NCBI RefSeq assembly: GCF_029542785.1
Contig: NC_083373.1
Coordinates: 496,001-560,000, forward strand
Source: Malassezia japonica
Lineage: Eukaryota; Basidiomycota; Malasseziomycetes; Malasseziales; Malasseziaceae
Length of the DNA stretch: 64,000 nucleotides
Direction of reading: 5' to 3'
Shown here: positions 1-64,000 of the stretch, in pieces
Layout: each line of letters begins with the position of its first letter
How positions within the stretch are numbered: position 1 is the stretch's first letter
Notes under the pieces: model-generated
Seen by the model: only the letters and a program-made list of their open reading frames with translations
Told to the model about the DNA's origin: nothing
The model's database searches: none
Made by a program: the position numbers and the translations under genes

Positions 1-1519
1 ACGGAAGATGCGCCCGAGCCGGTGAGCGAGCCCGCTACGCCGCGCACGCGCACAACGTCGAAGCGTGCTGCCAAGACCAAGGCGACGCAGGCGCTCGAGA
101 CGCAGTCGCCCAAGCCAGGCAAGAGCAACGTCAAGATTGAGGAGCCCGGCAGTGTGCTGACGAAGCGTGCGCCGCGTGCCGCCGAGGCGCCCGCATCCGA
201 AAAGGCGCCCGCGGCCGCTGCCAAGGAGGGGAAGCAGGCGGATCCCGCGGGTGCGTCCAAGGCGTTCTGGAGGAAGGTGAAGGAGCGCACCGTCTTTTCG
301 TTGCTGATGATTGCGGGCTTTATCAGTACGTCGTGTAACTCACCCAGCCATCCTGCTGATGGGCCCGTCCTACCTGATCCTGCTCGTGCTCGTGCTCGAG
401 ACGCTCGTCTACCGCGAGATTACGGCGCTCTTCAATATCCCCGGCCGCGCGAGTTTGACCGGCAGCAGCCGTGCGAGCCAGAGCGAGGCGGACGAGGAGC
501 TTGATGTGGAGCAGCGTGCGCGCGAGACGCAGCGCGAAGAGCTCTGGAGCAAGACGCTGAGCTGGTACTTTTTCGCGGTGTGCAACTTTTTCCTGTACGG
601 CGAGTCGCTGATCTACTATTTCAAGCACATTGTGTTTGTCGACTCGTTCTTTTTGCAGTTTGCGCGCCACCACCGGTTCATCTCGTTCATGCTTTACATC
701 TTTGGCTTTATGGCGTTTGTGTCGAACCTGAAGCGCCGCAACCTCAAGCACCAGTTCGGTCTCTTTTGCTGGGTGCACATGTCGCTGCTGCTGATTGTCA
801 TGTCGGCGCACTTTATCGTGAACAACATCCTCGAAGGCATCATCTGGTTCTGGGTGCCCGCCAGCCTGGTGATCTGCAACGACAGCTTTGCGTACGTGTG
901 CGGCATGCTCTTTGGCCGCACCCCCCTCATTTCGCTCTCGCCGAAAAAGACGGTCGAGGGCTTTGTCGGCGCGCTGCTCGTCACCATGCTCTTTGCATGG
1001 TGCTGGGCGGGAATCTTCCAGCGCTTCGACTACATGGTGTGCCCTGCGGTGAACCTCGGCATGAACGCTTTTAGCGGCATGACGTGCGAAAAGAACCCCG
1101 TGTTCCTCTCGCACGAGGCCTTCCTCCCGGGTATCGTCTCGGACGTGCTCACCGCGCTGCTCGGCCGCCCGGTGACCACCTTCCGCTGGAGCATGTTCCA
1201 GTGCCACGCGCTGGTGATGGCCGCGTTCGCGAGCCTCGTCGCGCCGTTCGGCGGCTTCTTTGCCAGTGGATTCAAGCGCGCATTCAACATCAAGGACTTT
1301 GGCGACAGCATCCCCGGCCACGGTGGCCTGACGGACCGCTTCGACTGCCAGTTCATCATGGGGCTGTTTAGCTACGTGTACTACTCCTCACTCATCCGCG
1401 AATCGCGCGTCACTGTCGGGCTCGTGATGCAAATGATCGTTACGCAACTGCCTCTCGACCAGCAAACGCAGCTGCTCCGTGACCTCACGCGCTACCTGGC
1501 CACCGAGGGGCACATTTAA
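1..1519 (+). CDS. CDS1: Phosphatidate cytidylyltransferase (CDP-diacylglycerol synthase), 5'-truncated
   Basis: Makes CDP-diacylglycerol from phosphatidate and CTP, the entry point to phosphatidylinositol, PS and cardiolipin; an integral ER membrane enzyme. The frame is open from base 1, so the start lies upstream. The visible part is 498 aa: a Lys/Ala-rich cytosolic N-tail, then many hydrophobic segments. The family signature (S-x-x-K-R then K-D-F, P-G-H-G-G-x-x-D-R-x-D) lies at about 1264-1347. Exons are 1-325 and 348-1519; the 22-nt intron 326-347 (GTACGT...CTCACCCAG) restores the conserved stretch ITILLMGPSYLI and the VYRE motif. Stop TAA at 1517-1519. The identification is firm; only the N-terminus is missing. 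Confidence 0.95.
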
Positions 1520-1663
1520 AAGGTAGCCCTGCCAAGCCTGTAGAAGTAGCCCCGCGGCCTGCACGGCCCATCTGCACGTGAATGCAACTCGCCTCGCCCT
1601 GCATCCGCGTGCAGCGCGCCGCTCCACTCGCTTTTGCACGCAGCGAGCGACGGACCGCGTCGC

Positions 1664-4600
1664 ATGCATACAGACGGCAGCGGCATGGCCTCCGAGGGGC
1701 CGTGGCCGCAGAGCGATAGCAGTGTACGCATGACAGAGCGACGACATGGGATCGGGCGCGTGCCGGTGCCTGCCGTCGACGGGGGCGCGATCGCTGCACC
1801 GCCCATGCAGTTTGCCAGCCTGCCCTACCTCGCCGAGCAGGCGCCACGCACCCAGGCAGGGCCATCGGCGAGCTTTATGCGACCCGTACAAAACGTGCCG
1901 GCGCCTCTGCCGCAGAGCGCGTCGTTCCACGAGATTCCTTCGGCTCCAGCCTACGGTTTGGAGCCGAGCGGGTGGAACGTGGACCGCAATCCGTTCCGCC
2001 GCAAGCAGGACGAGCACGAGACACAGCTGGCGTATGCGCTCGACACGCCGTCGGCACGGCCCAGGGGCTACCACGACGTTTACCCGTCCAACGCGTCGAC
2101 CGACCTGTCTTACTCACAGTCCTCGCTGGACATTTCACGCTCCCGACAGCCATCCTCGAGCTCGATCGCGCGCAGCTTTACCACCGACGAAGACTCGCGC
2201 CCGGCGAATACACCGTCGCAGAAGCCGCTGTCGGCGGCCGCAAATCGTGTCGCAGGGACCTTTTCACGACTGACACGCCTGCGCACGCGGCCAGTGGGAC
2301 GGTCACAGCCGGCGCCGCACAGCGCCGAGCCGGATCTGCCATCGCGCGACGTGCACGAGCCGGCGCCAGCCTTGTACACACAGCGCCCAGATGCCCAGAT
2401 GCGCCACGAGCAGCCGACGCCTGTGCCAATGGCGCCACGCTCGGAAAACCCGTCGGGATCGAGCCTCGAGGCACTGAGTCCAGATACGCCGAGCGACGCG
2501 GCCTCTCTCTCGCGGCACACACGCGGCGCAAGTGGGCGCTCACAAGCCAGCAGCGGCGGCTCGCTTGTGCAGCGCGACGCTCCGCCACCGCCCCGCGCCA
2601 TGACACGCACGGCATCCAAGCCGGAACTGCGCTCACAGCCGATGGATGCGCAGTTCCAGCGCCTCGAGCTGATCGGGCGTGGCGCGTACGGTGCCGTGTA
2701 CCGCGGCAGGCACAATCCATCGAATACGCTCGTCGCACTCAAGGTGATCGACATGGACACGCCGGACGACGACGTGTCCGAGATCCGCCGCGAAGTTGCA
2801 TTGCTGAGCCAGATGCGCCAGGCGCATCTCAAAAATATCGTGCGGTACTGGGACTGTTGGCTCTCGGGCCCGACGTTGTGTATTGCGATGGACTATGCCG
2901 AAGGCGGCAGCGTCCGAACTTTGGTACGTTTTTCTTTTTTCCGCTGACCCAGATGAAAGCCGGCACGATTCTCGAGCGCCACCTCGCTGTGATTATGCGC
3001 GAGACGCTCGTCGCCTTGGACTATATCCACAAGGCAGGCATTATTCATCGCGACATCAAAGCGGCGAATATCCTTGTGACGCGCACCGGGCAGCCGATGC
3101 TGTGCGACTTTGGCGTCGCCGCTTCGTTCGTACAGGGCGGCACGCGGGGAAAGCGCAGCACGCTGATCGGCACACCGTACTGGATGGCGCCGGAAGTGAT
3201 CCTCGAGGGCAAGACGTACGACTACAAGGCCGACATCTGGAGCTTGGGCATCACCGCATACGAGATTGCGACTGGCAATCCCCCGATGGCCGAGCAGGAT
3301 CAGCACCGCGTGATTGCCATGATTCCCAAGAACAAGCCGCCGCGCCTCCCGGACGGCGCCTACTCGCCGATGCTGCGCGAGTTTGTGGCGGGGTGTCTCG
3401 ACGAGGACCCCAGTGCACGCCTCGCCGCCGAGGACCTCGCACGTACCAAGTGGATCCGCGCGTACGCCAAGACGCCGGTCTCGGTCCTGCGCGAACTCCT
3501 CGCGCAGTACGCAACCTGGACACAGGCCGGCGGTGTGCGCACGAGTCTCATCCAAGGCAAGGATGGGCCACTCGCATTGCGGTACGTACTTTTGCTGACG
3601 CAGCCTCGCATCCGAAGACCCATCTGTGGTGCCGATCGAGCCGGAATGGAAGTTTGGATCGATGGATTCGGACGACGCTGCGCCGCTTGCGCTCGAGCAG
3701 GCGCTGCCGTCCGAGCCGGTGCACGACCATCCTCTGCAGCGCATGTTTGAGCGCGACGATGCGCCAGCCGGCGAGCGCACGCCAAAGCCGCCAGTGTCTG
3801 GCACGAGCACGCCGCGCCCAGGCGCACTCGCGCAGGCAACCACGCAGGCAGCCACGCCTGCGCCTGCGCCTCCCGCTACTCCCGCTGCCGCGACGCCGAA
3901 CCGTGCCGAGCGGCCGGCCGGCGGCGGCTTTGCAGGCCTCGGCTCGACGCCGTTCCGCTTCGGTGTCGGGAGCCGTGCGCAAGCGACGCCTGTCGCCAAA
4001 GACGCGCCGCCTGCTGATGCTGCGTCCGAAGGCTCGCCACGCGACACGCTCGGCGCGCCTGCGCCATCGCTCGTGACGCACAGCACTTCGCTTGCGGCGA
4101 TCGGCGAGGCAACGCAGGACGAGGCTCCCTCGCCCCCCGGCACGTCGCCGAACGGCGCGAGCGACGGCATGGCGCCGAGCCTCTCCCAGTCCACGACCTC
4201 GCCCGAGCTCGATGCCGACGAGATTGACTCGCCGCGGCAGTCGCCAGCGCTGCGGCGCGTCGGCCGCATGCCCCAGAGCATGCCCCGCTCAGCGTCGCAG
4301 CGCCCGCTGCGCCTCGTGTCTTCCTCGTCGTCCCTGGGCTGGGAGACACAGTCCAAGACGCGCGACGATGCGCGGCGGACCGAGGCGACCAAAGCGCCCG
4401 ACGCCCCCTCGTTCCTTGGCGAGCCCTACTCTGGCTTCCGCCCCCAAGGCATCATGAGCCGCACGCGGAGCCGCAGCGGCGGTGCGGCCGATCTGCGGTC
4501 GCGCCCCGCCGCGTCGCACCATGCGTCGCAGTCGTTCACCGGCCGCACGCGTCTCGCCCCCCTGCAGATCTTGTCGCGGGCCTCGGACGCCCCCCCCAAG

Positions 4601-5116
4601 TCGTCTGTGTCTATGGATGGCACGCTACCGACCTCCTCCCTCTCCTTCCTCCCCAAAGACGAGCTGGGCACCGACAAGGCGCACCGGCGCAAGCAGCACG
4701 GCGGTTCCGACCCCACGCTGCTCAAGACGCCGCTCCTGTCGCTCCCCAAGCCCGGTGTGCGTGGCCACGCGCGCGAAGCGTCGGAGCCTGTCGCAGTCAG
4801 CGAAGTCCCCCAGCGCCTCGCGCCGCTCCCCCCGCGCACGGCGCCGCAGACGCCCGATTCAAAAAGCACGCCCGATCCACCGAAAGACGTCTTCCAAACG
4901 TCGCCCGCGCCGCCCGCGCCGCCCGCGCACGCGCCGTTTGAGGGCCCTGCGCTGCGGCCGCTGGACCTGGCGAACCTGATGAACCGCCAAGAGCTCCATA
5001 CGGAGCTTACGCAGACCGTCAACGACCTCGGTGCGTGGCTCGACGCTTTGGCGCTCGGCCTCTCCACCGTGCTGGCTCCCTCGCCACTGTACCATAAATC
5101 ACCACGTGGCACATAG
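1664..5116 (+). CDS. Ste20/germinal-centre-type Ser/Thr kinase (Kic1/Nak1-like)
   Basis: Protein of 1133 aa from exons 1664-2923, 2953-3581 and 3604-5116 (introns of 29 and 22 nt). A low-complexity Ser/Pro-rich N-terminus of about 330 aa is followed by a complete kinase domain (residues about 330-590) with GRGAYG loop, VALKVI lysine, HRDIKAAN catalytic loop, DFGV, and the GTPYWMAPEV activation segment typical of the Ste20 family. The C-terminal 500 aa are disordered. The kinase domain most resembles the GCK branch (yeast Kic1, fission yeast Nak1), which feeds the RAM/MOR NDR-kinase polarity network; that pathway role is inferred from family. First ATG in frame is 1664; 1685 or 1730 are alternatives. 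Confidence 0.85.
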
Positions 5117-5233
5117 TCCGGAAATCCCGTCCAGCCAATCACGAAAAAGGCATTAGCCGGCGCAGAGAGGCAAGAAACCCGCTGGGCCTGCGATTGGCTT
5201 TTCGTACCACTGTACTCTTGTCGTCGCTACACG

Positions 5234-7121
<1,888 letters not shown>

Positions 7122-7213
7122 CCTCCAAAAAAGTGCACAAGGAAGAAGGGGGACCGCGTACGTCACGTGATGATGCACGGATGTCCGCGCGCGGTCCCTG
7201 GCGAGGCGCTGTG
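7122..7213. promoter_or_regulatory. Divergent HMT1/BOS1 promoter with TCACGTGA
   Basis: Only 92 bp separate the two ATGs. A palindromic TCACGTGA lies at 7163-7170. The E-box-like CACGTG core is a known bHLH (Cbf1-type) site in fungi; its use here is inferred from position only. Confidence 0.45.
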
Positions 7214-8148
7214 ATGAACTCGTTGTACAATCTGGCGACGCGCCAGACGGCGGCCATCCGCACGGATGTCGAGTCGTACAGTGCGGATCCGTCGAACTCG
7301 GCACGCAGGGCTCAGATAAATGCCGCATTCACTACCGTTCTCAAAACCATCGAGGACTACGAGGGAATGGCGAAGCGCGAGCTGGTCGTCGCCAAGCGCG
7401 AAAAGGCGCTCAGCAGGGCAGACAACTTTCGCGCAGAGGTGAAGCAGCTGCGCGAGACAATGGCACGCGCAGATTCGGGGGGCGGGCGTGCTACTACGAT
7501 GGCATGGCCTGCAACGCAGCCGGCCATGGCGCCAAGGTCGCGCGTGGTCGACGGCGCGAGTGCCGCGCCGCAGGCCATGGCTAGTGGCGCCGCGCCGCAG
7601 TACATGGCAGGAGGCGCCGCGCCGTACCCGGTGCAAGACCACCGCCCGTCGTACCCGGCTCTCAGCCAGTACGCCCGCCCGACGCTGCCGGCCCAGTACA
7701 GCATGCCGCCGACGCAGATGCCGTACTCGTACGGCGCCGGACCGAGTCACGACCCGCTCGCAGCGTATCGTGCTGCGCAACCGGACGCGCCGCTCGGAAC
7801 CGACTCGCCGTACAGCATGCGCGAGGGCCATGCGCTGCGTGAGCACTCGTTTATCCAGAACACCGAGGCGCAGCTCGATGCATTCATTGCGCAGGGCCGC
7901 TCGGTCCTCGGGAATCTGGTGGAGCAGCGTGGCATCCTCAAGGGGACGCGCAAGCGCCTCTTGGACGCGGCCAACTCGGTGGGCCTGAGCCGCGAGCTGA
8001 TTGTACGTCGCTTTGCTCACACAGGGTTTGATCGACCGCATTGGCGCGCAAGACAAGATTATCTTTATCGTCGGCGCCGTATTCACCTTGTTCGCCTTTT
8101 GTACGTCGCCCCGCTGACCCAGTCATGATTTATCGTTGGTTCGGCTAG
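7214..8148 (+). CDS. BOS1: Golgi Qb-SNARE Bos1/membrin with a long proline-rich linker
   Basis: ER-Golgi vesicle fusion SNARE. Exons 7214-8002, 8025-8100 and 8123-8148 (both introns 22 nt) give 296 aa, longer than yeast Bos1 (244) and human membrin (212). Order: N-terminal helical bundle starting MNSLYNLATRQ, an unusual Pro/Ala/Met/Tyr-rich linker at about residues 95-195, then the SNARE helix with NTEAQLDAFIAQGRSVL, and a C-terminal membrane anchor made from exon 2 (IIFIVGAVFTLFAF) with a short RWFG luminal end from exon 3. The two introns are essential to see the anchor; unspliced translation ends in an Arg-rich nonsense tail. Confidence 0.9.
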
Positions 8149-8180
8149 TGCCAGTATATACCCTATTCTACAGAAACCAT

Positions 8181-9131
8181 TTAAAACGACACGACTTTCT
8201 TGGCCGGCTTGCGGGGCTGCGCGGCAGCATGCTTGCTCTTCTCCGCACGCTTCTTGGACAGCAGGTGGAACTCGTCGTCGTCGGCACCGACCGCGAGGTC
8301 CTCGTCGTCCATCATCCCGACCCCGCCCGCCTCGACCGAGTGCGCCGCGGTGGTGCGGCGGGGGTCCAGGGGGCAGTCCTTCGCCAGATGGTCGACCGAG
8401 TGGCAGACCTTGCAGTCGCCGCCGTCGGGGTATACACCACGCCCTTTGTTCTCGGGGCACTTGGACGCCAGGTGGCCTTTTTGGGTACAGATGTAGCACG
8501 TCGCAAACGGCAGCTCGCCGCCAACCTTGGGCGCGGGGCGGCGGCACTTGGCCAGCGTATGCTCGGTGCTGCCACAGCGGAAGCAGATGCCGACCGTGTC
8601 CTTACCGAGCTTGGACGAGGCCTCGTTCATCGCCGGGCTGCCAGAGCCCACGGCCTCGGGGCAGTCCTTGGCCGAGTGACCCGTGCCGCGACACACAAAG
8701 CAGCGCATACTCGCCTCGCGCTCGCTCGCACGCATCTGGCGCCGGAACTCGGTCTTTTGGTCGGCCTCTAAGAGTCAGCAGGGATACGTACCCAGACGGG
8801 GGCGCCGGGGGCGGCCATCGGCTTCCTCACGCGCTTTGCGCTTGCCAAGAGCACCGCGCGCACCATTCAGCGCAGTCGCCTGCTGCTCAAGCGCTTTGGC
8901 CTCGCGCATGTGCTTGGCACGGGTCTCGTCCGAGTTGGTCTTTTTCGCTTTGAGGCGTAGCAGCTTGACACGCTTCAGCAGCTTCTTGGGGTCAGACGGC
9001 TCCTCGCGCGAGGGGGGTGTGGGTGCGGGGGTAGGCACAGATGTAGCAGGCTCTTCCTGCTCGTCGTCGGATGCGATGCGGTTCGCAGACGGCAGCGCGC
9101 GCCGCCCTTCGAGCTTCGTATAGCGGGTCAT
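8181..9131 (-). CDS. ZCCHC9: CCHC zinc-knuckle RNA-binding protein, ZCCHC9 family
   Basis: Exons 9131-8792 and 8767-8181 with a 24-nt intron (8768-8791) give 308 aa. The N-terminal half is charged and predicted helical (KKLLKRVKLLRLKAKK). The C-terminal half has four zinc knuckles: CFVCRGTGHSAKDC, CFRCGSTEHTLAKC, CYICTQKGHLASKC and CKVCHSVDHLAKDC, in the spacing of ZCCHC9 proteins, including the characteristic short FATCYI and YPDGGDCK linkers. The family is nucleolar and linked to exosome-dependent rRNA processing; that is family knowledge. Convergent with BOS1, stops 32 nt apart. Confidence 0.88.
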
Positions 9132-9175
9132 GCAGGCAAGAGTCGTGAGCCACCGAAAAAAAGTCGGCTGACTAA

Positions 9176-10641
9176 TCATACCTCCACGTCGAGCAGAAAG
9201 GTGCTCAGGCGCTGGGGCGTGGTGAGCCACGCGGCCAGGGGGTAAGAGGAGCCAGAGGCGGGCTCGTGGAGCTCGATAGGCATCTCTGTGGCCAATTCAT
9301 CTTGGCGGGAGCTGAGCGCGAGAAAATTCGCGACGCGCGCCTCGTTCAGATCGTCGTCACGAGGGCCACGGAGGGCCTCCTTGGCTTCTTGGTAGGCACG
9401 AATGTGTGCGTCCCATAGAGCAAAAGGGGGCGGTGTGACCATGTATTCGGGGTTTTTCCATTGCGCATACGTGCGCGAGGTATCCTGGGGACTTTTTGCG
9501 CCGTGAGCCAGATCGGTCCGTGCGCGGACCACTTGATGGAGCCATGCGCGAGGCGACAGCGACGACCACGACGAGAGAGAAAGGGGGCGGTCGCCTTTGC
9601 GCTTGGTCGATGCACCCATTTTTACACCGCCCAAGATACTCTCCATGCGGCTCCCACGGCGCCAGACAATTGCTGGGTGAGAACAAGGACGTACCTCCTG
9701 CACTTGGCACAGGCTCGACGTCTGCCCATTTTTCAGAGCCTTGCGGTATGCGTAGTGATGCCGCAACATGCTCCTCGACCTGGTTGCGACCGCTAGGAAA
9801 GGGCTGGTCGACAAGGTGCACGGTGCACCGAGGCGCGTGTGCGCCGAGTCCGGCCAAGGCTGACGTGCACGCAACCGCATACGTAGCGTCCATACCAGGC
9901 GTGCGTGAAATCACAATGCTAGCATAAAACACCGGCTCGAGCCACTGCGAGAGCAAAGCGCCTTGAATTCCCAGCGAATTCCACAGGCGCACCTTGTCCG
10001 AGCACGACATGCTGATCGCCGGCGGCGAGTCGCGGCGCCCAGGTTTGGTACGCAGAAGCATGCCCTGAGTTGACGACGTCTCGCGGCCACGCAAGAGCGA
10101 GCCGGCCGCATGTGCCGCCGTCTGTGGTGTATGCCCTGTGAGCTCGTCCTGCATGGCGTTACGTGCGTGTAACAAGCACGAGGATGCCTCGCCGCACGGC
10201 GGCGTGGATATGTACAGATGTATGCGCGCCTGATCAGAGAGCCGCCAGCGCACCGGCGCATGGTCATGCGTCATTGTCGGCGTAAAGAGGCGAGGGAGGC
10301 CGTCGACCTCCTCCGCTTGGCTCTGGTGCTCCAGCACGAGCCGCTCGAGGAGCCATGCCCGAAGTGCGCGTCGTACGAGCACTTCGGCATGACAGTCGTG
10401 AAGCACGTCGCCGTGGCGCGGGAGTTGGGCATACGGCATGCACTTGACGCCTGTGCCTAGAGCGATCGGAATCAAGTCGGTGCCGACCTGCGCGACGGCC
10501 CCCGCCAGAATCGTCCATTCCTCCCTACATTAGTGAGCTTGCGTACCTTCCATTGGACCGTTTCTGTGGCTTCCCGCCGCCTTTCGGGAGCGCCGCGTAG
10601 GCCTGCAAGCACGTCCGTGCGACATGGTCGGCGTCGGCCAT
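9176..10641 (-). CDS. TAD1: tRNA-specific adenosine deaminase 1 (A37 of tRNA-Ala)
   Basis: Deaminates A37 to inosine next to the anticodon of tRNA-Ala. Exons 10641-10547, 10524-9695 and 9672-9176 (both introns 22 nt) give 473 aa. Exon 1 and 2 join to read [13 protein letters not shown], the usual start of the adenosine-deaminase domain. Zinc and catalytic residues are in [10 protein letters not shown] (His and Glu), PPCGEAS (Cys) and [10 protein letters not shown] (Cys). The second splice joins to [20 protein letters not shown], equivalent to the C-terminal substrate-binding part. Start chosen because the first ATG gives the expected [15 protein letters not shown]. Confidence 0.93.
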
Positions 10642-10680
10642 GACGTCGGTGGAGGCAAAAAATGGCTCTAATTCTCGTAA

Positions 10681-11851
10681 CTACAATTTTTCCTTGTCCG
10701 TGCGTTCCTGGAGGTGTGTCGACTGGAGCTCCTTGGCGAGCTCGTCGGTGCTCGGCAGCGGCGGTGCGTCGTGTTTCTCTACCGCTTTTGCATCTGCACT
10801 CTTTGTCGGAGGCTCTTTTGCAGGTGCAAAGCGTCCGAGCATCTCTTGGTAGAGTGCGTCCAACTCTGCTTCCCAGCCGCACTTTTGGGCCAGGACGCGG
10901 ATCGTTTCGTCGACCTTGCCCCCGCAGAACGTGTCGCGCGAGCCCTCGGAGAAATCGAATCCTCCTCCATCCATAGGATCGAAGCGTGCGAGGAGACCCT
11001 TGCGCGCCTCGCCGACCTTTTCCAGGTTCAGCAGCCAGCGCGGGCAGTCGCGCGGCACTTCGTCAATCAGCGCGGCGAACGGGTTGACCTGGGTAAGTAG
11101 CGCGACGTACAACGAGCGACGTGCCGAGAACCATGAGCACCTGGGCACGCCGGAAATCAAAGAGGCGCTCAAAGAAGCGGTCGGGGAGACTCTCGCCAAA
11201 GACTGCGTTAGTCCAGCAGCGTACAGGTAATATCTGGCTTGATGCTCGGCGGCTCCTTTTTCTTCGCGCACTTGGGCTGCTCGCACCGTGCGACTGCGCC
11301 GCTCTTGACCTTGTCCTCGAGCCACTGTGCATCGACTTGTTTCTTGCACTCGATGCACCGCGCCTTGGCAAATGAGCCGTGCGCCTCGACGAGCATGTCG
11401 GGTGAGAGGCCCGCGAGCTGTTCGAGCGTGTCGACTGTGTGAGCATAAGCACGTACTGTTCTGTGTAAAGACACGCAAGAGTTTCCCCTTCTTTTCGAGC
11501 AGCGTAAAGAAGCAGTGCGTGAGCGTCGGCCGGTACGTCTTGCCGTCCGGATAGAGCTCCTTGTACAGTGTATAGAACGGCTGGGGGTTTCCACGGAAGA
11601 AGCCAATGTCAAAAAGGGCCTCGGGGTACGGCAGGTCGTACTTGGCCAGGCTCGCGTACAGTCCCGTCACCGGCGAGCGAAAGTCGGGGATGCCTGCGCC
11701 GGTCGAAATACCCGCTCCCGCCATGACGAGCACGCGCGTCGCTGCATAAGCACGGCTACCTACTCTTGTCATTCGTAAGCTTCTTTGCGAGGCGGTCGAG
11801 GCCCGCCTCGGTGCCGGGTGCAAGCGCCTCCTTCGATGCCGTCATGCCCAT
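10681..11851 (-). CDS. HST2: Class I sirtuin, cytoplasmic Hst2/SIRT2 type
   Basis: NAD-dependent protein deacetylase. Five exons: 11851-11764, 11741-11457, 11434-11225, 11202-11111 and 11088-10681; all four introns are exactly 22 nt. The 360-aa product shows [14 protein letters not shown], the TQNIDTLE motif (split by intron 2), catalytic EAHGSF, zinc cysteines CIEC and CEQPKC, KPDITFFGE (split by intron 3), LGTSLVVNPFA and the Hst2-type [10 protein letters not shown]. The C-terminal 90 aa are Glu/Lys/Pro-rich. A second sirtuin of the SIR2/HST1 class lies at 62-63.7 kb. Start ATG 11851; a second ATG follows two codons later. Confidence 0.95.
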
Positions 11852-11910
11852 GCACGTCGTGTCCGCCCGTGCACCGTGACTAAAACCTCCGCTTCTCCAC
11901 CGCCGCGACG

Positions 11911-13221
11911 ATGGCGCAGGGCCCGGCGAAGTCCACCCGCGCCGCCAAGAAGGCGAAGAGCGAGCAGAATGAGCAGGAAGAAGCGTCGGCGCCCGCACCG
12001 CCGACGGCTGGCGAGCTACACGCGGCGCTCCTGCAGGTGAATCAGATGCTTGCGCTGGTCGACCTGCCCCTGGCGCAAGGGCAGCCGAGCAAGCGCCCTG
12101 CGGGCATGCACGACGGGCTCGTGTACGGCCTGCGCGACCTCCTTATACCCCTGAACTCGGTAATGCGTGGCTCGGGCGCTACTGCCCAGAACCTCGCGGC
12201 GGCGATCGGTGCGCCGACCAACAGCACGCCGGCGCACGAGCTGGGCGCATACGTCTCGAGTGCAACCGGCATGACGCACATCCTCGACCAGGTCGTCGAG
12301 TCGCTCCAAGCGCCGCTTCCGGGCGTGCCTGACGCGCGTACGGCGCTGCAGGTGGTCGAGCGCCATCTCGAGAGCCACCCGCTGTCGACCGCCGACGAGC
12401 GCGACCTGCTACTGCGTCTGCGCCAAAAGCGGCGGCGCGTCATGGAAAGAAAAGACGTGCTGTCGGATGTTGCGGCGGAGCAAAGCGCGGTCCCCGACGA
12501 GGTGCGCAGCCCGCTGTACCCCCCACCGAGCACGCTCACGTTCCGTGCACACACCCCCTGGATCGAGTCGTGTGCGCGCGAGACGGTGCATGCGACGCTC
12601 GCCGCGCTCGTCTCTGTCTTTAACGATACCTATGCCGACGTCTGCCGCGCCGAGGCCGCGGCGCTCGCTCCTGCGAACCCCGACATGGGCCAGACGCTCC
12701 CTGCGCACCGTGTGCGCGCGCGCCTGACGCACTGGAGCGGCGCGAGCGGCGACATCGAGGTCGAGATCCGCGATGTGGCACTTGCGACCATCGGCGTGCA
12801 GGTCGCCGGCGACCAGGCGCATGTCGTGCGCCTTCATCTCTCTGCGCCGAGCGAGCGCTCGAGTGGCGAGGCGCGTGGCGTCAGTGCGTCGCTCCTCCCC
12901 TCGCGCTATGCGAGCTACAATGCGCTGGGCGACCATCTCTTTCTCTATGCACTCGACCGCCAAAAGAAGGCTGCGTCCTATGTCGAAGCGCTCGGCGCGA
13001 CACTGCTGCACCTCGCTGCGCTGCGCACCTATTTCGATGTGCTCCCCGTCCCCGAGACGCAAGTCCAGGCGGTCCCCACGCGCGTGGTCGTCGCGACGCT
13101 CGACCCCGAAAACACCCTCGACCGGACGAAGAGTGCGGTGTGGAAGTGGTGCCGTGCGTTGAACCCTGCGGGCCTCGCGCCGCAGGGCGAATGGTGCGCG
13201 TATTCCCCTAGCCTTTTGTAA
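11911..13221 (+). CDS. Uncharacterised protein, 436 aa
   Basis: Single uninterrupted frame starting 59 bp from the divergent HST2 start. I do not recognise a family. The N-terminus is basic with SKSTRAAKKAK-like character and may be a nuclear signal; the remainder is Ala/Leu-rich and looks largely helical, with a conserved-looking end containing two cysteines (VWKWCRALN and EWCAYSPSLL). A distant Mediator-type subunit was considered because of its helical, poorly conserved character, but no motif supports it. Codon use and composition match the neighbours, so it is a real gene. Confidence 0.8.
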   Translation: MAQGPAKSTRAAKKAKSEQNEQEEASAPAPPTAGELHAALLQVNQMLALVDLPLAQGQPSKRPAGMHDGLVYGLRDLLIPLNSVMRGSGATAQNLAAAIGAPTNSTPAHELGAYVSSATGMTHILDQVVESLQAPLPGVPDARTALQVVERHLESHPLSTADERDLLLRLRQKRRRVMERKDVLSDVAAEQSAVPDEVRSPLYPPPSTLTFRAHTPWIESCARETVHATLAALVSVFNDTYADVCRAEAAALAPANPDMGQTLPAHRVRARLTHWSGASGDIEVEIRDVALATIGVQVAGDQAHVVRLHLSAPSERSSGEARGVSASLLPSRYASYNALGDHLFLYALDRQKKAASYVEALGATLLHLAALRTYFDVLPVPETQVQAVPTRVVVATLDPENTLDRTKSAVWKWCRALNPAGLAPQGEWCAYSPSLL

Positions 13222-13327
13222 ATTGTGATTGGCTCGGCCAAGTCACGCCATTTCGCAGCGCGTGTTGCGCAGGCCCTTATATTTAGTCACTGGAAATTAT
13301 CAGCGCATCGTACCCACCGCCTGCACG

Positions 13328-14311
13328 ATGGACCTGGTGCTGAACATTGCGGATGAGTATGTCCTCGACTGGGTGTGGGCGCGCGCTCTGCCTGCGTCGC
13401 GCTTCTCGTCGGCGTGTGCTGCGCCCACCTCGATGCTGAACAAGACGGCCCACGATCTGCACCAGATTGCCGAGGCCTGTGGCGTGTCTGGCAAGCCTGT
13501 GTCGTGGCTGCCGCGCGACAATATCGTGCGCCAGACGATCTCGCTGTATGTGATCACCTATATCGGCATCCTCCTCATGTACTTCTCCATGGCCTTCCTT
13601 TCCTACCAATTCCTCTTTAACAAGGAGCTCATGAAGCATCCGCGCTTCCTCAAGAACCAAATCTCGCTCGAGATCCAGTCGTCGCTGCGCGCCTTCCCTT
13701 GGCTCGACCTGATGACCGTGCCGTGGTTTGTGGCGGAGGTGCGTGGCTACTCGCGCGTGTACGAGCGCTACGACGAGTACGGCATCTGGTACCTGTTTTT
13801 CAGCGTGCCCTTCTTCCTTGTCTTTACCGACGCGTGCATCTACTGGATCCACCGCATCGAGCACCACCCTTCCATCTACAAGTACGTGCACAAGCCGCAC
13901 CACAAGTGGATCGTCCCGACGCCGTTTGCTTCGCACGCGTTCCACCCGGTGGACGGCTACGCACAGAGCCTGCCCTACCACATCTTCCCGGTGCTCTTTC
14001 CCCTGCACAAGCTGCTCTTCCTCGGCCTCTTCGGCTTTGTGAACCTGTGGAGCATCATGATCCACGACTCGGACATGATCACGGGCACAGGCCTGGAGAA
14101 GATCATCAACGGACCTGCGCACCACACGCTGCACCACCTGTACTTTACTTGCAACTACGGCCAGTACTTCACGACGTGCGACCGCCTGGGCAAGAGCTTC
14201 CGCGAGCCGCTCCCGGAAGACGACCCGCTCCTTGCGGCGCGTGCCGAGGGCAAGATCGACCACGCGCAGGCGGTTGTTGAGTCCAAGATTACGCATGCCA
14301 AGGCCGAGTAA
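13328..14311 (+). CDS. ERG3: Sterol C5-desaturase
   Basis: Introduces the C5 double bond of ergosterol in the ER; loss in fungi changes azole response (family knowledge). The 327-aa intronless protein has four hydrophobic stretches and the three diiron histidine boxes: HRIEH, HKPHH and HHTLHH, plus the fatty-acid-hydroxylase context DACIYWIHR and ASHAFHPVDGYAQSLPYH. Start is the first ATG (13328), which gives MDLVLNIADEYVLD as in fungal Erg3. The upstream 106 bp contain no other gene. Confidence 0.97.
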   Translation: MDLVLNIADEYVLDWVWARALPASRFSSACAAPTSMLNKTAHDLHQIAEACGVSGKPVSWLPRDNIVRQTISLYVITYIGILLMYFSMAFLSYQFLFNKELMKHPRFLKNQISLEIQSSLRAFPWLDLMTVPWFVAEVRGYSRVYERYDEYGIWYLFFSVPFFLVFTDACIYWIHRIEHHPSIYKYVHKPHHKWIVPTPFASHAFHPVDGYAQSLPYHIFPVLFPLHKLLFLGLFGFVNLWSIMIHDSDMITGTGLEKIINGPAHHTLHHLYFTCNYGQYFTTCDRLGKSFREPLPEDDPLLAARAEGKIDHAQAVVESKITHAKAE

Positions 14312-14469
14312 GGCATACGGAACCCACCCCCCCCCGACACCCTTTTGATGTGGATATGGACTGAATGCACGACGCGCTCTTTGCAATTGTTGGCGCGTGC
14401 TATGCGACTTTGTAGAACAACGTGCGCCAATCACGTTGGCCAATAATGATACCATGCATTCTTTCGCAA

Positions 14470-15372
14470 CTACGGACGGCGCCACTGCGCGTCCTGCAGA
14501 AATGCGGCCATGTGCTTGCTCCCGGTCTGGAGCAGGGGGTGCCCGGCGACAATCTGCAGGAACCGCTCGAGGCCTTCGCGCCGCGACTCGATCACCTCGT
14601 CCGAAAAGCGGCCAGTGTACACCTTGCCCGGCAGCAAGGGAATGTTGACACGGTTCGACTCGCGCTCCAGCAGATCGCGGAAGTAGTCAAAGTCGGAGTA
14701 ACGGCGGCGCACCGACGAGTACGACAGCTTGAATGCGGGGATGTTGGTCCGTGTCACAATCTCATAGTCCGTGTACATCTTGCGGCCGTGCCCATGCGTC
14801 ATGGGGTTGCGCACTTCGACCTCCAAAAAGTTCTCGGGCACGCCATAGAGATCCTCGTTCATCTCGGGGCGCGCGCCCACTGTCTCGACACGAGCAAAGG
14901 GCGAATAGGAAGTGGGGTATACAGAAGTCTTTTTCTTGGCTGCCGCAGCAGGCGCGGGCGGAGGGCGCGAAGCCACCGGGCTCACATGAGACGGCACGGG
15001 CGTCGACTGGTATATGCTGCTGCCGGCCGTGCTCGGCAGCGTGTCGTCCAAAGACGAGGGAGGAACGGAGGCGTGCGACGCAAAGGGCGAGGGGTGCGCA
15101 TCCACACGCGCGCCCAGCGAGTCATCCAACCTGCTCGCGGGCTCCCATCCCGAGTACGGCTCTGGATCAGGCCGCCGTGCGAGCGTAGGAATCGCAGGGG
15201 GAGGGCCCCACGGGTGCTCCTCGTCCACCTCGTCCTCCTCTGTGGTGTTGTGCGTAAGCTTGGGGCCGTGGTCCTGGAGCGCTGTGCTTTGGCTCGTGCC
15301 GCCCCATACCTCAGCCTGTGACCCTGCCAGTGGGTTCTCCGAAAACGAACTCTCGGAGTAAAACAGCGACAT
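14470..15372 (-). CDS. SNX3: Sorting nexin 3 (Grd19-like) with N-terminal extension
   Basis: Phosphoinositide-binding retromer adaptor. 300 aa, intronless. The C-terminal 130 aa form the PX domain: [39 protein letters not shown] (PI3P-binding RRYSDF) and [19 protein letters not shown], which is the SNX3 hallmark, then [17 protein letters not shown]. Typical Snx3 is about 160 aa, so the first 170 residues, Ser/Pro/Asp-rich and probably disordered, are an extension. Start is MSLFYSES; the frame upstream has no ATG. Confidence 0.9.
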
Positions 15373-15455
15373 CGCCTCTCCGTTCCTCCACGACGACCGC
15401 GACGGGGCCACTGGTCGCTCGCCTCGTGCGCTTGGGCCGAATCGGGCCCGATATC

Positions 15456-15509
15456 CACGTGGCTCCACCACTCATCACGTGAATATCCAAAACTACATCT
15501 ATCCACGTG
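15456..15509. promoter_or_regulatory. Three CACGTG elements between SNX3 and RPL7
   Basis: CACGTG occurs at 15456-15461, 15476-15481 and 15504-15509 in the 239-bp divergent region, the last two as CACGTGA. Three copies in 54 bp upstream of a ribosomal protein gene suggest a bHLH-bound core element; function is inferred. Confidence 0.5.
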
Positions 15510-15611
15510 ATTACAAGGGTGCCGGCGGCAGGATCCGCGCCCTAAGGCATTCCGCCGAAAGGTTTTCATTCTCACCTCCCATCGGTTGCACCGACACCTA
15601 CTCAGATCAAG

Positions 15612-16806
15612 ATGTCTGCTGCCGCCCCGGTCAAGACGTAAGTACTTCAGATGGCGCGTACACGGCTGCGATGTGTATGGTGCTGCGTCTGCTGCTTGCT
15701 CTGCGCTTGTGGGCGCTGCTACGCTACGGCGAAGTGCGTCACAATGCTTCGCGAGCACGTCCAGCACCTGCCCTTGCGCCTAGCCCGCCTGCTTTTTTGG
15801 ACAGAATACTAACATCTTTTAGCTCTGTGCCCAGCGCCAAGGATGTGCTCGTCCCCGAGACCCTTCTGAAGAAGCGGAAGGCCGACTCGAAGCTCCGCGA
15901 GGAGAACCAGGCCAAGGCCCTCGAGCTCCGCAAGGTGAGTCTGACCACCCCATGATGCGCGCGTGCATCCCATTTGCAGCCCTCGGTCTCTATGATGCAT
16001 AATAACCATCGTTTGGGCTAGACAATGCAAAGCAACGTCGATGCTGTCTCAATCATACCATCTTTCGGGGCTGATTTGACATGCACTTGGACCCTCAGTC
16101 CATGTGTCGGCGAGGGAGCACTTGTTGAAGCGTCTGCACCATGGGGCTCTTTTTGCGCGAACAGAAACTAACGTTACAGGCCCGGAAGCAGAAGCGCGCT
16201 GTCATCTTCAAGCGCGCCGAGCAGTACGTCAAGGAGTACAAGGCTGCGGAGCGTGAGCAGATCCGTCTGCGCCGTCTGGCTAAGTCGAAGGGTGACTTCT
16301 TTGTCCCCACCGAGCCCCGCGTTGCCTTTGTGGTCCGTCTCCGCGGTATCAGCAACATCGCCCCCAAGCCCCGCAAGATCATGCAGCTCCTCCGTCTTCT
16401 GCAGGTCAACAACGGTGTCTTTGTGAGGCTCACCAACGCTACCCAGCAGATGCTCCAGCTCATTGAGCCCTACGTGGCCTACGGTGAGCCCAACCTCAAG
16501 ACCATCCGCGAGCTCGTGTACAAGCGTGGCTACGCCAAGATCAACCGTCAGCGTATCCCCATCACCGACAACGCCATCATTGAGGAGCACCTCGGCAAGT
16601 TTGGCATCATCTCGGTCGAGGACCTCGTCCACGAGATCGCCACTGCTGGCCCCAACTTCAAGGCCGCTAACCAGTTCCTGTGGCCCTTCCAGCTCTCGAG
16701 CCCCAACGGTGGCTTCAAGAAGCGCAAGTTCTTGCACTTCATCGAGGGCGGTGACGCTGGTGACCGCGAGTCTGACATCAACCGCCTGGTTCGCCGCATG
16801 AACTAA
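15612..16806 (+). CDS. RPL7: 60S ribosomal protein L7 (uL30)
   Basis: Exons 15612-15637, 15823-15934 and 16180-16806 give 254 aa. Starts [28 protein letters not shown]; the core shows [38 protein letters not shown] and the C-terminal [10 protein letters not shown]. The two introns (185 and 245 nt) are the longest in the window and have classical GTAAGT/GTGAGT donors, TACTAAC or ACTAAC branches 10-13 nt before the acceptor, unlike the 22-nt introns elsewhere. Intron 2 holds a candidate snoRNA. Confidence 0.97.
15987..16079 (+). ncRNA. Candidate box C/D snoRNA in RPL7 intron 2 (snR39b-like, 25S Gm)
   Basis: Within the 245-nt second intron, a C-box-like ATGATGC lies at 15992-15998 and a D box CTGA at 16071-16074. 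Directly before the D box, ACCATCTTTCGGG (16057-16069) is perfectly complementary to the conserved 25S rRNA stretch CCCGAAAGATGGT. By the D+5 rule the modified base is the G of CCCG, equivalent to yeast G805, the target of snR39b; neighbouring A807 is the target of snR39/snR59, which sit in yeast RPL7 introns. The C box has one mismatch to RUGAUGA, and the terminal stem is weak. Ends are approximate. Confidence 0.7.
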
Positions 16807-17200
16807 GCGTTGTGTATACTCGTGTTTATCCTCCCTATCTGATGGACTTGCTGCGGACCAGCAAGTCTAATGTCACTCTACTCGCATGTATACGTATGTA
16901 TGCTGCTCTGGCCGTGCTTCAGCGCCCCTTGTGTCTGTAGAGCTAGCCGCCAAAAAACGGAATTTGCCCACGCCGCGACCGCAGTTTTAGTCAGCGTCCC
17001 TCGTGCAATGGCCGAATGGGATGGAAGCACACAGAAAGTTGTAGAAGCTGCCCTTTGGCCTCTCAGGTCGTGTCGTTGGGCCTATTTGCCACGCGCCCGC
17101 GCTCGACCGAGGCACGAGCGCTGGCCAGCGAGAAAGAATAAAACCGTGCACGACGGGCAGAAGATCTTTCTTCTAGACATACCCTTGTGTATCGACCAAT
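16807..17200 (+). promoter_or_regulatory. SSE1 upstream region with step-type heat-shock element
   Basis: No gene in these 394 bp. At 17023-17047 three nGAAn units occur in the same orientation with exact 5-bp gaps (gGAAg, aGAAa, aGAAg), the step-type HSE architecture recognised by Hsf1. It sits about 155 bp before the Hsp110 ATG. The first 60 bp are the RPL7 3' end region. Confidence 0.6.
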
Positions 17201-19557
17201 ATGGCGAGTGTCGTGGGTTTGGATATCGGAAACAGTAGCAGCAAGTGAGTATAATCAAGCTAGAAAGAGCAGGACTAACACGTTACAGGATCGGCGTTGC
17301 GCGTGCGCGCGGTGTCGACATTGTTGCCAATGAGGTGAGCAACCGCAGCACCCCTTCGCTCGTGTCTTTCGGCCAGAAGGCGCGTGCGATCGGTGAGGCC
17401 GCGGCCACCGCTCAGACCTCCAACTTTAAGAACACCGTTGGTTCGCTCAAGCGTCTAGTCGGCCGGACCTTCCAGGACGAGTCGATCCAGAACACGGAGA
17501 AGAAGTTTGTCACGACCGAGCTCGTCGACGCCAAGGGCGAGGTCGGTGTCAAGGTGAACTACGCCGGCGAGTCGCATGTCTTCTCGGCCACCCAGGTGAT
17601 GGGCATGTACCTCGCCAAGCTGCGCGACACTGCCCAGGCCGAGCTCGCTGGTGCGGGTGTGAGCGACGTTGTGCTCTCGGTCCCCATCTGGTTCTCCGAC
17701 GCCCAGCGCCGTGCCATGCTCAGCGCCGCTGAGATCGCCAACCTCAACCCCCTGCGCGTGATGAATGAGCCGACGGCCACCGCCCTCGGCTACGGTATTA
17801 CCAAGACCGACCTGCCCGAGCCGGAGAACCCCCGCAACGTGGTGTTTGTCGACATTGGTCACTCGAGCTACCAGGTCTCGGTGGTCGCCTTCAGCAAGGG
17901 CCAGCTCACCGTGCTCGGTGCGTCGGCTGACCCCGACTTTGGTGGCCGCGACTTTGACCGCGCCCTCGTCCACCACTTTGCCGAGGAGTTCAAGGGCAAG
18001 TACAAGATCGACGTCTTCTCGAACCCCAAGGCCATCTTCCGTCTTTCGGCCGGCTGTGAGCGCCTGAAGAAGGTGCTGTCGGCCAACACCCTGGCCCAGC
18101 TCAACGTCGAGAGCATCATGAATGACATTGACGCCTCGTCGCAGCTCAAGCGCGAGGAGTTCGAGCAGCTCATTGCTCCTTACCTCGAGCGCGTCGAGGC
18201 TCCCCTCAACGCCGCCCTCGAGCAGTCGGGTCTCTCCAAGGATGAGATCTTCTCGGTGGAGCTCGTCGGTGGCAGCATCCGTGTGCCCGCCCTCAAGGAG
18301 CGCATTTCGCAGTGGTTCAACAAGGGTCTCTCGACCACCCTGAACCAGGATGAGGCTGTCGTCCGTGGCTGCACCCTCGCCTGCGCCACTCTCTCGCCTG
18401 TCTTCCGTGTGCGTGAGTTTGCTGTGCACGACATCTCGCCTTACCCCATCAAGGTCTCGTGGGAGCCCGCGGCAGATGTGCCGGACGAGGAGAACGAGCT
18501 GGTGGTCTTCACCCCCAACAACCCCGTTCCTTCGACCAAGATTCTCACGTTCTACCGCAAGGAGCCCTTCACGCTCCAGGCTGCTTACGCGGACCCCGCC
18601 AAGCTGCCCAAGGGCATTAGCCCCGCGCTGGGCAGCGTCACGGTCCAGAACGTGACCCCCAACGCCCAGGGCGACCACTCGATCGTCAAGGTCAAGGCCC
18701 GCCTGAACCTCCACGGTGTCCTCAACGTCGAGAGCGCCTACACTGTCGACGAGGTCGAGAAGGAGGAGGAGGTGCCCGTCCCTGATGCCCAGCAGGTCGA
18801 GGGTGAGGCGCCCAAGACCGAGAAGAAGCTCGTCAAGAAGCTTCAGCGCAAGGACGACCTTCCTGTCGAGTCGAACATCGGCCACCTCGACCCTACCCTT
18901 CTTGCTCAGCTCAAGGAAGAGGAGGGCAAGATGCACGCCGCCGACAAGCTCGTCGCCGACACCGAGGACCGCCGCAACGCCCTCGAGGAGTACATCTACG
19001 ACCAGCGCTCCAAGCTCGACGAGCGCTACGCCGCTTACGTCCAGCCCCAGGAGAAGGAGGCCTTCCTGGCCAAGCTCGCCGAGACCGAGGACTGGCTCTA
19101 CACGGACGAGGGTGAGGAGGCGACCAAGTCGACCTACAACTCTCGTCTTGAGGACCTCCAGAAGATCGGTGCCCCGATCCAGAACCGCCACAAGCAGAAC
19201 GAGGAGCGCCCCAAGGCCGCCTCGGCTCTGCGCGAGGTTCTGAACAAGTACACCTCGATCTTTGAGAACGAGCCCGAGAAGTACGACCACCTCACCGATG
19301 ACGACAAGACCAAGGTCATCGAGGCGGCCGCCAACACTTCCAAGTGGCTCGACGACATGATGTACAAGCAGAGCGAGCTGCCTAAGAACGTCGACCCCAA
19401 GCTTACCACCGAGGCCATCCTCAAGCAGAAGGACGAGGTGATCTACGTCGTGACGCCCATCCTCTCGAAGCTCAAGCCTCGTGTGACGAACGATGCGCCG
19501 AAGGCCGAGGAGCCGTCCAACAAGGATGAGAAGCAGGGCGACATGGACGTGGACTAA
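17201..19557 (+). CDS. SSE1: Hsp110-family chaperone (Hsp70 nucleotide exchange factor)
   Basis: Cytosolic Hsp110 acting as exchange factor and holdase for Hsp70. Exons 17201-17244 and 17289-19557 (44-nt intron with ACTAAC branch) give 770 aa. The ATPase domain begins VVGLDIGNSSSKIGVARARGVD, with NEPTATALGYGI and VELVGGSIRVPA; the substrate domain has the acidic, Lys-rich loop (about residues 510-545) and the long helical C-terminus (LEEYIYDQRSKLDERY), ending in GDMDVD. Length and the Hsp110-type sequence replacing the Hsp70 EEVD tail fit Sse1/Hsp88. The strong GC codon bias suggests high expression. Confidence 0.96.
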
Positions 19558-19730
19558 ATGTACCTTGACGGATGGGTGTAATGGATTACACAACGGTCCA
19601 CGGATCCAGTACATATATACTACTAGAATTTGTAGGAAAACCTGAATGTGAAATGTGCATCATGGCACGCAGCAATAGCAATCTGCTCAAAAATAGTCTT
19701 GTTTGCTATATACGAGTTCATTCAGATTGT

Positions 19731-20798
19731 CTAGAGGATGAGTGCCACCCAGCCCAGCGCAAGCGCAAAGAGGCCACCCAGGTAGGGCAGGCCGGGGTGC
19801 ATCGATGATGCGCTGTTCGAGTTCGAGTCAGACGACGAGGAAATGGGAGTCGCCTGGTACTGGACATTGTTCATCTGCGCAGCGGCTTCAAACACGCTGC
19901 CATTGCCTTGGTCGAAAAAGTCGAACAGGATAAAAGTGGGGTAGGAGTCGTGTTTTTTGGCACACGATGCAGCGTTGCTCATGATCGAGTCAACACTGTT
20001 CGTCTTGTTGAGCTGGCTCGTGTCGGGGGTAAGATAGGACTTGCCCAAGATATCGCCCTTTTTATCGAGGAAGTGGTTGTGCAGATACATCATGTGGCTT
20101 GTGTCGCCGTTGAAGCGGTCCGCCGTGCAGTTGAAGGGCGTCGATTGTTGGTCATAAGGGTCTTCAAATACATTGGAGAACTCGGGCAAAATGTACTTGA
20201 CCGCGCTCGTATCCGCCTTATAGTCCATGAACACCACAACACGCTGGTTCTTGTTGATCATGTCCTTCAGCTGAGGCCAGTTGTTCTTGCTGACCTTCGT
20301 ACCAGCGGGTGCATATGTGTATTTTTCGAGACCGGCGGACGAGAATCCCTTGCCCCACTGTGCTGCAGGAAGGTTGTCATTGTTCGCAATGAAGATAGTA
20401 ACCACATCATTAGGGTTCTCCTTGACCCACTGCGTGACATTGCCCAAGTAACTCTCGAGCGTGCCACCGTTCCTGATGGAGCAGTCCGTGTGGCACAACG
20501 AGATGCCCGAGGCACTACCTTCCTCCGAATGGCCCTGGATCTGCAGGGCGCGGATTCCGCTCTTGAGCTGGTCCGTCACATCCAGCTCCTGGTTCGTGCC
20601 GACGGAGCTCATGGAGCCCACGGAGTAGGAGTCGTGCGCACCAATGTGCGTCACGTTAGAGTACTGCTTGGAACAGAGCTCAGAATACCCATTGCACACA
20701 CTGGCAGCACGCTTCACCGCAAGTCCCGATGAAGACGCCGATGCACACGCCACCAGCAGCGCCACAGCCGCAAATGGCGCCCACATTGCCTTGATCAT
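19731..20798 (-). CDS. Secreted, probably GPI-anchored PLC-like phosphodiesterase
   Basis: 355-aa intronless protein. N-terminal signal peptide (MIKAMWAPFAAVALLVACASA), several N-glycosylation sequons (NVT, NCT, NKT, NGS), and a C-terminal Ser/Asn-rich spacer followed by a hydrophobic tail (GGLFALALGWVALIL) typical of GPI attachment. The body matches the PI-PLC X-domain-like TIM-barrel: HIGAHDSYSVGS carries one candidate catalytic His, with LQIQGHSEE about 40 residues later supplying the second. Substrate is unknown. In a lipid-dependent skin yeast a surface phosphodiesterase could take part in lipid scavenging, but that is inference. Confidence 0.85.
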   Translation of the reverse strand: MIKAMWAPFAAVALLVACASASSSGLAVKRAASVCNGYSELCSKQYSNVTHIGAHDSYSVGSMSSVGTNQELDVTDQLKSGIRALQIQGHSEEGSASGISLCHTDCSIRNGGTLESYLGNVTQWVKENPNDVVTIFIANNDNLPAAQWGKGFSSAGLEKYTYAPAGTKVSKNNWPQLKDMINKNQRVVVFMDYKADTSAVKYILPEFSNVFEDPYDQQSTPFNCTADRFNGDTSHMMYLHNHFLDKKGDILGKSYLTPDTSQLNKTNSVDSIMSNAASCAKKHDSYPTFILFDFFDQGNGSVFEAAAQMNNVQYQATPISSSSDSNSNSASSMHPGLPYLGGLFALALGWVALIL

Positions 20799-20949
20799 GT
20801 TGGGAGTGGAACAGCACTGCCAAGCCTGGAAGAGGCGCTAGTGTCATTACTAAGCATATGTACTACGGCGACGCAATGTGATTCGCGAGAATAACATTCG
20901 ACAGTAGAAAGTCGCTGCACCGCGCACGTGCCAAGTTGCCAGACAGCTG

Positions 20950-23900
20950 CTACTCGCCTGGACGCGATGCGAGTCCATCGACAAAGGACGAGATTAGGTC
21001 CATGGTGACGGTGGGGGACGCGTTACTTTCATTTTCGAGATGCTCGTGAGCAGGTTCAGCTAGGTCTGTGTAGATCCTAAGCTGTTTTTCTTCCATCGTA
21101 GTAGCCAAAGCATATAATTCATGCTCATTCATCACCGGGGCCAACCAGGGCTCAAAGGCAAGTAGGTAAAGAGCTGTGTGAGAAAAGAAACATACCTCGG
21201 TCATATGGGCAATGTCGAATGGATTGGTATACGAGTGCCTTGGCTCGTTGCAAGGCTTCGGACGTCTGTCGCCGCTGCTGAGTACGCGACAGGGTAGCGG
21301 CATTCTGGACAAGATGCATCTCCAGTTCAATGGCAAAATGCCAGAGAAGGGGAGACCCACGCATGCTTGCTAGGGCATGGTCAATACACTTGCGGGCCCG
21401 CTTACTGTCCAGGTGGGACGCGAGGCGTATGTCAAGGTAACAGGCAAGGAGCCAGTCGAGTTCGGCATCAAACCATCCCCGGCCCAAGGACGATGGCCAC
21501 CGCAAAATCTCGAGCCAGGCACCGCGATTCCCGCGCGAAATCAGATGCTCGGTGAGCTTTTCGCGAACGTGGTTGTCGATACGGGAGTGTTGCTGTTGTG
21601 TGGCGAAGGACTGCCAGTGGCAAGAGTCCGGAGGAGTGCTCACGGCCAGCCTGGTCATGATTGCACGCACTTCGCTCGGTCGGAATGCTTTTCCGGACCC
21701 TGTGCGCTGGAACATCGAGATAAACTTTTGCAGCGATGCACGTAAATGCACATGTACCTGTTCTTCCTTAGGCTTCTCCAGTTTGTCGCAAAAGACAGAG
21801 GCGGGCGCCGCAAGCTCTTTACCCACTTCCACTTCCTGGAACAGGGCCTCGGCGATGGCAAGGCACGTACATGCCGGCGCAATAATCATAGCGCCGAGAC
21901 CAGTGTCTTGGCTCGCAGCATCGACTCGCTTGCGCAGCGTATTCAAGACTTGTAATTTCTCGGTGCTCCGCAGGGGCATAGGTTCTTGGGAATAGACTGT
22001 CGACTCCAGTGCGTCTTTGCTGGAAAACTTGATCTTAGCAGCACTGGCTGCCATCAAGACACGAGTGCATGTAGCTGTGTTTCCTGTAACCCATTCAAGC
22101 TCTGCCCACAACGCCCAGAGAAGTGCCGCACCATACAAATTGCTTGGATTTTGAGTGGCTTGTCCCAGCAACCCAAGGACCTGGAGCAGGACCTTGCGTA
22201 CTGCCTCGACATTTCCCCACGTACTCAGCTCGAGCTGTGCATAGGCATACCAAAGAAAAACGGAATCTTGCTGGCGCTGCAGCGCACTGCGAAGGATGCG
22301 CCGAGCACTTTTTGGGGCGCCAGCTGTGGCACACAGCATTGCATGCGGCAAAACAATTTGCTTAGCAAGCTCTTCCTCTCCCGCTGCAGTGAATCGAATG
22401 GCAAGATGGGCGAGTACACGCTCGGCCTGCGCAGCTGCTCTGGCAGGGAGTGCGCGCAGAAGCACAAACCAAGGGCCTCGCGGGTCCTTGTCCGTGCGAG
22501 GAAAGAGTATATCTGGCGTAAGCATGAGACGCTGCGCCGCGCAGTGCTGCCCGATGGTATTAGTATCAGACGGGGTATCAAGAAATGGCCACATGGACCG
22601 TGGCAGGTACAGGTGGTCTTGATCAGCATACAAGTTAGGCCGCTGGCTGCAAAACTCGGTCGCCGGTGTGCCAAATTGAAGAGAAGACATGAACCAGTGC
22701 TCTGGCAGACCAAGGTAGGCAAAAAACGCATCGGCAATGCGTACAACGGACTCCGTGCTGCTCCCCTCGAAAAGGCCTGCGCGGATATCGTCAAAAAAGA
22801 CGAACGAAAAAGGGTCAACAGGATCCTCAGTGTCGTTCTTTATCCGCTGCGGCTCAGAGACTTGCGCCATTTTGCGTTCTTTTCTCTGCCATTGAACCAT
22901 GTCGATGTTTTCCTGTGGCACCTCCTCGTTAACTTCGGACGTCTCTGGCTCGTCCAGGTAAATTAATGGTTCGGCCTCCTTGGGAGCCGCGCCGATATAG
23001 AACCCGGTATACGATTCGGAATCGTCGCCAACTCGTGCATGCTCTGCATCCCACCACGCCCCGAACACTTCGTAAAGAGCGTCCTGCGGCAAAGTAGATG
23101 CATCGTGATCGGCCATACGTCCAAGATTCAGTTCCAGCACAGCTTGGAAAAGGCCCATGGCGCGCTCGGGATACCCTGCGTAAGTCGTTGCACGTACCTG
23201 CTTTGCGTAGCACGTCGCACCAATCCTGCAAGAGCAAGACATGATGCCAGTGCACCTCGTGCTGGTTAGCGCAGAGATGCGCATTACCTCGTGCCGCCTC
23301 CATCGCCTCGGCATAGATTCCGAGGAGGTCATCCAACGCAAACGTCGACCAGTCGCACTTTCGGAAATGGAGGTACGACCACCACAGCTGCATATACTCT
23401 GCATAGGTGCGGCTGTGCTCAGGAATGTGATCTTGGAGAAGGCTGCGCCAGCGGTTCTCGAGCCTTTCGCTTGTCCAAATTCCTGCCGTCGCGGCAATGT
23501 GCAGGCGCGCAAGCTGGAGGGAAAGCGAACTTGCATTCGTTTTCGTCGCTTCCATTGCGCGTTCCAATACGGCCAGCTGCATGTTAGCCAGCGTCGCTTC
23601 GTTCACTTTCGAGTGCAGCGTGCTTTGTGTCTCGCCCAGCAGCTGGGCCTGCAGCTGAGCAAGAGCAAACCACGCCGCAGTATCTTGAGGGTCATTGGCC
23701 AGCTGTTCATGCAGCCTTTTGCTCTGTTCTTGCGGAGAATCGCTTGCGAACAGAGTCGCATCGTCGTCCACCTCGAGGCGCTGTTTTACAGTCGCTTGAT
23801 AAGGGTCGCGGTAGGTCGGATGCGTTTCCGGCGCTGCCTCTTCAGACACCTGCATATACTCCTCTGTCGGCCGCGGATCGGAGCGTTGCGTAATCCGCTC

Positions 23901-24275
23901 GCTTGGTGCGCCAACTTTCGGCAAGGAGGAGCGCTTTCGGTCAGAGCGGCGCTCGGCCTTTGACACATGCCTGCTCGCGCCATACTGTGCCGCATTTGTA
24001 TCACCATGCCGGTCCACTACAAACAGATCGAGCCCCTCGTCCGGCGCCTCTTGATCCTGCTCGTGCCGGAGCCGATGGCGTTCGTGCTTTTCTCTGCGGT
24101 GTTCGTGGCGGTCTCCACGACGTTCATGGCGTTCTTCGTGCCGCCGCTCGCTTCGATGACGTATATGCCTCTCGCGCTCCCCTCTCCGCTTCTCCCCCCC
24201 TTCCTTTCTCTCCTCGTGCTCGCGCTCCACCGCCTGCGGCCGGAACGACCCAAAGCTCGGCACACCGTGCGCCAT
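20950..24275 (-). CDS. NRDE2: NRDE-2/Nrl1 nuclear RNA-silencing and splicing factor
   Basis: Exons 24275-23198, 23175-21196 and 21173-20950 (two 22-nt introns) give 1093 aa. The N-terminus is a very basic RS/RE/RH-like tract (residues 15-70), then the NRDE-2 domain with HAT-like helical repeats (EQLANDPQDTAAWFALAQLQAQ, VFFDDIRAGLFEGSS, the PRGPWFVLLRALP region). Family members act with Mtr4/Ctr1 in intron and exosome control. Splice 1 joins VLRKAGYPERAMGLFQ; splice 2 joins CPYDRALYLLAFEPW, both continuous with family repeats. The last exon encodes the C-terminal EEKQLRIYTD end. Confidence 0.87.
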
Positions 24276-24442
24276 GGTGGAGGTGGAGTGCTTACCTCAC
24301 ACGCGGTACGTGCGCGGTGATCGGCATAATTCCCATTAAAACCCGACTGCAGCAAGTGCGGGTGGTCAGGGCTGACGACGCTTCCGCAGTTGCCACCGCG
24401 TGCGGAGGCTGACCAGATCGAGAGCGAGCGTTGACATTCGAT

Positions 24443-26951
<2,509 letters not shown>

Positions 26952-26964
26952 GTCCGTAGTGGAA

Positions 26965-28990
26965 CTACAAGAAGAACATAAAGAGGACCGCCAACACGCT
27001 CAGCAACGCGCCGAGCGCCAGGCCAGGGTCGTGACGGGGGGATGTACAGCTGCGTCAGAGAGACAACGTACAGGGCGACCTGCGCGAGGCACAACAGCCA
27101 TACCAGGTAGCGCAGCCACCCATACGCAGGGCGGCGGTCCAGCGCGGCGTCCAGAACGACGAGCTGGCCAAAGACCACGAGCACGGCCAGTACGCTGCGG
27201 TGGGTATCGTGCAGCGCGGGGCGCTCGACACGGACGCGCGGCGCCTCTGCCGGCTGGGGCACGGGCAGCACAGGGGCCTCGAGCGCACCGCGCGACATGC
27301 GGCGGCGCGTGCGCGGCGCAGGCGGCGTATCGGCTGCGGCGGCGTCCTGTGTGAGTAGCGCTACGTACCATTGTCTCGGTGCCATACTGCTCGAGCGTGC
27401 GCAGAATCGTGGCACATGTCGGCCGCTTGTGGGGGTCGACTTGGAGCATGTCCGACAAGAGGCTCGTAAGGAGGGGGTGGATCATGGCCGACCGCATGCC
27501 GAGGCCGCGGTCACGGATGCTCCTGAATTAGCGGCAGCACGTACTGCGAGAGGTTTTGAAACGTGGCAATCTCTGCACGCAGCTGCTCGACGTCGTCGAA
27601 CTGCGAGTAGGGAATCTCGAAAAAGATGAGTAGGTGAAACAGGATGCCTGCGTCAGCGCAGCGACCTACCCAGCGACCACACATCCGCCTTGCTCGATAG
27701 CTCGGCCAGCGCCCCGGTCCGCGCGTCACGCACGACCGCCTCGGGGGCCATGTACTCGAGCGTGCCAGTGTGGCCCGTGCGCGTTCGCTGCCACGCATCC
27801 TGCAGGTGCTGCGAAGACCCAAAGTCGCTCAGCATCGCCGAGGGTCTGGTGAGCGAAAATACGTACAAGAGCGCGTCATCATCCCAGTGCAAGAGTACAT
27901 TGCCCGGCTGCGTCAGTGTCGCATCGTACCTTAATGTCCAAGTGCAGGATGCCTTTGTCGTGGAGAAAGCCGAGGCCACGCGTAATATCGCGCATCAGCT
28001 GCACGATTTCATCTTCGCGCAGGAGATGGACACCGGCGCGCGCCCGGGGCGCCTCGCCACCGCGCCGCGCCGCGGCTGCACGCCGCTGCCGGAACTCGGC
28101 CTTGAGGCGGTGGACGCGCGGCGAGGCGGACGGCGCATCTTCGCTATCACTATCGCCGGCGCGCGCCGCGATCCAGTCGGCAAGGCTCCCGCCGTTGGCC
28201 GCCATCATCAGCACATGCAGCGTAGGAACGCTCGGCGAAAACGGACTCAGCTGCGCCATTTCGACCCCTGCGTCAGGAGGGCAACGTACATGCATGCTTG
28301 TAGTGGATCACGTTGGGGTGGTGCAGCGACTCCATCAGGTGCACTTCGCTCAGCGAGCGCAGCAGACTCTCGCTGCGTGAGGCATGCGACCTACCTATAG
28401 TCACCCACTGGAATCTTTTTCACCGCATAGCGCCCGAGCGGATGGCCGTTCAAAATGTGCTGGCACAGGAACACGGTGCCGCGCGATCCGCGACCGAGGC
28501 GAGCGAGTTCGTGAAAGAAGCGTTCGTAGTAGCCGGGGTTCGTTGCGTCGGCACTCAGACGCGACACGCCCGGCATGTCTACCGGCACCTGTGTGCTCTC
28601 GAGCGACACGTCGGCGGTCGTATTCGCTGACTCGGAGAGGAGGCGAAAGTAGTTTGGCGCTGTGTGCACCGCCTCGTCGGCCTCTTCGACGAACCACGAG
28701 TTGTCTTGTACAGGTGAGCCATGGCCAAACATCATTGCATGGTCTCTCTCTCCACGCGGTCCGCCCCACGGCCGGAAGCAGACCGGGCACGCATACGACG
28801 CCCCGGCCTCGACGGCATGGGGCATTGGGCGCAGCGTCGGCGACGCGTCCCATTCCAACCCGGGCGAGTCGCTCGAGCGCAGCATCATCTCCCTGCTCAC
28901 TGGGTCATATACTACGAGGTGCCGGCGCGTGCGCAGCACGAGCTGCCAGTCGTGCCCGTGCTCGCTCGGCCCTGCAGGAACCAATTCCAT
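26965..28990 (-). CDS. IKS1: Iks1-type protein kinase with C-terminal membrane segments
   Basis: Nine exons: 28990-28395, 28372-28290, 28267-27930, 27907-27867, 27845-27670, 27647-27545, 27522-27369, 27346-27072, 27049-26965. Seven introns are 22 nt and one (27846-27866) is 21 nt. The 616-aa product has the Iks1 layout: an N-terminal cysteine motif (YACPVCFRPWG), NYFRLLS, PGYYERFFHELARLGRGSRG, YAVKKIPVGD, an unusual Asp/Ser insert in the middle of the domain, HLDIKPGNVLL, DFGSS, EYMAPE. After the kinase come two or three hydrophobic stretches (SVLAVLVVFGQLVVL; YLVWLLCLAQVAL; GALLSVLAVLFMFFL), suggesting membrane anchorage. Start at ATG 28990; the upstream frame lacks ATG. Confidence 0.88.
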
Positions 28991-29054
28991 AGTGGCGTCG
29001 TGGGGTAGTGTGGAGGTGGAGCGCCTGTGCTCGGGCGGCGATGTGGTAGGGGCG

Positions 29055-31075
29055 ATGCTTGTGCGGCCCACCTATCATATCCATATTTCGGAGTACATTG
29101 GCACGAGTGGATCCCAGCGCTTCCCAGGGAAGCTTTTTAGCAGTCCCCAGTTGACGCTAGCGACGCCGAGCGCTCCTCCCGCCGAGCGACCCGACGACAT
29201 TGACGCACGCTGCGGCCCGATCGAGGTCCATTTTGTGCAGGTACGCCGCCGCGCACACCGCAGAATGTCGGGGCCCAGCACACAGGCTGGAAACGAGACC
29301 TTTGGGCGATTTCAGGAGGTCGACTCCTTCCAAGTGGAGCCCGCCCAGGACGAGTGGAGCGATGCCGAGGTGCAGCACGACGTGCGCATCTCGTTCGGCA
29401 TCGTGCACCTCTTCCGCACGCTCGCAGACGATGTGGGCGGCGCAGGAGATACAGAGCCACCACCTGCAGACGACGAAGAGGCGATTGGCACCATCCTGTG
29501 CATGCTGTCTGTGCCCGTGGCCATGACCGTATCGAGCCTGCTGGACTTTGTCGAGCCTGCGCTCGAGGCCATCCAGAACATACGCATTGTTCGGTACGTG
29601 CCGCCTCTGACGCAGCCATGTCGACCAGGACAGCAATATCGTCCTGTTCAAGTTCCGCGACGCACTCGACGCGGAAGAATTTTACAAGATGTACAACTGC
29701 CGGCCGTTTCAGGCACTCGATGTACGTATACACACTAACAAAGTCGTCGGCCAAGTGCCGCCTCGTGTACGTCACCGGTGTGACAGCGACCGGTGCCGCG
29801 GAAATGCCGCACGCCTACCCTCTTTTGACGCACACCGAGCCATGGCCGGTGATTACCGCACCGGAAGCCGAGCGCAACGCGTCGCTGCGGCCGCTGCTCC
29901 CAAGCGAGAACGCGCCGCTGCGCGCGGCGGCGTACGAGCTGCCTACGTGCCCCGTCTGTCTCGAGCGCCTCGATGCGAGCGTCTCTGGGCTAGTGACGGG
30001 CGTCTGCCAGCACACCTTTCACTGCGACTGTCTCCAGCGGTGGGTCGATAGCCGCTGCCCGGTCTGCCGCTACTCGCAGACGCGCGCGGGCGGCCTTCCC
30101 CGCGACGAGTCATCGTCGTCACTCGCGACAACGACGCGCTCTTCGTGCTGCCAGCAATGCGGCACGTCTTCGGATCTGTGGGTGTGCCTCATTTGTGCCA
30201 ACGTCGGGTGCGGGCGGTACAAGGAAGGCCACGCACAGCAGCACTTTGCCGAGACCGGGCACCTGTACAGTCTCGAGCTCGAGACACAGCGCGTGTGGGA
30301 CTATGCCGGAGACGGATACGTGCACCGGCTGATCCAGAGCAAGACGGATGGCAAGCTCGTCGAGCTGCCGTCGGCCTCGGACGTGACGGCCGCGATGCCC
30401 GAGCGCTTGTGGAACGCACGCTACCCTGCACACACGCACGACTCGATGCACGAAGCGGATACCGCGTTCGGACATGCGCGCGAGCACCGCAGCGCGACGC
30501 CGGGCGACATGGAGCTCTTGGACGAAAAGATGCGTGCGCTCGGCCTCGAGTACTCCAACATGATCCTGTCGCAGCTCGACTCGCAGCGCGTGTACTACGA
30601 GGGTCTCTTGTCTGTCGCGCGCTCCGAGCGCATCCCCCGCGAGGAGAATGAACGGATACGCGAAGAGGTCGCGCTCCTCCGCGAGCAGTGCGCCGCGGCC
30701 GAGGCACGCAGCGCCGAGCTCCAAGCCGAAGTCGCGCGGTGCAACGCGCAAGCCACGCGCTACGAGACGCAGCTGCGCCGCGCGCTCGAGTCTGCGCGCA
30801 CGCTCAAGCAAGAGCGTGACGAGGAGAAGAGTGTATCCGATGGGCTCTACCAACACGTACAGAAGCTCCAGACGGAGCAAAAGTCACTCCAGTCGCGTGT
30901 CGCCGAGCTGAGCGAAGAGCTGCGCGATCTCATGTTCTTCGTCTCGGCGCGCGACAAGATCGAGGAGGCCGACAAGGTCCTGCCTGCGGAGAGTGCACTA
31001 CATGGTGGCACTGTGTCCCTCCCCGAGCCCGAGCCCGCGAGCAAGCCACGGAAAGGCAAGCAGCGCCGTCCGTAG
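29055..31075 (+). CDS. ETP1: BRAP2/Etp1 RING and UBP-zinc-finger protein
   Basis: Exons 29055-29593, 29616-29721 and 29744-31075 (two 22-nt introns) give 658 aa. Order: N-terminal BRAP2 RRM-like domain (GTILCMLSVPVAMTVSSLLDFV, SNIVLFKFRDALDAEEFYKMYNCRPF), C3H2C3 RING near residue 284 (CPVCLERL...CQHTFHCDCLQRW...CPVC), UBP zinc finger (CGTSSDLWVCLICANVGCGRY...HYxETGH-type HFAETGH), and a long coiled coil to the end. Likely an E3 ligase; yeast Etp1 is needed for ethanol tolerance and human BRAP restrains Ras signalling. Stop TAG immediately abuts the convergent DPM2 stop. Confidence 0.93.
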
Positions 31076-31387
31076 TTAGGCGCCCTTGCGCGCCTCCTTC
31101 TCCTTGCGCGCAATCGCCTGCTTCCGCATCACGCTTCCCACAAATGCACCAATGACGCCCAGGCCTAGCACCAGGAGGAGGGCAGGCAGGCGCACGGCCC
31201 ATACCCGCGGCGGGAAGTAGCCGTGGATCGAGGAATCGTCGGGGAAGAAGGGCTGCGTCAGCAACAAAAACGTACCGAGATCAGCGCCCACAGCGTATAG
31301 TATACAAAGACAAAGACCGCAACGGCCAGGCAGGTGCCACCAATGAGCCGATCGGAAAGCGCCTGGGTCAGTCGGGCGACGTACCAT
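31076..31387 (-). CDS. DPM2: Dolichol-phosphate mannose synthase regulatory subunit Dpm2
   Basis: Exons 31387-31385 (just ATG), 31362-31276 and 31252-31076, introns 22 and 23 nt, give 88 aa, the size of Dpm2 (84 in human). Two membrane helices: GGTCLAVAVFVFVYYTLWALI and WAVRLPALLLVLGLGVIGAFV, with family features YYTLW, the IHGYFPPR loop and a Lys/Arg-rich C-terminal tail. Dpm2 stabilises Dpm1 in the ER membrane for GPI and N-glycan mannose supply. The start codon abuts the first donor site (ATG then GTACGT); no upstream in-frame ATG is plausible. Confidence 0.88.
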   Translation of the reverse strand: MVRRPTDPGAFRSAHWWHLPGRCGLCLCILYAVGADLGTFLLLTQPFFPDDSSIHGYFPPRVWAVRLPALLLVLGLGVIGAFVGSVMRKQAIARKEKEARKGA

Positions 31388-31455
31388 CGTGCCGGCAATG
31401 GAGGCGGACGTGCACTTGGATCGGCCGAACGTTGCTCCACATACCGTCGTCGAGG

Positions 31456-32348
31456 ATGGGCGGCGCGCTGCGGGCACGCCTGGGAGCGGCCTTTGACCGT
31501 GCGTGTGCGCCACCCGGTGCGTCGGTGCGCCACGAAGAGGATACGCAGGGTGGATTCTTTCCCGAGGCCGGTGGATTTTTGCCGGACGACGGTGGAATTT
31601 TGCCCGAGGCAGGTGGATTTGTCGCCGACAAGCCTCCGAGCGGCCGTGCATCGCCGGCGCTGGAACTCGATCGCCTGCCGCTGCTGCTGGTCAATCTAGG
31701 TGTGGACGGCGAGCTGCACGAGGAGGTGTCGGCGCTACTGCGGTCGCAGGCTGAGCCGACGCAGAGCGGCCCCGTCCTGCGCCGCGCGCCCTTTCTCCAG
31801 GTCCTCGAGGCGGTGCTCAACGAGGAAGAGATGGCCTCGCTCGAGTCCGACGCGCCGTCGGATGCAAGCGACACGTTCGATCCGGCCCAGGCGTCTGACT
31901 CGGACGACAGCGACGCGGCTCCCACATCGCGCAGCACACGCTCGCACATGCCGAGGAGCAAGGCGCTTCACAAGAAAGCGCGCATCCTCTATAGTCTGCT
32001 CCTCGAGCGCATCCCCCTCGTCCCGTCCGCGGCGCTGGCGGAGCGTGCGAAAAGCACGACGGTGCGCACGGATGTCGAGGACGAAGAGATTGATACCCGC
32101 CGCATCGGCATGGCCGAATTGCGCTATGCTGCACAGTCTCTCGGCGAGACGCCGACCACCGCCGAGGTACGCCGCGCCACTCACCCAGCTCGCCGAGATG
32201 CTCGAAGAGGCCGCCGCCTATTTCCACGATATGCCCGCCACCGCCCGCCTATCGAACGAGCCGCGGATCGGCCTACACGAGTAGGTGATGCCACTAACAC
32301 AGATTTACCTACATGACCTACAAGGCCGGCATCCTGGAGGCCCTATAG
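31456..32348 (+). CDS. Uncharacterised acidic protein with EF-hand-like C-terminus
   Basis: Exons 31456-32166, 32189-32280 and 32303-32348 (both introns 22 nt) give 282 aa. Features: a Gly/Pro/Phe repeat tract near residues 32-59, LELDRLPLLLVNLGVDGELH, acidic Ser/Asp stretches, and a helical C-terminus (ELRYAAQSLGETPTTAELAEMLEEAAAYF...IGLHEFTYMTYKAGILEAL). The last part echoes centrin/calmodulin phrasing (E-L-x-x-x-x-x-x-L-G then EF) but lacks a calcium loop. I do not recognise the family. Splicing is supported by frame continuity to a natural TAG. Confidence 0.75.
31549..31632 (+). repeat. 21-bp coding tandem repeat (four imperfect units)
   Basis: Units start at 31549, 31570, 31591 and 31612, each encoding GGF/I-x-PE/D-x-x (GGFFPEA, GGFLPDD, GGILPEA, GGFVADK). 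The fourth is diverged. Confidence 0.8.
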
Positions 32349-32555
32349 ATACCCAGCATGACAGCCGCCGACCTGTATGTATGCATAGGATGTAAGCGGG
32401 CGCGTGCGGGGGCAATTTTGAATGGAGTCAATCGGGGGACCTGCAGGCCAGTGCCTACGCCGAGCCGGAGCCGATCGTGTTGGATTCCTTGCCACTTGGC
32501 CTGTAGGCGCACACCGGGAGTTGGTTGCGTGTGCAATTACCAGCGGACAAGGACA

Positions 32556-34361
32556 ATGATGCCCCCCCCTGGATGGACGACTACGCAGATGCCGCGTGCA
32601 CCGCCCAACTTGTCCTACGCCGAGCGGCTGCGCCAGGCTGCCAGCCAGCGCTCCGCCGCCTCTGAGGCGGCGGGCACCGCGGCAGGAAGCCCCAAGTCGG
32701 TGCCTTCGGTGGAAGTTTCCCCCGCTGCGCCGAAAGCGGCTCCGATCCAGGTGCCCGAGGGCAAGGAGCCCAAGGTGGCCCATGCACGGGCGGACACAGC
32801 CCCAGCGCCTGTGCACGGTGGCCAGACGACTTTGTCGAATGTATGGGAAGCACGAAAACGCGAGCGCGAGACGCGCACAAAGGTCGCCTCGCCCGACCTC
32901 GCTCTCGATGCGGCCCAGGCGATGGGAGCACTGTCCCTCTCGCCACGCACACACCACTCCCCTTCCGCACCCGCATGGGACCCGACGTGTGCACCGCCGC
33001 ACGAGACGCATGGCCAGGATACGAACGGGGGCGAAACTACACCAGACGACCCCGACGAGTCCTGGGAGCCGGCTTCACTGGACGAACCAGTGGGTACTTT
33101 TGAAGAGGACGACGTGCCGCCAGTACATACAACCTATGGCACGCCGCCGGACAATGAGGCGTGGCTGCAGCGTATCCACATGCTGAACGGCGGGCAGCCC
33201 GTCACGCGGTACGGTAGGACGCCACCGCAAACCTCCCGCTCGGGCGCACTCAAGGAAGGTAAGCCGGCCTCACCGCTCCGTGCATCCCAGTCGCCGTCGT
33301 CGAATGGCGCGCTTCCGATTCCAATCGTATCGCCGCCATACTCCCCTATGCCATCATCCCTGCCCAACTCGGACGGCTCCTTTGCGCCGCTGCGGTCGTC
33401 TGAGCAGCATGCGATGCACGGATACACCGATTTCGCACGCAGCGCGCCGATGGCTTACTATGCCATGGTCCCGATGGCTATGGGTGAGTATCCCATGGAC
33501 GACCGGGGCTACAGCCGGCGTGGGCGCGGGCGTGGGAATGGACGGGGGATGCGTGGGCGCGGACCCTACATGCCCTACATGCAGCAGCCCATGCCGGCCA
33601 TGATGCCGTACATGATCGTGCCTGGTGCATCGATGTACGCCATGCCGCACAATGCACCGATGCCGCCCCCGGAGGGCGCCGAGGTGCAGCCGTCGTACCC
33701 TTCGCCGGCGCCGTCCAATACGGGGTCGCAGGACAATGCGTCGGATGGGGATGAGGCGCGCTCGGAGGTCGGCACGCCGTCTGTGAGCGGTTCGGATGGC
33801 GCTCTGGAGAGCACGCCGTCCAACCGCTCAGCATCCCAGTCGCGCGGATCGTACCCAATGGGCCCGCCCGAGATGCACATGGGCGGCATGCCGCCAGGGG
33901 TGGGGATGCCGTATAGCTATGTCATGCATGCCCCCCCCCCATTTGACCCACGCTTCCCCCCGATGATGCCGATGCCAGCCGGCTACCACATGCCGATGCC
34001 GGGCATGATGCCTCCGCCTCCCATGATGCCCAAGTCGCCGACGTTGCCGCACCAGCTCCTGGCGCAGGTGGAATTCTACTTTTCGGATGCGAATTTGGAT
34101 GCAGACTTTTTCCTGCGGCAGCAGATGGACGACAAGGGGTACGTGCCGCTCGACACGGTCCTTGGCTTCAAGCGCGTCCAGAACCTGCTGCAGAATGCGT
34201 ACCCCAACGCGTCTCCGTCGGACACGGCACGCCCTCTGTCGTTGCTGCGTACTGCGCTTGAGAAAAGCCGGTTTTTGGCACTGAACGAGGACCAGTCGGC
34301 GGTGCGCAGGCAAAATGGATGGGAGCGTTATATTTTATACTCTGCGGATGAGGAACCCTGA
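32556..34361 (+). CDS. La-motif RNA-binding protein (Sro9/LARP1-like)
   Basis: 601-aa intronless protein. The first 480 residues are low-complexity and Pro/Met/Gly/Tyr-rich, with an RGRGRGNGRGMRGRG tract near residue 325, then a C-terminal La motif: LPHQLLAQVEFYFSDANLDAD, FFLRQQMDDKGYVPLDTVLGFKRVQNLL, and SRFLALNEDQSAVRR, ending 12 residues after GWERYIL. Architecture (disordered N-terminus, terminal La motif, no RRM) fits Sro9/Slf1-type mRNA-associated proteins. Start at MMPPPGW; an in-frame ATG at 32358 exists but would add a Cys/Arg-rich segment starting 10 nt after the previous gene's stop and is less likely. Confidence 0.87.
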   Translation: MMPPPGWTTTQMPRAPPNLSYAERLRQAASQRSAASEAAGTAAGSPKSVPSVEVSPAAPKAAPIQVPEGKEPKVAHARADTAPAPVHGGQTTLSNVWEARKRERETRTKVASPDLALDAAQAMGALSLSPRTHHSPSAPAWDPTCAPPHETHGQDTNGGETTPDDPDESWEPASLDEPVGTFEEDDVPPVHTTYGTPPDNEAWLQRIHMLNGGQPVTRYGRTPPQTSRSGALKEGKPASPLRASQSPSSNGALPIPIVSPPYSPMPSSLPNSDGSFAPLRSSEQHAMHGYTDFARSAPMAYYAMVPMAMGEYPMDDRGYSRRGRGRGNGRGMRGRGPYMPYMQQPMPAMMPYMIVPGASMYAMPHNAPMPPPEGAEVQPSYPSPAPSNTGSQDNASDGDEARSEVGTPSVSGSDGALESTPSNRSASQSRGSYPMGPPEMHMGGMPPGVGMPYSYVMHAPPPFDPRFPPMMPMPAGYHMPMPGMMPPPPMMPKSPTLPHQLLAQVEFYFSDANLDADFFLRQQMDDKGYVPLDTVLGFKRVQNLLQNAYPNASPSDTARPLSLLRTALEKSRFLALNEDQSAVRRQNGWERYILYSADEEP

Positions 34362-34375
34362 TACCACGATACCAT

Positions 34376-35686
34376 TTATAGGGTATATCCAAGGGCTTCC
34401 AACTCGTCCAAGATCTGGTCCAGTTTGCTCTGCGTCCACTGTACACCCTTGCGGAGCAATACTGCTTGGCCTGTTGTAAGCAACACCACCTACCTTGGCG
34501 ATACTCGCGTACTCTCTCGAGAATGGGCTCGCGCACACCATCGGACTCATCCTCCAGCATCCACGGCATGGTGTCGTCGACCTCCTCCTGCGTCCGACGA
34601 AAGACGGTCAGCCTGGAACGAAGAAACTGCTCAAGCGCTTCACACACTTGTGCCTCTTGCAAGAGTGACGCGACTCGCGCGTCAGCCTCGTCGCTCGGCA
34701 TTTGCGTACGCAACGCCTCCAAGAGCGCACTGGGGGGATCCGCTTGCGATTTTTGCCAATAATACAACTGCGATCCCTCACCTTCGTCGCGACGAAGCGC
34801 AAGGACTAGCACGTCGTCGGGGCCGCCAGGTTGGACGAAACCATAAGACGAAAAGAGCTCTTCGTTGCTCTTGGCTCCATAATTGTTGAAAATTTGGGTA
34901 CCTGCAGAAATTTCTGAGCGGATGATAAGCGACGCCGCGCCATGGACATACTCCCACGTCACGGGGTACGCGCGCATGTGGTTAATCGAGTCGATGCCAG
35001 GGATCAGCACAGGCTCGTGCGACGCAGGAGGCACTGCCCATCCTGCAAAGGACGCAGGGAAGCTCCGACTCCCGTAGACGTCGTCCGCCCAGCGCCAAAG
35101 AGAAAGCCAATCGGATGCTAGCGCAGTACGGAGGATCACCGCTGCAGGGTCGCTGGCGAGACGCGGCACGGCGCAGGCCGCAGCGAGCCATGCCTTGCTT
35201 CGTTCCGCCGCATCGCTCGTCTTCTGCAGGCGATGCATTGTGCCATTAAACAACGATGTCCCATCCAAAAGAGTAATCTCGGAGGGCTTACACTCGAGGG
35301 GCGTGCCGAATGCGGCAGGTAGAATGCGAACATAGGGAGCGTGCTGCAAAAGGTCACCTGCAACGTGCGATTTTTTTCCATCCAAGAGGCGGTGAAGCAC
35401 CAGATCCAGAAGGATCCAGTCACGCATGACAAGCGTCTTTTGCTCATCCTCGTAGCCCAGTGCTGCTGTGATGCGCGCCTTGGACGTCGCAGGATGCATG
35501 ATCAGCGTATGCGGAATGGCCATGATGCATTGGTCGCTTGGTATGTCGTCCTTGCTAAAGAGCCCGGGCCCCGTCACATCATCTGGGTAAGTCTCACTAC
35601 GAACCATCCGCAAAATACACCCCATCCGGAAATTGTGCACCCTGCTCGCGCAGCCATGTGAGAAACGCACTGTACTCGTCGCGCAT
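34376..35686 (-). CDS. SET-domain protein lysine methyltransferase (Rubisco-LSMT/SETD type)
   Basis: Exons 35686-35605, 35582-34494 and 34470-34376 (introns 22 and 23 nt) give 421 aa. Exon 1 encodes MRDEYSAFLTWLREQGAQF, the usual N-terminal helix, joined to the SET start VTGPGLFSKDDIPSDQ. SET motifs: PGIDSINHMRAYP and IFNNYGAKSNEELFSSYGF; then an all-helical substrate-binding C-domain. Yeast relatives (Rkm family) methylate ribosomal proteins; substrate here is unknown. The first intron uses a rare GTTCGT donor. Stop TAA 14 nt from that of the convergent La gene. Confidence 0.88.
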
Positions 35687-35803
35687 GGCAGGCGGCTTGG
35701 CAAGCTCCACCCAAAATGTGATTAGTCAGCACGGAATCACAACCTAAAGCGGACATGGTCCGCTAGGGTTTGCCTCTCACCCCCATTCGGCTGGCATTTG
35801 AGA

Positions 35804-36167
35804 ATGTCGAATCAGAACGGTATTACCGGAAACAACGTGCCGCATCTCGGTCAGGCGGCCGCTAACGAGCGGAGCAAGATCAAATCGGTACGTACACAGA
35901 TAAACATGCCTTACCGTGCAGCACGTCACAGTGGGCCCCGACTCCTCGAAGCAGGTAGCTGAAGATCCTGTTCTCTATTCTGAGCAACCTGCTGTCGTCG
36001 CGCCTGAGCTTGCGACAAACGAGAACAAGACACCCATCCCCGACATTGATCAGGATGCGCAGACCGGTCCGGAAATGGTCGGCGCGGAGGACCCCCGGCA
36101 TGATTCGGTGAAGAAGAAGCGCACATTCTTGGAGCGTCTCCTTCACCTGAACAAGAACAAGAAGTAA
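35804..36167 (+). CDS. Small uncharacterised protein, 109 aa
   Basis: Exons 35804-35887 and 35922-36167 with a 34-nt intron (CTTACC branch). Starts MSNQNGITGNNVPHLGQ; polar and acidic in the middle, with a basic amphipathic end (KKKRTFLERLLHLNKNKK) that could bind membrane or nucleic acid. No family recognised. Splice phase 0 keeps the frame, and the downstream coding composition is lower in GC than the neighbours. Confidence 0.65.
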
Positions 36168-36403
36168 AGGGAGATTCTCAGCTCACTTCACTTTTCCAGT
36201 CCATCGACTGCATTAATATCCGGAGTATGGAGAACATGCCAAACATGTATTATTGCGTCTGCATTCCGAAAGAGCGTAGATAGACTATGTACAGACACCA
36301 TTACGTAGCGCTCGCCATCGATTCTTCACCGCACGCTCCTCTCATTTCCAGGGCCGACACGTGGGTGTGGAGGAAATGGCCGACACGCGACGCGTCGTTC
36401 CTC

Positions 36404-37640
36404 ATGACGTCCACCGAAAACGCGCACGCGTCGAAGGACGCGAAAGTCGAGCTGGACGAGGCTGCTCGCCTGTTTGCCTTGAAGAAGTACGAGTCCGCGT
36501 CGGATGTGCTTGCCGAGGCCCTCGAGACACTGTAGGTACCCTTGCTTACCTAGGCGCGACACCTATGGCGAAGACGCGCCGGAGCTCGCGCCGGTCCTGC
36601 ACCAGTACGGCCGCGCGCTGCTCGAGCATGTAATTGAAGTCTCGGGTGCACTGGGCGGCGGTGGCACGGCTGACCCTGGTGTGCAGGACGATGAGCCGTC
36701 GCTGCCCCACGATGGCCGCTTCAGCTTTGTCGGCGATGCGGAGGACGCCGAGGGGGTTGAGCCCAAGGCGAGTGGCAAGCGCAAGGCTGCCGCTGAGCCG
36801 GACGAGGAGGAAGAGCCGGAAGACGACGACGACGACCTCGGTGTCGCCTTCACTGTGCTGGACCTGTCGCGTGTTATATTCGAGCGGATTCTCGGCACGT
36901 CCGAGAGCCAGCCCGCCTCGTCCAAGAGCACGGGCAGCAAGTCAAAGCAGACGGCTGAGCTCAAGACCATCACAGGCGAGACGATGGACGAGGTCGCGCT
37001 CCTTGCGGAGCTGGGCGAAGTGTATAACGATCTGGGCGATGTTGGGCTCGAAACAGGTACGTCGACGCACTCACCTAGAAAACTTTGAGCAGGCCTCGGA
37101 GGACTACGGTTCGTCGCTGCGTGTACTCGCGCCGCTCCTCGCGCCCTATTCGCGCCGCTTGTCGGATGCGCACCTGCGCCTCGGCCTCGCACTCGAATTC
37201 CACCCCAACGAGAAGCGCCGCCCCGAGGCGTTCGGCCACATTGAGCAAGCCGCGCACGTCCTGCAGCGCCGTCTTGTGGAGCTAGAGAAGGACACGCCCT
37301 CTGCCACGGCCGAAGGCCGCGTGTTTGCAGAGAAGGATAACCTGGCCGCGCTCGATGACGACCAGCGCCGGCGCGAGACGCGCGACGTGAAAGAAGTGCT
37401 GAAGGATCTCGAGGTCAAGGTATGTACACTATGCTGACGCAGCTCGACGAGATGAAGGCGGCGCCTACGCCCGCTCTCAAAGAGGACGGCAAACCGCAGA
37501 ATCCCGAGCTGGAAACCGCGATCCGCGACGCATTCCTCAATGCTGCGCAGTCGGCCCTCGGCGAGTCGGTCACGAGCGCGGCCAAGGACCAGCCCGTGAA
37601 CGACCTCAGCGCACGGGTCAAGCGCAAGAAGAAGAACTGA
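36404..37640 (+). CDS. NASP: NASP/Sim3/Hif1-type histone chaperone (SHNi-TPR)
   Basis: Exons 36404-36531, 36554-37056, 37079-37419 and 37443-37640 (introns 22, 22, 23 nt) give 389 aa. TPR motifs (ARLFALKKYESASDVLAEALE; DTYGEDAPELAPVLHQYGRALLE) are interrupted by a strongly acidic segment (EPDEEEEPEDDDDDLG), then LAELGEVYNDLGDVGLETENFEQASEDY and LGLALEFHPNEKRRPEAFGHIEQA, the SHNi-TPR core. The C-terminus is a basic nuclear-signal-like KRKKKN. Family members carry H3-H4 or CENP-A. A CACGTG lies at 36358-36363, 40 bp upstream. Confidence 0.92.
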
Positions 37641-37700
37641 GTAGCCTATTTTGCTTAGTCATAACACGTCGGCGCCGGCAGCGCTTCCCCTCTTGACAGC

Positions 37701-38336
37701 ATGGCGACCAACATCACCTTCCACCCCGGCACTGTGACCTACGAGGAGCGCTCTCAGCTCCTGAACCAGCAAGGCGTGACGATCTGGCTTACGGGTCTCT
37801 CTGCGTCGGGTAAGTCGACGATCGCGACGGCTCTTGAGCAGCACCTGCTGCACCTCAAGAAGTCGGCCTACCGTCTGGATGGTGACAACATCCGCTTTGG
37901 CCTGAACAAGGACCTTGGCTTTTCGCCCAAGGACCGTGAGGAGAACATCCGCCGCATCTCGGAGGTGTCTCTTCTGTTCGCTTCGTCGACGTCGATCACG
38001 ATCACCTCGTTCATCTCGCCGTACAAGGCCGACCGTGACTTTGCGCGCGAGCTGCACGCGAAGCACAACCCTCCCCTGCCCTTCGTGGAAGTTTTTGTGG
38101 ACGCCAGTATTGAGGAGTGCGAGAAGCGCGACCCCAAGGGTCTGTACAAAAAGGCCAAGGCGGGCGAGATCAAGGGTGCGTACGCATGGCTAACCCCAGA
38201 GTTTACTGGCATTTCGGCCCCCTACGAGGCGCCTGCCCAGCCCGAGATCCACATCGACGCCGACAAGACCTCGGTCGAGGACAGCGTTGCGCAGATCGTG
38301 CGCTACCTGCAGGAGAAGCAGTACCTCAAGCTCTAA
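37701..38336 (+). CDS. MET14: Adenylyl-sulfate (APS) kinase
   Basis: Phosphorylates APS to PAPS. 211 aa, intronless. P-loop [24 protein letters not shown], the family motif [39 protein letters not shown] and [15 protein letters not shown]. All catalytic features of Met14 are present. Codon usage is strongly biased to C/G third bases. In an organism that lives on host sulfur amino acids its role may be PAPS supply rather than sulfate assimilation; that is inference. Confidence 0.97.
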
Positions 38337-38855
38337 GTAGCGCAATGATCTTTGTCCGTAGGCAGCATACAATGAGGGCTACTCGGTCTACAGGGCGAAC
38401 GGTGCTGGGAACACCAAAGGGTGTCGGGTATTAAAATGAAGAACAAAACGAAACAGCAACCGGCATGGCGCATTTCAGTTTGACCTGCACCTTATCTGGC
38501 AGAGACCGCTTGAGAAGCCTCGGCGCTGGTTGGGCTACCACCGTCTGCGTAGTAGTTCGGACGGCCGTGTGAGCTTGAAGCATTGTGTGTAGAATGCGTG
38601 CCCTCTTCGCCAAATTTTTGACCGGGGGTATTTAAGAACGCAGCGTTAGACGCATCGAACTGGTCCGTCGGGAATGCATGTGCATACCCCATGAGTTGAT
38701 TGGCATTCACGGTATTAAGTGAGTTGAAGCTGGAAGTCGAGTGATCCGCCGAGTGCGACGGGCCATTCGCTTGGGGATTAGCGATCATCGAATGGGTGTT
38801 GTCCATGTGTCCCGAGAACCCCTGGCGGCCTTGCATGGCAAAATTCGCCTGGGGA
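38337..38855. other. Intergenic region holding an out-of-frame coding-like tail of the forkhead gene
   Basis: About 520 bp between MET14 and the forkhead stop. On the minus strand an open frame (from about 38862 to 38492) begins right at the forkhead stop but in another frame and encodes roughly 120 Ser/Asn/Gln/His-rich residues (SDPQANFAMQGRQGF, NSLNTVNANQL, SSSHGRPNYY) of the same composition as the forkhead C-terminus. No GT-AG intron that restores the frame was found. Confidence 0.5.
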
Positions 38856-40679
38856 TCAGAGCTGTGGCAGCATGGGCAGGTTGTCTTCGGTGTTCCCATA
38901 CATTAAGCCTTGGCCCTGCATCCCGGGAAAGTTGAGGCTCGTTGCGCTGCTCGGCTGCGACTTGTTCAGGTCGAACATCGACTCGTTACTAAGCGAGCCG
39001 AGCGTCGAGCTGAGCGTGCGTGCATCAAGATTCGCCAGGGCTTGCAAGGAGAGCGCGGGGATACCCGAGTCCATGCCTGGATTCATATTGTCCACGAAGC
39101 TGTTTGGAGACGAAAAAGCGCTCATGCTGCGGCGGTCCTGCGTGTCCACACCCTGCATACCGTTGCTGTTGGGGTACAGCGGGCGTTGGTCCTGCAAGGA
39201 GCGGCCCAGCATGTTGGCAAATGCAGAATCGTCCACGGATTGCGAGACGTCAGATCCAAATTGCTGTGCAGAGTGATCATTGAGTAGATTCAGGGGCAAT
39301 TGCATGTCTTGGCCATGACTGAGGAAGGGGATCGGCTGGCTGATTGTGTGTCCCATCGGAGCTTGCGGGTTGCTTGTAAAAGGCAAGTTCTGCGCTGCAT
39401 TCATGGGGCCCATGCCTTGGCCATAGCTCAATGGATAGGAAGAAGGCTGCATACCTGCCATCGCAGGCGAGTTTGCATACAGAGAGACTGGCGTGCCAGG
39501 CGATCCGATCGTCGTTTGCGACATCGACCCATCGCTCACGGCACTGTTCATTGGAGCATAGCCTGTCGTGGTATTGGAAAGGACCGGCGATACAACCGCA
39601 TCGATCGATTGCATCGAGTGGCCACCCGGATAGGAGCTGGAAGTGAGCTTGTCTGTCATCACTGGGGACGTTTGATCGTAGTCAAACGACACAGGCAGCG
39701 TAGACGCGCGTTCCAGCGACGGCGTAGTCGGCTGGGGATAGCCCATTTGGCCATTGTGGGTCACCTGCATCGGCTGTTCGCGTCCGCTGTTCGGCCCTAT
39801 CGCGACAGGGCTCATGCGGTGCGATTGGCCATAGTGCTTACCATGTGTGCCCACGCTCCCCAAACTGCTCGAGTTGTTGCTCGTGTTTTGCCCACGGACT
39901 GCCTCGGCGACGCGCCCCTGGCGATAAGCACCTTGCGCCTCGGCACTGAGCGTCCACCAGCTGCCCTTGCCACTCGCATTCGAAGGGCGTGGGACCTTGA
40001 CAAACAGGTTTCCCTTGATGGACAAGGTGGATTTGATGCGGTTCTTCACACGAGCTTCCCAGTCCTTTCCGGCAGCCCATTCGCGGATATCGGGAAACTT
40101 GTGGCACATACCTTCAAAGAGGTCTTGGATCACCAAGCGGCCGCCGGGGCTCTCGGAGATAGTGTAGCAGATCATCTCGGCCCAGTTCAGGCGGATGGTG
40201 TTCTGACCCGATACGCGGCTCGGGGGTGGAGACATGGCGTTGGTGGATGGTGTGACAGATGGTCCCCTTGCAAAGGAGAATGTTTGATGAGAGATGTTGG
40301 GAGTTGACGATGGTGTACTGCTTTCCGATGCGCGGGAAGAAGTATTCGAAGGTTTGTGAGCATGTTGAGATGGGTGAGCGGCTTTCGGTCCTCTCGTATC
40401 CCATTTGGCTGTAGACGCAGCATGCGACGAGTCACCCGAGTCTGCGTTGAGAGACCCCCGCTGAAACACGGTCTGTGGTGTGACAGGGGCGAGATCGGGG
40501 ACGCCACACAATGCAGTCAGTGTGACGTCGGGATCTGCCGCACTGTGCGCCTTCAACGATGGGGAGAAGCGGCCTGCTGGATGATGAGTATGATGAAGAT
40601 ACACACCTTGCATTGCAGAATGCGCGACAGTGCTTTCTAGATTGGGACCCAGAGGAAATGCAGACAGATGCGGCTGCAT
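38856..40679 (-). CDS. Forkhead-domain transcription factor
   Basis: 607 aa, intronless. Ser/Thr/Pro-rich N-terminus, then the forkhead domain at about residues 160-245 (LNWAEMICYTISESPGGRL, WEARVKNRIKSTLSIKGNLFVKV, GKGSWWTLS), followed by 360 residues of Asn/Gln/Ser/Met-rich low complexity, a typical activation region. The wing motif GSWW and RIKSTLS helix 3 differ from the canonical N-S-I-R-H-N-L-S, so DNA specificity may be altered. Start taken at the first ATG (40679). See the neighbouring out-of-frame tail. Confidence 0.85.
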   Translation of the reverse strand: MQPHLSAFPLGPNLESTVAHSAMQGVYLHHTHHPAGRFSPSLKAHSAADPDVTLTALCGVPDLAPVTPQTVFQRGSLNADSGDSSHAASTAKWDTRGPKAAHPSQHAHKPSNTSSRASESSTPSSTPNISHQTFSFARGPSVTPSTNAMSPPPSRVSGQNTIRLNWAEMICYTISESPGGRLVIQDLFEGMCHKFPDIREWAAGKDWEARVKNRIKSTLSIKGNLFVKVPRPSNASGKGSWWTLSAEAQGAYRQGRVAEAVRGQNTSNNSSSLGSVGTHGKHYGQSHRMSPVAIGPNSGREQPMQVTHNGQMGYPQPTTPSLERASTLPVSFDYDQTSPVMTDKLTSSSYPGGHSMQSIDAVVSPVLSNTTTGYAPMNSAVSDGSMSQTTIGSPGTPVSLYANSPAMAGMQPSSYPLSYGQGMGPMNAAQNLPFTSNPQAPMGHTISQPIPFLSHGQDMQLPLNLLNDHSAQQFGSDVSQSVDDSAFANMLGRSLQDQRPLYPNSNGMQGVDTQDRRSMSAFSSPNSFVDNMNPGMDSGIPALSLQALANLDARTLSSTLGSLSNESMFDLNKSQPSSATSLNFPGMQGQGLMYGNTEDNLPMLPQL

Positions 40680-41116
40680 TACAAGGCAATCTAGGCAGCC
40701 TAGCACAAAGGAAGGTGGGATGCTACGTGCAGCCCTTAGCTAATGGGGACCCCACGCTGGTAAAACGGGAAGTCGACACTGGCACAGCTGCCCGGCAGTG
40801 GCCTCGAGTGCTAATGTGAACAAACTAGCTGACGTGCGATAGGAAAGCGCGCACTGCGTGCATGAACTCGCTGTGTGCCCCCGTAGGGCCCAACAGGCCA
40901 GACACGGTAGTCCAGCACGTGATATTAAATTCCCTCGTTCCTGCTGGCGGTTCATCGGCCCTAACGGCATAGGCTCGCTGCGGATCCTACTGAAAATTAA
41001 GTTTCATTGGCCCATTCAGGAACACAAAGACACGTGCTTAGTACTACTGGGCAGGGGCAAAACGCAACTCTATCATTTCAATCGGCGCATCAAGGCGTGG
41101 TCAGTAAGTACGCTGC
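40680..41116. other. Intergenic region upstream of the forkhead gene
   Basis: 437 bp, lower in GC than the surroundings. CACGTG occurs at 40916-40921 and 41031-41036. I see no ORF of note, RNA gene or repeat. The 3' end of the next gene may splice into it (a possible GTATGT donor near 41161), but no acceptor is convincing. Confidence 0.4.
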
Positions 41117-42913
41117 TCATTGGCCCAAAGCCAAGCGAAATATACGCATGTCATACATACCTTGAGCGCGCTGGGCTTCTAAGCCTTGTAGTTGGCCATT
41201 CATTGTCTCCCCTTCCAACCTTCCTTTCTCGACTTCCTGATCGCGTATCACCTCCATATCCACGTCGACGTCACTCATGGCGTCATGATCATCCTCGTCA
41301 GCATCCTCATGTAGAGTTGAAGGCTGTACTTCATCGATAATAAACGTATCACGCTCCTGAGTCAATGCCTCATTCGCGGCGCGCAAGCTCGCAACGGCAG
41401 CTTCGGGGCCCTCGCGCGAAAGGATGCTGCTTTCCGGGGGACCCGTCGGAGATAGGTCGTCACCGTGTGGAATTGTCGTTGTTTCGGTTTTGGGCGGCTG
41501 TCTCCGCAATGCACCAGCCAAGCGACCCCCGAGGGTCGGACGCGCGTCGTCCTTGGGCGTAGCGCCGTGTGAAGCGGAGGAGGCACGCATAAACGACGTT
41601 CCCCACAGTCCACCTTTGGGTTTTTCAGGTGTCAACGGCGCAGGGGCCGCAAAACTCGGCAGCGGGCCTTTCACCGAGTGCGTTTGAAGGCGCAAGGCAA
41701 CCTGGTCTGCAAGCGCGTCCATGCGCGTCTTGCCCTCCTCGCCTAGTAGACCGCCGAGGAAACCAACGACCTTACCACGTGTACCAGTCGTAATGTCGCG
41801 CGAATAGCTCGCAGGCGTATCAGCATCCAGGGGAGCGGTATTGCCGTGGATCAGGGTAGTGGTCAACGAGACCGTGTTGCTATCGCCCGCTTTGTTCTGA
41901 GCGGCGCCGCCGCGGGGTAGCACTGGCGCGGCATGCCAGGCAAATGCCCCGCCCGTCGTGGAACGCTGAACGGGCTCGAGTCGCACCGAGCTCGCTAGGT
42001 CGTGTTCAAAAAACTTTTGCAAAACGGGCGACGTGACAGCCAGCGCACGGAACGACGCAAGGGAGAGAAAAGGCTGCGTCTCGTCGTCCGCTGGGGGCGG
42101 GGGGGCGGACGATGGGGCGCCTGACGATGCCTCTTTTGTAGCGGCGGCATGGTCCGCACTGGGCTTGGGCTGCCCTTCCGGCGCAGCGGCCGGCGCAGAG
42201 GGGGTCGCTGGGGATGCATCCGTGGGGGTAGCCTGGGTACCCAGGGCTGCGCCCGAACGAGCTGCTTCGGGCGTGGGCGCCGCTTCGGCCGTGCTTGCAG
42301 CCGCAGCCGGCTCGGCAGACGGCGCAGCCGCCGCATCGTCCTCGGGCGCCTCCTCCTCGTTCATTGCACCTGCACCCAGCGTGCCCTCTTCCAACGCAAC
42401 GGCGCGATCGAGCGACAGATCCCACAGCGCATCCAAGTTGCGCTCGAGCTCAGTCTTCCACTCGCTCGACTCGGCGTCGTACGTTTCTTTCGACACAGTC
42501 CGCTTCAGCACGCTGTCGATTTCGTCGGCGACTAGCGCGGCACTCCGCCCCTCGCCCGGCGCCACGTAGCGCAGGCCAGGGAAGCGCTTCTCGTACTGCT
42601 CGTAGCGCTGCGCGAGGCGCTTGCCCGCGCTTTTGCCATCGACGTATACATGGGGATATGTCCCAACAAGTCCTGCACTATCGAGCGCGTCCCATCCCGG
42701 TTCCTCCTCGACACAGAACCGCGCGACGTCCACAAGCCCATCATAGGTACCAGGCTGGCTATCCTCTGGCAATTCTGCAATCGCCTCGGCGCACTGCACG
42801 CCAAGTGCGCCCGCAGTATCCACCGAACACTGCAGAATTACGCGCAGAATTGCGGCGAGCGATGCCGCATCCGCGCTCGGGATGCCGCTCGCGCTGATCA
42901 CACCGCCGCTCAT
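41117..42913 (-). CDS. Protein with degenerate OHCU-decarboxylase-like N-domain and novel C-terminus
   Basis: 598 aa if unspliced. The N-terminal 170 residues align in order with fungal 2-oxo-4-hydroxy-4-carboxy-5-ureidoimidazoline decarboxylases: a Tyr/Glu/Phe-Pro-Gly-Leu-Arg-Tyr-Val motif (RYEQYEKRFPGLRYV), GRSAALVADEI and the terminal ELERNLDALWDLSLDRA helix. The catalytic HP dipeptide expected earlier is replaced by GTYPHVY. A long Ala/Pro/Glu linker follows, then a region with FRALAVTSPVLQKFFEHDLASS and RGKVVGFLGGLLGEEGKTR that I do not recognise, and an acidic coiled coil (DVDVDMEVIRDQEVEKGRLE). The last codons lie by a GTATGT sequence and may be spliced. Start ATG 42913. Confidence 0.6.
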   Translation of the reverse strand: MSGGVISASGIPSADAASLAAILRVILQCSVDTAGALGVQCAEAIAELPEDSQPGTYDGLVDVARFCVEEEPGWDALDSAGLVGTYPHVYVDGKSAGKRLAQRYEQYEKRFPGLRYVAPGEGRSAALVADEIDSVLKRTVSKETYDAESSEWKTELERNLDALWDLSLDRAVALEEGTLGAGAMNEEEAPEDDAAAAPSAEPAAAASTAEAAPTPEAARSGAALGTQATPTDASPATPSAPAAAPEGQPKPSADHAAATKEASSGAPSSAPPPPADDETQPFLSLASFRALAVTSPVLQKFFEHDLASSVRLEPVQRSTTGGAFAWHAAPVLPRGGAAQNKAGDSNTVSLTTTLIHGNTAPLDADTPASYSRDITTGTRGKVVGFLGGLLGEEGKTRMDALADQVALRLQTHSVKGPLPSFAAPAPLTPEKPKGGLWGTSFMRASSASHGATPKDDARPTLGGRLAGALRRQPPKTETTTIPHGDDLSPTGPPESSILSREGPEAAVASLRAANEALTQERDTFIIDEVQPSTLHEDADEDDHDAMSDVDVDMEVIRDQEVEKGRLEGETMNGQLQGLEAQRAQGMYDMRIFRLALGQ

Positions 42914-42977
42914 CCCAACGAACGTGGAGTGCACGGGCAACGTCGCCGGTGCTGACTAAAGGCGCACGGCCGCGACC

Positions 42978-44103
42978 ATGGCGTGGATGCGCGCGCTGCG
43001 AGGCGTGCGGGGTGTCGCGACGCAGGCGGTGCGGCCCGAGACGAGTCGAGCACAGCGCTTTGCTGTGTATGGAGCGGCGTTTGTAGCGGGGATCGGCGTG
43101 GGGTGCTGGGTGACACGCCCACGCACCGCACTGCCAGGCCCCGAAGACTATGCCGAATTTTCGGTGCTGGGCTCGGCGCTCTTGCCGCGCGACGGCTCAG
43201 CGGCGTTTGACGTACGCGAGCCGGCGGTGCACCGCCTTGTGCAGGTGAAGGCTCAAGGCGACCTCCCTACGCCGCCGTCTGACACACTGCGCAGCCGCCT
43301 GGCGATCTACTCGTACTATGTAAAAGAGCCGTCGCTGCAGGTCGAGCGCGCGTATACGCCCCTCGCGATGCTCATGCGGGGCGAGGCGTCTGCCCTTACA
43401 TTCCTCGTGAAGCGGTATACGGACGGCGAAATGTCGCGCTACCTCCATCGCCTGCGCCCGGGCGGAAGCGTCTCGCTGCGTGGGCCGGTGCCGACATGGA
43501 CGCTGGGCGACGCGCCGATGCCCAAAGAGATTGTCATGGTACGTACTTGTGCTTACGCAGCTTGTCGGAGGCACTGGTGTGAGCACTGCACTGCAGCTAC
43601 TCTCGAATGTGTACTCGCATCCGTCGCCGGATGCGCCCAAAATCAAGGTGCTGTACGCCGCCCAGTCGCTCGACTCGCTCGAGATGGTGCCGGACCTTGC
43701 GTCGTTTGCACACGCGCATCCCCAGCAGGTGTCGCTTGGCGTGTGGGTCGAGCGCCTCGGCGGCCAGCGCGGCATGCTTGGCGGCGTCGAGCCGACGCCG
43801 GCCACCGTGCGCCCCCTGGCGCAAAAGACGGGTTGGTTTGCCAAGCCCGCCGCGCCGAAGCGGTACCTGCTCTCGGTCGGCGAGCGCGATATTCCCTTGT
43901 CGCACGGCCGCCTGGCTCCGGCGGACCTTGTCGAGTGGACCACGCCTGGGGACGACGGCGAGCGCCTCGTGCTCGTGTGTGGCCCCGATGGCTTTGTACG
44001 TGCGGTAGCGGGCGCCAAAGGCCGCGACCTGCTTTCGCAAGGGCCGCTGCGGGGTATGCTGGCCTCGCTTGGTTACCGCCCGAACCAGGTCGTGAAGCTC
44101 TAG
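42978..44103 (+). CDS. Mitochondrial FAD/NAD(P)-dependent reductase, Cyc2/cytochrome b5 reductase-like
   Basis: Exons 42978-43538 and 43561-44103 (22-nt intron) give 367 aa. Basic, acid-free presequence (MAWMRALRGVRGVATQAVR), a membrane helix (FAVYGAAFVAGIGVGCWV), then a ferredoxin-reductase fold: FAD-binding ERAYTPLAM and FLVKRYTDGEMSRYLHRLRPGGSVSLRGP, NAD(P)-binding LVGGTGVSTALQLL (restored by the splice), and C-terminal VLVCGPDGFVRAVAG. Architecture suits Cyc2, which reduces haem for cytochrome c maturation in the inner membrane; a generic b5 reductase is the alternative. Its TAG overlaps the stop of COG4. Confidence 0.75.
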
Positions 44104-46415
44104 CTGCGCAGCGCACGTACCTGCTGCACTTCGCTGGGTGACAGCTGCCACGAGATACCGAGCGACGCGCCAGCCTCGTAGATATCGCCCTCGTCGTCGT
44201 CGTCGCGGTTGAGTACGTAGGCGACCTGCTGCAGCTTGGCAAACTTGTCGCGCACGCCCCACGGCGTCTGAGCCGCAAAGAAGGCGAGCATGCTGCGCAG
44301 GTCCTTGTCGAAGCGGAGCGCGCCCAGCTCGCTGAAGCGCAGGTGCATCACCGCCTCTTCCCACGGCGCGAGGATCGCATCGAGAGCGTGGCCAAAGAGC
44401 AGCGCGTAGTTCGGCTCGGTGAGCTGCTCACGGTAGCCGGGCAGCACCGACTCCCAGCCCGCACGCAGGCGCGTAGCGACCGCGTCGGCGTCCTCGGCGC
44501 GCGCGTACGCCGCCTCGTCGAGGTCGTAGGAGAGGTCGTGAAGCATTTCGTGGAGCAGCGCCTGCACACGCGGCTCGACCAGGGTGGTATAGAGCTCCTC
44601 CGTCTCGAACTGCAAGGCGGAGCGCAGCTTGGGGGTGAGCGAGCCGATGCGGCTCACGATGTCCTGCGCGAGCGACAGCTCGCTCGTGGCGGACACGTCG
44701 GGGTCCGCGCGGTCGGGCAGCGACGCGTCAAAGTACTGCATCAGGAACGACTCCTGGTGCAGGTCCGCGAGGATCCGCTCAGTGTACGCGGCGGACACGT
44801 CGAGCACGTTGAGGTACACGATCATGGTCGCCTTCACTTCGCGCACCGCGGCCGCACGGCGGGGGCCGTCGACGAGGCGAGGGACGTTGAGCGCACGGCG
44901 GCATCCGTCCATGCGCAGCACCACGATCTCGACAAACTCGGTCTCGAGTAGCGCGAGCGCCTGCGTCACGACACGCTCAGCAAGCTCTAGCGAGGAGGCA
45001 GAGAGCGTGCGTGTAAAGATGGTGCGCAGCATAAAGAAGAGGTCGTCGGGCAGCGAGCTCGTGATCGGGCGCGCGCTCAGGTCCGGCGTATCCAGCGCAT
45101 GGACGCGCTCGATGCTCGCACGCAGCGACCAGATCTGCAGCGGAAAGAACGTCTCGGACACGAGTGCGTCGAGACGCGCACTGAGCGACGCGTCCGGCGC
45201 ACGCCCGGCTGCAGCGTCGACCAGCACCACGTCCGTCTTGAGCTGGTTCCGCAGAAACTGCCGAAAGAGCGCCCACTGCGACGAGACCGCCGCGAGCTCG
45301 GTGAGGAGCACGTCGGCGTGTGCAATGTCGGGCGCCAGCGCCTCGGGCGGTGCGGCGCTCGGCGTGCTTGGGCGCGTGAGCGAAAACGGGAGCGACAGGT
45401 CCGTCTTGGGCTTCTCGCCCTCGCCAAAGATGCGCCCGGGCGTGTGGGGCGCGCCGCGGATCCCGTCGAGGACCGTGAAGCGGTATGCGTTTGCATCGCG
45501 CAGCATGCGCACGCGCTGCCGCTTTTCGTCCCAGACCTCGAGGATCTGCAACCCCAGACGCGTCCATTCCTGCGAGAGGCCTGGCAGGACGCCTTGCACA
45601 AAGCCCGCGTGGCCGTCTTGGAGAAAGAGGCGGTCGACCACCGGCTCGTGTTCGTGGATAAAGATGGCGAGCGAGTCGAATACGGCCCCCCACAGCATGC
45701 CATAGTACGGCGCAGTGGGCGGCGTCGCAAGCAGCTTTTCCTGCACGCCTTTGCCCTGCGCGTGCACGAGGGTGACGGCAAACGCGGTGTACGCCGCCAG
45801 GCCTTCTGCGTGCGCGTGCACCACGGGAAAGAGCGAGAGAAAGCGTGTCGCCTGCGCCTCGTCCTGCGTCGCAGGCGCCGTGTAGTGCGCAAAGTTCTTT
45901 GTGAGCGCTTCGAGCAGCTCGGTGCGCAGCCGTGCGAGCGTCTGTGGTGCCGGGTCCGGAAGCATGGTCGACGGCACCGACTGCCGCGCAAACTCGCTGT
46001 GCACAATCTCCTGGTCCACCTCGAGCGCCGCGGCACAGTGCGCGGCGCCCGCATCCCAGTCGCGGTGCTCGAGCGCCTCGGCGAGCGCCGCGCACGCGTG
46101 CTTCAGCTGGACCACGGCGCGGCACCATTTCATCGAGAGCTCGACACGCTGCCGCTCTTCATGCAGCTGCTGCATCTCGCCGTAGAGCTGCGATGCGGTG
46201 CCCGCTGTGCCCTGCATCCGTGCTTCGAGGTCCGCCGACCGCTGTGCGACGCGCGCGAGGCGCGGCGCGACGTCCGCCGCTGCCGCCTCCTCGCTCCCCG
46301 CTATGGATGCCTGCGCAGCGCTGATGAGCCCTGCTATGCGCGCTTCGCGCGCGTGCTCCTCGGCCTGCAGCGCGTCGAGCGCGCGCCGCACGTCGGCCGC
46401 CGGCGATCGCGTCAT
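44100..46415 (-). CDS. COG4: Conserved oligomeric Golgi complex subunit 4
   Basis: 771 aa, intronless. N-terminal coiled coil (ADLEARMQGTAGTASQLYGEMQQLHEERQR), CRAVVQLKHACAAL, the DQEIVHSEF segment, then the CATCHR helical region with EKLLATPPTAPYYGMLWGAVFDSLAIFIHEHEPVVDRLF and the conserved C-terminus (ELGALRFDKDLRSMLAFF, WGVRDKFAKLQQVAYVLN, DIYEA, WQLSPSEVQQVRALR). COG tethers retrograde intra-Golgi vesicles. Start MTRSPAADVRR at 46415; upstream in-frame codons are only GTG. Stop shares CTAG with the convergent reductase. Confidence 0.94.
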   Translation of the reverse strand: MTRSPAADVRRALDALQAEEHAREARIAGLISAAQASIAGSEEAAAADVAPRLARVAQRSADLEARMQGTAGTASQLYGEMQQLHEERQRVELSMKWCRAVVQLKHACAALAEALEHRDWDAGAAHCAAALEVDQEIVHSEFARQSVPSTMLPDPAPQTLARLRTELLEALTKNFAHYTAPATQDEAQATRFLSLFPVVHAHAEGLAAYTAFAVTLVHAQGKGVQEKLLATPPTAPYYGMLWGAVFDSLAIFIHEHEPVVDRLFLQDGHAGFVQGVLPGLSQEWTRLGLQILEVWDEKRQRVRMLRDANAYRFTVLDGIRGAPHTPGRIFGEGEKPKTDLSLPFSLTRPSTPSAAPPEALAPDIAHADVLLTELAAVSSQWALFRQFLRNQLKTDVVLVDAAAGRAPDASLSARLDALVSETFFPLQIWSLRASIERVHALDTPDLSARPITSSLPDDLFFMLRTIFTRTLSASSLELAERVVTQALALLETEFVEIVVLRMDGCRRALNVPRLVDGPRRAAAVREVKATMIVYLNVLDVSAAYTERILADLHQESFLMQYFDASLPDRADPDVSATSELSLAQDIVSRIGSLTPKLRSALQFETEELYTTLVEPRVQALLHEMLHDLSYDLDEAAYARAEDADAVATRLRAGWESVLPGYREQLTEPNYALLFGHALDAILAPWEEAVMHLRFSELGALRFDKDLRSMLAFFAAQTPWGVRDKFAKLQQVAYVLNRDDDDEGDIYEAGASLGISWQLSPSEVQQVRALRS

Positions 46416-46448
46416 GGCGGTGGCCACGTGGCAAACGCACAGACAACC
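46416..46448. promoter_or_regulatory. 33-bp divergent COG4/SDR promoter centred on GCCACGTGGC
   Basis: The whole intergene is 33 bp and carries the 10-bp palindrome GCCACGTGGC at 46423-46432. It must also hold both 5' leaders unless transcription starts inside the neighbouring gene. Confidence 0.5.
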
Positions 46449-47277
46449 ATGTTCTCCGCTGCGCGTCTACAGGACAAGGTGGTGCTGGTGACCGGTGCGT
46501 CGTCCGGTATCGGTGCTGCGACTGCCAAGCTATTTGCTCAGGCCGGTGCGAATGTCGTGCTGGCCGCGCGCCGCGCGGATAAGCTCTCGGCGGTGCGCGA
46601 GGAGTGCGAGGCGGCGAACAAGGCGGGCCAGTCGGGCAAGGGCGGGCGCTACGCTGCGATCTCGCTCGACATGCGCAACACGGAGCAGATCGACAAGGTG
46701 CTTACGCAGCTGCCCGACTGGGGCAAGGACGTCGACGTGCTGGGTACGTCTCTTTTCTGACGCAGTGAACAACGCGGGCCTCGCCGTGGGCACGGACCGT
46801 GTTGGGGACTTGCAGCTCGATGAAGTCGACCGCATGTTTGAGACAAACGTCCGCGGCCTGATCCACATCACGCAGGTCTTTGTGCGCGAGTTCAAGCGGC
46901 GCAGCACCGGGCACATTATCAACATCGGCTCTATCGCGGGTGTCGAGGCCTACCCCGGCGGCTCGGTGTACTGTGCATCGAAGTTTGCGGTGCGCGCCTT
47001 TACCTCTGCGCTGAACAAGGAGCTGTACGACACGCCGATCCGCGTGAGCAACATCCAGCCGGGTATGGTCGAGACCGAGTTCAGCGTCGTCCGCTTCCGT
47101 GGCGACCAGACGGCCGCCGACAAGGTGTACGACGGCATCGAGCCGCTCACTGCCGAGGATATCGCCGAGGAGGTCGTGTGGACCGCAAGCCGCAAGCCGC
47201 ACGTGAACCTCGCCGAGGTGCTCGTCATGCCGGTCAACCAGGCGAGCCCGTACCACGTCGCGCGCCCGGGCAAGTAG
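46449..47277 (+). CDS. Short-chain dehydrogenase, YMR226C/YdfG type
   Basis: Exons 46449-46743 and 46766-47277 (22-nt intron) give 268 aa. NADP-binding TGASSGIGAATAK with AARR after strand 2, NNAG (restored by the splice), catalytic GSIAG Ser, YCASK Tyr/Lys and IQPGMVETEFS. Closest to the NADP-dependent serine/3-hydroxy-acid dehydrogenase branch (yeast Ymr226c, E. coli YdfG); exact substrate not deducible. Stop TAG directly abuts the SFI1 stop on the other strand. Confidence 0.9.
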
Positions 47278-50173
47278 CTAGGATGCGCGGAAACGCGCCG
47301 TAGGCGGCACAAACACGAGCCGGTGCCGAAAGTCGCTCGACGCACGCCGGCGGTGGCCCTCGAGCTTTTGGATGTTGTGGAGCTCGCGCATGTACTCGGT
47401 CTTGGCGCGCCACGTACGCAGCGCATCGCGCTGCAGCGACGCGGCGGCGAGCGACGCGGCGCGCTTTGCACGCGCACGCGCGGCCCAGTGGCGCAGCGCG
47501 CGCACGAGCAGGCGTTTCTGGCGCAGGTCGACAAGCGGCTGGACGCTCGTGCGCGCAAGCCAGGTGGAAAAGTACTGACGCATGACGTATTTGCAGCGCG
47601 CAGCGAGCGTCACATACACTTCGTAGGACAGACGGCGGCCCGCGAGGCGGTCGCGCCACGCGTCTAACGCACGCTGCTGCAGCCGCGCACGCCGCATCGC
47701 TGCACACTGCGCGAGCGCCGCACGCTCGCGCCGGGCTTGCGCAGCGCGCTCTCTCCAGGCCGAAAAGACGTGCCGCACGAGGGCTGGGTAAGTGCACAAG
47801 CGTACCTTGATCGCGCGTCTGCACCGCGCGGTCCGCGGCGTGGTCCAGCGCTTGGACGCGCTCGTGAATCGCCTTCCACTGCCAGAATGCTTTGCGGATG
47901 AGCACGGCGGCGTGGACGCCGTCGGCCTGCCGCACAAGCGCCTGGACGTCTGACGTACGCCGCAGCCAGTGCGCCAACTGCTCCCGCTGGATCCGCGCAC
48001 TGGTTTTGGCGTGCAACAGCGCGGTACAGGTGCGCCAGTGGTACCGCTCCGCACGGAGAAAGCGCCACGCTACATGAGACGCAAGACGTACCTTGCAAAT
48101 GGCGGCGAAGCGCCTCGCGGTCGCTCTCTGCCCGGAATCGCGCGGCCTGGGCGTGCTGACGCATGGCGCGCCACTGCGCCCATGCGCGCCGCACGAGGTG
48201 CGCGCTGCAGTGGGTAGCTGCGCTCGCCAGGTCGCTGCGGCGCACGTCGAGGCGCGCGCGCCACTGGCGCCACACAAGGCCGACAATACGGCAGTCGCGC
48301 GTACGCGCGGCCAGCATCCGCTCGTGTTCCCAGTGCGCTTGCCGCTGCTTCCACGCATTCCACGCGGAGCCGAGCGTGGTCCTGGTCCTGTTCGCAGCAA
48401 ACGTGCCCAGAGCGGCTGCGTGAGCGGGGCAACGTACCTTGTCTCGCGATACTCTGCTCGGTAAAGCGCACCCACCACACGTTCCACACGGTGCGCACGA
48501 GCTGTGCATTGCGCACCCGCTCCGAGTACGCGGCGCGCTCACGTAGAATCCAGTAGTGTAGCGCAGCATGCACACGCGTCCGCGAATGGTCCGCGTACAG
48601 CCGCCCCGCCGCGGTGTTTCGAATCTCGGCGAGCCGCGCATGCCGCCGCCAGTGCGTCCAGGCGCGCTGCAGCTGGCCGCGGCGCCAGTAGGCCGCGGCG
48701 CGGTGCACGTCGGTGTGCGCCGTGGTCCGGCCGCGCCACTGCGCCCATGCACGCTGCAGCGCATGGGCCGCAAGAGTGCGTGCGTACGCCTCGCCACGGC
48801 GCTCGAGTTCGCGTGCCCCGTCGGAGCGGCTGCGCCATACGGCAAACGCGACGCGCATCACGCCTTCGTCGTGGTAGCGCACGGCAGTGCGGTGCGCGTG
48901 GCCTTGCCGCCAGACCTGGGTGAGTCGGGGTACGTACGGTCCATGCCAGGCGCTCGAGACTCTGGCTGCGCCGCGCCACGATGGCGTCTAGAGCAGCGGC
49001 GAGCGCCTGCTCGTACGCCGTGTCTCGCTCGGCTTTTCGCTGCGACAGGCGCGCAGCCCACGCGTCAAAGGCGCGCGTAACGCGCATACGCGCCGCGTAC
49101 TGCGCCGCGTGCGCAAGGGCTTGGTGGTGGCCGGCGTACTTGTCGTGCCATGCCGCCCAAGCGTGCGCTCGCAGCCGCTGGTGGTCGACGCGCGTCGCCA
49201 GGTCGTAGCGCTTGCGTACGGCGGCCGCACGGCGCTGCCAGTGGCCGAGGGACGCGGTAAGCGTGTGCTCGTTGTGAAAGTGCGCGGCCTTGGCCAAGGC
49301 GCGTTTCTGCCGTGGCGACGGCAGGTCCAGCGCAGTGCTGGTGCGCCGCCCGCGCTCATAGAGGCGTGGCGCCAGGCCGACACGCACCGGCGACACGGCC
49401 GACGCGCCCGGCTGCCAGACTGTGTCGAGGTCCCGCGTCGAGCGGTCCGCGTCTTGGGCCCATACGTCGTCGTCCGATACGCTTCCTTCGCTAGAGGCGT
49501 GGTCGTCGGCCAATGGCGGCGAGCCTTGCAGCCGCCACGGCGCAGGCGTGTACGGCGTTGGCGAGAGGGGGCGGACGTATGACGCGCGCGACGTCGCCAC
49601 GGGTCCCGGTGCGTACGGCCGCGAGGTATGCGGCGCGTACGACCGCGAGGTATCTGGTGCGTACGACCGCGAGGTATCCGGCGCGTACGACGCGCTCGAT
49701 GCAAACGAGCGCGGCGCGTACGACGTCGACGCAAGCACGGCCGACATGTCGTGCATGTCGAGCGACGCGTCGCTGTCGGACCCCCGAGGATCCAGGCCGA
49801 GCAATACGCGCACGGTATCCCAGCGCTCGGCCCACGACTCGCCCCGCACTTGGACCATTGCGAGCAGCGAGTTCCATAGGCGCAGCTCGGCGGCCTTGCG
49901 CCGGTCCTTTACGCCGGGTGGGAGCGTGCGTGCGACGCGGTCGAGGTGCGCCGTCGCGCCCACCGCGTCGTTGAACGCGTCCTTGAGCTCCACAAAGCTG
50001 CACGAATCCGGGCGGATCGCGTCGACCACCTCGTCGAAAAATTCAATTTCTGCATCGTTCAAACGTAGGGACTCGGCGAGGTGCGGCGTGCGGTCACTAT
50101 AGCCCGCATCCCCGTCCGAGCGGCGCCCGCCGCTCGAGTGGAAAAAGAGCGACGAGGTCCCTACGTCGTCCAT
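47278..50173 (-). CDS. SFI1: Sfi1-like centrin-binding spindle pole body protein
   Basis: Exons 50173-48938, 48915-48438, 48415-48092, 48069-47806 and 47783-47278, four 22-nt introns, give 935 aa. N-terminal 330 aa are Ser/Tyr/Pro-rich with a tandem repeat; the rest is a series of Sfi1 centrin-binding helices marked by A/L-x3-W-x2-W spacing (ALQRAWAQWRGR, QLQRAWTHWRRHA, LVRTVWNVWWVRF, IVGLVWRQWRAR, LVRRAWAQWRAM, LIRKAFWQWKAI, LVRALRHWAAR). I count more than 15 tryptophan repeats by eye. Sfi1 filaments with Cdc31/centrin form the half-bridge for pole duplication. The five exons only make a continuous helical array after splicing. Confidence 0.88.
49611..49692. repeat. 24-bp coding tandem repeat in SFI1
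   Basis: Units begin at 49611, 49635, 49659 and (partial) 49683 with core GCGTACGACCGCGAGGTAT. On the SFI1 strand they encode SYAPDTSR-like octapeptides. Confidence 0.85.
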
Positions 50174-50278
50174 GGCGCCTGGAAACAACCCCTCCACGAG
50201 TGGAGGCTACGAAATGCGCTCGCTGCGAAATGGGCGCGTGGGGTGTGGCGCGTGCGCGCGTCGCGGCGGTACGGGCGC

Positions 50279-50875
50279 TCAGCGGCGGCGGCGTGGCATT
50301 ACCGTCTCGAATCCGTCCTCGTCAATCTCTGGCTCAGCCTGCGGTGCCGCAGGGCGCGGTGCGGCCGGCGCCTCGTCCATCTCGTCGTCGTCGTCGTCTT
50401 CGTCCTCGTCCTCGTCCTCGTCCTCGTCTCTTTGCGTGGTGCTTGGCACCTTGGTCTTGCCCGCCTTTGCGAATGCGTCCTCGAGCTGTGCGAGAATCAC
50501 GTCGCCACGGCCCTCCTCAAAGATGGTCTTGTGTGCGCCGCAGACGTGCATTGCGACCCACATTGCGCTGTCGTCCTCGAGCTGGCAGTCGTACTCTTCA
50601 GCAATGTAGCTCTCGATCAGCTCGATGAGGTCATCAAGATCGGGCTTGGTGTTTGCGCCGCCGTTTCCGTACTCGTCGCAGAGGTGCGACAGGAGAAAGT
50701 CGCGCTTCTCGCCCGACTCGGGCCCGCCCCAGCCCTCGAGCACCGCCTGGCGCAGCGCGGGCCACAGGTTGAGTACAATATACACCGCACGCGCAAACTG
50801 CAGTTGCTCCTTGGTGGGTGTCTCGTTCGCGACGGCCGGCGACGCGCCCTTCGCGTCCCTTGCGTCGCTCGCCAT
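50279..50875 (-). CDS. TSR2: Pre-rRNA processing protein Tsr2 (eS26 escortin)
   Basis: 198 aa, intronless. Tsr2 core: VLNLWPALRQAVLEGWGGPES, EKRDFLLSHLCDEY, DLDDLIELIESYIAEEYDCQLEDDSAMWVAMHV. The C-terminal tail has the acidic tract [19 protein letters not shown] that in yeast Tsr2 holds Rps26 away from importin, then the conserved end EIDEDGFETV. Divergent from RIM20 by 41 bp. Confidence 0.93.
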   Translation of the reverse strand: MASDARDAKGASPAVANETPTKEQLQFARAVYIVLNLWPALRQAVLEGWGGPESGEKRDFLLSHLCDEYGNGGANTKPDLDDLIELIESYIAEEYDCQLEDDSAMWVAMHVCGAHKTIFEEGRGDVILAQLEDAFAKAGKTKVPSTTQRDEDEDEDEDEDDDDDEMDEAPAAPRPAAPQAEPEIDEDGFETVMPRRRR

Positions 50876-50916
50876 GGTAAAAAAGACGATGCTGAGTCAG
50901 CAGCGCACGGCTTCCC
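50876..50916. promoter_or_regulatory. 41-bp divergent TSR2/RIM20 promoter
   Basis: Contains TGAGTCA at 50893-50899, the consensus Gcn4/AP-1 site. No CACGTG here. Regulatory role is only a possibility from one short motif. Confidence 0.3.
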
Positions 50917-53140
50917 ATGGCCAACGTCCTTGGCATCGGCGCGCCGCGCTCGGCGCATGTGCCGCTGCGCGATGGGATGCTTGCGTACTTGCGCGAAGCA
51001 TACCCCGATATCCACGCTGATCTCTTTGAGCAGGACATTGAGGCGTGGGAGAGCGCGCGCGACGCGTGCCTCGCGCTGCCCGTAGCCGCCTCGAGCATCG
51101 CTTCTTGGAGTCGGTACGCGACGCAGCTCGCGTTCATGCTCAGCGTGCTCGACCGCAACGCCGGCGCAAAAGACGCCGAGCATACCGCGCTGGGCGTCGC
51201 CTTTCCGTGGGCCTCGGGCGTCGAAGGCGGCAGGGCCGTCGCGTACACCTCGCTGGCGGTGGAGCGCGCGTGTGTCGTGCAGAGCATCGCGGCGCAGTAC
51301 GCGCTCCTGGGCTGCGGCGAATCACGGAACGATAAGGAGAGTATCAAGCGCGCGACCGCCTACTTTCAGCAGGCCGCCGGCGTCTTGGCGCTGCTCGAGA
51401 CGCTCGCGGGCGCCGACGTGCAGCAGGCGCAGCCGCCGGTCGAGCTTACGACCGGCGCGGTGCGCGCGCTGCGCTATCTGATGCTCGCACAAGCCCAAGA
51501 GTGTTTCTGGCAGAAAGCTGCACAAGGTACGTCGACCGACTCACCCAGACGGGCTCAAGGACACGACGATCGCCAAGCTCGCCAAATCGGTGTCGGACCT
51601 GTACGAATCGAGCGCAGGGGCGGCGAATGCATCGGCTCTCCCAGCGGGCTGGAAGAACCATATTTTGTTTAAGCACTATCACTTTGCGGCTGCTGCGCAG
51701 TACCGCAAGAGCAACGACGACCTCGCAGAGAAGCGCTACGGCGACGAGCTCGGGCGCCTGTTGCTCGCCGCGTCGTACGTCCGCCGTGCGCTCGCACTGC
51801 CGACGCGCACGCTTCCGCTTCCGGCGCTCGCCGAGGATTTGCAGGGCCTCCAGGCGATTGTCGATACGAATCTCGCACGCGCCGAGCGCGACAACCAGCT
51901 CATCTACCTCGAGCCGACCACGAGCGAGGCCAACCTGCCTTTGATCGGCGCGGCGCTCATGGCAAAAGAGGCGCCGTCAGACCTCCAGGCGCCGCTCGCG
52001 TCGATTGGCCGGCCCGAGCACGAGCTGTGGTTCTACCGGCTGATTACCTACGGCATCGACGTCGCGGAGCGGCTGTACGCCGACCGCAAGCGGCACTTTA
52101 TTGCGTCGACCATCGAGCCGATTCTCGTCCGCCTCGACACGAGCGCCGCCGAGACGCGCAGCGCGCTCGACCTGCCCGGCCTGCTCGACCGCATCGAGTC
52201 GCCGCGGCGCATGCCCGCGGCGTGGGCGACGTACACCTCGACCCTGCAAAAGACAGGGGGCTACGCGGCGCTCACACGCAAGAGCGAGAGCGTGCAGCAC
52301 ACCGCGGCGTTGTGCCACGACCTCGTCGCGGAAGTCGACGGGATCCTCGGGCGCGCCCGGCCCAATCTCCCAGAAGCGAGTGTCGTGCGGCAGCACGAGC
52401 TCCAGACGCTCTGGCGGCAGTACCGGCGCACGCTCAGCGAGGCGGCATCCAGCGACGCGACCGTGCGCGAAAAAATGGCGTCGGTGCGGCCGGCGCTCGA
52501 CGCGCTGCAGCGCGGCGGCGCGGCGCTCGCCGATCTGCTTACGCCGCAGTCGGCGGCACTCGAGCGTGCGCGCCGCGACCTTGCGCCCGAGCTGCGGGCG
52601 CTGCGTGCGAACCTCGAGCAGGTCGACGACGGTGCGGCGCAGCGGCGCACGCTCCTGCTGCAGCTTCGCACTGCCTGCGACAGCGACGCGATCCGCACGC
52701 GCCTCGTCGACGCGGCGCGCGAGCGGCACCTCGGCGATGTCGCACAGACCCACACGGTGGACCCCGCGGCGCTCCAAGACGTGCTAGAGGCCGGCATGGA
52801 CAAGTACACGCCGTACCACGCGCGTGCCGACGCGCTTGCGGCCGAGCAGGCAGCGCAGCTCCGCGGCCTGCGCGAAAAGACGGAGCGGCTCTTGACCCAC
52901 GGCGCGCTCGCCGCGGCGCTCGACGCGCAGGACGCGGCGCATGCGCGCGTCGACGACGCATACGACGAGTACGCAACGTTGCTCCAGCACCTCGACGAAG
53001 GCGCGGGGTTCTACGAGCGCCTCTTTGGCCTCCTGCGCACCTTTCGCGCCGAAGTCCACGACTGGCTCGAAGGCGTCAGCGGCCGTGCGCCGCAGTGGGG
53101 CGCATTTCCGGGGGGCGACATTCAGTTTCGTGACACATAG
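50917..53140 (+). CDS. RIM20: BRO1-domain protein Rim20/PalA
   Basis: Exons 50917-51526 and 51549-53140 (22-nt intron) give 733 aa. BRO1 domain about residues 1-350 (LGVAFPW, VERACVVQSIAAQYALLG, RATAYFQQAAGVLALLE, LMLAQAQECFWQKA, the joined DGLKDTTIAKLAKSVSDLYE, HFAAAAQYRKSNDD) and an ALIX V-type coiled domain. It lacks the Pro-rich tail of Bro1/ALIX, ending soon after the V domain, which favours Rim20/PalA, the alkaline-pH pathway scaffold that brings Rim13 to Rim101. Confidence 0.85.
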
Positions 53141-53154
53141 CGGTGCCAGCAGCA

Positions 53155-55618
53155 CTATGTAGCGACCAGCGACGCCGGGCGCAAAATCTCTGGCGCACAC
53201 GTCCAGAGCGAGTGCGTGTCGCGGACGATCTGTGCGCTCGGCGCCAGGAGCGCATCGGCCAGCGCGCGGCCAGCGTCGGACGCGTGCGGCGCAGCAGGCG
53301 CGGTAAAAAACGCGGTCCACGCGGCGCTCGCGGGCGTCCACGAGGCAAAGAGCTTGGCCGCGGCGCGCAGGTCGACCGGCGCGTCGCGCTCCGCCGCACG
53401 CACTACTTTGCGCACCGACGCGAGCTCCGCGGCGGCGCTCTTGCAGCGTGCGAGCACCGGCTCGGGCGTCGCCGGCTCGTCGCCGAGGCCGTCGGCGTAC
53501 TGCGCGAGTTCTGCCTTGGCGATGTACGCCACAAACAGCGTGCAGCCCGCGAGGGTCTCGCGAAAGAGCGCGGCGGCCTCGGGAAAGGCAAGCAGCTCGA
53601 GGAGCGCATCCGCCTGCGGCGTCGCCTCGGTCGTCGTCGCGACGGCGTGCCGCGCGGCGGCGGCGAGGAGCGCGTGCAGACGCTGCACACCATCGGCGAG
53701 GTGCCACGCATGCCGCGTCGCAAACGGCACAGATGCGTCGCGCTCAAGCAGCTCCGAGAAGCGCGTCGTGCTCGCGTCGATGCGCGCGCGTGCGAGGTAG
53801 GTATGCAGCGACGCAAGCTCGACAAACAGCGCGAGACGCCGCCGGACGAGCGTCGCACACGCCTCGTCTTCGCGGCTCAGCAGCGCGAGCGCCGCGCGCG
53901 CCAGCGTCCACGTCTGGTAGTACGACACGCCGGAGCGCGCAAAGCCGAGGGCGTGCGCAGTCTCGGTGAGGATATCGGGCAGCGCCGAGGCAAGCTTCGT
54001 GTGCGAGTGCGCCCAGACTGCCACGTCGCTGCACTCGGCGTGCCGCAGCAGAGCGAGCGCAACGAGGCGCCCGGCGCAGCGCGCGATCGGCGCACAAGGC
54101 ACGGGGAGCGCAAAGCACGCGAGCGCGCTGCCGGGATGCAGCACCGCACCGCCGAGCACGCCGGCGGGTGACACGGCCATCGCCGAGCGCTGCAGCGTGC
54201 CGACCGGGAGTGCGGCGGCGGGCGTGTACGCGAGCGTCTCGAGCTCGACCTTGCCCCAGACCTCGGCGCCGGCGTGGAGCGCCGTGGTATACGCCAGCGA
54301 GCTTTTCGGCACGCTCGGGCCGGGCGAGAGGAGGGACGTGACGACGTGTCCGTCGAGGAAAGCGCTGGTGCGCGGGCAAAATGACTGTGTGAGTAGGACG
54401 ACGTACCCATCCGCGCCCCTTGTCGGAGCCCTTATCGAGAGCCCATGCCACGAGCAGCGAGCCCCGCCAGTGGTCGTCGGCACGCACGCCGAGCGTGAGC
54501 ACCAAGCGGAGCTCGTCGCGAATCTGTGCCCACTCGAGGTGCGTCAGCGCACGCGCGGCACGCGGCGCGGGATCCGCAACGCACAGCTCGCTCAGCGCAA
54601 TCGGGATCGGAGCAAGGGGGTTGATGGTAAAAAACGACATTTCCCCGTCGAGCTCAAACTGGAGCTCGGTGAGGCACACCACCTCGCGCTGCGTCGCACA
54701 CGTGTACGCAATAAGCACCGCCGGCTCCTCTGGCACGGCGCTCGCGGTGATGTGCGTCACTGCGCGCTCCCACGCCTCGCTCTTTCCTTCGTGGTGCTCG
54801 AGCGTGGCCGGCGGCGGCTGCACGCTCGGCTCGGCAAGCCAGCCGTGGTGCATGCGAAAGAGGCATGCGTCGAACGAGGCGACCTGCGCCTCGACGAGCC
54901 TGTGCCAAAAGCTGACCTGGCCACTTTTGGTGCAGACGACAAAGGCCTGCTCGCCCTGCGCCTCGTCCACGCGGAGATTCGGCTGATTGATCAGGTCCGA
55001 CGGCCCCGCGGCCGGCGCGCGTGCGTACGCGGCCTTTTGCGCGCCGAGCGGCGCGTCGATGTTCCACGCGCGCGGCGCGCCGAGCCAGCACACGTTCGCC
55101 ACGTCGCCGTGGAGGGTCTGTGCCTTGGGCGGCGCGTCGCCCTCGAGCACCGGGAGCGACTGCCGCAGCGTCCACGCAGCAAGCGGCGCATCCGGCAAGC
55201 GCGTCCAGATGCAAAACACACCTTGGTCGCCGCTCCACTGCTGCGCGCTCGGCGTGGTGGCCGTGAACGGGGTCATGACGGGCGATCCGCCCTGTGCGAG
55301 CGTATCCAGCGTAATCGGCGCAGCGAGCGCCGCGCTCGGTGCCTGCCCCTTTTGCACGCCCAGCCGCACTGGAAAGTAGGCAAGGAGCGTCGATCCGCAC
55401 GGGCTGAACGAGACGTACGAGGCGGCCCCCAGCGTGGGGCTCGCGTGCGCCGGGGCGTACAGCTTCGCGAGCGGCGTGCGCGCACTCGCGCGGCGCACAC
55501 ACACACACGCCCCATGTGTATCCACCTCGCCGTGCGCGATAAGATTGTGACGCGACCAGGCCACCGGCCGCTCCGCCGCCCGCGCGCCGTCCGCCAGCGA
55601 CTGCACCCAGCCGGACAT
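53155..55618 (-). CDS. MED16: Mediator complex subunit 16 (Sin4)
   Basis: Exons 55618-54407 and 54384-53155 (22-nt intron) give 813 aa. N-terminal beta-propeller: VAWSRHNLIAHGEV, YVSFSPCGSTLLAYFP, GVFCIWTRL, ANVCWLGAPRAWN, SFWHRL; helical C-terminal part with SALPDILTETAHALGFARSG and the closing DTHSLWTCAPEILRPA. This order (WSRHNLIAYG opening, non-canonical WD repeats, helical tail domain) fits Med16, a tail-module subunit. Assignment is by pattern, so somewhat less certain than the enzymes. Start at ATG 55618. Confidence 0.78.
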
Positions 55619-55659
55619 GAGAGCGTCACGTGAGGTGTGTGTTGGTTTGTTCTTCCACC
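55619..55659. promoter_or_regulatory. 41-bp divergent MED16/UBC7 promoter with TCACGTGA
   Basis: TCACGTGA at 55626-55633 inside a 41-bp intergene between two ATGs; same element as in the HMT1/BOS1 spacer. Confidence 0.5.
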
Positions 55660-56263
55660 ATGGCGGGTGCGCGCAATGCGTCGGCGGCCGTGCGCCGTCT
55701 GACGATCGAGTACAAGCAGTTAACCAACGACCCGAACACGCTCTTCCCAGCAGTCGGTCCGATTTCCGAAGATAACTACCTGGAGTGGGAGGCGCTCCTC
55801 CCCGGCCCCGACGACACGCCGTTCGAAGGGGGGGTGTTTAGCGCACGCCTGACCTTTCGTACGTAGACGTGCTAACGCAGCGCCGACCTATCCGCTAGAG
55901 CCGCCTACGATGCGCTTTGAGCCGCCCATCTTTCATCCCAACGGTACGCCGCACGTCTGACGCAGTGTACCCCGACGGCCTCGTCTGCATCTCGATCCTG
56001 CACGCCGCCGGCGACGATCCCAACAGTAGGTGGCCTATCTGACGCAGTGTATGAGTCCTCTGCAGAGAGGTGGTCGCCGGTGCAGTCCATCGAAAAGATC
56101 CTGCTCTCGGTGCTGAGCATGCTCGCCGAGCCGAATGTCGAGAGCGGTGCCAACATTGACGCATGCGTACGTCGCGCTCCTCACCCAGAAACTCTTCCGC
56201 GACAACCACGCGGCGTACGAAAAGGTGATCCGCGACCAGGTCCAGCAGCAGCTGGGGTTGTAG
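55660..56263 (+). CDS. UBC7: E2 ubiquitin-conjugating enzyme Ubc7 (UBE2G)
   Basis: Exons 55660-55858, 55881-55943, 55966-56025, 56048-56166 and 56189-56263, all four introns exactly 22 nt, give 171 aa. HPN motif in FHPNVYPDG, catalytic Cys in GLVCISIL, followed by the 13-residue acidic insertion specific to Ubc7 ([19 protein letters not shown]), then [26 protein letters not shown]. Acts in ER-associated degradation with Hrd1/Doa10. Five exons in 604 bp make it the most intron-dense gene here. Confidence 0.97.
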
Positions 56264-56283
56264 CATGTACAGACGTAGCTATG

Positions 56284-58089
56284 TCAATGGCGCCAGATCT
56301 TGACGGTGCGGTCGCGCCCGCCGCTCGCGAGCTTGTCCGCGATAAAGTCGACGCAGTACACCTCGTCCTCGTGGCCGGGAAGGTCCTCCTTGATCTTGAA
56401 CGTCTTGAGGTTCCACAGCTTGATCGTCGAGTCTTTCGACGCACTCGCAAGCATCCGGCTGTCGCTGCTCCAGGCCACACGGTAGACACTGGCGACGTGG
56501 CCGCGCAGGTTCGCAATAAACTTGCCGGTGCGCCCGTCCCACAGCTTCACGCTGTTGTCGAACGACGCAGAGGCAATCAGGCGGCCGTCCGGCGAGAAGC
56601 ACACGTGGTTCACCGTCTTTTGGTGGCCGGTCAGGCGTGCGAGCGGCTTTTTCGGCGACTCTTTCGAGGCGCCGATCTGCGCGGGCCAGAGAAAGAGCGT
56701 GTGGTCGTCCGAGCCAGAGACGACAAGCTCGGGGCGCCCGCCGTCGCCGGTCGCCTCGCGGTAGCGCGCGAGGGCCGCGACCTTGCACGCCTCGTCCTCC
56801 GCCTCGTCGGCCTTGGCGTGCTCGGATTTAGTCATGGACTCGGGGCGCGCCTGGTAGCGGGCCAGCGCCGCGGACGCGTACGTGCCCTGGATATCAAATG
56901 CGCCGGTACGCAAGAAATAGTCGGTGGAAATCGCAAGCGTATTCACCCAGTGCGCGTGGTCGTTCAGCGAGCGGATCACGCGGCCGTCCTGGTCGTTCCA
57001 CACCTTGACCGTACGGTCGGACGAGGCAGTGTAGATCGCACCTTCGCCGCCCCACCGCACGGCATTCACGCTCGCGGTGTGGCCGCCCAGGACAAAGTCG
57101 ACGTGGCGCCGGTCCAAGTTCCACACACGAACCGTGCCGTCTTTCGACGAGGATGCCAGGCGGGGGGAACGGCTGTTGCGGTGGATCGGCTCCCAGGACA
57201 GGCTCGTAATCCACTTGGTGTGGCCACGCAGCAGGTGGCCTTGGGGCGACGCATGGCGCGCCGCACGGCGGTCGGCGACCGACATGCGGCCCGTCTCGCC
57301 TTGCGCGGCGCGCGCCTCGTCGACCTGCTTACCGCTGCGCGAGCCCCACGCACGGCGCCCGGTCAGATGGGGGTCCATCGACTCCCACACGTACACCTGG
57401 CCATCCATGCCGCCGGTCGCCAGCTTGCGCTCGCGGCCCTCCCACTCTGCACACAGGACCCAGCCGGTATGGCCTTGGAGCGTGTGCAGCGGCGTCTCGG
57501 TGTCCATATCCCACAAACGGCACGTCTTGTCGCCCGCGCCGGTCGCGAGCAGCTGGCCGCTCGGGCTAAACGCACAGCAGAGGATCGGCGAGGCGTGGCC
57601 CGACAGCGTGCTCGAGCAGCGGCTCACGGCGCGCACGCGAAACACCGCCTGGGGTTCAAACACGACCGTCAGGCTGTCTTCCGAGCTGAGGCCAAGGCGC
57701 TTTGCGACGGCCGACTGCAACACGCTCTCGTGCAGGCTCTCGTTGATGTTGATGCGTGTCGGCTGCGACGGTGCCTCTGGCGACGGAGCGAGCAGGACGT
57801 GAAAGGTATAGGGAATCTCTTCGTCCTCGTCCTCATCTTCGTCTTTGAGCTTGAGCTGGCGCCGCAGCTCGTTCACAATCTTGCCCATCTCGGCCTGGCC
57901 GGCGCTCGCCGGGAGACTGAGGGTCGACCCGAGGTACGACTCGTCCTGGCCGGACTGGAACTGGACCAGGACAGAGGACATGGTCGCATTCATGCTTCCG
58001 ATTGCAGCGAGCGCCTCTTCTTCACGGCGCGCGGCATCGGCCGCGAGCCGCTGGCGCTTCGCCGACGGCACCGGGACCTGCGTCGCCAT
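56284..58089 (-). CDS. RSA4: Ribosome assembly WD-repeat protein Rsa4/Notchless
   Basis: 601 aa, intronless. N-terminal NLE ubiquitin-like MIDAS-ion-binding domain ([11 protein letters not shown], the acidic [10 protein letters not shown] insert, [22 protein letters not shown]) then eight WD40 repeats ending [14 protein letters not shown]. The Glu in QFQSGQDE region is where Rea1 MIDAS contacts Rsa4 in yeast; Rea1 uses it to release assembly factors from pre-60S particles. Start [15 protein letters not shown]. Shares a 79-bp divergent promoter with RRP14. Confidence 0.96.
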
Positions 58090-58168
58090 GCTGGAGGAAA
58101 CGCACTTTTTTGATGTGGAGAGCCACGTGATAGAAGAAATTTCACGCCGCGCAGGAAAGCGCCTCACC
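58090..58168. promoter_or_regulatory. Divergent RSA4/RRP14 ribosome-biogenesis promoter
   Basis: 79 bp between two nucleolar assembly genes. CACGTG at 58124-58129 and an AGAAATTTCA stretch about 10 bp further, resembling the fungal RRPE (AAAWTTTT) loosely. No clear PAC element. Confidence 0.45.
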
Positions 58169-59542
58169 ATGAGCGGCACGGCGCAGCGCGCAGTGTATCG
58201 GGTAGGTGGAAAAACTAATCGCAGTCCTCGCTCGAGGAGCATGATGGCGCATTTTCGCAGCTCTTGAGCTTAATCCCGGCCAAGTTTTATGTGCCGGTCG
58301 ACGACGAGCAGATGGATACCAAGTACCAAAAGAATACGCACACCAAGAGCCAGAAGCAGCAAGAGGCGGAGGAGCGCAAAGCACAGAGCCAGGCCGCGAA
58401 GCGTGCCAAGCTCGATCCGGATAATGTGAAGAGCGTCCAGGAGGTGCAGGACGACCGCCGGCGACGGCTCGACGACGACGACGAGCTCGAGCTCGAGTTT
58501 GACGACGACGACGATGAAGAGGAGGAGGACGAGGAGGACGATGAAGAGGAAGAGGAGGACGAGGAGGAAGAGGATGAGGAAGAGGATGAGGAAGAGGATG
58601 ATGGCCACGATAAAGATACGCCGAAAGACGACCATACGGAGGCCACGCCGGCGCCGGCCCGCCGCGCAACGGCCTCCGAGCTCCGTGAGCGCCTGCACTC
58701 CAAGATCGAGATGCTGCACCGGAAACGGAATCCCGCCGGACCTGCACCGGACGGGCCGCCGAGCACGAAGCAAGAGCTCATGGAGGAGCGCCGGCGGCAG
58801 CGTGGCGAGATGCGCGACCGCCGCCGCCGCGAGCGCAAAGAGGCGCGCCGCCAGGCCAAGACGCAGTCGGCCCCCGCCAAGGACGGCGCGCGCCCGAAGT
58901 CGGACGTTCCCGGCTCTGCGCGCCAGGCCGGCTTGCTCGTTGGCGATGCGGCCGCGCCTGAGCGCAGCGCGGCCGCGCCTGCTGCCCCCGAGTCGCGCAT
59001 GTCGTTCAGCCAAGTCGACTTTGGCATGGACTCGCAGCGCAAGAACAAGTACGCGGTGCCGAGCGACCCCAAGGCCGCGCTCGCGGCGCTAGAGGCGCGC
59101 AAGCGCCGCGTCGAGACCCGTGTCCAGAAGCAGGTCGAGCGTGGCCAGGACGAGAGTCAGGCGCGCGAGGCGGCCGACGAGGCGCAGCGGTGGGGCAAGG
59201 CGATGGCCGCTGCCGAGGGTGTGCGCATCCGCGACAATGAGAACATGCTTAAGCAGACGATCAAGCGTCGCGAAAAGACCAAGGCCAAGAGCACCAAGGC
59301 GTGGTATGTACACTATGACTGACCCCAGGAACGACCGCCGTCGCTCGGAGCAGGAAGCTCAGGCCTCGAAGCAAAAGAAGCGTATGGAGAACATCGCGAA
59401 CCGCCGCGAAGCCAAGCGCTCGCCCGGCAAGGCCAAGAAGTCCGCGAGCTCCGCCAAGGCGCGCCCTGGCTTCGAGGGCAGCAGCCGCTCGTTTGGTAGC
59501 GCGTCGTCCCGCAAAGGCAGCGGGCGTCCTCAGAAGCGGTAG
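58169..59542 (+). CDS. RRP14: Surfeit-6 family nucleolar protein Rrp14
   Basis: Exons 58169-58201, 58225-59303 and 59329-59542 (introns 23 and 25 nt) give 441 aa. Exon 1 joins to yield SLEEHDGAFSQLLSLIPAKFYVP, the conserved Rrp14-N motif; without the splice no ATG precedes it. A 45-residue Asp/Glu run (about residues 95-140) follows, then the SURF6 core (ASELRERLHSKIEMLHRKRN, RRRQRGEMRDRRRRERKEARRQ, FSQVDFG, NMLKQTIKRREKTKAKSTKAWNDRR) and a Lys/Arg/Ser/Gly end. Functions in early 40S and 60S rRNA processing. Confidence 0.94.
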
Positions 59543-59588
59543 TTCGGCCGAAATAGAACGCGACGCGTCCTTCTGCCCAACACGTCGG

Positions 59589-59970
59589 ATGAGCGCGAGG
59601 GCGAGCGAGAGCGCGCCGGGCGCCGCATTTGTGAACCCGTACGAAGGGAATAAGAGCCTTACGCCGAACGAGCGCGCTTTGTTGGGCGAGTACGCACGGC
59701 TCGCACAGACGTTGCGCAGGGTACGTTGCGTGGCTGACGCAGGTGGCCGCACTCAGCACGCAGATTAGTGCAAGCTCGACGCACGCCAGTGTGCTCAATG
59801 ACCTGCGCGTGGTTGAGCGCAAGATGGGGCTGGTGCTCACACTGTTCAAGGCCAGCGTCTGGGCGATCGTCATGCAGCAGAGCGATGCACAGGACGAGGC
59901 CGAGTGGGAAGAGCTCGAGAATCAATACGACCAGATGGCAATTCCGGAAGAGGACGAGACGGACGTGTAG
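59589..59970 (+). CDS. DAD3: DASH/Dam1 kinetochore complex subunit Dad3
   Basis: Exons 59589-59720 and 59743-59970 (22-nt intron) give 119 aa. NPYEGNKSLTPNERALLGEYARLAQTLRR then DLRVVERKMGLVLTLFKASVWAIV are the two conserved Dad3 blocks; the C-terminal 35 residues are acidic (EAEWEELENQYDQM). DASH couples kinetochores to microtubules. Start ATG gives the expected short N-terminus. Confidence 0.93.
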
Positions 59971-60062
59971 TCGATGGCGACACCTTGCATAATAGATGTA
60001 TAATAGACAGGATACCTTGCTACGAACAGCGCGCACAAGCACACGACAAGCCCAGCCGCGGC

Positions 60063-60089
60063 CACACACCACACACACTACACACACCC
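60063..60089. repeat. CA-rich low-complexity tract
   Basis: CACACACCACACACAC-type sequence in the 281-bp gap between DAD3 and the DUF1769 gene. No gene seen in that gap; CACGTG at 60221-60226. Confidence 0.7.
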
Positions 60090-60251
60090 GGATGGCGCTT
60101 CTTCTGCATCATTACATGGTGTCGCTTGCTCATCAACACGCGCAAACCAACGTCGGACGCGCGAGCGTCCACGGCACAGCGCTGCTCCACGTCATACTAC
60201 GCCGCTCCGTCGGGTGTTGCCACGTGACAAAACCCTCGGCGCGACGGGCGC

Positions 60252-62003
60252 ATGGGCCCCTTTCCGGAGCATCCCATGCCGCACCTGGAAGTGAAAGTGG
60301 GTCCCGACCGGTTCCACATGGAACCGGCGCGGCTGAATGACTACTTGCATCCGCACGAAATCAACACGCCCCACTTTTGCGGCCGCGTGCTGGTACGCAT
60401 CCTCGACGCCTCGGGCGCCAAGGAGGGCGAGCCGGGCCAAGAGTACTTTGCGGACCGCTCGCGCAAGTTTTGCATCCAGATCGAGGGGCGCTTCAAGCAG
60501 GAGTGGTCGGGCGACGACATTCACTTTGGCACAGACTTTGACAAGTTTGTGCCGTTTCCCCGTGCGCCGTTCAATGCCGGCATGCATGTGGCTCGCATGA
60601 TTGATCCGTGCACTTTCTACGAGGAGCACCCGCCGTCCGGACGCCCGTACATCATGTCGCCATACGTCGCGTGTATGAACGTCTTTTGTGCGTGGCCCGC
60701 GCCGAACCACATGGAAGACGCAGTGGTCGTCTACCGTCACACGGACGGCAAGGGAGAGCTTGAATACACCACGAACCCGGGCACGCTCGAGCACCAGCAC
60801 GACGGCGACGTGGTGCCGGTTGAGCGCCTCGAGCACCACCCCGAGTCGCCCATGACGGAAAAGAAGCACGGATGGTTCTCGGGTCTCCGCAGACACACGA
60901 CGCACGACGAACGCATCACGGACAACTACTGGCGCTTTGTCGGCTTTCAGACCGACCCGCGCGTGCGTGCGGTGCTCGAAAGTCATTCCTCCTCGTCGCG
61001 CTCGTCGAACTCGCCCGTATCGGTGCGCAGCACCATGTCGCCGTCGCCGATCGAGACGCCGCCACCCCAGCCAGCACCGGTCGCAGCGCCACAGCCGACG
61101 CCGGTCGCGGCGCCAAAGCCAACGCCGGTCGCGGCGCCAAAGCCAATGCCGGTCGCGGCGCCAAAGCCGATGATGGCAAACAAGCCCGAACCGAGCCAGA
61201 CTCACCCCCCGGCGCCGGCACGCACCGGCACGCCGTCGGTCGGCAAGCGCCTCGCATCCAAGTCACAGAAGCTCTGGCACGGTATCGACAAAAACATGCT
61301 CGTCACCCTCGGCTCGAGCAGCAAGCACGCAGGTGTCACCGTCGACCGCAACCACGTCGACCGCCCTACGACGCCGAAGCTGCCCGAATTTGACTCGAGC
61401 ACGCTGCACCATGAGGCGGACTGGTCGGATCCGTCGTCGCAGGGTGCTGCGCCGGCGCCGAGCCTGGCCGCTGCCAACCTTCCTTCGCCGCCCGGAACTG
61501 CGCCGGTTGCGTCGCGCGTCTCGGCAGTGTCGGGCATGAGCCCGATTACTACGGCTCCGGTTGCGACGCGCCCGGGCGCGCCGCCGGCTGCGTCGCCGCA
61601 AGACTCGCTTTCGCACAGCATGGAGAGCATGCATGTCTCGCCAACCCAAGGCGAGCAGACGGTCGAGCAGCAGCTCGGTCCGTGGCGCTTTGCCGACCCG
61701 GCGGCCGACATGGTCGAAGACAATGCATTCGTCTTTTTGAACGAGAGCGTCTCGGTACCTCACCGCCGGAAGCACTTTGCGGATATAAAGAACCGTAAGG
61801 AATTTAAGTACGACCCGAATGTCGTGTATGGCGCATCGTTCTTTTCGAACCTGATGGACTTCAACACATTTGACCTGGCCATCGGGCCGGTCCGCATCAA
61901 CGTCTCCCCATTCTTCCAGGAGATGCCGATCCGCTACTCGCTCCGCGCAAAGGGCGATGAGGAGTTGACATTTTGCACAATTTCTTTCCAGCTCGTAAAT
62001 TAA
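60252..62003 (+). CDS. DUF1769-family protein
   Basis: 583 aa, intronless. The N-terminal 220 aa match the fungal DUF1769 layout: CGRVLVRILDASGA, YFADRSRKFCIQIEGRFKQEWSGDDIHFGTDFDKFVPFP, ARMIDPCTFYEEHPPSGRPYIMSPYVACMNVF. A 270-aa Pro/Ala/Ser linker with a tandem repeat follows; the C-terminus resumes the family (FADIKNRKEFKYDPNVVYGASFFSNLMDFNTFDLAIGPVRINVSPFF, RYSLRAK, FCTISFQL). Function of the family is unknown to me. First ATG used; MPHLEV eight codons on is an alternative. Confidence 0.82.
   Translation: MGPFPEHPMPHLEVKVGPDRFHMEPARLNDYLHPHEINTPHFCGRVLVRILDASGAKEGEPGQEYFADRSRKFCIQIEGRFKQEWSGDDIHFGTDFDKFVPFPRAPFNAGMHVARMIDPCTFYEEHPPSGRPYIMSPYVACMNVFCAWPAPNHMEDAVVVYRHTDGKGELEYTTNPGTLEHQHDGDVVPVERLEHHPESPMTEKKHGWFSGLRRHTTHDERITDNYWRFVGFQTDPRVRAVLESHSSSSRSSNSPVSVRSTMSPSPIETPPPQPAPVAAPQPTPVAAPKPTPVAAPKPMPVAAPKPMMANKPEPSQTHPPAPARTGTPSVGKRLASKSQKLWHGIDKNMLVTLGSSSKHAGVTVDRNHVDRPTTPKLPEFDSSTLHHEADWSDPSSQGAAPAPSLAAANLPSPPGTAPVASRVSAVSGMSPITTAPVATRPGAPPAASPQDSLSHSMESMHVSPTQGEQTVEQQLGPWRFADPAADMVEDNAFVFLNESVSVPHRRKHFADIKNRKEFKYDPNVVYGASFFSNLMDFNTFDLAIGPVRINVSPFFQEMPIRYSLRAKGDEELTFCTISFQLVN
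61077..61172 (+). repeat. 24-bp coding tandem repeat in the DUF1769 gene
   Basis: Four units starting at 61077, 61101, 61125 and 61149, core CCGGTCGCGGCGCCAAAGCC, encoding PVAAPKPT/M. Confidence 0.88.
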
Positions 62004-62051
62004 CTAGAAAGATGCAAGGTGTGGTATAGTGTGTGCTACGAATGTTGGATG

Positions 62052-63685
62052 CTAGGGCGTGTCCGCCGAGACGATGAGGGGAATAGGGGAGATGACCGGA
62101 GTGTCTTTTACGACTTCGCCGCTTGCGTGTTCCACGTCGCTTTCGTCCTCGTCGCGCCCTTCTAGTTGGTCGACGTACCACCCGCCGTCGGCACCGGGAA
62201 ACTTGTACACATGGCTGTGTGAGAAGAAAAAAATAAAACGACGCACCTCTCGCCCACGCGCTCGGGCTGTGCATCGCTGTGGCTGCCCTCCCAGCCCAGC
62301 TCTTTGCCGAGGTACTGCACAATGCCGTCCGAGTCGCCCAACAGCATCACGTCCATGGCCATGTGGGTAATCGGAGTCCGATTCAGCAGCACCACGGGCA
62401 CGTTCGAAGGGAGATGCGTCAATAGATCGGCGACCGGTGCGACCTTGAGCGACGTGCCCATCACGAGGATCAGATCGACCTCCTCGCGGTCTGCAAACAC
62501 ACACCGGTCAAACTCGTCAGGGAGCTTTTCGCCAAAAAAGGTAATGTCGGGCTTCATGATGCCGTACGCGAGGTCCGACTCGTCTTCCGACTCGTCACCG
62601 CCCCACATGGCCGAGGTCTTGGGCCGCTTCGCACGCCGGCGCGCGTCCGCATCTTCACGGCGCGCCGTGCACCTGGGGCACGCCGGTATACGCTTCGCAA
62701 GGAGATCGTCGCGGATCACGCTCCCATCCACCTTGTACCCACATGAGGGGTCCGTGCACGTCGCCGTCGCAAACGAACCATGGCACTGGAGCACGCGCGA
62801 GATTCCCGCTTTCTGCTCGAGCGTGTCGATATTCTGCGAGTACATGCGCAGGAGCTTACCCCGCTCTTCCAATTGCTTGACAAAGTAGTGCGACGCCGAA
62901 GGCTGAAAGTTGGCCGGATAAATCGAGTGGCTGCATAAGACACGCAACGTACGCAAACGAGTAAAAGAGCGACGGATCGCGCAAAAAGACTTCCTTGTCA
63001 AACATGTCCGAGGGATCGTCCAGCTCGTACTTTTCTTCCTGCGCAAGGATCGCGTAAATGCCGTCTTTCGAACGAAAGTCGGGGATGCCGCAGGATACAG
63101 AAATCCCTGCACCACATAGCACGACAATCTTTTTCGAGGTGCGCAAGAGGCGCAGTACGTCCTCGAGTGTATTAAATTCGTCGAGTTTTTGCCGCTGCCG
63201 GAGACTGCGTCAGAACATCGACCTACATTCGGGTGAGCACCATCTTGAGCAGAGGGAGTACCGCATATGGATTCGATTCCGCTTCTTCGAGCACGTTTCG
63301 TGGCTGCGTCAGTCGCCTCACCTACCAGCATCACGCCGAGAGAGAGGAGGAGCGGCACAATCTGGTGAGTCGGACGACGTACCTTTTCTGGCTGCGACAC
63401 CACATGCCGCTGCAAGCACACGAGGATTCCGTGCTCGCGCAAATCGTGAATCACGTCGCTGACCTCTTCGCGCGAAAGCGGGCCGTACTCGGGCTCGCTC
63501 GAGCTCGAGGCGCCTTCTTCTGCGAGCTCAGCGGCGCCTTGCACGCCTTCGCGCTCAAGCTCTTCCATCATTTCTTGCTCGGCCTCCTCTTCCAGTCGAT
63601 CAAGGTCCTCGGAATTGAGGTCATCGTCCAGAGTGGCGAGCTCTGCGAGCGCCTCTGCGCTCGGCCCCACCTCGTTCAGCGTCAT
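62052..63685 (-). CDS. SIR2: Sir2/Hst1-class sirtuin
   Basis: Exons 63685-63383, 63361-63326, 63303-63227, 63204-62953, 62930-62247 and 62214-62052; introns 21, 22, 22, 22 and 32 nt; 504 aa. Acidic N-terminus (DRLEEEAEQEMMEELEREG), the Sir2 N-domain helix (SREEVSDVIHDLREHGI), then GAGISVSCGIPDFRSKDGIY, FYSFAHSIYP, SQNIDTLEQKAG, catalytic QCHGSFATATC, zinc pairs CTDPSC and CPRC, KPDITFFGEKLP, LVMGTSLKVAPV and NRTPITH. Insert between zinc pair and KPDI is basic/acidic. C-terminal 50 aa acidic. The length and N-domain place it with nuclear Sir2/Hst1, probably a silencing deacetylase. Confidence 0.94.
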
Positions 63686-63768
63686 GGTGCCCAAAGCGTC
63701 GTTTCGTAAGCAGCAGCCATGTGGAGGAATGCGCGACACGTTCGAGTGGCAACTTGAAACCTACCTGG

Positions 63769-64000
63769 ATGGGTAAAAAGAGCCGTGGTGGTGGTGCCCG
63801 CGGACGAGGCCGCGGAGGTGCTCGTGGAGCGCCCCGTGGTCAGTCCCGCGGGCGTGGACGTGGACGAGGACGTGGACGAGGCCGCGGTGGATTTAGTGGC
63901 ATGGACGTTGGCGAGTACGCAATGGCGAACGTGGTCGAGCACGTTGGACGCGCTGGCTTGGGCGCCGCGCCGCCAACGCGCGGCAGCGATCGCGGTGGCC
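63769..64000 (+). CDS. RGG-rich protein, 3'-truncated by the window
   Basis: 77 codons visible from ATG 63769. Begins MGKKSRGGGARGRGRGG with about 40 residues of Arg/Gly repeats, a likely RNA-binding and arginine-methylation substrate, then GFSGMDVGEYAMANVVEHVG. The layout recalls the N-terminus of Sqs1/G-patch proteins, but too little is present to assign it. Divergent from SIR2 by 83 bp. Confidence 0.6.
   Translation, partial: MGKKSRGGGARGRGRGGARGAPRGQSRGRGRGRGRGRGRGGFSGMDVGEYAMANVVEHVGRAGLGAAPPTRGSDRGG

Follow-up and report, generated by a model that had tools for sequence, protein, structure and literature searches.

Uniform classes of tiny introns are already known in mikrocytids, in Stentor and in the chlorarachniophyte nucleomorph. 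The accessible parts of the reports give lengths of 15-16 nt for heterotrich ciliates such as Stentor, 16-17 nt for mikrocytids and 18-21 nt for the chlorarachniophyte nucleomorph (PMC10245619, PMC9505925), so that the introns described below, which a sequence-only reading of the same DNA had placed near the lower limit for any eukaryote, are indeed tiny but not the shortest known. Mikrocytos mackini, an intracellular parasite with a reduced spliceosome, is described as having 224 introns in 179 genes, 217 and 7 of them at 16-17 nt, and a model combining a length threshold with deletion is argued for mikrocytids in the sections available (PMC10245619). In Stentor coeruleus, the branch A lies at position 10 of 15 or 11 of 16 nt, as far as the accessible text goes (PMC9505925).

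The window analysed here is a stretch of 64,000 nt from the assembly of the skin yeast Malassezia japonica, within which positions are counted; introns and branch points were predicted from sequence and homology. The main decoder combined a codon model with donor, branch and acceptor signals and was flat in length, with AG ends imposed and GT or GC starts required. Of the 62 introns that it placed in the window, 41 were 22 nt long and 11 exceeded 25 nt, while the rest measured 21 nt (2), 23 nt (4), 24 nt (2) and 25 nt (2). Three exact 22-nt words were missed or misplaced (8101-8122, 21174-21195, 23176-23197), and splicing them out lengthens the reading frame or leaves it open. At the last one, the decoder chose a GC donor 4 nt upstream, giving a 26-nt intron and a stop at 233 aa, whereas the 22-nt splice keeps the frame open and supersedes that call. 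The corrected tally is 44 introns of exactly 22 nt out of 64, which bears out the 44 of 62 given by the sequence-only reading. Its gene-by-gene counts also held: all four introns in HST2, in UBC7 and in the putative SFI1 gene, and seven of eight in IKS1, are 22 nt long, the eighth being 21 nt (Table 1).

The same picture was obtained when 264 kb were decoded: 100 of the 177 introns measured 22 nt, with 2 at 21 nt, 23 at 23, 4 at 24, 12 at 25 and numbers dwindling to 34 nt, and a further 10 calls scattered at 38-108 nt. As in a uniform tiny-intron class, 123 of the 177 were 22 or 23 nt long. Single calls at 17 and 20 nt, both devoid of the usual donor and branch, are probably false. A second decoder, which knew only GT..AG and had neither motifs nor a length preference, gave 56 of 118 introns at 22 nt, the runner-up being 23 nt with 9. 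Genome-wide, the strict 22-nt word GTANGT-N7-CTNAC-N-CAG occurred 2,329 times and its reversed pattern, serving as a control, not once. In the 264 kb, 70 of 77 exact words were called introns by the decoder blind to length, and 3 of the other 7 look like introns too. The examples at 326-347, 3582-3603 and 8003-8024 all read GTACGT...CTNAC.CAG. The 22-nt spike is not due to chance.

Homologs support the protein continuity across these introns. Gap-free alignments were obtained at 14 of 17 junctions in SIR2, IKS1 and HST2, both 21-nt introns included; the remaining three sit in poorly conserved protein and are unsupported by homologs. All four UBC7 junctions and the one dehydrogenase junction were ungapped in PDB alignments inspected by eye. 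The protein predicted from the SIR2 gene model is exactly the same as a public entry from M. japonica, and full-length M. japonica IKS1 and HST2 were absent among the public proteins returned by our searches. Together, the strict words, both decoders and the junction homology support the earlier proposal that spliceosomal introns of 22 nt form a class found throughout the genome. That the 22-nt gaps are no introns at all, being imitated by sequencing frameshifts or programmed frameshifting, is extremely improbable given 2,329 copies of a GT..branch..AG word against none in the control and homologs that continue on both sides of the junctions.

Table 1. Introns of 21 and 22 nt in the window, with strand, host gene or particular features, and basis of the call
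Intron	Position	Strand	Gene or feature	Basis
22 nt	326..347	+	presumably CDS1-like phosphatidate cytidylyltransferase	length-flat decoder, exact read
22 nt	3582..3603	+		decoder, exact read
22 nt	7050..7071	-	GTACGC donor	decoder
22 nt	8003..8024	+	presumably VTI1-like v-SNARE	decoder, exact read
22 nt	8101..8122	+	decoder-missed; spliced tail ...FAFFMIYRWFG*	exact word, frame
22 nt	9673..9694	-		decoder
22 nt	10525..10546	-	GTACGC donor, CTAAT branch	decoder
22 nt	11089..11110	-	HST2	decoder, homologs
22 nt	11203..11224	-	HST2	decoder, homologs
22 nt	11435..11456	-	HST2	decoder, homologs
22 nt	11742..11763	-	HST2	decoder, homologs
22 nt	21174..21195	-	presumably NRDE2-like; decoder-missed; unites two open frames	exact word, frame
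22 nt	23176..23197	-		exact word, frame
22 nt	27050..27071	-	IKS1, poorly conserved end; junction unsupported by homologs	decoder
22 nt	27347..27368	-	IKS1; junction unsupported by homologs	decoder
22 nt	27523..27544	-	IKS1; junction unsupported by homologs	decoder
22 nt	27648..27669	-	IKS1	decoder, homologs
21 nt	27846..27866	-	IKS1; branch A at 17, end +4: CTCACCAG; conserved junction	decoder, homologs
22 nt	27908..27929	-	IKS1	decoder, homologs
22 nt	28268..28289	-	IKS1	decoder, homologs
22 nt	28373..28394	-	IKS1	decoder, homologs
22 nt	29594..29615	+		decoder
22 nt	29722..29743	+	AAAG end	decoder
22 nt	31363..31384	-		decoder
22 nt	32167..32188	+	GTACGC donor	decoder
22 nt	32281..32302	+		decoder
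22 nt	35583..35604	-	GTTCGT donor	decoder
22 nt	36532..36553	+		decoder
22 nt	37057..37078	+		decoder
22 nt	43539..43560	+		decoder
22 nt	46744..46765	+	short-chain dehydrogenase (YMR226C-like); ungapped vs 3rku	decoder, PDB alignment
22 nt	47784..47805	-	SFI1 (putative gene name)	decoder
22 nt	48070..48091	-	SFI1 (putative gene name)	decoder
22 nt	48416..48437	-	SFI1 (putative gene name)	decoder
22 nt	48916..48937	-	SFI1 (putative gene name)	decoder
22 nt	51527..51548	+		decoder
22 nt	54385..54406	-		decoder
22 nt	55859..55880	+	UBC7; ungapped vs 6op8	decoder, PDB alignment
22 nt	55944..55965	+	UBC7; ungapped vs 6op8	decoder, PDB alignment
22 nt	56026..56047	+	UBC7; ungapped vs 6op8	decoder, PDB alignment
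22 nt	56167..56188	+	UBC7; ungapped vs 6op8	decoder, PDB alignment
22 nt	59721..59742	+		decoder
22 nt	62931..62952	-	SIR2	decoder, homologs
22 nt	63205..63226	-	SIR2	decoder, homologs
22 nt	63304..63325	-	SIR2	decoder, homologs
21 nt	63362..63382	-	SIR2; branch A at 17, end +4; conserved junction	decoder, homologs

The splice signals are strict. All 100 decoded 22-nt introns start with GT and end with AG (the decoder accepted only AG ends and only GT or GC starts), and in 99 of them the branch A is at position 17. A CTNAY motif, matching the U2-type branch YTNAY, was found in 170 of the 177 introns of all lengths in the 264 kb. The prevalent donor carries C at +4 (GTACGT). Conservation resides in the donor and branch, not in the spacer between them, and the 22-nt word carries about 25 bits. 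The U12-type donor is RTATCCTTT; GTATCC was found in none of the 177 decoded donors of GT- or GC-starting introns in the 264 kb.

The spacing of these signals reveals two separate minima. At equal motif content, a start-to-branch distance of 17 nt occurred 2,329 times genome-wide and one of 18 nt 268 times, while removal of one base ahead of the branch (16 nt) left 3 matches against 4 in the reversed control, which is the sharp lower cut-off of a uniform tiny-intron class. Spacings shorter than the 16 nt covered genome-wide were covered in the 264 kb (donor GTA[CGT]GT, branch CTNAC), where all 84 cells combining 10-16 nt from start to branch with 3-14 nt from branch to end were empty and the 17/5 cell held 80. 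Among the 170 introns with the CTNAY motif, 109 had the minimum start-to-branch distance of 17 nt, with one weak call at 13. The branch lay 5 nt from the end in 133 of the 170, longer introns included, so that the motif is tied to the intron end at a characteristic distance, as in Yarrowia; an end at +6 rather than +5 occurred 143 times genome-wide. An AG at +3 with the branch A at 17 was found 28 times (reversed control, 1), and every one of these sites carries a second AG, at +6 (27) or +8 (1), as counted by list matching between pattern searches for 15 of them and by a separate search for 13. This shows that an AG at +3 alone is insufficient as an intron end; the 28 sites could be tandem acceptors with occasional use of +3.

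The length pattern is thus a hard lower limit with a pile-up, with a cliff at 21/22 nt and a tail above it, rather than a fixed ruler, because most lengths other than 22 are 23-34 nt. Of the fixed spliceosomal ruler proposed by the sequence-only reading, a near-fixed branch-to-end distance and a near-fixed minimum start-to-branch distance stand, but the total length tails above 22. The most probable explanation, which we hold with considerable confidence from the sequence patterns, is that these are ordinary U2-type introns worn down to the shortest length that the M. japonica spliceosome accepts. The limit would be the sum of two minima, 17 nt from the first base to the branch A plus 5 nt (rarely 4, not 3) to the end. 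The former may arise because one complex must accommodate both the donor bound by U6 and the branch site bound by U2, and the latter may be set by the second-step active site. Deletion pressure would push introns to this floor, and with most of them on it the mode falls at 22 nt and longer lengths tail off; the strict signals, with some 25 bits in 22 nt, would keep so short an intron recognisable. Against this stands a lower limit of some 52 nt between donor and branch, cited for the human B complex in the accessible part of one report (PMC11291888); a floor at 17 nt requires another geometry, one that the present data do not explain.

An exact-length ruler, in which the intron is read as a fixed 22-nt word and selection keeps 22 nt as an optimum and not as a mere floor, seems unlikely. 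With motif content held equal, 22 nt is 8.7 times as frequent as 23 nt, so that positive selection for 22 is conceivable; the same reading gains from the information content of the word and from the calling of 70 of 77 exact matches without knowledge of length, and in Paramecium bursaria, according to the accessible part of the report, splicing works better for introns of 23-26 nt than for shorter or longer ones (PMC12862383). Against it stand the one-sided tail, in which introns of 23-34 nt carry these signals too, and the 21-nt introns ending at +4 in two conserved genes.

Selection on the reading frame is very improbable. It would favour 22 nt as 3n+1, a retained intron shifting the frame and leading to destruction of the transcript, and in 69 of 88 cases retention of the 22-nt intron does bring the stop forward (median 27 vs 176.5 codons). 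However, this leaves the lack of motif-spaced 19- and 20-nt introns in the 264 kb unexplained; moreover, the next-commonest length, 23, is 3n+2, and the real 21-nt introns are 3n. Slightly less credit still can be given to an introner burst, that is, to a length shared through recent copying of one mobile element. Uniform length and a strong consensus would be expected from it, and 53 spacer pairs matched at 6 or more of 7 nt against a mean of 25.4 and a maximum of 40 in 200 column shuffles, a modest excess. Nevertheless, all 100 22-mers differ, 96 of 100 spacers are distinct, their mean identity of 0.320 equals the shuffled value, short of the similarity beyond splice signals that is expected of introners, and conservation lies in the donor and branch instead of the spacer.

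As for the spliceosome itself, the genome contains Slu7, Prp18 and a U6 whose ACAGAGA box is canonical. The presence of both Slu7 and Prp18 rules out the loss of second-step factors, and the canonical U6 box rules out a U6 change compensating for the +4C donor. Loss of METTL16 is disfavoured by a member of its Pfam family (E 6e-41), a match that is not proof of METTL16 itself since the family also matches 5 of 14 control genomes, all of these controls being prokaryotes. A genome search for U1 with RF00003 gave no match; the control genomes were likewise blank, so this result does not show that U1 is absent. The pattern ATACNTACCTGG, representing U1 with an altered 5′ end, had 7 matches, none with the usual T and none matching U1 in Rfam; on reading, these 7 resembled coding sequence or donors in antisense. 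A U1 loop pattern gave 6 matches (reversed control, 4), none U1-like on reading, and the 4 that were scanned yielded no U1.

Our incomplete survey of the accessible literature found no description of thousands of tiny introns with strict signals and a GTACGT (+4C) donor in a Dikarya fungus. We suggest, tentatively, that in M. japonica, a member of the Dikarya, the intron may amount to one strict word of 22 nt, built on two spacing limits that can be told apart (17 + 5 nt). If so, it would break the published trend of degenerate signals in short-intron lineages; the branch-to-end limit (4-5 nt) would be common to very distant spliceosomes, with the start-to-branch limit set by lineage (10 nt in Stentor, 17 in M. 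japonica). With a METTL16-family gene retained and the ACAGAGA box of U6 unaltered, the prevalent +4C donor would then point to an altered U1 or another donor reader. The vague statement that Malassezia introns are very short becomes a measured limit: once the stretch from donor to branch shrinks by a single base, introns vanish (2,329 vs 3). Thousands of natural floor-length 22-mers make the minimum spliceosome geometry testable in a fungus, and many M. japonica genes will be broken by gene finders or RNA aligners whose smallest permitted intron exceeds 22 nt.

The comparisons that follow refer to the accessible parts of the cited papers. Malassezia restricta, of the same genus, also has short introns, but with a median of 30 and a mean of 37.2 nt over 2,150 introns (PMC9241646, Table 1), and no 22-nt spike is seen there; this median suggests that the 17 + 5 nt arrangement may not extend to the whole genus. 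The type B introns of Trichomonas vaginalis (23-25 nt) likewise form a short uniform class in which branch motif and 3′ splice site are fused, but only 24 exist beside a long class, and their 5′ end is divergent (PMC12316389). In Yarrowia lipolytica, Giardia and Trichomonas the branch motif is anchored to the terminal AG, and the 2-nt spacing in the Yarrowia TACTAAC-AC-AG amounts, by our own count, to the 5-nt branch-to-end distance of M. japonica; these lineages, however, are intron-poor, and Yarrowia introns are “rather long”, without an overall length spike (PMC2483917). Stentor shares thousands of introns, a narrow length class and a branch A 5 nt before the end, yet differs in its start-to-branch distance of 10-11 nt, in lacking a strong branch consensus and in having only GUA stringent at the start (PMC9505925). 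Mikrocytid introns are similarly very short, near-uniform and conserved in sequence, but at 16-17 nt, whereas those of M. japonica measure 22 nt in 2,329 strict copies, with a tail reaching some 34 nt, and both Slu7 and Prp18 are present. Finally, the chlorarachniophyte nucleomorph (18-21 nt) and Paramecium (median 24-25 nt) share genome-wide tiny introns of a narrow range (PMC10245619, PMC12862383, PMC2483917); in P. tetraurelia and B. natans, donors are mostly just GT(A) and a branch signature is absent (PMC2483917), whereas in M. japonica both the donor and the branch are strict.

Introns were called with a decoder that combines a codon model on both strands with semi-Markov introns and has no length preference. 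In its minimal run, informed only that introns start with GT and end with AG, it called 118 introns in 264 kb (the window plus twenty 10-kb stretches of contig C1), of which 56 were 22 nt and 9 were 23 nt long; the long tail of this run looks in large part like noise. A second run used donor, branch and acceptor signals with the length left flat (hand-set starting values, three re-estimation rounds on its own calls). It called 177 introns in the 264 kb, of which 100 were exactly 22 nt, 41/62 in the window and 59/115 outside it, and 10/177 exceeded 34 nt. The single calls of 17 nt and 20 nt, which are without the usual donor and branch, are probably errors. Seven of the 77 exact matches in the 264 kb to the 22-nt word GTANGT-N7-CTNAC-N-CAG were left uncalled, three of them inside the window (see the table). 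With two of these added and the third put in place of the decoder's 26-nt call, 44/64 window introns are 22 nt, so that the 22-nt majority claimed by the sequence-only reading holds, its count of 44/62 being corrected; the three introns that it quoted as examples are exact in the sequence.

Positions of the discussed features, counted within the window
Position	Feature	Observation
326-347	22-nt intron, quoted example	
3582-3603	22-nt intron, quoted example	
8003-8024	22-nt intron, quoted example	
8101-8122	22-nt word missed by the decoder; second 22-nt intron of the VTI1-like gene, near its end	Splicing gives a longer reading frame; predicted tail becomes ...FAFFMIYRWFG
11089-11763	HST2	
21174-21195	22-nt word missed by the decoder	Splicing gives a longer reading frame
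23176-23197	22-nt word missed by the decoder	22-nt splice keeps the frame open; the decoder's own 26-nt choice hits a stop
27050-28394	IKS1	
63326-63361	SIR2 micro-exon, 36 nt	Lies between 22-nt and 21-nt introns

Patterns of equal motif content were then counted in the 9-contig assembly (8,433,779 bases), in which the window spans bases 496001-560000 of contig C4, and in a reversed control, i.e., the same pattern read backwards. A distance of 17 nt from the first intron base to the branch-point A, followed by 5 nt to the intron end (17/5), gave 2,329 matches; 18/5 gave 268 and 17/6 gave 143, all with 0 in the control, while 16/5 gave 3 vs. 4 in the control. In the 264 kb, the filled cells of the spacing table included 17/5 (80), 18/5 (12), 20/5 (5) and 17/4 (2), and the table was empty at start-to-branch distances of 10-16 nt with branch-to-end distances of 3-14 nt. 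Of the decoded introns, 170 carry a CTNAY motif; the branch A lies at 17 in 109 of them and the branch-to-end distance is 5 nt in 133, while one weak call places the A at 13. The relative entropy of the 22-nt word is ~25 bits. Since the strict word recovers 70/100 decoded 22-mers, we estimate roughly 3,300 22-nt introns genome-wide; the density, 177 introns per 259 readable kb, points to perhaps ~5,700 introns of all lengths, both totals being extrapolated from one contig and the window with decoder errors included.

If an AG 3 nt past the branch A were usable, 20-nt introns would exist. GTANGT-N7-CTNAC with an immediate AG occurs at only 28 genome sites (reversed control, 1), and all 28 carry a second AG downstream, at +6 in 27 and at +8 in 1 (15 sites established by matching two pattern lists, 13 from flanking sequence), where base composition predicts an AG at +6 in ~1/17 sites. 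One more +3 AG in the 264 kb, with its branch A at 29, is likewise followed by another AG, at +8; the decoder made no intron call there. Because every such site has a further AG, the sequences indicate that a +3 AG alone is insufficient as an acceptor, though it may occasionally be used in tandem. The +5 end is the norm and the +4 end rare but real, since two conserved 21-nt introns use it.

The spliced SIR2, IKS1 and HST2 proteins were aligned to 8, 7 and 5 relatives, respectively, and a junction passed when, in one relative or more, the 12 surrounding residues aligned gap-free with 7 or more identities. Fourteen of 17 junctions passed (22 nt, 11/14; 21 nt, 2/2; 32 nt, 1/1), and the three failures all belong to IKS1, at its poorly conserved end; gaps occur at some junctions in some relatives, and other relatives cross the same junctions cleanly. 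Four junctions of UBC7 and one of a short-chain dehydrogenase are ungapped against PDB sequences in alignments read by eye. Retention of a 22-nt intron would bring an earlier stop in 69/88 cases (median 27 codons vs. 176.5).

The spliced SIR2 protein of the window matches a public M. japonica protein without a single difference over 504 aa, and the organism is accordingly taken to be M. japonica (Basidiomycota, Ustilaginomycotina). Among public matches of 0.55-1.75 of the query length, no M. japonica protein was present in 70 for IKS1 (best, 55% identity) or in 9 for HST2 (best, 73%, M. furfur). SIR2, in contrast, has its identical entry; genes rich in 22-nt introns seem to be overlooked in public annotation. 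The annotated M. psittaci SIR2 protein (P0009) lacks exactly the 12 micro-exon residues, as if its gene model had skipped this exon. Short insertions at a junction position in SIR2 (P0013) and IKS1 (P0131) of Malassezia sp. CBS 17886 look like unremoved introns, hinting at intron positions common to the genus.

The signals are strict. In the 100 decoded 22-mers, the donor has A at +3 in 98, C at +4 in 80 (A in only 1), G at +5 in 100 and T at +6 in 90; G at +8 (60) and C at +9 (55) are both enriched, and the branch region shows C14 in 99, T15 in 99, A17 in 99, C18 in 85 and C20 in 92. At all lengths, 136/177 introns have C at +4 and 113/177 the GTACGT donor, a form considered unusual among fungi. 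Slu7 and Prp18, dispensable in budding yeast when the branch and 3′ site are close, are both present in the genome; U1 snRNA was not found genome-wide with Rfam RF00003 and two sequence patterns. The +4C donor prevails despite the presence of a METTL16-family gene and a canonical U6 ACAGAGA box. The Saccharomycotina donor switch, +4A vs. +4U, is tied to METTL16 and SNRNP27K in Parker et al. (PMC10581693).

Taken together, the data reveal a cliff, a pile-up, a tail, two separable distances and, past the branch point, a dead zone. The fixed ruler proposed earlier is only partly right: with a tail above 22 nt, a hard length floor with pile-up is the best reading. The 17-nt limit would reflect the space taken up when U6 holds the donor and U2 the branch site simultaneously, the 4-5 nt limit would be set by the second-step active site, and deletion pressure would drive introns down onto the floor. 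From human B-complex geometry, a donor-to-branch minimum of ~52 nt is quoted (PMC11291888), which means that 17 nt must rest on another arrangement. Given the excess of 22 over 23, selection for exactly 22 nt may also act; similar spacers are slightly in excess (53 close pairs vs. at most 40 in 200 shuffles), which counts against the floor, though mean spacer identity equals the shuffled value.

The threshold-plus-deletion idea as such was already put forward for mikrocytids (PMC10245619). Branch-to-end is likewise 5 nt in Stentor (the A is base 10 in 15-nt and base 11 in 16-nt introns; PMC9505925) and, by our count, in Yarrowia (TACTAAC-AC-AG; PMC2483917), so this value may be general across lineages, unlike the start-to-branch minimum, which varies. 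Uniform tiny introns are known from mikrocytids (16-17 nt), Stentor (15-16), the chlorarachniophyte nucleomorph (18-21), Trichomonas (type B, 23-25) and Paramecium (median 24-25). Very short introns in Malassezia are already published (PMC7426719), M. restricta gene models having permitted introns down to 15 nt (PMC6473144); the part of the Malassezia intron literature surveyed contained no report of a 22-nt spike. Introns have a median of 30 and a mean of 37.2 nt in M. restricta (PMC9241646, Table 1) and a mean of 76-79 in M. globosa (PMC4634964, Table 2). The apparent novelty lies in thousands of exact 22-mers occurring together with strict donor and branch signals in a Dikarya fungus. In the published trend, very-short-intron lineages have degenerate signals, the named exceptions, E. 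cuniculi and T. vaginalis, being intron-poor (PMC2483917); the strict signals of M. japonica run counter to it.
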